A DNA stretch of 45,622 nucleotides from Candidatus Nealsoniibacteriota bacterium (GTDB taxonomy: Bacteria; Patescibacteriota; Minisyncoccia; Minisyncoccales; JAUWAW01): assembly GCA_030601865.1 (NCBI GenBank), contig JAUWAW010000005.1, forward strand, positions 1 to 45,622. The letters are read 5' to 3'. Of this stretch, positions 1 through 45,622 are shown one piece after another. The notes under the pieces were generated by a model. That model was not told where the DNA came from. It saw nothing but the letters and a program-made list of their open reading frames with translations, and did no database searches. Both the position numbers and the translations under genes were made by a program. Numbering within the stretch: position 1 is the stretch's first letter; the number at the start of each line of letters is the position of its first letter.

Positions 1-1248
1 CTCACCGTATTTGTATATTCTTCCTTTCTTGTCTTTGTATGGCATCTTGTTCATATGCTCTATTATCTTGGGGACTAACTCCTCGTATTCTTCTTTCGTA
101 TACTGTTTGTTCAGAATACAATACTCTTTGTGGCGCAGGCCTATGCAGCCGAAAAGATTGGAGGAGGAATGACAATGATCACAATATTCTAAGTCCCTGG
201 CAGCAGTCCATGATGTATGAGTGAACTTACAGTTGTACGATTTCTCCCCACAGGCAACACATTCGTAAGAAAGCTCAAGATCCCCCCAGGCAAAATAATC
301 ATAAACATCCAAACCATTAACGCACCAAAAACAAAACTTACACTTTCTTGCATTCTTGATATAGAAAGAATCATAAGTTTTTTCTGAATTAGAAACATAA
401 TCTCCAGAGAACTTATTATTCATCTGGCCATGATAAAACTTTCTTGGGGACTGGAAATAAACCTCTTTATAATATTTTTCTTTCAGAGCAATAAGGTTTT
501 GATAAGAACCAATGCCCATTTCAGCTTTTTTCTTTAAGTATTCTTCTTTTGTATATGGCTTATTGAAAATATGATAGGATTTATTACGTAGACCACTGCA
601 GGCAATACAATCAGAACAGTTACGACAATCAAATAAAAATATGGAGTCGCGACATTTAAGGCATGAATGAGAAAATAAAAGATTGTAGCAGTTCTCAATG
701 TCAAAACATTCGTAGCTTTTCTCACTTTTAAAACAGTAAAAATTGTCGAAACAGTCTCTGGAATTCTCAATGTAATGAGAGTAATAACAGTCCCAGTCAT
801 CTAAAGCTCCAAATATCAAATAACAGTTCTTAAGGTCGCCTGCGCAATTAGTGTAGGCGCTATTGACCAAACGGCTCCCCATAGCATTATTATTATGAGG
901 TCTAGGAACTTGATGTTGTAGCTTTTTTATTTGCTCAAGAAAAGAACAAGAAAAATCTAATTCTTGAGTATATTTAGAACTATCCCAATTATCGCTCCAC
1001 CAGCATTTTTGGCAATACACAGGAAAAGACACATTTTCCGGATACACAGAAATAACTGATTTTTTGCACAGATCGCATTTTCGTTTATATAGTACCCGCT
1101 CATTACGAAACATCATTCTTCTCTGCATTCTACACTCCGGGCACCAGGTGGGTGCCGGCACCTTGAGTTTCTCGTAGAATTCAAAATCCTCGGGTTCTAT
1201 TGTGAACTCCTTTTGACAATTTTGGCACTTTTTAGTTTGACTTTTCAT
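1..1248 (-). CDS. Cys-rich (multiple CxxC) zinc-ribbon-like protein, partial at window edge
   Basis: Manual minus-strand reading from ATG at 1248 (MKSQTKKCQNCQKEFTIEPEDFEFYEKLKVPAPTWCPECRMQRRMMFRNERVLYKRKCDLCKK...). No TTA/CTA/TCA triplet in frame down to base 1 (416 codons open). Absent from the supplied ORF track because it has no stop in the window. Internal repeat GLR(N/H)K.Y.I.NK.YTKEEY occurs twice. Confidence 0.88.
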   Translation of the reverse strand, partial: MKSQTKKCQNCQKEFTIEPEDFEFYEKLKVPAPTWCPECRMQRRMMFRNERVLYKRKCDLCKKSVISVYPENVSFPVYCQKCWWSDNWDSSKYTQELDFSCSFLEQIKKLQHQVPRPHNNNAMGSRLVNSAYTNCAGDLKNCYLIFGALDDWDCYYSHYIENSRDCFDNFYCFKSEKSYECFDIENCYNLLFSHSCLKCRDSIFLFDCRNCSDCIACSGLRNKSYHIFNKPYTKEEYLKKKAEMGIGSYQNLIALKEKYYKEVYFQSPRKFYHGQMNNKFSGDYVSNSEKTYDSFYIKNARKCKFCFWCVNGLDVYDYFAWGDLELSYECVACGEKSYNCKFTHTSWTAARDLEYCDHCHSSSNLFGCIGLRHKEYCILNKQYTKEEYEELVPKIIEHMNKMPYKDKKGRIYKYGE

Positions 1249-1346
1249 TATCTTATTCTACCAAAAAACCGCCTTGTTGGCGAGTTTTCCGGAAAAACAA
1301 AGTTGACCACATTTTTTTTGACTAGCGAGGCGCAAAATCAAAATAA

Positions 1347-1374
1347 ACAAAAAAGTCCAAATAATGGACTTTGG
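1347..1374 (-). terminator. intrinsic terminator downstream of the DNRLRE gene
   Basis: Minus strand AAAGTCCA-ttatt-TGGACTTTTTT hairpin plus T-tract. Confidence 0.6.
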
Positions 1375-1489
1375 CTATGGCCTAACTAAACAGAAGTTCA
1401 TTTATGTGAAATTTGATGATAAGAGAGGCCCAAAACACTTGCCTTGAGCCTCTTTCGGTTTCGTTTGTTTTAACTTCAGTATGGAACTA

Positions 1490-2260
1490 CTACTTGATAT
1501 AGCCCCATGTGGTTGTGGTTTTACCACAACCAATATCATAGGCTCTCACGAACACTGTCAATCTGGGGCGTATTTTGGCATCACTGTTTTCTCTTGAAGC
1601 AAACACTTTTGTGCCGGTTGTCTGCGCGTGAGGATGGGGTTCAAGCAGGATTGCGCCAAAATTATTATCAGGATGAGCCACCCAATATTGAGCCATCCTT
1701 GTTACATCCCATTCGTACCAGCCAATGTCACCAGCGATTTCTATGGTATCATTGGCATTCACAACAAAGTCCTCGCCAGGTCTGTTAGTACCTATTCCAG
1801 CCCAAATATCTCCAGTGCCCGTCCATTTACCGCACACTTCCATTGGACCAGCAATCCTGCCATCTATTCCAATTCCATCGCCCTCGGCCCAGCTTTTCAA
1901 TAGTCGATGAACAGCAACCTTTTTCTCATGAGCGCCATTCCTTGTTTGTGTGAGGTACATCTCTACAGTCGCTTTGCTTACCACAGCATTGGTCGGGATA
2001 CACCAAATATCGAACATCACCAACACTGACTTGCCGTCAAAGTATGTTGGATCATATTCACAACATTCGTTTTCAATATTCGCGCCCATGTTGTTTGTGC
2101 TATTCCCAAAACGCTGTGTTACATGGGTGTCCATTGTTCCTTTATACCCGTTCAACCCAAACTGAAACACAAATGTATCCTGTCCAACCGCTAATCCTCC
2201 AAGGACAGGAAGAAGAAACACTATCAGGACCAAAAAAGTCATCTGTTTCATCTTTTCCAC
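1490..2260 (-). CDS. secreted DNRLRE-type domain protein
   Basis: Signal peptide; VSKATVEMYL...VAVHRLLKSWAEG...GWYEWDVTRMAQYWVAHPDNNFGAILLEP...FASRENSDAKIRPRLTVFV pattern. Confidence 0.7.
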   Translation of the reverse strand: MEKMKQMTFLVLIVFLLPVLGGLAVGQDTFVFQFGLNGYKGTMDTHVTQRFGNSTNNMGANIENECCEYDPTYFDGKSVLVMFDIWCIPTNAVVSKATVEMYLTQTRNGAHEKKVAVHRLLKSWAEGDGIGIDGRIAGPMEVCGKWTGTGDIWAGIGTNRPGEDFVVNANDTIEIAGDIGWYEWDVTRMAQYWVAHPDNNFGAILLEPHPHAQTTGTKVFASRENSDAKIRPRLTVFVRAYDIGCGKTTTTWGYIK

Positions 2261-2450
2261 TCCCCTATTGTAAAGTTGCGTTAAAACAAATAAAACCCTT
2301 TCTGTTTCCTTTATACTCTTTTTCGAAAATTTATCAAATTAGAAACTCTGATATCCAAAAATCAGAACCATTCCTAATTCTTTTATTGACTCGGCGAAAA
2401 ATTTTTATCTAAAAATAGAGTTGACTCCTGTTTTTTCTTATTCTTTTTAA

Positions 2451-2805
2451 TTAAAAGAATGCTACGTGCAAACCCTCCGTCAAATAATTTAGGATGAAGA
2501 TTTCTCCGGTTATTATACTTAAGGCGTAAAAGACGTTGTGCAATACAACAAAAACAAAAAGCCCAACGGTGGAAGCTCCGGTTAATATTAAAAACTTTTT
2601 TAACTTGCCTTTTGCTTTCTCTCTCAAGCTTAAAATCAACAAAACCAATCCTAATAGACAAAAAAACAGCCATTGGGATGAGAAACAGTTTAGAACCCAT
2701 AAACAAATCTCTAAATGCCGGAATAAAAAATTGGCAAAGGACAACGAGAAAAACTCCTGCCAGCGCCCAAAATGTTACTATTGTAGATTGCTTTAAACCT
2801 TTCAT
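2451..2805 (-). pseudogene. small multi-TM membrane protein split by a +1 frameshift at an A7/T7 run
   Basis: ORFs 2383..2805 (N-term MKGLKQSTIVTFWALAGVFLVVLCQFFIPAFRDLFMGSKLFLIPMAVF) and 2451..2744 (C-term CLLGLVLLILSLREKAKGKLKKFLILTGASTVGLFVFVVLHNVFYALSIITGEIFIL) join into one hydrophobic protein if one base is skipped in the run 2660-2666. Confidence 0.7.
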
Positions 2806-2817
2806 TCTTTCATTCTA

Positions 2818-2850
2818 CCAAAAAATCGCCTTTTGGCGATTTTTTATTGG
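2818..2850. terminator. bidirectional intrinsic terminator hairpin
   Basis: AAAAAATCGCC-tttt-GGCGATTTTTT. Confidence 0.6.
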
Positions 2851-2970
2851 ACGAACGATGTTAAAAGCTGGTTAATAAATATTTGAAAATAAAAATTGCC
2901 CACCGATGGGCTTTTTGGCTTTTAATTTAGTGTAAGTTATGTTATAATATTCTAATAATATTACAAAAAA

Positions 2971-3375
2971 ATGAATAAAAAAAATCTTAATGATACAATT
3001 GTAGCGCTTTCTATTAGACAGCCATGGGCTGAACTGATTTTGCGAAGGGAAAAGACAATTGAAACTAGAAAATGGAGCACAAGTTTTAGAGGAGAATTTT
3101 ATATCCACGCTTCTAAAATTATAGATAGAAAAGCATGTAAAGAGTTTGGAATAGATCTAAATTCTTTAGTAACTGGGGCTCTTATTGGAAAAGCCACTAT
3201 TAAAGATGTTGTGGAATATCATACTGATAAGCAATTCATGTTAGATAACGAGAAGCATATATCTGGTTTTTATGGTTTTACTAGACCTACCTTTGGTTTT
3301 TTATTACGCGATATAAAAAAAATAGCCCCTATCTCTGCTAAGGGCAATTTAAAATTCTTTAAATTACAAGTTTAA
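2971..3375 (+). CDS. ASCH domain protein
   Basis: IVALSIRQPWAELILRREKTIETRKWSTSFRGEFYIHASK...GALIGKATIKDV; TATAAT at 2943-2948 upstream. Confidence 0.8.
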   Translation: MNKKNLNDTIVALSIRQPWAELILRREKTIETRKWSTSFRGEFYIHASKIIDRKACKEFGIDLNSLVTGALIGKATIKDVVEYHTDKQFMLDNEKHISGFYGFTRPTFGFLLRDIKKIAPISAKGNLKFFKLQV

Positions 3376-3378
3376 CTC

Positions 3379-5481
3379 TTACTTAAATGCGGGGGCAAAT
3401 ATTCTCTGAAATTTTTTATTAGATTTTGCTCGAAAGCAGTCAGTTATTTCTTTTGCATGTCGTTTATACATCCTCACAAGTTTTTGAGGATTTACTTTTT
3501 CTTCGCACACGGATAAGTCTGGAGCATGAAAAAGAAGTTCGGTATCAGAAAGAGACCTCATATTTAGACAAAAGCGAAGAAAATCAGCAATCATGGTTTT
3601 CTTATCTCGCTGTAATTTAAAAAATTGATTGAAGACATTAGTAAGATAATTGGCATCTTTCTCCCAGAGACGTGCATGATACACAGCTGATCTTCTAATG
3701 ATACAGGGAATACATTCGCCATCATGTCTTCCTTTAAACCTTTTGATGCCTCCCTGTTTTGCCCAAAGCGGCACTCTAGACCAATTCCAACAAGAAACTG
3801 TCTTTGCAACTAACCCCTGTAACTCTTGCCTCGCTAAAATATTTACTACTTCGCCCTTAGTGCGATAGAGGAATGGATTTTCGATAATAAGATCGATTCC
3901 AAAGACAGCTTTGATAAGTTCTTTAAAGCGCACCAAAAAGTGAGGATGCGTCGTTCGCGTATTTACGCGGGCCTCAGAAAACAGGGGATTTAGAGCCACA
4001 GGCCCGTTTTCAAATATATAGATTTTTTTAATTTTAGATTCAAGAGCAACGGCAGTGGCTAAAGATAGAAACAAAAATGATCGCAGGTGCTGAATCATAA
4101 CAGACCTAAATGGGGCTGACAATGAGTTCTTAATTTTCTTATCCCCTGTTTTACTGACACGAAGACTCAAATGCTGAATTGGCCTATCATATATCTTTTC
4201 CAGCTGGCTTATCAATGACTTTTGTATTCCGACTAATATATTACTAGAATAATGGCTGACAAAAATGGGATCTAATTTATGATTAAGAACCCATGCCGCT
4301 CCCGCTAAACTATCTAGGCCTCCTGAAAAAAGACAAACGCATCGATTGTCTGATTTAACAGAAAATCTACGAAGTTTATCTGTTTCCTCTTTGCGTTTGA
4401 TGAATTTGATACTAAAATTATCCCGTCCAAGAAATGAAACCGTCTTTTCTATCTCTTTTTGCGCATTAGACCATACACGGGGGTGCCGTACCGGCATGAG
4501 AACGCTCACTCGCCTTTCTAAATTAAACTCCCTTTTTGTATAAAGATCTGCCATATATACTGTTGTTCCAATATCAAGCAAATCTTTAATGAGAGAATGG
4601 ATGTTATGTCCAAGCAAGCGCTCTAAGACATCAAAAGAAAACGAAATGTTTGGATCTTCTGTGTGGAATAAGAAACGCTTCGCCTTTTTATCCACTACAT
4701 AAGACTTCCTAAGTTCTGAAAGCGACTTCGTTCCAACAATGACATTAAGAAAAGACTTGCGAAGGTTTTTTAAATTTTCCCTCTTTGGAAGCAGTATCCC
4801 AAAGGTTCTAACAAAGGCATCACTAATTCGTTGTTTATTTCGTGTAAAATCTCTCTCTTCTATACATTCCATTAGGAATGGAAGAAATATCCCTGTTTTT
4901 ACTTTACACTGATTCGCTAGCGTCTGTCTCAATTTTCGCTCATTTGATAAAGAAACAAAATATCCATCCTTTGAGAAATTGTACCAATAACCAGAATCGA
5001 ATTGAAGATCTCGCCATGACCTACGAAATTGATCAATGCAAAGTTCAAAGAAATATTGGCTGAGGAAAAGCTTTAACACTCCTCTTATGCCAAGAATCTT
5101 TATGGAACGGCGTAAATTATTCTGAATTTTATGTTCATTCAGTCCTGGATTCGCTTCAACTGCCTTGTGAGTAGCATTCTTTAAACTCAGTATAACTATA
5201 ATTTTCTTGACTGCTCTTTCTGTAATTCTACCTAAAGGATAATAATTAAGTCGCGGGTGTTTAAGACAAAATGCTGTCCAGACAGCATCGGGCAACGCCC
5301 AACTATTAAGACGATCCGAACACACAAATCCATAACTTTTCAAAGAAGTGCGAAGCGAGTGTTTTTTTATCTTGTTGCAAAATTCAATAATTATTGAAGC
5401 TGTTCCACAAAGTGATTTAGCTACAACTTGGTTGTCCAACGATCTTATGGCAGTTGAAATTAATGTCGTAATCGTTTTCAT
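3379..5481 (-). CDS. QueC-like / QatC-like PP-loop protein (700 aa, long N-terminal region)
   Basis: PP-loop LFSGGLDSLAGA; DLLDIGTTVYMADLYTKR...VSVLMPVRHPRVW; C-terminal SC...HDGECIPCIIRRSA zinc motif like QatC/Cap9-type QueC homologues. Confidence 0.72.
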   Translation of the reverse strand: MKTITTLISTAIRSLDNQVVAKSLCGTASIIIEFCNKIKKHSLRTSLKSYGFVCSDRLNSWALPDAVWTAFCLKHPRLNYYPLGRITERAVKKIIVILSLKNATHKAVEANPGLNEHKIQNNLRRSIKILGIRGVLKLFLSQYFFELCIDQFRRSWRDLQFDSGYWYNFSKDGYFVSLSNERKLRQTLANQCKVKTGIFLPFLMECIEERDFTRNKQRISDAFVRTFGILLPKRENLKNLRKSFLNVIVGTKSLSELRKSYVVDKKAKRFLFHTEDPNISFSFDVLERLLGHNIHSLIKDLLDIGTTVYMADLYTKREFNLERRVSVLMPVRHPRVWSNAQKEIEKTVSFLGRDNFSIKFIKRKEETDKLRRFSVKSDNRCVCLFSGGLDSLAGAAWVLNHKLDPIFVSHYSSNILVGIQKSLISQLEKIYDRPIQHLSLRVSKTGDKKIKNSLSAPFRSVMIQHLRSFLFLSLATAVALESKIKKIYIFENGPVALNPLFSEARVNTRTTHPHFLVRFKELIKAVFGIDLIIENPFLYRTKGEVVNILARQELQGLVAKTVSCWNWSRVPLWAKQGGIKRFKGRHDGECIPCIIRRSAVYHARLWEKDANYLTNVFNQFFKLQRDKKTMIADFLRFCLNMRSLSDTELLFHAPDLSVCEEKVNPQKLVRMYKRHAKEITDCFRAKSNKKFQRIFAPAFK

Positions 5482-5534
5482 TCATTATGTATCTCTTAAA
5501 TTTTTGCTAGTTTAAGTGGATATCACCAGTTACT

Positions 5535-6059
5535 TTAGCCACCTGATCCACTTCCACTACCTCCTCCATCTCCGCCATCCTCGCCATCTTTATCCTCGCC
5601 ATCTTTATCCTCGCCATCTTTATCCTCGCCATCTTTATCCTCGCCATCTTTATCCTCGCCATCTTTATCCTCGCCATCTTTATCCTCGCCATCTTTATCT
5701 CCATTTTTATCTTCATCATAAAACCCTTCCCTTTTTGCCATTGCGTCTATAAGAGAACTAATTTCCTCTGGAGTAAGCCCTTTAATCTTTGTGTGTGAGT
5801 CAAAATCTGGAACAGCTTCTGCGCCATAATCACCATCAGACCATCTTCTCATAGCCTCTTCTGTTGTTAAATTACGATAAGTGCTACCAGTCAATAACTC
5901 CCTTGCTGCTTGCCAACCAGTTTCTAGTGAATTAAATCTCAAAAATGTACCTTCTGGTTCTACGGTAGCTAATCCTGTGTTTATATATTTCTTTCGCGTA
6001 AATGAGGAAACTTTAATGTTTAATGGGTTATTATTTCTTTGTGGTCTATTCTTAGCCAT
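5535..6059 (-). CDS. RNNNPLNI-domain (phage-structural/transglycosylase-like) protein with DGEDK tandem-repeat tail
   Basis: MAKNRPQRNNNPLNIK...GTFLRFNSLETGWQAARELL...; C-term (DGEDK)n then Gly/Ser-rich end. Confidence 0.6.
   Translation of the reverse strand: MAKNRPQRNNNPLNIKVSSFTRKKYINTGLATVEPEGTFLRFNSLETGWQAARELLTGSTYRNLTTEEAMRRWSDGDYGAEAVPDFDSHTKIKGLTPEEISSLIDAMAKREGFYDEDKNGDKDGEDKDGEDKDGEDKDGEDKDGEDKDGEDKDGEDKDGEDGGDGGGSGSGSGG
5581..5700. repeat. 8 tandem copies of a 15-bp unit (tcgccatctttatcc), last base differs
   Basis: Direct reading of both 60-nt lines; encodes (DGEDK)n on the minus strand. Confidence 0.95.
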
Positions 6060-6107
6060 AGTTTCTAATTTCTATTTAAAACTTAATTAAAATTCGACCT
6101 TTATTTA

Positions 6108-6136
6108 ATTATACTAAATATTTCCCAAAGGTTCAA
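6108..6136 (-). promoter_or_regulatory. sigma70-type promoter TTGAAC-N17-TATAAT (conserved-spacer family)
   Basis: Minus strand TTGAAC CTTTGGGAAATATTTAG TATAAT. Confidence 0.7.
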
Positions 6137-6230
6137 ATCGTGCCTTAACTAAATTAAAAATTCTGCAAAAATAAACAGGATTTTAAGTTCTGGGCGGCTC
6201 GGTCGCAAGAACCGAGCACTAGCCTGCTCC
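6112..6230. repeat. dispersed repeat copy A (second copy at 13371-13490)
   Basis: Alignable for about 120 bp incl. 'aaattaaaaatNctgcaaaaataaacaggattttaagtt.tgggcg.ctcggtcgc...gaaccgagc.ctagcct.ctcc'. Confidence 0.85.
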
Positions 6231-6494
6231 GGAGCTAGGACTCGAAGGAGTTGTCCGAAGGCATTGCCTCCTCGCTTTGCTCGTCGCAATTCGGGGGCAA
6301 GGTTCTCGCCACAGCCACGCAAACAATATGTAAATTCAAATACCAAAAGGTATTAAAATTTTCATTGCTGACCACCGTGGACAACGTTAGAACTATTATT
6401 CAACGACAGGAGGAACATATATATGTCCCAAATCTAATTCAAACTACTTAACCCAATTTTTTTTCACTAGAATAAAAAATTCAAAAATTCTTGT

Positions 6495-6650
6495 TTATTC
6501 TTCTGACTTTTTGGAAGAAAATCTAAAAAAGTGGAGGAAGTTGAGAAAGGAAAGAAAGCTTAGAAATACCCACGGACTAATCTCTCCTGAAAAGCCTAAG
6601 AACCCAAGAAACCCAAGAAACCCCAAAAAACCTAATCTATTTTTTTTCAT
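6495..6650 (-). CDS. small hydrophobic protein MKKNRLGFLGFLGFLGFLGFSGEISPWVFLSFLSFLNFLHFFRFSSKKSEE (DUF3796-like)
   Basis: 51-codon ORF below the track length cutoff; TATAAT and conserved leader box upstream (see findings). Confidence 0.6.
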   Translation of the reverse strand: MKKNRLGFLGFLGFLGFLGFSGEISPWVFLSFLSFLNFLHFFRFSSKKSEE

Positions 6651-6711
6651 TTCAATATTCTTAAAATTTACTTAAATTTTGAAATAGTTCGACCCTTTAA
6701 ATTATTATATC

Positions 6712-6738
6712 AAAAAATCGCCAACAAGGCGACTTTTT
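6712..6738. terminator. hairpin AAAAAATCGCC-aacaa-GGCGACTTTTT
   Basis: Same family as hairpins near 1258 and 2818. Confidence 0.5.
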
Positions 6739-6749
6739 GAACTTTATAG

Positions 6750-6836
6750 TGCTGCCGGACCAGGACTCGAACCTCTCTCGGTCGCCCTATTAAGATAGGC
6801 GGTTCGGTCGCTCGAACCGAGCACTAGCGTGCTCCG
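6750..6836 (-). other. tRNA 3'-end-like fragment (GGTTCGAGTCCTGGTCCGGCAGCA) followed by third copy of the GGTTCGGTCGC..CTCCG repeat
   Basis: T-loop-like GGTTCGAGTCC and acceptor-like TCCGGCA but no matching 5' acceptor strand. Confidence 0.5.
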
Positions 6837-6924
6837 AGGATGGTACAATATTGGAACTTGGTTTTTAGATAGATTTCCAGGAATAGAGCCGATTAAACTA
6901 CCTATTTTAAGTCTAATGAAATAA

Positions 6925-6960
6925 AAACAGCCCCAATATTAAATCAGGGTTGTTTTTTTA
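6925..6960 (-). terminator. intrinsic terminator 3' of 6970..8064
   Basis: AAAACAGCCC...GGGTTGTTTTTTT. Confidence 0.55.
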
Positions 6961-6969
6961 TAGAGTCAA

Positions 6970-8064
6970 TTATTTTTTTCTCTTTTTCAAGAGGAAATAA
7001 ACCACTACTCCAATTACTATCAGAAGAACAATCGGACCTGCAATCCAAAAAAGTATTGCCGTGGCAATCCCCTTTCCAACAGCTTTTGCCACTTCTTTTG
7101 CTCCTTCCGGTAGCACTATTTCAGGTGCTTCTCCTGACGGTACTTCTCCAGACGGCAGTATTACTTCTGGTGTTACTTCTTCTTCCTCCTCCCCAATCGG
7201 CGCTTCGCCTTCTACCGGTGGTCGAATCGTAACGCTCAAAGTATATTTAACCACATTTTCACTGCAATACTCATCACAAATAACGGCAATAAAGACATCT
7301 CCACTTTTTGCTATTGATACAGAATTTGTAACAATTGCGCCCGGATTTGGGGCATATTCATCTTTTAATTTTTTCCTATCGCCATCATATACAGTTACTT
7401 TCATTCTTGCCTCACTCGGTGGAGTAACTTTAACAGTTAATGTTTCTCCTTTTTTTACGGCTGTCTTGTAGAAATCTTTAGTATCTGTGCCTTCCTTTCC
7501 AGAAAGATAAGCTGTATATTCTCCCGGAGTAATACTCACTGGATTCTCAAATGTATCGCTGGCATCTGTCTGACTTCCGACATCAAACCTATCTTCTATT
7601 GAAATATCATACTTTGTACCTTCTGCAGTAAAATTGACGCCACCTCCACCAACACTCATATAATATACATATGAATCCTGACCTGAATTCGGTAACCACT
7701 TATATATACCAATCAGTCCCACGCCATAAATATTATCTAAAGGATTATCATAACCCGGAAGAAGCATTACCCTATCTTCGTTATACAATACGGTGTGGCT
7801 TATTATATCTACTCCTGTCGGCAGATTTGTAACTTTTACCGCAAGTATCTGTCCGGCTCCCACCGTAAGTTTAAAATACTCTGGCACCTTGCGGGAGATA
7901 TCATGATCTGTAACATAATTTCCCGGCTCTATCTTAACCGCAGTCTCAAAACCGTCTCCGCCTTTGGGTAGAGCTTGCTGGGCATTAACCATCCCTATTA
8001 CTCCAACCAAAAGCGCTCCCAAAAAGACAGCTATTGCTAAATTTTTAGCATTAAATTTTGCCAT
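6970..8064 (-). CDS. secreted, C-terminally TM-anchored protein with two PPC-like beta domains
   Basis: Signal peptide ...GVIGMVNAQQ; ETAVKIEPGNYVTDHDISRKVPEYFKLTVGAGQILAVKVT and ENPVSITPGEYTAYLSGKEGTDTKDFYKTAVKKGETLTVKVTPP; C-term TM + KKRKK. Confidence 0.7.
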   Translation of the reverse strand: MAKFNAKNLAIAVFLGALLVGVIGMVNAQQALPKGGDGFETAVKIEPGNYVTDHDISRKVPEYFKLTVGAGQILAVKVTNLPTGVDIISHTVLYNEDRVMLLPGYDNPLDNIYGVGLIGIYKWLPNSGQDSYVYYMSVGGGGVNFTAEGTKYDISIEDRFDVGSQTDASDTFENPVSITPGEYTAYLSGKEGTDTKDFYKTAVKKGETLTVKVTPPSEARMKVTVYDGDRKKLKDEYAPNPGAIVTNSVSIAKSGDVFIAVICDEYCSENVVKYTLSVTIRPPVEGEAPIGEEEEEVTPEVILPSGEVPSGEAPEIVLPEGAKEVAKAVGKGIATAILFWIAGPIVLLIVIGVVVYFLLKKRKK

Positions 8065-8067
8065 ATA

Positions 8068-8160
8068 TTATTTATCTTTAGTATTTTTTTCGACCTTTAA
8101 CTTAAAAACCAAAACCCCTAATAATAAAAATGGGATAACAAATTTTAATTTGTTTTTCAT
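8068..8160 (-). pseudogene. truncated duplicate of the lipoprotein signal-peptide start (MKNKLKFVIPFLLLGVLVFKLKVEKNTKDK)
   Basis: Near-identical to 5' end of the 8164..9342 gene (MKNKLKFVIPFLLLGVLVLIGAGC), then diverges before the lipobox Cys. Confidence 0.7.
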
Positions 8161-8163
8161 ACA

Positions 8164-9342
8164 TCATTCGCTAATCGGCTTGGCGTATTTGAGGTCTTTT
8201 TTAACAAAATCATAGTAGCTTATATGCGGATTGTCAGCTGAATCAAGGACTATGGAAGTGTACCAACCAACGGAACCCGTAGAGCCGTCGACGGTCTCGG
8301 TCTGCCAAGAGGTTCCATTCCAGTGCGCGTATTTGAGATCCTGAGGAGTTTCAAAATAATAGCTTATGTGGGGATGATTGTTCGAGTCGAGGGCCAGAGA
8401 GTTGTGCAGGCCCACTCCGGCAAAACCGTCTGCATCGTCAACGGTCTGAATATCCCAGGAACTTCCGGTCCAGCGGGCGTACTTGAGAACGTTAGAATAA
8501 ATGTTATCAGGTCCAGGTCCACAATAGCTTATGTGGGGACGGCCACTCGAGTCGAGGGCTATAGAGTTATCGCCCCCGGAGTCCACGGTCTGGGTATCCC
8601 AAGAGCTTCCGGTCCGGTGCGCATAGCAGAGAACAGGCGTGGGAGGAAGAAATTGAGTTTCACCACCTTTGTATTTAACGTAACTTATGTGAGGGTGGTC
8701 GCTTCCGTCGATAGCTATGGAGATTCTTAGCCCAAAGGGCATCATGGGCACATCAGTGTCAACCGTCTGGGTATCCCAGGAGCTTCCGGTCCAGCGGGCG
8801 TACTTGAGGGCGGCTATAGGAAGGCCATCATGTTCAGCAATGCCACCAGGTCCATAATAGCTTATGTGGGGATGGCCCTTCGAGTTGAGGGCGATCGAAG
8901 TGACTGGGTCGACAGCCTGACCGACGGTCTGGATATCCCAGGAACTTCCGGTCCAGTGCGCGTACCTGAGGTTGAACTCACCGTGAAGATAGCTTATGTG
9001 GGGATGGCCGCTCGAGTCAAGGGCTATGGAAGGATATCCAAAAGCAGGAGATTCAACGGTCTGGGTATCCCAAGAGCTTCCGGTCCAGTGCGCATAGCAG
9101 AGCATTCCCCCGCCTAAATCTTTGACATAACTTATGTGGGGGTGGCCTTTCGAGTCGAGGGCTATGGATCTGTTTCCTACCTCAGGCGATCCGTTATCGA
9201 CGGTTTCAATGCTCCAGCCAAGGCCCGGCGTCTTTTCCCCTGATGGGGCGCCTTCTTCTGCTCCTTTTTGACAACCTGCCCCGATTAAAACTAAAACTCC
9301 TAATAATAAAAATGGGATAACAAATTTTAATTTGTTTTTCAT
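8164..9342 (-). CDS. lipoprotein with seven HPHISY-type repeats, probable beta-propeller
   Basis: Lipobox LIGAGC; repeats SIALDS.GHPHISY...LKYAHWTGSSWDTQTVD. Confidence 0.8.
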   Translation of the reverse strand: MKNKLKFVIPFLLLGVLVLIGAGCQKGAEEGAPSGEKTPGLGWSIETVDNGSPEVGNRSIALDSKGHPHISYVKDLGGGMLCYAHWTGSSWDTQTVESPAFGYPSIALDSSGHPHISYLHGEFNLRYAHWTGSSWDIQTVGQAVDPVTSIALNSKGHPHISYYGPGGIAEHDGLPIAALKYARWTGSSWDTQTVDTDVPMMPFGLRISIAIDGSDHPHISYVKYKGGETQFLPPTPVLCYAHRTGSSWDTQTVDSGGDNSIALDSSGRPHISYCGPGPDNIYSNVLKYARWTGSSWDIQTVDDADGFAGVGLHNSLALDSNNHPHISYYFETPQDLKYAHWNGTSWQTETVDGSTGSVGWYTSIVLDSADNPHISYYDFVKKDLKYAKPISE

Positions 9343-9375
9343 ATTTTAATTAAATTTAATTAATAAATTCGGCCT

Positions 9376-10047
9376 TTAAAAACCAAACGGTATTTGCATT
9401 ATTTGAACGCCAGCTGGTAATTCAAACATGCTGTCAGAAATATCACCAAAATCTATATTCTTTAATTCTACTACTGAGGTGCCTTTAGCTGTAGCTGTTT
9501 CTGTCCTGATGGGTAAGCCGTACTTTGTCCATACCCACATCTTCACCTCCTCTGTTTGGGTACTATATTTGATAACCAGGCAGGTTTTTCCATCCAGAAC
9601 TTCAGTGCCAAGGGTAACCGGATTATATTGCTCAACAGATTCGGATTGTTCAGTCGGAGATTCTCCTGTTGTCTCCTCAGCCTTGTGTAAACTTATTTTC
9701 ATGGCCATGTTTTCTGCCGGATAATATATATGTGCCAGCTGTTTACCTGCATCTACTAAATAGATTATACTCTTCCCCTCGAAGGTTCCTTCCATTCTCA
9801 TCCTCTTTCCTTCCCACCACATTTTCATTGTAACTGCTGCCTCGCCGGGAGCAGTCGCCACCATGTCGTACTTAAAAGAAGTTATCCCCGCTGCCTTAGC
9901 TAAAACATCAGTTAATGATTCTGTCGCTTCTTCAACTTTTTCTTCTTCAATTACCCCTTCTTCCGCTTTTTTCTCTCCGCAACCAGCACCTACCAGAATC
10001 AAAACTCCTAAAAGTAAAAGAGGCGCAATAAATTTTAATTTAGTCAT
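9376..10047 (-). CDS. lipoprotein, LolA/LppX-like fold candidate
   Basis: Lipobox LVGAGC; MKMWWEGKRMRMEGTFEGKSIIYLVDAGKQ...KMWVWTKYGLPIRTET. Confidence 0.6.
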   Translation of the reverse strand: MTKLKFIAPLLLLGVLILVGAGCGEKKAEEGVIEEEKVEEATESLTDVLAKAAGITSFKYDMVATAPGEAAVTMKMWWEGKRMRMEGTFEGKSIIYLVDAGKQLAHIYYPAENMAMKISLHKAEETTGESPTEQSESVEQYNPVTLGTEVLDGKTCLVIKYSTQTEEVKMWVWTKYGLPIRTETATAKGTSVVELKNIDFGDISDSMFELPAGVQIMQIPFGF

Positions 10048-10080
10048 AGCTTAATTTAAATTTAACTTTTACTCGACCTT

Positions 10081-10416
10081 TTAGAAATTGAATTTCTTGG
10101 CAAATTGTCCGATTACAGGCAAGGGCTTTTGCTTTCCGCCCAAGACATTAAGAATACCCATAATTGCCAAAACCAAAATGATAATCCAGATTACAAATCC
10201 AACTACCCAGCCAATGAAAGGAACCATACTGATGAATATATTAATTACAGAAGCAATAAGTAAAACCAGCCCCTGCTTGATGTGGAATTTCACAAAAGGA
10301 TCATCTTTGGCCGTTAAAAGAGGGATTACAACCAGAATCCCCAAATAGCACAAAATTGCCATTAGGTTTTTCTCTCCCCCTTTTATAGGTTTTTGAGGTT
10401 GAGGTGTTTCTTCCAT
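10081..10416 (-). CDS. DUF4870-like small membrane protein
   Basis: GGEKNLMAILCYLGILVVIPLLTAKDDPFVKFHIKQGLVLLI... Confidence 0.75.
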   Translation of the reverse strand: MEETPQPQKPIKGGEKNLMAILCYLGILVVIPLLTAKDDPFVKFHIKQGLVLLIASVINIFISMVPFIGWVVGFVIWIIILVLAIMGILNVLGGKQKPLPVIGQFAKKFNF

Positions 10417-10432
10417 AACTTAAATTAATTAA

Positions 10433-11137
10433 TTAATTGCAACTCGACCTTTTCTTAATCGCTAATTTAATTATAACAATTATTATTCCCAATACCAACC
10501 ACTGACTTGTGGAAAGCCAGAGATAGTGCGGATCGGATAAAGGAGTGCCCGAAGAACGGGTGAAATCTAAGAAAAATCGGGAAAAAGAATACAAAAATAA
10601 AAAGGCAAAAAACAATTGACCGGGTTTCTTCAACCTCGGTTTTAAATACTTTAAGATTAAAAACAAAATTAAGGCACTGATTATCAAGTATTCGGCCACC
10701 GGATGCCTCATTACCCCATCTGGCCAAGTGATCCCCCAGGGCAAAGAAGTCACGGCTCCCTGATGGTCATTAATTAAAGCACAGCCGATTCTACCCACGG
10801 CAATAGAAATAGGAGCAATCAAAACCACCGTATCTGCGATCGGAAAGAACAAATGAAGATTTTTGGTTAATTTCAAATACAAAAATCCAGCTAGCAGAAC
10901 CCCAAAAATTCCCCCAACAATACTCAACCCTCCCTGACCCAGCAACATACTTCCTGTGGCTCCACCTAGAAACACCCAAATAAATAAATTGTGAATAATC
11001 TTAGTATTAATTCCTTTTTTGGGAGCCTGCCTCAACACAAAAAGATAAGCTATTAAAGCTCCAATAGCCACAAAAATTCCCCAAACCTGAAGCGTTATCG
11101 ACCCTATCGCGATTTCACTAAACGAAAAATAAGGCAT
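10433..11137 (-). CDS. lgt: prolipoprotein diacylglyceryl transferase
   Basis: GGLSIVGGIFGVLLAG..., GRIGCALINDHQGAVTSLPWGITWPDG, RHPVAEYL, SRFFLDFTRSSGTP. Confidence 0.88.
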   Translation of the reverse strand: MPYFSFSEIAIGSITLQVWGIFVAIGALIAYLFVLRQAPKKGINTKIIHNLFIWVFLGGATGSMLLGQGGLSIVGGIFGVLLAGFLYLKLTKNLHLFFPIADTVVLIAPISIAVGRIGCALINDHQGAVTSLPWGITWPDGVMRHPVAEYLIISALILFLILKYLKPRLKKPGQLFFAFLFLYSFSRFFLDFTRSSGTPLSDPHYLWLSTSQWLVLGIIIVIIKLAIKKRSSCN

Positions 11138-11440
11138 ATGATTCCCCCAATAATCATTAAGTCAGCAATGTTAAAAATAGAAATAGGCAAGAAGAAAACC
11201 CGAATCCAGTCAATGACATAGCCAAAATAAATTCTATCGAAGAAATTGCTCAGACCTCCTAAAATAATCAAAGAGAAGCTCATCATTAAAAGAAAATCTC
11301 TCTTTTGCCAGCTACAGCTTCGGATTTTTAAATAATAGGGGAGAATCCCCTCCCAAAACAAACCACTTGGTCAATCTATCCAAAACTATCAAACCTAAAT
11401 TGAGAAATACCAATAACCTTACCGTGCTTTTATACTTCAT
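11104..11440 (-). pseudogene. lspA: signal peptidase II, disrupted by frameshift and apparent internal loss
   Basis: Frame 1 from ATG 11440: MKYKSTVRLLVFLNLGLIVLDRLTKWFVLGGDSPLLFKNPKL* ; other frame: WQKRDFLLMMSFSLIILGGLSNFFDRIYFGYVIDWIRVFFLPISIFNIADLMIIGG. Confidence 0.75.
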
Positions 11441-12483
11441 TATTGCTGTGGTGGTGCCCCTGGCGGAGGAGTCATATACTGTTCAAAACAAGCTCCAATT
11501 TGCTCCCCAATCTGTCGGGTTGGCATAAAATTCCCCGAACGAATTTTATTCGTATTCTCTGGCCCGATACTTGAATTTAAACACTCTATAACTTTCTGAT
11601 TAGCGTGTTTAAATCCTTCGTGCATCCTTTCCAGGTTCGCTCTTGTTTCCTGAATCTCTGCTTGGGGCATCAGGCCGTACTGCGCAGCAAATTCAAAACA
11701 AGTCTCTTGATTGGCGAGCTCGTTACAAAAAGCCTCGCATTCTTCTTTTGATTTGCAGTCGCCCGGCCCCTTACCTTTGGTTTTTCGAAACATCTCCAGT
11801 TCTTCTTGGGTCATTAATCCTGCTTTTTGAGCAAATTGAGCACATTCTTCCATATGACTCTCGTCAGCGCAATAAACTTCGCACCCTTCTTTTGATTTAC
11901 AACCACCAGGACTCTCTCCTCTCGCCATTAAAGACACTGCTTTCATCCCCCGGCTGCAATTTCCTGAAGATAGTATCCCTATCTTACAAGCATACGAGAA
12001 GCACTCTCCCATATGAGCTGGCTGTGAGCAATAAGCATCACATTTTTCTTTGGTTCTACAGTCTCCCGGAAAAGGAATTCCAGCCAGTATAGCCTTTCTT
12101 ACCAATCTTGCTTCTGCTGCTTCTTCTGGAGGAATAATTCCAGCTTTTTCAGCAAAATCTATACATTCTTCTATCTTGGTCGGCTCTTCGCAATAGGCCT
12201 CACATTGAGTCGGGTTTAAACATCCGCCGGGCGGCACTGCCCCTTCGGCCAAGGCCTTCATTATTTTTTTAGCTTCTGCTAATTCTTCCGGCGACAATAA
12301 ATTGTGGGCTTCAGCAAAAGATACACACTCTTCAATATTTTCCCAACTATCACAATAAGCCTTACATTCTTCTTCATTCTGACAATTTCCCAATTCTTTA
12401 ACCGGAAAACTAATTTGAGCAAAAACAAAAACTCCTGCTAATAGTCCGAGAACAAAGATAACTGATAAAAATGTTTTTGGCAT
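11440..12483 (-). CDS. secreted protein with five four-Cys repeats (PGxCKSKEECEAYC...ECxxFA)
   Basis: Signal peptide; five repeats at NCQNEEECKAYC, GCLNPTQCEAYC, DCRTKEKCDAYC, GCKSKEGCEVYC, DCKSKEECEAFC. Confidence 0.75.
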   Translation of the reverse strand: MPKTFLSVIFVLGLLAGVFVFAQISFPVKELGNCQNEEECKAYCDSWENIEECVSFAEAHNLLSPEELAEAKKIMKALAEGAVPPGGCLNPTQCEAYCEEPTKIEECIDFAEKAGIIPPEEAAEARLVRKAILAGIPFPGDCRTKEKCDAYCSQPAHMGECFSYACKIGILSSGNCSRGMKAVSLMARGESPGGCKSKEGCEVYCADESHMEECAQFAQKAGLMTQEELEMFRKTKGKGPGDCKSKEECEAFCNELANQETCFEFAAQYGLMPQAEIQETRANLERMHEGFKHANQKVIECLNSSIGPENTNKIRSGNFMPTRQIGEQIGACFEQYMTPPPGAPPQQ

Positions 12484-12493
12484 AAATTAATAT

Positions 12494-12739
12494 TTACTCA
12501 AAAGGGTTTATTTTCAATCCTTCAAAAGGATTAATTTTCTTAAAGGGATTAGTCTGGGGAATTTTTTCTGCTGGGTTCTGAATCATTTCATAAATGTTTT
12601 CACCAAAGGTTGTAGCTTTTTCTTTCTCCAGAAGCTCTAATTGAATGCTGGGGCCTCTTTTGAAAAAATATAAAGCTCCCCCAACCACCAAGGCCAGAAT
12701 CACAACAATCAATAATATTTTCTTATTGCCTGTCATCAT
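12494..12739 (-). CDS. small single-TM protein with NPFEK/NPFK/NPFE tail
   Basis: MMTGNKKILLIVVILALVVGGALYFFKRG...TNPFKKINPFEGLKINPFE; start moved downstream because promoter covers 12744-12772. Confidence 0.6.
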   Translation of the reverse strand: MMTGNKKILLIVVILALVVGGALYFFKRGPSIQLELLEKEKATTFGENIYEMIQNPAEKIPQTNPFKKINPFEGLKINPFE

Positions 12740-12743
12740 ATTT

Positions 12744-12772
12744 ATTATGTCAAATATTTCCCGAAAGTCCAA
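12744..12772 (-). promoter_or_regulatory. promoter TTGGAC-N17-CATAAT (conserved-spacer family)
   Basis: TTGGAC TTTCGGGAAATATTTGA CATAAT on minus strand. Confidence 0.6.
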
Positions 12773-12810
12773 GCTTAGTTATCCACATAGCTATAACCAA
12801 AAATTTAGAA

Positions 12811-13356
12811 TTAAAATATTTTCTCGCATTTTGTACTTAATTCGTCATTATCGATTATTTCGTTAAGTTCTTCTACCGAAAGAACTCCAAAGAACGGAGT
12901 GTCCTCACCACAAAAATAAAGCTCTTCAAAAGGATTATCTATAATTAAAGGAATAAGAAAATCATTCCCTCCCATTTTAAATTTAGCCCATTCTTCATAG
13001 GTCATATTGCAAAAAACAAAATTATAGGGATTTGCATATGGATATTTTAGATAATCAGGACTGCATCCACGACTTATGGCAAAATATCCATTGTTAAGCT
13101 TATCTGATCTAACTTTTAGATTAGCCGATGGGAGCGTTGCAAATTTACTGCGATCATCATAGACAAATCCATACACAAGATTGTAATAATCTCCCCTTGT
13201 TTTAAAAACCCAGCTGCAAGGAGACATTTGCTCTTCTACCTCAGAAGGCGTTGTTATTTCCTCTTCTTCGGGAGCAGCAATATTTTTCCAAACAAAAAAT
13301 CCTCCCACGCCCAGACCGATGATAATTAATATGATGATTAAAATTTTCGTTTTCAT
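12811..13356 (-). CDS. anchored secreted hypothetical protein
   Basis: MKTKILIIILIIIGLGVGGFFVWKN TM then Cys-containing soluble domain; track start 13395 lies at/inside the -35 element. Confidence 0.6.
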   Translation of the reverse strand: MKTKILIIILIIIGLGVGGFFVWKNIAAPEEEEITTPSEVEEQMSPCSWVFKTRGDYYNLVYGFVYDDRSKFATLPSANLKVRSDKLNNGYFAISRGCSPDYLKYPYANPYNFVFCNMTYEEWAKFKMGGNDFLIPLIIDNPFEELYFCGEDTPFFGVLSVEELNEIIDNDELSTKCEKIF

Positions 13357-13366
13357 CTTCATTTTT

Positions 13367-13395
13367 ATTCTACCAAATATTTCCCAAGAGTTCAA
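13367..13395 (-). promoter_or_regulatory. promoter TTGAAC-N17-TAGAAT (conserved-spacer family)
   Basis: TTGAAC TCTTGGGAAATATTTGG TAGAAT on minus strand. Confidence 0.7.
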
Positions 13396-13490
13396 ATTGT
13401 GTCTTAACTAAATTAAAAATCCTGCAAAAATAAACAGGATTTTAAGTTTTGGGCGACTCGGTCGCTCGAACCGAGCCCTAGCCTACTCCG
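13371..13490. repeat. dispersed repeat copy B (copy A at 6112-6230)
   Basis: See copy A; contains perfect 9-bp stem aaaatcctg...caggatttt. Confidence 0.85.
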
Positions 13491-13569
13491 CCTACGAGAT
13501 GACGTTAGAACCTGTTTGACAGTATAAAACAACTATCCCACCTCTCAACTCACTATATTTTTTTCAAAA

Positions 13570-13592
13570 TAAAATACCCCAAGGGGTAGTTT
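13570..13592. terminator. hairpin AAAATACCCC-aa-GGGGTAGTTTT
   Basis: Direct reading; lies between convergently spaced features. Confidence 0.5.
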
Positions 13593-13630
13593 TGTTTTTA
13601 TCTTTTAGTCAAGTTTATACTCCAAAATGA

Positions 13631-13822
13631 TTATGTATTGTTTTTTTGGCCTTCTTTTATTTCGTCTCCATTATTAGAACCATCCCTTTCATTCCCCTGC
13701 TCTTTTTCGTGATTCTGTTCTTTCCAAATATCATAAAATAAATCATAAAAGTCTTTCTGTGGTAAATCAGAAGGTGTAGGTCTTATATATTCTTTTATGT
13801 ATTCTTTAATGGTGTTGGCCAT
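13631..13822 (-). CDS. hypothetical small protein downstream of TA pair
   Basis: 63 codons, overlaps the toxin ORF by 28 nt. Confidence 0.35.
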   Translation of the reverse strand: MANTIKEYIKEYIRPTPSDLPQKDFYDLFYDIWKEQNHEKEQGNERDGSNNGDEIKEGQKNNT

Positions 13823-14172
13823 ATTTTGTGATCTAAATCAAACCAAATAATATAAAAAATTCCCAAAGAGTAGGCCCCATATACGCGAGCCAGTTGTTTA
13901 TTTATACCAAGAAGCGCAAAATGAAACGCAGCCATTTTTTTAACTCTTGTGTCGTCGAAGCCTTCTGGCTTGGTAGTCTTCTCCCAATTTACTTCCCTAA
14001 AATGATATACTCGTCTACTCCTCAATAACTCCTTAAAAGACTTTTCATTGATTTCTTTCAAGCGCTTTAAACTCTTTCTAATTTGTTCTTTAGACCAACA
14101 GGAAATGCAGTAATCAGTGCTGTTGGTATCATAATATTCAAAGCTAAATTTAATTTTCTCACCATTATCCAT
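13795..14172 (-). CDS. candidate toxin partner of Panacea antitoxin
   Basis: KIKFSFEYYDTNSTDYCISCWSKEQIRKSLKRLKEI...FHFALLGINKQLARVYGAYSLGIFYIIWFDLDHKIWP; overlaps the Panacea gene by 8 nt. Confidence 0.55.
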   Translation of the reverse strand: MDNGEKIKFSFEYYDTNSTDYCISCWSKEQIRKSLKRLKEINEKSFKELLRSRRVYHFREVNWEKTTKPEGFDDTRVKKMAAFHFALLGINKQLARVYGAYSLGIFYIIWFDLDHKIWPTPLKNT

Positions 14173-14641
14173 TTTTCTTCAAGTGTTGTGCCAATATCTC
14201 CCTGTCAAGAAGTGGTTTATTGGACGATACATTAGGCACCAAGCCTTCTCTTGCACTAATCCACGCCCTTTCTCTATGACTTATAAGCATCAACTGAAAA
14301 GCAGTAAACTGCTCACAAGCCTCGTAAACACGGTCCAATAACTCTGAAACTTCTTTTGAACATTTCTCGAGAAGCTTTTCTTTTGTGATATCCACATAAC
14401 TTTTCGCATCAATAGGCATAGAGCCATATTTCTTCAACTCCCTATACAAAGAAGGGACAACAGGACCGGCAGGCCAAGCCTCAATTTTCTCCTCAAATAA
14501 TCTATCTCTACCTTTGTTTTTTAATAAATACGAAACATATGCAAAATAAACCAACTTTTGCATTTTCAAAGGAGAGATAAGGCTCCCGTCTTCCTCTGCC
14601 CTTATCAGAAAATACTTTGCGATATCAGATGGAGAAAGCAT
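14165..14641 (-). CDS. Panacea/DUF4065 (SocA/GepA-like) antitoxin
   Basis: SPLKMQKLVYFAYVSYLLKNKGRDRLFEEKIEAWPAGPVVPSLYRELKKYG. Confidence 0.8.
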   Translation of the reverse strand: MLSPSDIAKYFLIRAEEDGSLISPLKMQKLVYFAYVSYLLKNKGRDRLFEEKIEAWPAGPVVPSLYRELKKYGSMPIDAKSYVDITKEKLLEKCSKEVSELLDRVYEACEQFTAFQLMLISHRERAWISAREGLVPNVSSNKPLLDREILAQHLKKNG

Positions 14642-14789
14642 GTTCTTACTTCTTATTTTAACACCTAAAATAATATCAAAGAAACAAAAACTGTGGATAA
14701 CTGTAATTTGTTTCTAATAAAATTTCTTACCGCTGTCAACCCGCCCCGCTACTCACTATTTCTGAAATCCAAAACGTCTAATTAGGGAC

Positions 14790-16445
14790 TCAAGTATTAC
14801 CATCACAAAGGCTTTTTATCGCTAATGCACAAGATTTTGCTCTTTCCTCTAAAAATTTACCATAGTCCCCTTCTGCTAAAAGATTGAAATCAATAGAATG
14901 AGTTTTTAAGCGTCTGCGAATCTCTTCTTTTCCTAATGTACTAGCCTCACATCTTTCCAGAAGATATTTAATTGGCTCCTTGGCAGATATTTTTCTATTA
15001 GTTCTCCATGTGACCAAAACACAATTTAATGCACTATAGCTGTACATGTTTTGATCTTTTATTCTTTCTTTCAAAAATGCAACCGGATAAAGATGGTGAT
15101 ATTCCCGTTGTGTAATATTATTTCTAGACAAAGGTGAACCGTCTGCTATATCTTCAGCACCGCCCCTCATGCTCAATAATAAGATGGCCCGTGCTAATCT
15201 ATCTCTGTATTTAGGCCACCTACTTTGAATTAATAACTCCTTACCAGGTAAAGGATATTTATTTTCATCAAAGCAGGGGACTGTAGCTTCGTCTGCCTTA
15301 CTCTCTATAACCCTTTTAAGAGAACGGTAATCTTGCAGAATAGCAGTAGGAACAGCCCGATCATACCTCTCAGTAAACAAAGATCTCCATAAATATTTTC
15401 TGAGTAAAATCCTGATATTTCCTCTTTCATCCGGGGATTTCGGTGCTTCCGCCCACAAAGCGGCTAACGGTGCCAATATGCTTTCTATAGGCAAACGATC
15501 TCTATCAAAAATCTTCTCCTCTTTTAAAAACTGGGTGAGTTCTTTGGTCCCTTCAACAATCTTAGGCCAATCCTCAGTAATTTTTTCTAAGTCTAAACTA
15601 AAATAACCTCTTTGATTGGGTACTTTATCCTGTAAAAGAGCCTCGACAGAAAGAACAAAGTTCGATGGCTCTGTATAATAGGTAATCTCGGGAATAGAAG
15701 AATCTAAGGTTGCAACTAAATCGTGGAGTGATTGACCGGTAGCTGCCTCGAGTTGCGCTACAATGATATCAAAAGCTGTTAATCTTACAAGTGTCGTATT
15801 TAATTTCACAAAAACTTCTATTGCAACGTCCTTAGAAGTTCCTGAGGGTAAATAAAGAAATGGGAGGTTGAAAGAAGCAACTTTGTCCCTCAAAGATCTT
15901 ATTACGTCATCAATTTTTCTTGCCAAGGCGATATCATCATCTGCAGCAATGTCAGCCCATTCCTTATATGTTGATTCGTCATCGGGGTTAAGGAGTTTGA
16001 AGGGAATCAGCTGCTTTTTCCAGCATTCTTTTGACTGACCTATCCAAAGTGGAAACTTTTTGTCATTTTTCTTCCAACGAGTGACCGCAATCACCTCAGG
16101 ATTTTTCTTATCCTTTATGTCCACCAAGTAAGCCTTATCTGGATAATTATCAGTGAGGGCTCGCCACAATACTGTTAAACGCTGTTGTCCATCCAAAAGC
16201 AATTCATTAACTCTCTCGCCTTTTTCGGGCGCCCCCACTATCTCACGAGATATAAACGGAGGCCTCTCGCCACCTACACCCAAAATGAGAGTAGTGCCAA
16301 CAGGCAAATCTCTTACTACGCTTGTAAGAAAGTCTGCTGCTGTACTTGAGCCCCATGCTTCAAAACGTTGAAAACGAGGCAAAAGAATCTGTCTTGTTCG
16401 AATCTTTGTTAACCAATCTTTTATTGGGCGTTGTCTAGCTTCCAT
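14790..16445 (-). CDS. DUF262/DUF1524 GmrSD-family protein
   Basis: ILLPRFQRFEAW, LLLDGQQRLTVLWRAL, ITQREYHHLYPVAFLKE (HNH-like), NRKIS. Confidence 0.8.
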   Translation of the reverse strand: MEARQRPIKDWLTKIRTRQILLPRFQRFEAWGSSTAADFLTSVVRDLPVGTTLILGVGGERPPFISREIVGAPEKGERVNELLLDGQQRLTVLWRALTDNYPDKAYLVDIKDKKNPEVIAVTRWKKNDKKFPLWIGQSKECWKKQLIPFKLLNPDDESTYKEWADIAADDDIALARKIDDVIRSLRDKVASFNLPFLYLPSGTSKDVAIEVFVKLNTTLVRLTAFDIIVAQLEAATGQSLHDLVATLDSSIPEITYYTEPSNFVLSVEALLQDKVPNQRGYFSLDLEKITEDWPKIVEGTKELTQFLKEEKIFDRDRLPIESILAPLAALWAEAPKSPDERGNIRILLRKYLWRSLFTERYDRAVPTAILQDYRSLKRVIESKADEATVPCFDENKYPLPGKELLIQSRWPKYRDRLARAILLLSMRGGAEDIADGSPLSRNNITQREYHHLYPVAFLKERIKDQNMYSYSALNCVLVTWRTNRKISAKEPIKYLLERCEASTLGKEEIRRRLKTHSIDFNLLAEGDYGKFLEERAKSCALAIKSLCDGNT

Positions 16446-16533
16446 TTTTTTATCTGTTTAAATTATAATCCATTATAAACGCAATAAATTATAACACAAT
16501 ACTTAATTATGGTTTACCCATTTTCAAATCTTT

Positions 16534-17490
16534 TTAATACTTATAACTATCTACTAAATTGCCACTGGCGTCTCGCAAGAAAGCGGTATCGCCAGTATTA
16601 TTCCAAATGGCATATTCGCCTTCAGGACATTGCCAATAGAATTTCTCTTGAGTATCAAGACCACAACCAGAGTAAATAAATAGGCTTTCATCTGGAGCTA
16701 AGGTAAGATCAGTAAAAGTATAAATATGGTTTGCCTCATCTTTTAGAGTCCAATTTGTCATATTAACTGAGTTTTCATCTTGGTTTTTAATCTCTACCCA
16801 CTCACCATTTTTATTCTCATTATCATTACCCGGAGCATCAGCGTTGATATTGACGATTTTAATTACACCTGGAGGAACTTCGCCACGAACCCAGAGACCT
16901 CGCTGAGCTTCTCTTGCCTCACGCTCAGCCTCAAGAAACAAATCTTTATATTTTACATTAGGCGGAAAAGTATAAACATTGGCATAGCCTCGGCAAACTA
17001 ATTCTAAATTAACCATTGTCTCCCCTACCCAAACATAAGCTAAGGTTCGGCCATACCTATCTTTAGTTTGAACATCAAGTTCTAATTTAATTTCCTTTTC
17101 ATCGACCAATTTCTTGTTTTCATTGGTAGCCTCAGTAAAATATGGACGGCCTGATTCCGGAGTATTTATTCCCAGATAACGGATTCTCTCTTCTCCATCT
17201 ACTTCAATAGTATCTCCGTCAATAACATAGGTAACTGTAGCGAGCCTTGTTGGTCCTGTTGGACCTACTTGCTGGGCAAAACATTTACTTCCTTCTCCGT
17301 TTGAAAGCTGTTTTCGCAACTCTTCTATCTGTTCCTGAAGAGAAGCCACCCAATTTCTTAATTCCTCAATCTGAACATTTTTTAAAAAGACGGGCCATCT
17401 CCCCAATCCAAAACCCACTGAAACTAAAATTATTGCCCCGGTAAGTATTCCAATGAATTTTAGTTTATTCTTCATTTTTTTATCCTTCAA
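16534..17490 (-). CDS. thermonuclease (SNase) with C-terminal lamin-tail domain
   Basis: TYVIDGDTIEVDGEERIRYLGINTPES...DRYGRTLAYVWVG; then GEWVEIKNQDENSVNMTNWTLKDEANHIYTF. Confidence 0.82.
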   Translation of the reverse strand: MKDKKMKNKLKFIGILTGAIILVSVGFGLGRWPVFLKNVQIEELRNWVASLQEQIEELRKQLSNGEGSKCFAQQVGPTGPTRLATVTYVIDGDTIEVDGEERIRYLGINTPESGRPYFTEATNENKKLVDEKEIKLELDVQTKDRYGRTLAYVWVGETMVNLELVCRGYANVYTFPPNVKYKDLFLEAEREAREAQRGLWVRGEVPPGVIKIVNINADAPGNDNENKNGEWVEIKNQDENSVNMTNWTLKDEANHIYTFTDLTLAPDESLFIYSGCGLDTQEKFYWQCPEGEYAIWNNTGDTAFLRDASGNLVDSYKY

Positions 17491-17574
17491 ATTCTAATTT
17501 TCTTAATTGGATTTCTTCGTCGGCTTTTTATCAAAAATAGAGTTGACCCCGTTTCTACTATTCCCTCTTTCTTC

Positions 17575-18459
17575 CTAATCGAACTCACGAATATCGTAGT
17601 AATTAGCACCAACTCCCACTTTAATAAAATAATCTAAGAGTTTTAGATTGTTCCATCCATCGATTACTCCAAAAGTATTTGGCTCCAAGTTCAATCTAAA
17701 ATCTTTAATCTTCCTATTATTTATTGATTTATCTTCTTCTCTCATTCCCAACCCAACCAATTTGGTCCCTGCTTCGTCTGTCAGGCAACACCCAGAATAA
17801 GATAATCCAAATAAATAATGTTTATAAAATCCCGGGTTGCCAAAATAATCCGCTTCTACATAAAAGTAAAACATTCCCCAGTTACCAATATTAGTATCAG
17901 TTGGCTCATAATCTCTCAAGTCTCTGAGTGTCATCTTCCCTAACTTCAATCCATCAATACTATCTCCTCCAGCAAATGAAATACCTATAGGTATTTCAGG
18001 ATTAAAATTTGAGTCCCTTGTGGTTACTGCATAGGCAACGACTCTTCCTTCTTCGTTTATAATGACTTGAAGATAATATTTTTTGTGTACATAAATTATC
18101 TCTGTATATTTATCCACCTCGGAAGGATGCTGAAATGCTTCCCATTTTCCTTCTTGGTTCTTAATATAATCCGTAAGTTTGGCTGGTAATTTTTTCTTTA
18201 TAGCTGGCTCACCGAAAATGGACTTTAAAAAACTTATATTCATTCCAATAGTAATTTTTTCAAGTTCTTGGTATAAAATTTTATTTTCAAAGAAGCTCCT
18301 TTCAATAAAACCATAAAGATGAGTTATCCCTTGAGCACCGCCATACAAAGAACCAAATACTGCGAACAAGGCAATAATACTTCCAGCAATCATGGCTGCT
18401 GGACTTTTTTTAACTTTTGTTATATACCATTGAGAAACTTTTTTAATTTTTTCTTTCAT
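17575..18459 (-). CDS. membrane-anchored hypothetical (ETEC_3214-like?)
   Basis: One N-terminal TM, long soluble domain. Confidence 0.45.
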   Translation of the reverse strand: MKEKIKKVSQWYITKVKKSPAAMIAGSIIALFAVFGSLYGGAQGITHLYGFIERSFFENKILYQELEKITIGMNISFLKSIFGEPAIKKKLPAKLTDYIKNQEGKWEAFQHPSEVDKYTEIIYVHKKYYLQVIINEEGRVVAYAVTTRDSNFNPEIPIGISFAGGDSIDGLKLGKMTLRDLRDYEPTDTNIGNWGMFYFYVEADYFGNPGFYKHYLFGLSYSGCCLTDEAGTKLVGLGMREEDKSINNRKIKDFRLNLEPNTFGVIDGWNNLKLLDYFIKVGVGANYYDIREFD

Positions 18460-18463
18460 AGAT

Positions 18464-18973
18464 TTATTTTATTTTCTTAAATAACGCGTCGCGGTCGGGA
18501 CCACTAAGCCACCAATGCACTAAATCTTCGGCTTTTAGAATCTTACATTTTTGCCCAAGAATATGTTCTCTGATTTCTATCAAGAGTTGTTTAACTTCCG
18601 GCGCGTTTTTCGAGAGCGTCAAGCGAGCCATTATTTTCTTCACAAGATCTTCGTCACGTATCCAAAGAGACAACTCGTAAGACATCCTTGTTAATCCTTC
18701 ATAGTAATCTAGCAACTCGCGTTCATTCAATATGTCTTTCTCTTTAGCATCATATTTTGCCCATTTAGCAAAAAAGTTGGCGATTTTTGCGGCTTGCTCT
18801 CGTTGGTATATAGAAAATCGATAATCCTCAAGATCTTTGCCATATTCGTGTCGTATCGACTCCTCTAATCTTGTTTTAATCCACTTCGCGAGAAGCCATT
18901 GTATAACTCCCAGTGAAAAAATAACAAGCCCTCCAGTAGCAAGTAATTCTTGTGTTCCAATTTCGATAACCAT
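18464..18973 (-). CDS. hypothetical single-TM protein
   Basis: N-terminal TM, charged helical remainder; 4 nt from the next gene. Confidence 0.5.
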   Translation of the reverse strand: MVIEIGTQELLATGGLVIFSLGVIQWLLAKWIKTRLEESIRHEYGKDLEDYRFSIYQREQAAKIANFFAKWAKYDAKEKDILNERELLDYYEGLTRMSYELSLWIRDEDLVKKIMARLTLSKNAPEVKQLLIEIREHILGQKCKILKAEDLVHWWLSGPDRDALFKKIK

Positions 18974-19005
18974 AAATTTTTATATTTATTTAATGCCCAA
19001 CAGAG

Positions 19006-19048
19006 CAAATTTAAAAGCCGCTTTCAGCGACTTTCAAGTTTGCTCCGC
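19006..19048 (-). terminator. hairpin overlapping/after tRNA-Asn 3' end
   Basis: AGCAAACTTGAAAGTCGC-tgaaa-GCGGCTTTTAAATTTGCT. Confidence 0.5.
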
Positions 19049-19114
19049 GGGTAGGACTCGAACCTACAACCTGGGCCTTAACAGGGCCTCGCGCTACCAT
19101 TACGCCACCGCGGA
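19043..19114 (-). tRNA. tRNA-Asn (anticodon GTT)
   Basis: TCCGCGG TG GCGTAATGGTAGCGC G AGGCC CTGTTAA GGCCC AGGTT GTAGG TTCGAGT CCTAC CCGCGGA G; CCA not encoded. Confidence 0.9.
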
Positions 19115-19165
19115 ATGTTTTATCATTATCGCAAAAGTGGAGGGGATTGTCAACTGCAATCCTGG

Positions 19166-19210
19166 GGTTTAACACCCGAAGTTAAATCATACAACTTCGG
19201 GTGTTAAACC
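19166..19210. repeat. perfect 18-bp inverted repeat (GGTTTAACACCCGAAGTT / AACTTCGGGTGTTAAACC, 9-nt loop)
   Basis: Direct reading. Confidence 0.95.
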
Positions 19211-19232
19211 GTTATATTAAACGTGCTATAAT
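19204..19232 (+). promoter_or_regulatory. promoter TTAAAC-N17-TATAAT of the ECF sigma gene
   Basis: -35 lies inside the inverted-repeat right arm; -10 12 nt from ATG. Confidence 0.6.
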
Positions 19233-19243
19233 AGCATATTGCT

Positions 19244-19798
19244 ATGTTTGAGGCGGATGAGGAGAAAAATTTGATACGGAAAATTCAAAAAGGAGACAAA
19301 GAGGCCTTTGGGCAGGTCTATGATTTTTATTATGATAAGATTTTTAGGTTTGCTTTTCGTAGAACATCGTCGCAGGAGACGGCTGAAGATATTACTTCAG
19401 AGGTTTTTTTGAGCGCAATCAAAAGTATTGGCAGGTTCAGGTATAAGAGAAACAATAGTTTTAAGGCCTGGATTTATCAGATTGCCAACAACAAAATCTG
19501 CGACTATTTTCGTAAGAATTACCGCAGCCCAACGATTGAATTAGAAAAGGCAGGGCAGTTGTCAGAAAAAAGAGAAAAAAGTCCGGACGCGATTTTTGCT
19601 GCCAAATCAGACAGGGAGGAAATAAACAAAGTTATTGCCCAACTTTCTGGAAATGACCAAGAGGTTGTCAACTTAACTTTTTTTGAAGATATGAAAGCGC
19701 CCGAAATTGCTGAAATTTTGGATTGTTCGGTTAATTCGGTTTATGTGAGGTTGCATCGGGCACTGAAGAAGCTCAAAGAATTCTTAGTTATTGATTAG
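19244..19798 (+). CDS. ECF-type sigma-70 factor
   Basis: Region 2 (ETAEDITSEVFLSAIKSI...FKAWIYQIANNKICDYFRK) and region 4 (DQEVVNLTFFEDMKAPEIAEILDCSVNSVYVRLHRALKKLK). Confidence 0.9.
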   Translation: MFEADEEKNLIRKIQKGDKEAFGQVYDFYYDKIFRFAFRRTSSQETAEDITSEVFLSAIKSIGRFRYKRNNSFKAWIYQIANNKICDYFRKNYRSPTIELEKAGQLSEKREKSPDAIFAAKSDREEINKVIAQLSGNDQEVVNLTFFEDMKAPEIAEILDCSVNSVYVRLHRALKKLKEFLVID

Positions 19799-19802
19799 AG
19801 TA

Positions 19803-19842
19803 TTTAACTTGCGATGTTAAACATACGACATCGCAAGTTAAA
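19803..19842. repeat. perfect 15-bp inverted repeat (TTTAACTTGCGATGT / ACATCGCAAGTTAAA, 10-nt loop)
   Basis: Direct reading. Confidence 0.93.
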
Positions 19843-19855
19843 CACATTGATTATT

Positions 19856-20389
19856 ATGTCCAAAGAACTTTTTGACGATATTAAGAAAATAAAACAAGGC
19901 AGAAAAAAGGATATAAGCAATCCCCTGCTTTCGGTTGCTCAAAAAATTATCCAGAGCAAACCCTTAGAACCGGAAATCAATCAAGCACACAAACAAAGTT
20001 TGAAAGCCAAATTAGAGGCGCAACTGAAGCCAGAAATTTCTGTTATTTCTGTTCTCAAAACAATGTTTTCTTTGCAGCCGAAAAATCTTGTGGCTTATGG
20101 CTCGTTGATAACCGTAGTTGCCTTAGCTGTTCTTTTGACAACTACTATGCCCGGACCTGTGCCCATGAAAGACGGGCTTGTCCCGATGAAAGAGGGAGTT
20201 TTTGAAGCAGTAAGAATGGAACAGGCGCCTGTAGCACCTGCAATGGAAACACAAAAAGAAGAAATGCCAGCTGATTTTGAGGTAGCTCTTGTAATAATTG
20301 CTGGTTTTGGTATGTTATTATTAGTTGTAGGTGTTGTAAGATTTTACAAATTACAGCGATACAATAAATACAAAGGTCGTAAATCTTAA
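19856..20389 (+). CDS. membrane protein, putative anti-sigma-like partner
   Basis: Starts MSKELFDDIKKIKQG; two TM segments; position directly after sigma gene. Confidence 0.5.
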   Translation: MSKELFDDIKKIKQGRKKDISNPLLSVAQKIIQSKPLEPEINQAHKQSLKAKLEAQLKPEISVISVLKTMFSLQPKNLVAYGSLITVVALAVLLTTTMPGPVPMKDGLVPMKEGVFEAVRMEQAPVAPAMETQKEEMPADFEVALVIIAGFGMLLLVVGVVRFYKLQRYNKYKGRKS

Positions 20390-20403
20390 ATAGATTAAAA
20401 AAA

Positions 20404-21468
20404 ATGAAAAAAGTACAAACTATTTTAATCCTCGGCTCTTTATTTTTAGGATTAATGCTCTGCGCGCCAGCATTTGCCCAGATAGAAATTAAAAGCATAG
20501 AAATAGAAGCAGAAACCATAGGACCCAACCCAACCACCGGGGAAGGCGAAGTCATTATTTCGCCTCAGCCCGGAACAGTTATTATGCCACCTATGGAAGA
20601 GGCACCAGCGCCTCCAGCGCCTGCCAGACCTGTCCCGGTGATGAAAAAGATGAGGGAATTGGATGTGTTGCTCAAAGAAGCAAGAAAAGCAGAGGAAACA
20701 GGAGATGAACAGGAAATTGAAGTACTTAAGAGACGCATTGATATGGCAGTGCCAGTTGCCGAAGAATTTATCCCTTTGTATCCTGAAGGAGTGACAGGCA
20801 TCCCAACAGAAGGCATCCCAGCAGAAAAATCTATTGAGGCGCGAACCGGACACGACATTAGCAACTATTTCAAGGTTCAGGTAGGCGAACTAATGAGAGA
20901 GAAAATGGATGTTGACCAAAGGATAACAATGCTTAAAGAATTAAGAGGCGGGATAGACACATTGATAGAAGAATTGATTCAAGGCAAAGAAGAAATCACC
21001 AGTGACGAAATGAGTGAATTGGTTGAGGAGATAAAGGTAAAACCACGGGAAATTCAGGCGGACAATATAAGGGTACAGACAACGGCCAAGAAAATTATGT
21101 TCCGGCTTCAGGGAAAGCCCATGGAGGTAAGGCCAACTGAAGAAAAGGTTATTATCAAAGATGAAGACATTGAGGTTGAGGTAGAGGAATTAACTATCAA
21201 GAGCGACGGAGCAATAATGGTTGGCAAATCAGAAGTTAAGGTTACGCCCAGCCAGATAATGGCCAAAATTAAAACTGAGGCAAAAGAAATCAGATTAGCC
21301 GAAGAGGAGAATCAAGCGGTTTACAAGGTAAAAACCCAGGTAAGGAGAAAGTTGTTCGGCTTTATTCCAATTGGAATGACCAAGAGAATAACAGCCAGCG
21401 CTGTTGATGTTGATGCGGAAATCATCAAAGAAAAACTGCCCTGGTGGAGTTTCCTGACAAGTAAGTAA
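20404..21468 (+). CDS. secreted hypothetical protein
   Basis: Signal peptide ...LMLCAPAFAQ; charged repeats. Confidence 0.55.
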   Translation: MKKVQTILILGSLFLGLMLCAPAFAQIEIKSIEIEAETIGPNPTTGEGEVIISPQPGTVIMPPMEEAPAPPAPARPVPVMKKMRELDVLLKEARKAEETGDEQEIEVLKRRIDMAVPVAEEFIPLYPEGVTGIPTEGIPAEKSIEARTGHDISNYFKVQVGELMREKMDVDQRITMLKELRGGIDTLIEELIQGKEEITSDEMSELVEEIKVKPREIQADNIRVQTTAKKIMFRLQGKPMEVRPTEEKVIIKDEDIEVEVEELTIKSDGAIMVGKSEVKVTPSQIMAKIKTEAKEIRLAEEENQAVYKVKTQVRRKLFGFIPIGMTKRITASAVDVDAEIIKEKLPWWSFLTSK

Positions 21469-21489
21469 GGAATGAGCAAGGCCCAATAC

Positions 21490-21585
21490 AAAACCCGATG
21501 TTGATTTAAGACCCGACATTTAAAACCCGATGTTGGGAATTCTTTAACATCGGGTTTTGAGTCGGGTCTTGGAACATCGGGTTTT
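21490..21585. repeat. three-tier nested inverted repeat
   Basis: aaaacccgatgtt/agacccgac/aaaacccgatgtt ... aacatcgggtttt/gtcgggtct/aacatcgggtttt. Confidence 0.93.
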
Positions 21586-22450
21586 ACATTCCTAATTTTT
21601 TTCGTCTTTTAACTAAGTAATAGAGAGTCAAAATTAATATCCCTAAAATTATTACTCCGACAAAAATTGCCACCAAGACATTACCTGTTCCCAGAGAAAA
21701 GATATTGCCAATTGTTGCTAAGAAAAATGGCTCGGCTTCTGCGGTGTAATCTGTAGGCGTAGCAACCTTTTCCTCGCCTTCTTCTGTAGTTATTAGCAGT
21801 GAAGCACAGTAAACGTCATCTATACAGTCACTCTCTTTTTCAATATCACAAGCGGCTGGTTCGCAAATTCGGGTCCGGGTTTGAAGAAGTTTAGTAGAAG
21901 TGCAATTTCCTTCTCCACAATCTCCTTTTTGCCAGGAACTCCAAATATCACAATTACAAGACGGCGGTAAAATTGTTTCCGGTATTATTAAACTATAACT
22001 ACCGCCTGACGAATCAGAAGAAACTGAAACCCCTTCTCCTATAATATCAACTCCTGTGAAGTCCGCTGTAGCAGTACCAGCGTTTTTTGCTTTCACTCTT
22101 ACCGTAAATAGTGTTTTATTCTCCGTTGTACATCTTGGGATTCCAAGAGAAAAATAAAGATTGCTGCAAGTTAATTTATTATCGGGTGAAGCCATTAAAT
22201 CTTTCTCAGGAATAATGCTTTGACAAGAAAGCTTATCCAATACTAACTTTCCTTCAACCATACAAACTTTTTCTCCGGCCGGATTAACTCTGACAGATAT
22301 ATTAAACGTATCCCCGACATTTTTGCTCAAACTTGCCGGCGAAACATAAACTGAAGGGTCTGCGGCTTCTACTGGATTGTAAAAAGCAAACCCAGTAATT
22401 AGAATACCAATAAAACCTAAAACTAAAATTGTAATTTTATCTTTTTTCAT
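21584..22450 (-). CDS. cohesin-like domain, Cys-rich TSP1-like segment, C-terminal TM anchor
   Basis: PSVYVSPASLSKNVGDTFNISVRVNPAGEKVCMVEGKLVLDKLSCQSI...; CDIWSSWQKGDCGEGNC; C-term TM + KRRKK. Confidence 0.6.
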   Translation of the reverse strand: MKKDKITILVLGFIGILITGFAFYNPVEAADPSVYVSPASLSKNVGDTFNISVRVNPAGEKVCMVEGKLVLDKLSCQSIIPEKDLMASPDNKLTCSNLYFSLGIPRCTTENKTLFTVRVKAKNAGTATADFTGVDIIGEGVSVSSDSSGGSYSLIIPETILPPSCNCDIWSSWQKGDCGEGNCTSTKLLQTRTRICEPAACDIEKESDCIDDVYCASLLITTEEGEEKVATPTDYTAEAEPFFLATIGNIFSLGTGNVLVAIFVGVIILGILILTLYYLVKRRKKLGM

Positions 22451-22521
22451 AATTCAAGATTATATATCTATACCTTAGCGAATCAAGGTTCTGCCGAGCG
22501 TTAGCGAGGCAGGTTCTTATT

Positions 22522-23820
22522 TTATATTGCGCTCCAATTTAACATTAAAAGAGCGAAATCATATTTGTCAACTTTATTGTCGCCATTTAAATCAGAATCA
22601 TTTACTCCTGTTTTCCCCCAATCAGACATCATTAAGGCAAAATCATATTTGTCTATTTTGGCATCATCATTTATATCACCAGTAATTTTTTCTCCTTCAG
22701 CCAAAGTAGTAAAAGTCCTGTCATCCCCAGTTCTTATATTCCCGCTGTTATCTTTTGACTTGATTTGGTAATGATAAGTAGCTCCTGGAGATAAATCGTT
22801 TAAGGTTACGGAGTGAGAAGCGGTATAAGAGGTTGTTTTTGCTTCCTGACCATAATCAGTGCTGGTGCCATAAACTATCCAAGAAATTGAGGATTCGTTT
22901 GTTTTCCAGGTAATGCTCGCGGCATTGCTTCCGGCCGTAACATTTATGTCGCTAATTGAAGGAGCAGTGGTATCAGTAGCACCTCCGCCTCCGCCGCTGC
23001 CCCCTCCTCCAGTATCTCCTCCATTGTCAGACGGTGGTGGTGAAGGAGCAGGCGGAGAGCCAAAAAGCGCGTAAGGGGTCTCTGCAGAAGAAATACTAAA
23101 AGTAAGCGTATTGGCCACAGATTTATCTACGGTAAAAGGAGTAATTTCTACCCAAGAAGTCCCATCAAACCAATAAGGCACTATCGTATCTTCATCTATG
23201 TCGCTATCATCGTATGTCATTGTTACTGATATACTCAAATTCTCGCCTCTTATCTTAATCTCAAAAGCATTTAACAAATTCTTTCCGGAAAAAACAGCCA
23301 CATTCCCGCTTGCCAATTTTTCTATTTTTTCTATAGTGGCGGTAGCATTCGTTTGCGAGGAAATAGTAATCTCCAATTTATCCCCCATTTTAATGATTGT
23401 CGGCATTGTTGGCGTAATTACAACTGGTTGATTTTCAATAGTTTCATCCTCGCTTTTTGAGATTTCGCCAATATTGCCTGAAATAGAAAAATCTATTTCC
23501 GTATGTTCACCATTGATAAAGGTTGCCGATTTTCCTGTGTCAATACCTTGGACAAAAAAGGTTATTGTTTTACCAGCCCGATTACTATCCGGGTCAGTAA
23601 CATAAAATATAGAATCATATCCGTATTTTCCATCTTTTGTCTCTGTAGTAGCGACTATGTTATTGTTAATCTTTGCCTCAATTAAAACTCCATCCGGCGC
23701 CGAGCCATTAGCAAAATCCACAGTTCCGTAAAACTGATGAGGAATACCGGGCGCTGCTAATACCCAGACAGGCATTAACAGCGCCGATATAATACAAACT
23801 ATAGTCAAAAACGATTTCAT
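22522..23820 (-). CDS. secreted FN3-type protein with C-terminal dockerin
   Basis: GDINDDAKIDKYDFALMMSDWGKTGVNDSDLNGDNKVDKYDFALLMLNW; FN3 APSISDINVTAGSNAASITWKTNES. Confidence 0.8.
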   Translation of the reverse strand: MKSFLTIVCIISALLMPVWVLAAPGIPHQFYGTVDFANGSAPDGVLIEAKINNNIVATTETKDGKYGYDSIFYVTDPDSNRAGKTITFFVQGIDTGKSATFINGEHTEIDFSISGNIGEISKSEDETIENQPVVITPTMPTIIKMGDKLEITISSQTNATATIEKIEKLASGNVAVFSGKNLLNAFEIKIRGENLSISVTMTYDDSDIDEDTIVPYWFDGTSWVEITPFTVDKSVANTLTFSISSAETPYALFGSPPAPSPPPSDNGGDTGGGGSGGGGGATDTTAPSISDINVTAGSNAASITWKTNESSISWIVYGTSTDYGQEAKTTSYTASHSVTLNDLSPGATYHYQIKSKDNSGNIRTGDDRTFTTLAEGEKITGDINDDAKIDKYDFALMMSDWGKTGVNDSDLNGDNKVDKYDFALLMLNWSAI

Positions 23821-23844
23821 ATAACTGATTATCAGTGATTAGTT

Positions 23845-26800
23845 CTACTCACTTTCTCCCGGACCGTACATATAGGTTATGGTGCTGGACTTCATAAATA
23901 TCCAGAAACCATCGCCGGGAGATATAGTATCGCTAAAGCCTACTGTAGTAAATGTCTTTCCCGTATTATCGTAGCTAACTAAACTTGTCCACCATTTCTT
24001 TGTTGCGTCAGTATAATTATCTGACAAAGTTGATAATGCCTTATTAACAGCAATACCTTCAATTCCTTCGTTTTGATAATAGCCAATCAAATTCCAGCCG
24101 CCAACCAATTGCCTTTGCGGAGGTGTTTGCTGTTCGTTGAACAAACTGCCGTAGCCCTCAATAGCATCATCACCAGTAGCGCTTATCCAGTAGCCATAAC
24201 CAGCAGTCATTGAACTAAGATTGCTGGAGCTTCCATCTGGATGATAAACATACCACTCGTCATCTACTACATCATACATCCATACAGAATCTATCTTACT
24301 TGCCGCATCTCCTAAAACCTCACTGATACTTATATCCACAGGAACCGTGGGAATGGAAATCAAGTTCCAGCCATTAGTTATCGCAATAGAGTAATATGTC
24401 GCAGTTGTGAATTTCCATGTTGTCACCCCTGATAATGAATTCACGGCCAAATCAGTAACCTCTGTTAAAGCCACTGTAAATTCTGTATTAGAGTCCAAGG
24501 GACTATCAGGCTCAAAAGTTAATGTATAAGTATCAGAGTTATAATCAGCGCTGCCGCTTACAGAATCAAGAGATATACAATTCTCCCAGATACCATCATC
24601 ATTAGTGCATTTAACATCTTCGTTAAATTCAATAATAACATTTGTTGTGGCATCTACTCCGGCCGCATTTATCCCCGGTGTTCTGAAAGTTATTATTGGA
24701 TAAGTTATGTCCACTGTAAATGAAATCCCGTAATCGTCTGAATTAACAGCAGTGCCCTCGCCGATGTTGGACTTACACTTTACATAATAGGTGTGCTCAC
24801 CCTCTGCAAGTCCGCTTAAAGCAGTGGAGTGAGATGTTTCGCCGGTGGTAGTAAAGTGCGTCATTGAATCATAATCTGTTTCTGGTGTTTGGCTGTATCT
24901 GCAAGTCGCGTCTCTGTCAGTATCCAGAGAAAGCGTCGGGTCAGCAGTATTTGTGTAATCAGCTGGTTGTCCATTATCTCTTACCGGCGCCGAATCTTTA
25001 GTGTCTTCCAGCCACGGAGCATAATCAACATATGTACTTACAATATCTCCACTCCCCGAACCTTGTCCACTAGGGCCACTCGCATCGCCCCACCAATTGC
25101 TTTCAGCATTAATATTGACCTCTGATTGATTTTGCAAGCCGTAACTGATATTACCGGAAACATTGTTATAATTGATTGACAGATTAGTAGTTGGTCCGTT
25201 GACGCCTAACCAGATACCGATGTCATTATTAGAAAGGGTATTGTATTGGACATTGCCGGATAAAGAACCTGAACCTTGGCCAGAATTAACCCAAATTCCT
25301 TTAGGCATATTCTGGACAGTATTACCAGAAATTGTTACTCCTGTATGCGTATTACCATACCAGTCAATATAACGGATACCTGCCTTGTCTCCACTGCCCA
25401 TGGTATTATTAATTGTATTGCCAGATATGTCTGTATTATCAGCCTCGGTAGCAATACCATAACCAATATGGCCATTAATAGTATTATTTGTCACTGCAAT
25501 AGAACCATCGCCGGAATTAGGGTTAATGTAAATACCAGCTACATCCCAAGCAGATAGGTCACCATCACCATCCTCATCTAAAAAGATGATATTATCTAAG
25601 ATGTTCAGACCATCAACGTCAATATCTAATCCACTTTGGATGGCTACAGCCGCTGAATAAATAATGTTATTGGAAATCTGGACATTTTCTACAACAGGAT
25701 AAGGTTCGCCAACTTCACCAATTACAATACCTGTGCCGTTAGAAATGCCTCTATCGCCATCCGTGCCATCAAAATCAAAAGTGAAATCTTGTATAATGAC
25801 CCCGCTGGCATATATTTGAACATCATATTCGCCGGCAACCGGGACAGCGATTGGTTGAATAATAGCAGTAGTTTTATCAGTGCCTGTAAGGGTAAGTTGT
25901 TTGGTAATGGTCAATCTTTCATTATAAGTCCCATCACCGACATTAATCGTATCACCCTCGGTTGCGGCATCAATCGCATCTTGGATTGTTATGAAATCCG
26001 CTGGAACATCTAATGTGTTATCCAAATCAATCACAATAGAAACATCGTCTGTTGCTTCATTTCCAGCCGCGTCTCTGACAATTAGAGTAATTGTGCGCCT
26101 GCCGTCAGTAAGACCGGAAATACTTGCCGGTGATGCGCAGTTTGTAATTTCTACTTCTACCCCTTCATCTATTTTGTAATAACAGGTAATTGTATTTGTA
26201 TCACTGGCAGTATATTCCAAAGAAACATCTGAAGATTTAATCACATCATCTGTGACAGGTGAAGTAATTTCTGCTATCGGGACCGTGGTATCAATAACAA
26301 ATGTTGTTCCTTCGCCTGGCACCTCTGCGTTATTGCCTGCCGCGTCCGCAACAATAGATAAACTCACAACAGCTTCGCCGTCAACATATTCCACGCCATT
26401 GTCAGAATGAACTGCATATGCATATGTCCAGGTGGTCTGGTCTCCGCTATCAATCATATCCGCATTAGCAATATCCTCTGTTCCCTGCTGGTTGATACTA
26501 ATTTGCGGAGTACCGACAATTGCTTCAGAATAAGTGGCAGTGACTATTACATCACCTGCTTTTACAGGACTAACTGGATTGTAAGTTATTTCCACGCTTG
26601 GCGCGACAGTATCCTTAACAATCCCTACCTCACTATCTACGCCTGTATTACCCGCAGAATCAGTGTCTTTTAGATATAGAGTGAAAGTGTCTTGGTCTAA
26701 TTCAGCAAATTCGGGGATATCAGATAATTCTGTCTCCCCGCTTGTGCAAGCTACCCAACTAGTATCATCTACTGAACATTGGGGTGCTGTTAATTCATTG

Positions 26801-29490
26801 TCTGTGAAAGTTATCAAAGCATTACCCTTTACTTTGCTTTCAGCCAAAGGAGAGGTTATATTTACCTCCGGAGCCACTATATCCTTAGTAGCAGTATCAC
26901 TGCCTGGGTCACTTGTATTCCCTGCTGTATCAGTCAACGTAACAGAGGCAGTCAGTATGTCATCGTTTAAAGTTAAGACATTAATGCCAGTAACATTGAT
27001 ATTGCCAGAACCATCAACAGTATCACTGCCAGTGACAGGAACTGTTAGGTTGTTGGTATCATCAATAGAATAATCCACTAAAGCATTTGCTTCGCCGGTT
27101 CCAGTGATACTCACTGCTGTTTGATTGCTAAGATTAATGGGGTCGGTAAGAATGAGAGCGCTTGGAGCGGAAGGAGTATTAGCATCAATGGTTTTGGCCA
27201 CATCGCTTCCAGCTCCCAAAGCACTTGCGTTACCAGCTGCGTCTGTAATTACTACACCAGAAATCTGCAAAGGTGACATTTGGTCCGTGTCGCCTTCGCT
27301 AATAGTATAAATAGCGGTATAGGTTTGACCCCCATCAGAAGTTGACCAACTTAATTCCACTCCATTATAAGAGCCGGCGACTACTGCATCTAATTCAGTT
27401 TGTCCGGGAGTAAGGGTAAAAGTAATACTATCTCCCACCTTTAACCAGCCAGCTGATGTTGCGTCGGAAATGATTGAAGTTATCACTGGTGCTACCGTAT
27501 CTTTTGTAACTATGTCAGTTGTATCTGTCCCTTTATTTCCAGCCACATCGGTTAGATAAACAGTTAATGTTAATGTATCATCATCTAGAGAACTCACATT
27601 TATTCCATCAATCTGGTCAGTAGCAGTAGTTATAGTTCCAGTATCCGTTACAGCAGGAGTTCCTGAGTTTGTATCATCAATTGAATATGTGTATGTTGTA
27701 TCAACTTCTGCTTCCGCAAATGTAAATGACATTTCATTCTTGTTCGCATCATTAATGTATAATTGGTCAATTGATACTGTATATCCTGTTGGTTCTATTG
27801 TATCAACATTAAATGTTCCGGCACTAAGATTATCTGCCATCGTGTTGCCAACAGAATCAGTGGCACCAACAACACTGATGGTGGCAGGTATTTCTTCATC
27901 ATTATCTTCTAAAGTAAATGTTCCTTCCCAACTAGTGCCTGAATAAGACGATTGACTAACAGCTACAGGAGAACCAGTAATACCGGTTACTTCAACTGTA
28001 GGCGAGATCTCTGTATTCATGTTTTCGCTAAAAACAACAGTGATGGTAACTATGCCATCTTTGGCTGGGTCCGGCGCAGCCATAGCACTGGTAACTAACG
28101 GATTAATACCATCAGTTGGAGTTGACACAAGACCGCCAGTAATCAGGTTTCCAGCGCTATCTTCTGTTCCCATAGGAGCTGCAACTGTACTTATATCTGG
28201 GGTATCCCCTGTACCAATCTCTGCGGTAAGGGTAATAATTGCTTTTGTATTATCTCCACCAACGAGAACTATATTCTGGACAGTATTTTCTGAAACCAAG
28301 AAATCATCTGCTAAAACTGCATTCATTGGTTCACTAAAAGTAACTTCAATCTCGGTTATTGATATTGTTTCAGTGGAAGAAATTATTGGCACCTGGCCAT
28401 CAGTAATTGTTTCTTCAGATATAGCAGCATTTTGATTACTTGCCGCATCCTCTACAACTCCTTCAGAAATTGTTAAATCAGAAGCTGTATAAGCAGTGTT
28501 ATTAAGAGAGTTCACAGTAACATTCAAAGTAGAACCATTTACTACCCCATTGGTTGCCGTAAGGGTCGCCGCAGTAACCGCAGTTCCCCAATCTGGAGTT
28601 CCCACAATAGAAATTGTTTCACTGAATAAAATACTTACATTTGTATCGTTTGTTGCTGTTGCAGAAATAAAAATTGGATCTGCACCATCTATCTCTGTAA
28701 TATCTCCGCTAGCAACATTTGCTAATAGATTGCCTACCAAATCTGCTCCTGTTCCTTGAGTGTATGTAACATCTTTTGCTTCTGTGCCTTCAACTTCTTC
28801 TGCTAATATAATATCAAAAGTATTATCGTTTGTTATTCCACTCTCTATGGTATCTGCTTGAACCTCACCAAGTGTGAAATCACTCGCTAAAAAAGTAGAA
28901 TCATCTATTGGTTCGCTAAAAAGAATTGTAGCTGTCTCAATTTTCCCATCGCCGTTTGTATCTTTCGTGGTAATTAATTCCACTGTTGGCGGAGTCGCGT
29001 CAACTTCAATTTGAGGTGTTAATATATTTTGACCTCCAACTAAATCATCAGTCGTTACAGTCCAATTGCGGAGGCCACTAGTGCCGGGTGTTGTAGCTGT
29101 AAAACTAATTATTGCTTCGTTTGTGATTAAATCTTTGCCGAAGACCCACGAACATTCCGCAAAAGTGCCTTCCCCGGTTTCTGCTTCCCACCCAAAAGGA
29201 CAAGAAAGACTAGTAAAATTAACAAAATCTGCCTGCTCAATTTTTACATGGGCAATACCATCTCCTGATTCATTCGTTATTGTAAATTCGTATGTAGCAG
29301 GAGTATTGCCTTTTACTGTATCAGTTTCAATGCCATTAACGGTATAATGCACACTGACTGTATGCGCAGCATAAACAGAACTAAAAATAAAAAAACCGCC
29401 TAAAATTAAAGACGCGGTTAAAGCAAGGGAAAAACCCTTTTTAAGATATGTTGAGAATTTCTTCTCAAAAGATAAGTGTATTTTGTTCAT
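23845..29490 (-). CDS. 1881-aa secreted adhesin: Big/SwmB-like Ig repeats, parallel beta-helix, C-terminal WNLISIP repeats
   Basis: Signal/TM N-term; TVAPVITSIISDAT.., ADFITIQDAIDAATEGDTINVGDGTYNERLTI beta-helix; ITNGWNLISIPTVPVDIS. Confidence 0.8.
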   Translation of the reverse strand: MNKIHLSFEKKFSTYLKKGFSLALTASLILGGFFIFSSVYAAHTVSVHYTVNGIETDTVKGNTPATYEFTITNESGDGIAHVKIEQADFVNFTSLSCPFGWEAETGEGTFAECSWVFGKDLITNEAIISFTATTPGTSGLRNWTVTTDDLVGGQNILTPQIEVDATPPTVELITTKDTNGDGKIETATILFSEPIDDSTFLASDFTLGEVQADTIESGITNDNTFDIILAEEVEGTEAKDVTYTQGTGADLVGNLLANVASGDITEIDGADPIFISATATNDTNVSILFSETISIVGTPDWGTAVTAATLTATNGVVNGSTLNVTVNSLNNTAYTASDLTISEGVVEDAASNQNAAISEETITDGQVPIISSTETISITEIEVTFSEPMNAVLADDFLVSENTVQNIVLVGGDNTKAIITLTAEIGTGDTPDISTVAAPMGTEDSAGNLITGGLVSTPTDGINPLVTSAMAAPDPAKDGIVTITVVFSENMNTEISPTVEVTGITGSPVAVSQSSYSGTSWEGTFTLEDNDEEIPATISVVGATDSVGNTMADNLSAGTFNVDTIEPTGYTVSIDQLYINDANKNEMSFTFAEAEVDTTYTYSIDDTNSGTPAVTDTGTITTATDQIDGINVSSLDDDTLTLTVYLTDVAGNKGTDTTDIVTKDTVAPVITSIISDATSAGWLKVGDSITFTLTPGQTELDAVVAGSYNGVELSWSTSDGGQTYTAIYTISEGDTDQMSPLQISGVVITDAAGNASALGAGSDVAKTIDANTPSAPSALILTDPINLSNQTAVSITGTGEANALVDYSIDDTNNLTVPVTGSDTVDGSGNINVTGINVLTLNDDILTASVTLTDTAGNTSDPGSDTATKDIVAPEVNITSPLAESKVKGNALITFTDNELTAPQCSVDDTSWVACTSGETELSDIPEFAELDQDTFTLYLKDTDSAGNTGVDSEVGIVKDTVAPSVEITYNPVSPVKAGDVIVTATYSEAIVGTPQISINQQGTEDIANADMIDSGDQTTWTYAYAVHSDNGVEYVDGEAVVSLSIVADAAGNNAEVPGEGTTFVIDTTVPIAEITSPVTDDVIKSSDVSLEYTASDTNTITCYYKIDEGVEVEITNCASPASISGLTDGRRTITLIVRDAAGNEATDDVSIVIDLDNTLDVPADFITIQDAIDAATEGDTINVGDGTYNERLTITKQLTLTGTDKTTAIIQPIAVPVAGEYDVQIYASGVIIQDFTFDFDGTDGDRGISNGTGIVIGEVGEPYPVVENVQISNNIIYSAAVAIQSGLDIDVDGLNILDNIIFLDEDGDGDLSAWDVAGIYINPNSGDGSIAVTNNTINGHIGYGIATEADNTDISGNTINNTMGSGDKAGIRYIDWYGNTHTGVTISGNTVQNMPKGIWVNSGQGSGSLSGNVQYNTLSNNDIGIWLGVNGPTTNLSINYNNVSGNISYGLQNQSEVNINAESNWWGDASGPSGQGSGSGDIVSTYVDYAPWLEDTKDSAPVRDNGQPADYTNTADPTLSLDTDRDATCRYSQTPETDYDSMTHFTTTGETSHSTALSGLAEGEHTYYVKCKSNIGEGTAVNSDDYGISFTVDITYPIITFRTPGINAAGVDATTNVIIEFNEDVKCTNDDGIWENCISLDSVSGSADYNSDTYTLTFEPDSPLDSNTEFTVALTEVTDLAVNSLSGVTTWKFTTATYYSIAITNGWNLISIPTVPVDISISEVLGDAASKIDSVWMYDVVDDEWYVYHPDGSSSNLSSMTAGYGYWISATGDDAIEGYGSLFNEQQTPPQRQLVGGWNLIGYYQNEGIEGIAVNKALSTLSDNYTDATKKWWTSLVSYDNTGKTFTTVGFSDTISPGDGFWIFMKSSTITYMYGPGESE

Positions 29491-29553
29491 ACTTAATTAT
29501 TAATTTATACTTCTGGCAACCGACTAAATTGCCACCCTCCAATTGATTTATCT

Positions 29554-29582
29554 ATTTTATTACAACCATAAACCCTTGTCAA
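29554..29582 (-). promoter_or_regulatory. promoter TTGACA-N17-TAAAAT for the adhesin gene
   Basis: Minus TTGACA AGGGTTTATGGTTGTAA TAAAAT. Confidence 0.7.
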
Positions 29583-29688
29583 GGGGTGTGTATAAGTTCC
29601 CACTATATAGGAAATAATCAGGACACAATTGTTAGTAGGACACAAGGTGGGACATCCAAAGTATTTCAGTATCTTTTTTTGAAAACTT

Positions 29689-30000
29689 CTAAATCTCGCG
29701 GTTGCATTTTTTGCAGATGCGGTATTTTTTGTTGCCCTCTATTTTGTAGCCAACTCTGGTTGGCTTACCGCATTTGGGGCAAATCAGTTTTACATCAGAA
29801 ACAGGCAAAGGCACCGGGACCTCCACCACCTGGCCCTTTTCTCCTTCTTTTTTTGGCCGGACATGTTTTTTCCTTATATTCAATCCTTCCACAACTACCC
29901 TACCCCCTTTTGGTAAGGCCTGTATAACTTTTCCCTTTCTTCCCCGGTCTTTGCCGGCAATGACTAAAACCTGGTCGCCTTTTTTTATTTTCACCCCCAC
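29689..30000 (-). CDS. rplX: ribosomal protein L24
   Basis: KIKKGDQVLVIAGKDRGRKGKVIQ...ICPKCGKPTRVGYKI. Confidence 0.92.
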   Translation of the reverse strand: MGVKIKKGDQVLVIAGKDRGRKGKVIQALPKGGRVVVEGLNIRKKHVRPKKEGEKGQVVEVPVPLPVSDVKLICPKCGKPTRVGYKIEGNKKYRICKKCNREI

Positions 30001-30011
30001 ACCAAACGAAC

Positions 30012-30269
30012 TTATGCTTCAAGACAATTCTTGATTCTATTCTTGAGTTGTCTTAATGCTTTCGCTCGCAGTTTAAGATTATGTTCACGATGGAACGCAT
30101 CTTGTCTTGAAGCATATGCTTCATAATAAACAAGGCTAAATGGTATTCTAGGCCTTGTTGAATCTACAAGCCCTAAATTATGTTTTTTGAATCTTCTTCT
30201 AAGATCATCTGTGCAACCAATATATAGTTTATCATCTTTTTTGCTTTTTAGAATATACACAAAGAACAT
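30012..30269 (-). CDS. GIY-YIG nuclease family protein
   Basis: FFVYILKSKKDDKLYIGCTDDLRRRFKKHN...RPRIPFSLVYYEAYASRQDAFHREHNLK. Confidence 0.88.
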   Translation of the reverse strand: MFFVYILKSKKDDKLYIGCTDDLRRRFKKHNLGLVDSTRPRIPFSLVYYEAYASRQDAFHREHNLKLRAKALRQLKNRIKNCLEA

Positions 30270-30297
30270 AATTTAAAGTTCGTTATGGTGTGGGGGT

Positions 30298-30858
30298 TCA
30301 TGATTTTTTGATGGGAAATCCCATCAATTTCAATAATTCTAGCCCCTCTTCTTTATTTTTAGCTGTGGTAACCACAGTTATTTCAAAGCTAAAAATACTC
30401 TTGGCTTTTTCAGGTAAAATTTCAGGGAAGGCAATATGTTCTTTAATAGCAATAGTCAAATTACCATTTTGGTCAATTGATTTTGGGTCAATACCGCGGA
30501 AGTCCCGAGCCCGTGGCAGACCAATACGAATCAGCCGTTCCAAAAAATCATTCATTTTTTTCTTTCTCAAAGTATTCATAGCGCCAATGGGCATACCCTG
30601 CCTAATCTTAAATCCAGCAATAGATTTCTTGGCTTTGGTTAAAATGGGCCGCTGGCCCGTGATTAAAGCCAAATCGTTTAAAATGGCTTCTTGAACTTTT
30701 TTCTGCTCTGACGATGTTTTACCAGCAATCAGCCGGCCAAAGCCAATGTTAACAACTACCTTTTCAATCTTAGGAACAGCCAAGTCATTTTTATAGCCAA
30801 ATTTTTCTTTCAGGGCCGGCACAACTTCTTTTTTATATTTTTCTTGTAGGCCAATCAT
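30298..30858 (-). CDS. rplE: ribosomal protein L5
   Basis: PKIEKVVVNIGFG...GQRPILTKAKKSIAGFKIRQGMPIGAMNTLR. Confidence 0.93.
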   Translation of the reverse strand: MIGLQEKYKKEVVPALKEKFGYKNDLAVPKIEKVVVNIGFGRLIAGKTSSEQKKVQEAILNDLALITGQRPILTKAKKSIAGFKIRQGMPIGAMNTLRKKKMNDFLERLIRIGLPRARDFRGIDPKSIDQNGNLTIAIKEHIAFPEILPEKAKSIFSFEITVVTTAKNKEEGLELLKLMGFPIKKS

Positions 30859-30864
30859 GTTAAG

Positions 30865-31236
30865 TTAAATAATTTCTTTCGCCAGACCTATTATTTTATC
30901 AAATCCTTTCTCTTTTAATTCCCGAGGGATGGGGCCGAAAATCCTGCCTCCCTTTGGGTTTTTTGTTTTGCCTTCTAAAATGACAACCGTATTTTCATCA
31001 AAACGGATATAAGAGCCGTCTGGCCGACGGAAAGGTTTTTTTTGCCGCACAATTACTGCTCTGACAACCTCGTGTTTCTTTACCGTCCTTCTTGGCTCTG
31101 CTTTTTTAACCGCAGCAACAATAATATCGCCCAGTCGGGCATAACGTCTCCTGGTACCACCCAAAACCTTAATACACTGGATGACTTTCGCTCCAGTATT
31201 GTCTGCTACTTTTAACATTGTCTCTGTTTGAATCAT
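30865..31236 (-). CDS. rplN: ribosomal protein L14
   Basis: [33 protein letters not shown]. Confidence 0.95.
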
Positions 31237-31301
31237 TAAATTGCGAATTACGAATTAAGAATTACGAATCACGAATATTCTTAATTCATGATTCTTGATT
31301 C

Positions 31302-31535
31302 TTAATTCTTCTTTATCAATCTCCACCGTTTCTCTTTACTCAGTGGACGACACTCCTCTATAACAACTTTGTCGCCAATCTTATATTCTCCCTTCTCAGT
31401 ATGGGCTTTATATTTTTTGTGGACTTTATATCTCTTCTTATAGCGAGGATGTTCTTTAATTCTCTCTACCCTAACCACCACTGTTTTCTGCATCTTATTG
31501 GAAACAATTGTTCCTCTTAGTTGTTTTTTAGGCAT
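31302..31535 (-). CDS. rpsQ: ribosomal protein S17
   Basis: [40 protein letters not shown]. Confidence 0.92.
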
Positions 31536-31547
31536 AATTAATATTAT

Positions 31548-32090
31548 TTACTCGGCGGTGACGACCTTCTTGCCCACTTTTCTCCTCACTTGCTCACCCA
31601 CATATCTAATCCCCTTTCCCTTATAGGGCTCGGGTGGACGAACTGCCCTTATCTTGGCAGCCACCTCTCCAACCTTTGCTTTATCAATCCCAGAAACAGT
31701 AATTATGTTTTTCTCTACTGAAAATTTTATACCCTCTTCTTGCTTTATTTGGACGGGATGACTAAATCCAACCTGCAATATCAAATCCTCTCCTTCCAGC
31801 TTTGCTCGGTAGCCCACGCCTTGTATTTCTAATTTCTTTTCATACCCTTGAGTTACTCCCTTGACCATGTTAGCCAATAAAGCCCTGGTTAATCCCCAAA
31901 GGGCCTTGACTTTTTTGCTTTCTCCCTGAGACAAAACAAAAATTTTTGCCTCTTTTATATTTACTCTAATTTCGGGTCGAATTTCCTGCTCAAGTTCGCC
32001 CTTGGGACCCTTGACGACCACTTTATTGTCGCTAACTTTTACTTCCACGCCTTCCGGTATTAAAATGGGTTTTTTGCCTATTCTTGACAT
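31548..32090 (-). CDS. rplF: ribosomal protein L6
   Basis: MSRIGKKPILIPEGVEVKV...RPPEPYKGKGIRYVGEQVRRKVGK. Confidence 0.95.
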   Translation of the reverse strand: MSRIGKKPILIPEGVEVKVSDNKVVVKGPKGELEQEIRPEIRVNIKEAKIFVLSQGESKKVKALWGLTRALLANMVKGVTQGYEKKLEIQGVGYRAKLEGEDLILQVGFSHPVQIKQEEGIKFSVEKNIITVSGIDKAKVGEVAAKIRAVRPPEPYKGKGIRYVGEQVRRKVGKKVVTAE

Positions 32091-32102
32091 AAAAATTGAA
32101 AA

Positions 32103-32492
32103 TTAAAACTTTAGTCCTCCCTTTCTGGCTCCTTCTGCCAGCGCCTTCACTCTTCCATGGTATTTATATCCTCCTCTGTCAAAGACTACTTTTTTGATTT
32201 TCTTTTGAAGCGCTTTTTCGGCAATTAACTTTCCTACTTTATAGGCAACAGCAACCTTTCCCGTAAGGGGCTTTGGAGTTCCTTCTTTTTTCTCTTGCTT
32301 CAAATTATGACGATCGTTACGATTTGAAGTATTTTTTAGTTCAAAATCGCTGGCTTGGGCTAAAGTTTTGCTCTTTTCATCATCAATCACCTGAACATAA
32401 ATATGTTTGCTGCTGCGAAAAACACAAAGCCGCGGAACACGAGCCGTTCCGAATATCTTGGCTCTTACCCTCTTATGACGACTATATCTCAT
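32103..32492 (-). CDS. rplR: ribosomal protein L18
   Basis: [28 protein letters not shown]...[28 protein letters not shown]; start overlaps L29 stop. Confidence 0.9.
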
Positions 32493-32692
32493 TTTTTGTT
32501 TTGTTCTTTCCATTTTGCATTGATGATGGTAAGTATCCTGGCAATGTCCTTTTTTAATTGCCGGATTTCTCTCACATTTTTCACCTTGCCTGAAGCCAAA
32601 TCAAACCGTAGGGTTCGCAATCTGGCTCTATTTTGCTGCAATACTTTTTGTAATTCTGCCTTGGTTTTCTTGTTAAGTTCTTTGGCTTTCAT
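32489..32692 (-). CDS. rpmC: ribosomal protein L29
   Basis: [53 protein letters not shown]. Confidence 0.85.
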
Positions 32693-32711
32693 AGAACAAT
32701 GGTCATCCTTC

Positions 32712-32753
32712 GGGCTCGCCCCCACACCTATGCATAGGTGTGGGGGCGAGCCC
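32712..32753. repeat. 42-bp perfect palindrome GGGCTCGCCCCCACACCTATG|CATAGGTGTGGGGGCGAGCCC
   Basis: Direct reading between rplP stop and rpmC start. Confidence 0.95.
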
Positions 32754-32760
32754 TCAGGGG

Positions 32761-33168
32761 TCATTTTACAAACTTTGTCTTGATGGGCAATTTGGCTGTG
32801 GCCTTACGGAAGGCCTCTCGGGCTTGCTCCTCTTCTATGCCTTCGAGTTCAAAAATAATTCTGCCCGGTTTTATGGGAAAAACATAAAACTCTACTGTGC
32901 CTTTTCCTCCGCCCATGGGCACTTCAGTCCCTTTTCTGGTGATGGGCTTGTCGGGAAAGATTCTAATCCAAAGTTTACCTCTTTTCTTTAGATATCTGAT
33001 AATGGCTCGCCGGGCCGCTTCAATCTGACGACCACTAATCCAACGGGTCTCCAAACTTTTTAAACCAAAAGTTCCAAAGGCAAGCTTGGCTGCCCGAGTC
33101 TCAATTCCCTTGCTCCGACCTTTCATCCATTTCCGATGTTTAACTTTTTTGGGCATCAAAATAGCCAT
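32761..33168 (-). CDS. rplP: ribosomal protein L16
   Basis: [17 protein letters not shown]...[30 protein letters not shown]. Confidence 0.93.
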
Positions 33169-33170
33169 GG

Positions 33171-33809
33171 TTAGAATTTGTCGCCTTTGTAAATCCAGAC
33201 CTTTACGCCGATTACACCATAAGTGCAGAATGCTTGGGCAGTACCATAATCAATGTCTGCCCTTAAGGTCTGGCGGGGAAGACGGCCGGCCTGCAGCCAT
33301 TCAGTCCGTGAGATGCTTACACCATTTAACCTCCCAGCTACCTCTACCCTGGCCCCTTTTATTTCTTTGTGAGCCATAATTTTCTCCAAGGCCTGCTTTA
33401 AACTTCTGCGATAACGGATTCGTCTTTCCAAAGAAGCAGCAATCCATTGAGCAGCTAAGGCAGCTTTTGTCCAAGGGTCTTTAATCTCTTTAATCTCTAA
33501 ATTTAGTGCTTGGGCATCTTTTTTTAAAATTTTGTGCTTTAATTTCTCTCTTAATAGTTCAATGTTTTTTCCTCCCCGGCCAATAATAAAAGCAGGTCGG
33601 GCAGAATGGATAATAATATTTATCTTGTTTGGAAATCGTTCCACCTCAATCTTTTCTAGGGCACAATCTTTGAATCTTTTTTTTAAAAATTCCCTAATTT
33701 CAAAATCTTCCTTGAGATATTTTAAGGCTTTTTTTCCATAAAATCCACGAGAATTCCAATCAGCCATTTCTTTTAGACGATAAGCTTTGGGATGAACTTT
33801 GTGACTCAT
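33171..33809 (-). CDS. rpsC: ribosomal protein S3
   Basis: [12 protein letters not shown]...[15 protein letters not shown]...[13 protein letters not shown]. Confidence 0.93.
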
Positions 33810-33811
33810 AA

Positions 33812-34318
33812 TCAAAATGCTTTTCTTCTAAATATCCGTTTTAGGCCTTTTACAAAACTGGGTTTTCTAATCTCTTTTTCGGGTCTAGCCAGACGAGGTG
33901 TTGGTTTCTTTTCCGGCTTGGCAACTTTTTCTTCTTTTTTAACGACTGTCGGCTTTGGTTTTTTAACAACTTTTTTGGGCGCTCCTTTTACTATATCTAA
34001 AGTTAAGGTTATATGCGAGGTCTTTTTCTGGATTTCGGCGGCTCGACCCCTAGCCCTGGCCCGCCATCTTTTGAGAGTCGGTCCTTGATCTACTGTAATT
34101 TTGGAGATATAAAGGTTTTCCGGAGTTTGTTCAAGTATCTCCTTGGCTGCGGCAATTCCTGATTTTAGGAGTTTAGCCAAAGGCAAGACAGCTTTTTTAA
34201 CAGTGAAATTCAAAATGGTTTGAGCTTGCTCTACTGATTTGCCTCGAATGAGGTCGGCCACAAGCCTGACTTTCCTGGGCGCTATTCGCAGATAACGTAG
34301 TTTAACAGTAATTGGCAT
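33812..34318 (-). CDS. rplV: ribosomal protein L22 with basic C-terminal extension
   Basis: LRYLRIAPRKVRLVADLIRGKSVEQA...GPTLKRWRARARGRAAEIQKKTSHITL. Confidence 0.92.
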   Translation of the reverse strand: MPITVKLRYLRIAPRKVRLVADLIRGKSVEQAQTILNFTVKKAVLPLAKLLKSGIAAAKEILEQTPENLYISKITVDQGPTLKRWRARARGRAAEIQKKTSHITLTLDIVKGAPKKVVKKPKPTVVKKEEKVAKPEKKPTPRLARPEKEIRKPSFVKGLKRIFRRKAF

Positions 34319-34321
34319 GTT

Positions 34322-34648
34322 TTAGGTAGTTTTTTCCGTTTCCACTTTTGCTTTTTCTTTTTCTTTGGCTTTGGCTTCCTGTTCACGTTGTATCTTGCCA
34401 CCATGCCTTGAGAACTTAGTGGTTGGAGAAAACTCGCCTAATTTATGGCCGACCATCTCTTCGGTTATAGGAACAGGAATATGCTCTTTCCCATTGTGAA
34501 CCCCAAAGGTAAAACCAACCATTTCCGGAATAATGGTACAGGCCCTTGACCACGTCTTAATAATGGTCTTGGCGCCTTTCTTCACTTTAGAAATCTTTTT
34601 CAGTAATTTTTCATCCACGTATGGACCTTTTTTGAGTGAGCGTGACAT
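34322..34648 (-). CDS. rpsS: ribosomal protein S19
   Basis: [19 protein letters not shown]...[17 protein letters not shown]. Confidence 0.93.
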
Positions 34649-34669
34649 AGGTTTTGCTTGGCAAAACAA

Positions 34670-34798
34670 TCACCAAACATCAAACACCAATAACCAAACA
34701 TATATAATAATTGGTTATTGGTTATTGAGATTTGTTTGGTTATTGTATCTTGTATCTTGGTTATTGAACATATTCTTGGTTATTGGTTATTTTAAACA
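34670..34798. repeat. stuttering inverted-repeat array, (AATAACCAA)/(TTGGTTATT) family
   Basis: caccaaacatcaaacaccaataaccaaac...ttggttattggttattgag...ttggttattg. Confidence 0.85.
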
Positions 34799-35593
34799 TT
34801 ATTTTTTCTTTTTCTGTCGTCTTTTAAGAATATACTTGTTCGTTGACTTTCTTCGTCTTGTTTTAACTCCACGGGCTGGTTTGCCCCAGGGTGTTTTGGG
34901 ATATTTCAAACCAATGGGCGCTTTTCCCTCTCCTCCGCCATGAGGGTGGTCAGCCGGCACCATAGCCGAGCCCCGAACCGTGGGCCTCCGACCCTTCCAA
35001 CGCGCCTGGCCTGCCTTTCTCATTTTTTTATAGCGATGTTCAGGAAAAGAGACCATACCTACTGTGGCGTAACATTCTTGAAGAATCTTGCGCAATTCTT
35101 TGGAAGGCATTTCCACATTTGTGTATTTACCCTCGTGCGCTAAAATCTTAGCGCCTGTGCCAGCTGACCTGACAATCTGGCCTCCTTTGCCTGGCTGAAG
35201 TTCTATATTATAAACCATGGTTCCTACTGGGATATTTTTAATTTTCATGCGGTTGCCTCGTTGAACCCTGGTTTTCTCCTTGATAAGTACCTCATGGTCT
35301 TTTTTCAATCCTTGGGGGGCTAAGCGATATCTCTTTGTCCCGTCCTCATACTCCAGAAGCACAATAAAAGCGGTTCTATAAGGATCATATTCTAAAGCAA
35401 TAACCTTGGCCTTCATTCCCTGCTTTTTCTGGCCAAAATCAACAAGGCGATACCTACGTTTGGCACCGCCTCCTTTATGCCGAACCGTTATTCTACCAGA
35501 ACGTCCTCTCCCGGCTCTCCTCTTCAAGGTTAAAAGCAAACCTTTCTCAGGTTTTTTCTTAGTCAACAATTTTTTGGAATCGGTGATTTTCAT
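34799..35593 (-). CDS. rplB: ribosomal protein L2
   Basis: GRGRSGRITVRHKGGGAKRRYR...MVPADHPHGGGEGKAPIG. Confidence 0.95.
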   Translation of the reverse strand: MKITDSKKLLTKKKPEKGLLLTLKRRAGRGRSGRITVRHKGGGAKRRYRLVDFGQKKQGMKAKVIALEYDPYRTAFIVLLEYEDGTKRYRLAPQGLKKDHEVLIKEKTRVQRGNRMKIKNIPVGTMVYNIELQPGKGGQIVRSAGTGAKILAHEGKYTNVEMPSKELRKILQECYATVGMVSFPEHRYKKMRKAGQARWKGRRPTVRGSAMVPADHPHGGGEGKAPIGLKYPKTPWGKPARGVKTRRRKSTNKYILKRRQKKKK

Positions 35594-35594
35594 A

Positions 35595-36008
35595 TTAGCG
35601 AGGTAAAACTTCTATTTTTTCGCCTTCCTTTAACTTAACAATGGCTTTCTTGTAGCCCTTTCTCCAGCCCTGAATCCGTCCCAAACGTCTTCTCTTGCGA
35701 GGCACTCTAATAATTTTAACACCTTTAACCTCTACACCATATAAATCTTCCACTGCTTTTTTCACCTCAATCTTGTTTGTCCTAGGCCAAATCTTAAAAA
35801 CATATTGGTTATGTTTGACCAAATCAGTAGCTTTCTCCGTGACATGAGGTTCTTTAAGAACCCGGTAGGCAATCGCAGAAATTTTTGTTTTGGGTTTTAC
35901 CGGCACTTTCGGTTTCGGCTTTTCAGTAACTTTTGCCTTGACAGGTTCTTTCTCCGGCGTTTTCTTTGCGGGTTTTTTCTTTTTTTTGAAAATGTCAAGT
36001 AAAGACAT
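35595..36008 (-). CDS. rplW: ribosomal protein L23 with Lys-rich N-terminal extension
   Basis: VLKEPHVTEKATDLVKHNQYVFKIWPRTNKIEVKKAVEDLYGVEVKGV. Confidence 0.92.
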   Translation of the reverse strand: MSLLDIFKKKKKPAKKTPEKEPVKAKVTEKPKPKVPVKPKTKISAIAYRVLKEPHVTEKATDLVKHNQYVFKIWPRTNKIEVKKAVEDLYGVEVKGVKIIRVPRKRRRLGRIQGWRKGYKKAIVKLKEGEKIEVLPR

Positions 36009-36080
36009 GAATTATGAATTTAGAATTACGAATTACGAATCTTTTATTCTTAATTCTTGATTCGTGATTCTTGATTCTTT
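36009..36080. repeat. stuttering inverted-repeat array, GAATTACGAATT family
   Basis: gaattatgaatttagaattacgaattacgaatc...attcttaattcttgattcgtgattcttgattc. Confidence 0.85.
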
Positions 36081-36706
36081 TTAAGAAATGTTTCCTTTAT
36101 CACCTTAATACTTTCTTTAGGTATAAGCAAATATTTAAAAGAAAGTAGGTCCAGGGTATTTAAATCTTTGGCCTGGATTGTCTCCACTTTGGTAATGTTT
36201 CTGGTAGATAAAATAATGTTTTTATCTATGAAGGGCAGAGCAATTAAACAGCTTTTTTCTTTGCAGGGTAGTTTCTTTAGAATACTTGCCAGCTCTTTAG
36301 TTTTTACTTTTTCTAATTTTAATTGCTCAAGCACGAGCAATAAATCCTCTTTGGCCTTGGCTGAAAAAACCATCAAAAGCGCTTTTCTCCTCATTTTCTT
36401 GGGAATTGCTTTTTTAAAGACTTTTTCTTTCCTGGGCCCAAAGGTGACTCCCCCGCCCCGCCAGATGGGTGAACGGATAGAACCCACCCTTGCCCTACCA
36501 GTTCCCTTCTGCCGCCAGGGCTTTCTGCCGCCACCGCGCTTCTCGCTTCTGTCCTTGGTATGAGCAATTACTTGCCTGCGGTTTGCCATCTGGCTCACTA
36601 CCACCTGATGCACCAAGTCAGAGTTCATCGGAACTTCAAAAACCTCCTTGGGCAGACGTATTTTGGCTAACTTCTTTCCCTCTTGATTGTAGGTATCAAC
36701 TAACAT
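36050..36706 (-). CDS. rplD: ribosomal protein L4
   Basis: NRRQVIAHTKDRSEKRGGGRKPWRQKGTGRARVGSIRSPIWRGGGVTFGP. Confidence 0.93.
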   Translation of the reverse strand: MLVDTYNQEGKKLAKIRLPKEVFEVPMNSDLVHQVVVSQMANRRQVIAHTKDRSEKRGGGRKPWRQKGTGRARVGSIRSPIWRGGGVTFGPRKEKVFKKAIPKKMRRKALLMVFSAKAKEDLLLVLEQLKLEKVKTKELASILKKLPCKEKSCLIALPFIDKNIILSTRNITKVETIQAKDLNTLDLLSFKYLLIPKESIKVIKETFLKKNQESRIKN

Positions 36707-36710
36707 GTTT

Positions 36711-37310
36711 TTACTTACCTCTAATCTCAAGTAAAGTGCCTCTTCGGCCCGGGACCGCGCCTTTGACGGTCAGTAAATTCTTTTTTGCGTCAATTTTGAC
36801 GACTTTCAAATTTTTTACTGTTACTCTTTCAGCGCCCATTCTGCCGGGCATTTTCTTACCCTTAATTACTCTTTGCGGGAAAGACGAGCCAACCGAGCCA
36901 AGTGTTCTTTCTTCATGCTTTGTGCCATGCGAGGCAGGCTTTCCGTGAAAACCCCATCTTTTAACCGCGCCAGCAAACCCTTTACCTTTGCTGATGCCGG
37001 AAACTTTAACTATGTCCCCTTCTTTGAAAACCGATGCATCAATTTTTTGACCAACTTTGTAATGTTTAACATCGTAAGTTAAACATCTAAATTCTCGTAA
37101 ATGCTTATATTCCTTGCCTTTCTCTGTCTTTTTAACCTTTTTTTTCTTTTCTACAAAACCAAGCTGAAGAGCTAAATAGCCATCTCTTGTCTCTGTTTTT
37201 ACCTGTAAAACCGAACAAGGTCCTGCTTCAATCAAAGTTACGGGAACAACGTTTCCCTTTTCATCAAAGATTTGCGACATACCAAGTTTTTTACCGAGAA
37301 TGAATTTCAT
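36711..37310 (-). CDS. rplC: ribosomal protein L3
   Basis: MKFILGKKLGMSQIFDEKGNVVPVTLIEAGPC...RWGFHGKPASHGTKHEER. Confidence 0.93.
   Translation of the reverse strand: MKFILGKKLGMSQIFDEKGNVVPVTLIEAGPCSVLQVKTETRDGYLALQLGFVEKKKKVKKTEKGKEYKHLREFRCLTYDVKHYKVGQKIDASVFKEGDIVKVSGISKGKGFAGAVKRWGFHGKPASHGTKHEERTLGSVGSSFPQRVIKGKKMPGRMGAERVTVKNLKVVKIDAKKNLLTVKGAVPGRRGTLLEIRGK
37063..37085. repeat. 23-bp palindromic element TGTTTAACATCGTAAGTTAAACA inside rplC
   Basis: Exact reverse complement of 39676-39698. Confidence 0.95.
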
Positions 37311-37326
37311 AATTTTAAACAGAAAA

Positions 37327-37341
37327 CCGCGCTCAGCGCGG
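37327..37341 (-). terminator. terminator-like hairpin CCGCGCTGAGCGCGG + TTTT between rpsJ and rplC
   Basis: Minus GCCGCGCTGAGCGCGGTTTTC. Confidence 0.5.
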
Positions 37342-37369
37342 CTTCTTAAATCTGAGCTATTTCCGCTAA

Positions 37370-37708
37370 TCACATCTTAATCTCAATATCCACGCCAGCC
37401 GGTAAATTCAGGTCGGTGAGGGCATCAATTATTTTAGGAGTGGGGTTCAAAATATCAATCAATCTTTTGTGAATCCTCATCTCAAACTGCTCCCGACTAT
37501 CTTTATGAATAAAAGAAGACCTATTGACTGTATATTTATGAATCTCGGTGGGTAAGGGAATCGGCCCCACAATTTCAGCTCCATAACGTAAAGCCGCCTC
37601 CACAATGTCGTGAGCACTATTGTCAATGACTTTATGGTCGTAAGCACGCAACTTGATGCGGAGTTTGGGTTTTACTGCAACTTCTGCCTCTGCTTTTTTT
37701 GTAGGCAT
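37370..37708 (-). CDS. rpsJ: ribosomal protein S10
   Basis: [47 protein letters not shown]. Confidence 0.95.
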
Positions 37709-37744
37709 CTTAAGAACACTCCCTCGCCCTCTCTCTGCTCGGGC

Positions 37745-37824
37745 TCGGTCAACTTATGAACCTAAGAACTTATGAACTTATGAACAAATTGTTCTTCAGT
37801 TCTTTCGTTCTTCAGTTCTTTAGT
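37745..37824. repeat. stuttering inverted-repeat array, (GAACTTATGAAC)/(GTTCTTCA) family
   Basis: aacttatgaacctaagaacttatgaacttatgaacaaattgttcttcagttctttcgttcttcagttc. Confidence 0.8.
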
Positions 37825-39024
37825 CTACTTAACAATTTTAGTCACTACGCCGGCTCCTACAGTTTTGCCGCCCTCTCTAATAGCAAACCTTTGTTTCTCT
37901 TCCAAAGCAACCGGGGCAATAAGTTTAATCTTTAAATTAACTGTATCGCCGGGCATAACCATCTCGGTTCCTTCGAGCAAACTCACATCACCAGTTACAT
38001 CAGTGGTACGGATATAAAACTGGGGTTTGTAGCCAGTAAAGAAAGGGGTGTGACGACCGCCTTCTTCTTTGCTCAAGATATAAACTTCACCTTCAAAATC
38101 GGTGTGGGGGGTAGCAGAACCTAGTTTGGCCAAGACCTGACCTCTTTCTACCTCTTCTTTTTTAAGGCCACGGAGTAATATACCCACATTATCTCCGGCT
38201 CTTCCTTCGTCTAACATCTTATTAAACATTTCCACGCTCACCGCCACTGTTTTCTGAGTATCTCTTATGCCAATTATTTCTACCTCTTCTCCTGGTTTGA
38301 CCACGCCTCTCTCAATTCTACCGGTAGCCACCGTTCCTCTGCCTTCAATAGAAAAGACATCCTCAATAGCCATTAAAAATGGCTGGTCTAAGGCACGGGC
38401 GGGCTCGGGGATGTTTTCGTCAACTTTAGCAATAATCTCGCTAATACACTTCATTGCCTCATCATCGACTGAACCTGCCTCAAGCGCTTTCAAAGCAGAG
38501 CCACGAATGATGGGAATTTTATCGCCGGGAAATTCATATTTATTCAACAGTTCCCTTAATTCCGACTCTACCAGCTCAAGCATTTCAGGGTCATCCACCT
38601 GGTCGGTCTTATTCAAAAAGATAACCAAGGAAGGTAAACCTACCTGTCTGGCTAAAAGCACGTGCTCTCTGGTTTGAGGCATAGCACCATCAGGCGCAGA
38701 AACCACCAAAATTGCCCCATCCATTTGCGCCGCCCCGGTAATCATGTTCTTGATATAGTCAGCATGGCCGGGACAGTCAATCAGAGCATAATGTCTTTTG
38801 TCGCTCTCAAACTCGGTGTGACAGATGTTAATAGTCACACCTCTGGCTTTTTCCTCAGGAGCTGAGTCAATCTCCTCCACTGTTTTTTCTGAAGCAAGCA
38901 AACCCTTCATCTTGGTGTACTTCAAAATAGCGGCAGTTAAAGTAGTTTTACCATGGTCAACATGGCCAATTGTGCCGATATTTAAGTGAGGTTTTGTCCT
39001 CTCAAATTTTTGTTTTTCAGCCAT
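37825..39024 (-). CDS. tuf: elongation factor Tu
   Basis: [15 protein letters not shown]...[31 protein letters not shown]. Confidence 0.97.
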
Positions 39025-39115
39025 TGTTTTTAAGAATCTGGAATCAAGAATTAAGAATTAAGAATAAAAATATTCATAATTCGTAATTCGTAATTCGTAA
39101 TTCTATTTTTACTTA
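39025..39115. repeat. stuttering inverted-repeat array in tuf leader, GAATTAAGAATT/AATTCGTAATTC family
   Basis: gaatcaagaattaagaattaagaataaaaatattcataattcgtaattcgtaattcgtaattc. Confidence 0.85.
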
Positions 39116-39122
39116 TATTCCC

Positions 39123-39150
39123 ATTCTACACGAACCAAAAAAAATGTCAA
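39123..39150 (-). promoter_or_regulatory. promoter TTGACA-N16-TAGAAT upstream of tuf
   Basis: Minus TTGACA TTTTTTTTGGTTCGTG TAGAAT. Confidence 0.7.
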
Positions 39151-39159
39151 CAGTTTCAC

Positions 39160-39429
39160 CTATTTTCGTTTACGATAAGTAATGGTAGTCCGTCGTTCAA
39201 CTCTAAATATAAAAACTATTCGTCTTTTTGTGAATAGTTCGTAAGAAACTCTATAAGAGCCAATTCGTCTCCGCCAGACATTTTCTTCACCCTCCATTTT
39301 TTCTATATCACCAACAAATGGGTTAATTCTGAATTGATAAAAAACCATTTCAATTCGTTTTGCATCTTTTCCCGGGAAACGGTTCAACTGCTTTCCTATT
39401 TTAGGATGAATGACAACCTTCCAGTTCAT
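39160..39429 (-). CDS. RelE/ParE-like toxin
   Basis: WKVVIHPKIGKQLNRFPGKDAKRIEMVFYQFRINPFVGDIEKMEGEENVWRRRIGSYRVSYEL. Confidence 0.8.
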   Translation of the reverse strand: MNWKVVIHPKIGKQLNRFPGKDAKRIEMVFYQFRINPFVGDIEKMEGEENVWRRRIGSYRVSYELFTKRRIVFIFRVERRTTITYRKRK

Positions 39430-39631
39430 TTTTTAATTCCTCTAAAGTTATATAATTCCCTCGAGCAAAATCCTTTCTTGCTTCTTCTAAAGCTTTCTTT
39501 TCAGCAACAGTGGGCTTGAAAGTTTTGACTGATCTTTGCCAATGTAAAAATTCTTCGTATTCAGAACGAGGTATTATTACTAAATCCCCTCTTTTGGTTA
39601 ATCTTTTTGGAATAGTAAGTAGTTCACCCAT
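39401..39631 (-). CDS. cognate antitoxin
   Basis: PRSEYEEFLHWQRS...ALEEARKDFARGNYITLEELKNELE; overlaps toxin start. Confidence 0.7.
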   Translation of the reverse strand: MGELLTIPKRLTKRGDLVIIPRSEYEEFLHWQRSVKTFKPTVAEKKALEEARKDFARGNYITLEELKNELEGCHSS

Positions 39632-39675
39632 ATGTTTTTATTCTAAACAATTTAAACCCAAAAGTCAAAAATCTA

Positions 39676-39698
39676 TGTTTAACTTACGATGTTAAACA
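39676..39698. repeat. 23-bp palindromic element TGTTTAACTTACGATGTTAAACA
   Basis: Exact reverse complement of the rplC element. Confidence 0.95.
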
Positions 39699-39872
39699 CT
39701 TAATGTCTTGTTTTTTAAGGTGAGGATAATTCTCCAAAATTTCCTTTTCAGCCATACCTTGAGCCAGCAAACGCAAAATTAGCTCAACTGTAATGCGAGT
39801 TCCTTTAATAACGGGCTTGCCAATTATTATCTTTGGGTCAACAGTTATTCGATTTTGGTATTTGGTAGTCAT
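39684..39872 (-). CDS. DUF433 protein, apparently truncated at C-terminus
   Basis: NRITVDPKIIIGKPVIKGTRITVELILRLLAQGMAEKEILENYPHLKKQDIKCLTS*; last residues encoded by the palindromic element. Confidence 0.75.
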   Translation of the reverse strand: MTTKYQNRITVDPKIIIGKPVIKGTRITVELILRLLAQGMAEKEILENYPHLKKQDIKCLTS

Positions 39873-39922
39873 ATACTCTATACCTTTAATTAATTTAACA
39901 AATTTTCAGTTTGATGTCAATT

Positions 39923-42028
39923 TTACCGGCGTTTGCCTTCAATTATTTCTTGGGCGATGTTAGCGGGGACTTCTCCGTAATGGTCAAATTCCATGGTAAA
40001 TGTTCCTCTGCCTTTGGTCAAAGAACGTAGGACAGTGGCATAGCCAAACATTTCAGCTAAGGGAACTTTAGCGTCAATGACTTTGAGATTGAGACGGTCT
40101 TTGGTTTCTTCAACCTTGCCTCGCCGGGCTGACAAATCGCCAATAGTATCGCCAAAATAATCAGCAGGCACAATCACTTCCAATTTCATAATTGGCTCCA
40201 AAAGAATTGCTGTGGCTCTTTTAGACGCGCTCTGCAGGGCAATAGAGCCGGCAATCTTAAAGGCGATTTCTGAAGAATCAACCTCATGGAAGGAACCGTC
40301 ATAGAGAGTAATAGTCATATCAACCATAGGATAACCAGCCACCACTCCCTTATCCATGGCCTCTTTTACTCCCTTTTGAACCGCGGGGATAAATTCCTTG
40401 GGAATAATACCCCCTTTGATGGCATCAACAAATTCAAAGCCCTGACCTCTTTCTTTGGGCTCAACTTTAAGCCAAACATGGCCGTACTGTCCCCTACCCC
40501 CGGATTGCCTAATATACTTGCCTTCGGCCTCGGCCAGTTCTTTAATTGTCTCTTTATAGGCAACCTGGGGCTTGCCCACATTGCCTTCTACTTTAAATTC
40601 CCTTTTCATGCGCTCGGTAAGAACTTCAAGGTGCAGCTCGCCCATACCCGAGATGATGGTCTCTCCGGTTTCTAAATCTGATTTAATGCGGAAGGTCGGG
40701 TCTTCCTCAGCTAATTTTCTCAAAGACAGACTCATTTTCTCCTGGTCAGCCCTGGTTTTTGGTTCAATACGAATGGAAATAACTGGTTCAGGAAAAGTAA
40801 TTTTTTCCAGAATAATGGGATGATTTTCATCACACAAAGTGTGGCCGGTGGCTGTCTTTTTCAAGCCAACCGTGGCGGCAATATCTCCGGCAAAAAGTTC
40901 GTCTATTTCCTCTCTTTCCTGAGCATGCATTCGCAAAATCCTGCCCAGCCGTTCTTTCTCACCGGTGAATGCGTTTAGAACATACGAGCCCTTGGTCAAA
41001 TGACCGGAATAAACCCGGAAATAGGTTAAAGTGCCCACATAAGGATCAGTGGCTATTTTAAAACTCAGGGCAGAAAAAGGTTTGTCGTCAGAAGATTCGC
41101 GCTCACTTTCTTTACCAGTTCGCGGCTCAACTCCTTTAACCGGAGGCAGGTCAGTCGGGCTGGGCAAATAAAGGCAGACAGCATCCAGCAAGGGTTGAAC
41201 CCCTTTATTTTTAAGCGCTGAGCCGCAAAAAACTGGAGTCAACTTATAATCCAGAACTGCCTTTCTGAGCACCTTTTGCAGTTCTTCAACAGTGATTTCT
41301 TCTTTAGCTAAATATTTCTCTAAAAGTGCAGTATCTTCAGCAGCAATTTTTTCAACTAATTTGGCTCGCCATTTTTTGGCTTTTTCCAAAAGATTTTCAG
41401 GGATATCTTCCTCTTTTACAGTTTGTCCAAAATCGCCTTCAAACTTGAGTGCTTTCATACTAAGCAAATCAATTACTCCCTCAAACTTCTCTTCCTGGCC
41501 TATGGGAAGTTGTAAAGATACAGCATTCGGCGAGAGCCGCTCCAAAATTGAGTTATAACTTTTCTCAAAAGAAGCGCCCATTCGGTCCATTTTGTTAATA
41601 AAGCAAATCCTGGGAACATTCCATTTATCGGCCTGACGCCAGACCGTCTCTGACTGGGGCTCTACTCCAGCCACGCCGTCAAAAACCACCACGGCTCCAT
41701 CTAAAACCCGCAGCGAGCGCTGAACTTCAGCTGTAAAATCAATATGGCCCGGTGTATCAATGATATTGATTTGGTATTCATTTTTTTTATCGCGGGCCAG
41801 GCCTCGTGGAATCCAAAAACAAGTTGTGGCAGCAGCAGTAATGGTAATGCCTCTTTCTTTTTCCTGCTCCATCCAATCCATAATGGCCTCACCTGCATGC
41901 ACCTCACCAATCTTATGCGAAATACCCGTGTAAAACAAAACCCGCTCGGTCATAGTTGTTTTCCCAGCATCAATATGAGCAATTATTCCAATATTCCGAT
42001 ATTTTTCTATGGGATATTTCCGTGGCAT
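39923..42028 (-). CDS. fusA: elongation factor G
   Basis: [23 protein letters not shown]...[45 protein letters not shown]. Confidence 0.97.
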
Positions 42029-42032
42029 AGTA

Positions 42033-42500
42033 TTACCAAGCAAAATGGGCAAAAGCCCTGTTGGCTTCGGCTATTTTGTGGATGTTCTGTTTCTTACGCA
42101 CCGCCTCTCCGGTATTCTTGGAAGCATCAAGTAGTTCGGCGGCTAATTTTTCTTTCATTGCCTTGCCTTTTTTTGTTTTGGCTGCCTGGATAAGCCAACG
42201 CATAGCCAAAGTAATCTGCCTCTCTCCCCTCACTTCTCTGGGCACCTGATAAGTAGCCCCACCAATTCTTCTGGACCTAACCTCCACTAAAGGTGCAGCA
42301 TTTTTCAAAGCCCCTTCAAAAACTTCCAAGGGTTCTTTTTTGGTTTTTTTCTTAATAATATCAAAAGCGCTATAAACAATTTTTCTGGCTATGCTTTTTT
42401 TACCCCGCCTCATGACCTGATTAATAAACTTGGCTACCTTGGTATCATTGTAAACCGGATCAGGCGGAATTATTCTCTTGGCTATCTTTTTGCGTGGCAT
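42033..42500 (-). CDS. rpsG: ribosomal protein S7
   Basis: [33 protein letters not shown]...[15 protein letters not shown]. Confidence 0.95.
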
Positions 42501-42684
42501 GTTTTATAATTTACAATTTACAATTTTCAATTTACAATCAAATCCCAATTTTCAATGTTTTAATTTTCAAACAATATTTAACAAGGTTTGAAAATTGAAA
42601 ATTAGGTCATTGTAAATTCATTGAAAAGCAACCCTTCGGGGAGTCCCTCGCTTCGCTCGGTCCAGGGTACTTGAAAATTGGAAA
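42501..42684. repeat. stuttering array, ATTTACAATTTTCAA/TTGAAAATTGAAAATT family with GC-rich insert
   Basis: atttacaatttacaattttcaatttacaa...aattttcaaac...gtttgaaaattgaaaatt...cttgaaaattggaaatt. Confidence 0.8.
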
Positions 42685-43095
42685 TTATTTCTGTCGTTTT
42701 GTTCCGTATCTTGACCTGGCCTGTTTTCTGCCTTCCACGCCTGTAGTGTCTAAAACTCCCCTGATCACATGATATCTTACTCCGGGCAGGTCTCTCACCC
42801 CCCCTCCCCTAATTAAAACTATCGAATGTTCTTGCAGCTCATGGCCCTCTCCGGGTATATAGGCAGTAACCTCCATGCCATTGCTCAAACGTACCCTAGC
42901 AACTTTTCTCATGGCTGAATTGGGTTTTTTAGGGGTAACGGTAAAAACTTTAAGGCAAACCCCTCTTTTAAAAGGAGAAGGATATTTTTTAGGCCGATTT
43001 TTCAAAACATTAAAGCCAACCTCCAAAGCCGGCCTTTTTGAGGCCTTTTTTGTCTTTTTTCTCTTTTTACGCACCAATTGATGAATAGTTGGCAT
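42685..43095 (-). CDS. rpsL: ribosomal protein S12
   Basis: [61 protein letters not shown]. Confidence 0.97.
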
Positions 43096-43102
43096 ATCTT
43101 AT

Positions 43103-43131
43103 TGTATATCAAAATACTACTCTCTTGTCAA
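43103..43131 (-). promoter_or_regulatory. promoter TTGACA-N17-TATACA of rpsL
   Basis: Minus TTGACA AGAGAGTAGTATTTTGA TATACA; -10 edge is 8 nt from the ATG. Confidence 0.7.
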
Positions 43132-43160
43132 AAGGGCAAGGTCGTGATAGAGTAATTAAT

Positions 43161-43370
43161 ATGAAAAAAGATATACATCCAAAATATTATCCTAAAGCTA
43201 AGGTTATTTGCGCGTGCGGCAACAGTTTTACTGTGGGCTCAACCAAAGAACACATTGAAATAGAGATTTGTTCCAAATGCCATCCTTTTTATACTGGCAA
43301 AGACAAGATTATGGATACTATGGGTCGTGTAGAAAGATTCAAAAAACGATTAGCTAAAAAGAAAAAATGA
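43161..43370 (+). CDS. rpmE: ribosomal protein L31
   Basis: [49 protein letters not shown]. Confidence 0.93.
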
Positions 43371-44098
43371 ATCAAGAGGCAGTTATCATTGAAATAAGAG
43401 CTGGGGCTGGTGGAGAGGAGGCAGCTTTGTTTGTGGCGGATCTATTCAGAATGTACTCAAAATATGCCATCTCTCAAGGATGGAGGCAGAAAACCCTGGA
43501 TTCCCGACCCACCAGTATTGGTGGTTTCAAGGAAATTATTTTTGAATTAAGAAATGGAAATGTTTGGCATCAAATGCAATACGAAGGCGGGGTCCATCGG
43601 GTACAAAGGACACCATCCACTGAAAAATCAGGCAGAATCCATACCTCCACTGCTTCAGTAGCAGTTCTACCAAAACCCAAAGAGACAGAAATTAAAATTA
43701 GACCTGAAGATTTGAAAATTGATTTTTATCGGGCTTCAGGACCCGGAGGTCAGTATGTCAATAAGAGAGAAAGCGCTGTGCGCATTACTCATTTGCCTTC
43801 AGGAATGGCAGTCACTTCCCAAACTGAAAGAAATCAACTGCAAAACAAAGAAAATGCTATGAGTATTTTACAGGCACGGCTCCTGGCTAAACAGCAAACA
43901 GAACAAATAGAAGAAATCTCAGGCAAAAGAAAAGCCCAGATTGGCTGGGCTAAAAGGGCAGAAAAGATAAGAACCTATAACTTTCCTCAGGACCGGCTCA
44001 CTGACCACCGCATTAAAAAAAGCTGGCACGACCTAGAAAAAATAATGTCAGGCCGGCTTGATAAAGTAATAAAAAAACTTCACCCCGTTAGAGATTAA
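43367..44098 (+). CDS. prfA: peptide chain release factor 1, lacking the N-terminal domain
   Basis: [15 protein letters not shown]...[26 protein letters not shown] (PxT), [23 protein letters not shown] (GGQ). Confidence 0.88.
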
Positions 44099-44141
44099 CG
44101 GGGCAAAAAAGAAGAACACAACAGGCAAATCTCTAACGGGG
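44083..44141. terminator. alternative hairpins between convergent genes (CCCCGTTA... three complementary copies)
   Basis: ccccgttagagatt...aatctctaacgggg (14-bp) and inner ccccgtta...taacgggg. Confidence 0.7.
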
Positions 44142-44142
44142 T

Positions 44143-45498
44143 TCAGCTCCTCTCAAGCTCTTCAATGTCTTGCTGATATTGCTCAGCAATTCTCAATACT
44201 GAATCTCCATAAAATCGGTATCTTGTATTTGTGGAGCCGGAAAAGTAAATCATAGCTGCCCGCCACTCGCCATTGGGGGTTTGTTTTTTTGCTCCATAAT
44301 CACCCAGATACAAAGCAGATGCCAAAAAGGCATCTTTAATATTCCAAGGGTCAGCTTCCTCGCCAGTAATTTCTTTAAGCCGCTCTCTGTATATCATCCA
44401 GGTAGAGGGGATAAACTGAGCCGGCCCCATAGCTCCCCCAAAGCCATAACTCATTGGGCAGGAAACAGGAGTGTTATAGGGATCGCGTCCTAATTCTTCA
44501 CAAATCTCCAAAAACAAAGATACATCATCCCTTTTGGAACCCGGAGGACCACAAGCCATAATTCTCTTTTCTCTATTCTCTTGAGGGTCCTCGGGAAGAT
44601 AACACTGCCCCACATTCTTGCCAATGTTGGATTCCTGGGTCATTACCGCCAAGAGCAATGCGGGCCGAACCCCGGTTAATTTTTCTACTTCCTTGGCCAG
44701 ATCTAAGGCCTCACCAAAAGTAGGGGCTTCGGGTACGCCGATTAAGTCAAAGATGCGAGCACGAATCTCAGCTGCTTTTTCTTGGTTTTCTGCCAATAGT
44801 TTTTGATACTCTGATTCCTCTCCTTTGGTTTTTTCCAAAAGCCATTCCTGTTCTCCTTTGACACCCTGACTTTCTTGTTTCTGAAGAAGCTGGATTTTAA
44901 GAAGATTCTCTAAATCTTCTTTTTCTTCGTCCAAGGACTCTTTTTGGTTTTCTAAAGAACCTTTCAATTGTTTAATATTTTCCAAAAGCTCCTGGTTTTT
45001 AGAACTCAGCACCTCCAGGGCCACTAAATTGCTAAAAAAAGCCGACAATTTCTCTCCTGAAAGTAATACCTCAATAAGCGTTTTTTGGTCTTCTTCATAA
45101 ATAAGTTGCAAGAGAGCGGCCAATTTTTGTCGTGAATCCTCAATCTTTGAGGAAGTTTTTCCAATAGAGACCTTGGTATCTTCAAGTTGGATACCGAGGT
45201 CTTTAACCATTATATTGTTTTGCTGAATTTGAAGGTCTAATTTTTTAATTTTATTGCGGAGAATATAAATTTGATTCTGCAGGGTTTTTTTCTCTGCCTG
45301 AGTTTTACCAATCTCTCCCTCATATTGGGCAATTTCTTCTTCAAGTTTTGCCAGTTCTTCTTCCAATTCTTGACGGTCTGCTGAAAGATCGGTCTCTGGA
45401 GTAGAAGTGGCTTCCTGAGCAAAACCAGAAACATTAGACAAAACAAAAGCCGTGATGATGAACGACAGGAGTAATGTTTTGAAAATACGGAAACGCAT
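44143..45498 (-). CDS. secreted coiled-coil (PcsB-like) protein with lytic transglycosylase domain
   Basis: Signal peptide, long coiled coil, then LLLAVMTQESNIGKN...YGFGGAMGPAQFIPSTW. Confidence 0.85.
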   Translation of the reverse strand: MRFRIFKTLLLSFIITAFVLSNVSGFAQEATSTPETDLSADRQELEEELAKLEEEIAQYEGEIGKTQAEKKTLQNQIYILRNKIKKLDLQIQQNNIMVKDLGIQLEDTKVSIGKTSSKIEDSRQKLAALLQLIYEEDQKTLIEVLLSGEKLSAFFSNLVALEVLSSKNQELLENIKQLKGSLENQKESLDEEKEDLENLLKIQLLQKQESQGVKGEQEWLLEKTKGEESEYQKLLAENQEKAAEIRARIFDLIGVPEAPTFGEALDLAKEVEKLTGVRPALLLAVMTQESNIGKNVGQCYLPEDPQENREKRIMACGPPGSKRDDVSLFLEICEELGRDPYNTPVSCPMSYGFGGAMGPAQFIPSTWMIYRERLKEITGEEADPWNIKDAFLASALYLGDYGAKKQTPNGEWRAAMIYFSGSTNTRYRFYGDSVLRIAEQYQQDIEELERS

Positions 45499-45622
45499 AT
45501 CAAATCACCAAGATACAATAACCAAGAAACAAACAATAACCAATGTTTCAATAACCAATAATCAAACGGTTTGGAATTTTGGTCATTGGTTATTGGAATT
45601 TGTTTGTATCTTGTATCTTGGT
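45499..45622. repeat. stuttering inverted-repeat array, same AATAACCAA family as 34670-34798
   Basis: accaagatacaataaccaagaaacaaacaataaccaatg...aataaccaataatc...ttggtcattggttattgg...tgtatcttgtatcttggt. Confidence 0.85.

Follow-up and report, generated by a model that had tools for sequence, protein, structure and literature searches.

A dispersed 23-bp palindrome in a Candidatus Nealsoniibacteriota genome is very probably a REP-like element of a RAYT transposase system

The closest described counterpart of the repeats analysed here is the REP/RAYT system, with its short palindromes dispersed singly or as inverted dimers (GTAG REPs, REPINs/BIMEs) and its Y1/HUH RAYT genes bordered by inverted copies. 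A minority of GTAG/CGTC REPs lies inside open reading frames, some of them supplying stop codons (PMC3733652), and in subclass 2.4 the RAYT genes themselves contain in-frame REPs (PMC6006769). Two further groups bear comparison: TnpA_Y1 subclass 2.6 of the Bacteroidetes, whose Y1 genes are flanked by atypical structures with copies elsewhere in the genome (PMC6006769), and the Rickettsia palindromic elements (RPE), of which RPE-4 and RPE-6 have been equated with CGTC REPs and RPE-1 is a longer insertion (PMC3733652). In the partial open-access coverage available to us, no paper was found that connects candidate-phyla bacteria with RAYTs or with palindromes of this kind, which is not proof of novelty.

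The palindromes described below share with REP/RAYT both the dispersal, as singlets or inverted dimers, and the association with Y1/HUH RAYT genes bordered by inverted copies. As with GTAG/CGTC REPs, some copies lie within open reading frames or supply stops, and, as in subclass 2.4, the RAYT genes of this genome contain in-frame copies. The resemblance to subclass 2.6 lies in Y1 genes with non-canonical flanking structures and copies elsewhere, although the phylum is different; the resemblance to RPE lies in palindromic insertions within protein genes, all in one frame. We consider it very probable that the repeats are REP-like, non-autonomous mobile palindromes of a RAYT (Y1/HUH) system, because RAYT genes of relatives carry the 23-mer as inverted flanks.

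The window, that is, the whole stretch of 45,622 nucleotides that was analysed, is contig C15 of a genome (G000) of 590,907 bases in 21 contigs that is 96% complete; genes were called from open reading frames, without a gene finder. The initial annotation had described an exact 23-bp element in opposite orientations inside rplC and at the 3' end of a DUF433 gene, paired inverted repeats on either side of an ECF sigma factor gene, and a related half-site within a larger structure. All of these were recovered (Table 1): both 23-mers are exact for TGTTTAACATCGTAAGTTAAACA, Pfam (Ribosomal_L3) bears out the location in rplC, the second copy supplies the DUF433 stop codon, the inverted repeats lie around the sigma factor gene, and the half-site TTTAACATCGGGTTTT falls within a 106-nt nested hairpin. 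The same annotation had judged such recurrence unlikely by chance and proposed a genome-wide count. In that count the exact pattern GTTTAAC-N7-GTTAAAC, for which Markov models of the window give an expectation of 0.003-0.004, was found 11 times against 0 for the control pattern read backwards, a frequency well beyond chance.

Table 1. Palindromes, associated genes and other repeats in the window.
Feature	Position	Strand	Remarks
Inverted dimer, core ACCCGAA, 18-bp arms, 9-nt loop AAATCATAC	19166..19210	.	Upstream of ECF sigma gene; folds as DNA, -19 kcal/mol, z -9.5
ECF sigma factor gene	19244..19798	+	Between two dimers; Pfam Sigma70_r2 and Sigma70_r4_2
Inverted dimer, core TTGCGAT, 15-bp arms at 19803-19842, loop TAAACATACG	19801..19844	.	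Between ECF sigma gene and next gene; folds as DNA, -15.1 kcal/mol, z -8.4
Nested hairpin, 106 nt, repeated AACATCGGGTTTT units	21485..21590	.	Between convergent genes; half-site 21543-21558; fold -35.9 kcal/mol, z -9.7
rplC (ribosomal protein L3)	36714..37310	-	Host gene of one copy; Pfam PF00297
Single 23-bp palindrome TGTTTAACATCGTAAGTTAAACA, core ATCGTAA	37063..37085	-	Inside rplC; exact match
23-mer TGTTTAACATCGTAAGTTAAACA in opposite orientation	39676..39698	+	Exact match; its TAA ends DUF433 gene
DUF433 gene	about 39684-39872	-	Stop from 39676-39698 copy
15-bp tandem repeat ATCCTCGCCATCTTT	5547-5726		Within ORF 5535-6059 (minus strand)
Direct repeat, 128 bp, 89% identical	6104-6231 and 13363-13490		
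GAATTACGAATT / GATTCTTAATTC-like repeat arrays	31232-31320, 36009-36089, 39032-39116	both orientations	Ribosomal protein region
TTGGTTATTGGTTATTG-type repeats	34667-34766 and 45503-45622	direct and inverted	

When the scan was confined to the window and tolerated 3 mismatches, 6 sites were found against 3.8 expected, which is not significant, so that the case rests on the exact matches and the genome-wide counts. Leaving the spacer free (GTTTAA-N{1,30}-TTAAAC) returned 32 matches in the genome, 28 of them with exactly 9 bases between the arms. The conserved unit is 23 bp of fixed length, TGTTTAA-N9-TTAAACA, and the bases further out show no strong consensus. This genome holds 24 exact copies of the 23-bp unit and 28 of its 21-mer frame, a modest number, and the unit falls in the 20-40 bp range of short dispersed palindromes. 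Across the order, our own sum over per-genome counts comes to 140 occurrences, carried by 30 of the 147 genomes scanned, against 2 for the reversed-pattern control. Several core families exist among the copies; the asymmetric 7-nt core ATCGTAA is kept in 7 of the 11 exact copies, and an exact core is also present in contig MHMH01000022.1, from a Candidatus Nealsonbacteria member of the same order. A scan of the genome collection for the exact 21-mer gave matches on four contigs from two organisms; on none of these was a RAYT seen next to the copies.

The 23-bp unit is a hairpin with a covarying inner stem. We compared 45 distinct units, each in one orientation, from this genome and its relatives. 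The inner pair 8:16 is Watson-Crick in 36 of them (mean of shuffles 11.4, maximum 23) and draws on all of A-T, C-G, G-C and T-A, while pairs 9:15 and 10:14 are Watson-Crick in 30 (mean 12.3, maximum 22) and 33 (mean 20.6, maximum 30) units, respectively. Three inverted dimers were seen in this genome, two in the window and one in L003; their cores differ and the loop is near-identical, AAA(T)CATAC. Such BIME/REPIN-like dimers were also found in a relative (G145). The nested hairpin at 21485-21590 is sequence-related, and may be either a degenerate cluster or a terminator acting in both directions.

Seven of the 28 copies lie inside protein genes, identified by Pfam as rplC, dprA, three Mur ligases (L005, L011, L016), pgk and one unknown gene. 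All seven use the same open frame and add about 8 residues each, a uniformity explained by the arms themselves, since GTTTAA and TTAAAC place TAA in two of the three frames on each strand. The open frame reads C-L-x-x-x-(V/I/F)-K-(H/Q) or close to it; the rplC copy, on the minus strand, encodes CLTYDVKH in its sole open frame. In pgk (L237, 1174-2418), where the palindrome encodes CLNSEFKH, further unusual segments such as CLRPDLGDLKSDVGASLTSDFERSGLKQF are present. Alignments with 29 orthologues each placed the rplC, murE and dprA copies in length-variable loops, which range among relatives over 3-19 residues in L3, 5-21 in the MurE-like ligase and 7-16 in DprA, and at these loops the copy-encoded peptide is absent from every one of the relatives aligned. 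As judged from the alignments, these positions are consistent with insertion into tolerant sites, which is not the same as proof of clean insertion. A further eight copies (seven and that of the DUF433 gene) overlap gene 3' ends, several of them providing the stop codon, as in proteins ending ...MFNIVS-stop and ...LFNIVS-stop, and many copies lie just downstream of genes, at a distance of 6-17 bp.

The link to a transposase comes from relatives. In three genomes of the order (G104, G004 and G014), inverted copies of the unit stand just outside a Y1/HUH RAYT gene, one at each end. At the G104 gene (L059, 1012-1749; Pfam Y1_Tnp), TGTTTAACACCCGACGTTAAACA ends 13 bp before the ATG and the inverted copy directly follows the stop codon. 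The G004 RAYT, 57% identical to that of G104, has TGTTTAAACTTCCACTTTAAACA at one end and its inverted copy at the other, and the 21-bp core of TGTTTAAACTTCCACTTTAAACA is identical to the copy at C14:6438 in the genome studied here; the G014 RAYT (56%) is bordered by TGTTTAAGGTTCAACCTTAAACA. All three proteins belong to one 13-member clade (support 100/100), outside which the four RAYTs of this genome fall. Other palindromes accompany the same-clade RAYTs of G008, G114 and G145, and none was detected at that of G036. Against the NCBIfam model REP_Tyr_transpos, the RAYT proteins scored below the cut-off or not at all.

A matching palindrome pair on both sides of the gene (stem length at least 8, within 90 bp, thresholds of our choosing) was found for 24 of 55 RAYT genes, compared with 1 of 87 control genes, which were orthologues of L3, MurE and DprA. 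The RAYT genes are related to one another, and as some of the genomes had been selected because they carry the window's palindrome, the set and the palindrome are not independent. The sole control with such a pair was dprA of this genome, bracketed by two copies of the family associated with the RAYT gene L046. The figure for the RAYTs is conservative, since the strict test misses some genes with palindromes just inside the ends of the reading frame, as at L044 and L045. In another genome, G022 (L081-L085), 32 copies of GTTTAACATGTCATGTTAAAC were observed, several paired about 98 bp apart near contig ends, and the one RAYT of that genome is not flanked by them.

This genome encodes four Y1/RAYT-type genes of its own (L043-L046, on contigs C14 and C17). 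Near-perfect palindromes particular to each gene stand at both ends of L044, L045 and L046 and at the start of L043, and the coding sequence of each of the four also includes one in-frame copy of the gene's palindrome. L045 and L046 encode related proteins, in which two different palindromes share one variable region preceding the HUH motif. TGTTTAA-N9-TTAAACA is not among the palindromes of these four genes, and no member of the TGTTTAA-type clade turned up when the genome was searched with the G104 protein: the matches were L043-L046 only, at no more than 38% identity, with 34% for the best by score. For this reason the copies in this genome are probably orphans of a lost transposase, or are served by one that lies in an assembly gap. 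A second REP-like family, TGTTGACATCSGATGTCAACA, of the L046 type and with a resident RAYT, numbers 27 copies against 0 for the control. Its sites include C14:25416-27207, C12:3052, C4:40880 and C1:2421; one copy was seen inside an ECF sigma gene (peptide LTSDVN) and others beside dprA.

Three identities had been offered for the palindrome by the initial annotation, namely a regulator site, a nucleoid or segregation site and a mobile palindrome. Only the last was upheld, in the form of the REP-like palindrome of a RAYT; the other two do not fit. The perfectly inverted half-sites and the dimers flanking the ECF sigma gene on both sides are what would be expected of an operator for a dimeric transcription regulator (two 8-bp half-sites with a 7-bp spacer), acting for example on that gene. 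However, a quarter of the copies lie within coding sequences and eight more across gene 3' ends, the asymmetric 7-nt core is itself conserved, the inner bases covary as hairpin pairs and the unit forms the inverted flanks of transposase genes in relatives, all of which makes an operator highly unlikely. Several of the same observations bear on a segregation or nucleoid site, or a core site of a tyrosine recombinase such as an integron simple site or dif, which we regard as extremely unlikely: the arm-spacer-arm geometry (7-bp arms, 7-bp asymmetric spacer) agrees with it, as does the conservation of the spacer in one subfamily, but spacer and inner arm vary between subfamilies with compensatory changes, copies occur in coding loops and at gene ends, and the enzyme adjoining the unit in relatives is a Y1/HUH transposase (Y1_Tnp) and not a tyrosine recombinase.

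The position of many copies 6-17 bp past gene ends, the strong folding of the dimers and the placement of the 21485-21590 structure between convergent genes could also speak for hairpins that act at the RNA level, as terminators or mRNA stabilisers, and that selection produced repeatedly without transposition. This origin is very unlikely, given that the copies at 37085, 39698 and 19210 are not followed by a T-run, that copies lie inside genes and flank RAYT genes, and that identical 21-mers are found at different places in unrelated genomes. Operator, dif/integron-type site and terminator alike were rejected as the primary identity, and a secondary role of the gene-end copies as RNA elements (in termination or mRNA stability) is possible.

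If the repeats are REP-like palindromes, a RAYT-type Y1/HUH tyrosine transposase would recognise the 23-bp hairpin as folded single-stranded DNA. In relatives, RAYT genes of one clade are bordered by inverted copies; other copies, single or as inverted dimers, would have reached gene ends and the gaps between genes, and intragenic landings would survive solely where the frame stays open and the loop is tolerant. The family differs from canonical REPs in its fixed 23-bp length with a covarying stem, in the share of copies inside coding sequences, with in-frame copies even in essential genes such as rplC, in the cognate RAYT type not being found in this genome, and in its host, whose ultra-small genome belongs to the same order as Ca. 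Nealsonbacteria. In addition, a GT[AG]G, GGAG or CGTC foot tetranucleotide was present within 6 nt at 0 of 56 ends, and we therefore file the family as a tagless variant that appears to work like REP/RAYT and not as a canonical REP family. It is set apart from RPE by the RAYT link visible in relatives, and from the longer RPE-1 by an insert of about 8 residues per single copy. Whether ultra-small (CPR) genomes harbour a large tagless superfamily of RAYT-borne 21-25-bp hairpins, routinely placed in frame in the loops of essential proteins and at gene ends, is a wider proposition to which we give even odds.

A repeat that would otherwise be read as a regulatory site is now given an identity. The REP/RAYT partnership thereby reaches into a candidate phylum, here in the absence of the tag thought to direct it. 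Segments of 8 residues that apparently derive from a transposon are present in a ribosomal protein and in several cell-wall enzymes. RAYTs that each have their own palindrome form a natural set for studying hairpin recognition without a GTAG foot. Should the tagless superfamily be real, RAYT activity would supply compact genomes with new short stretches of peptide and new stop codons.
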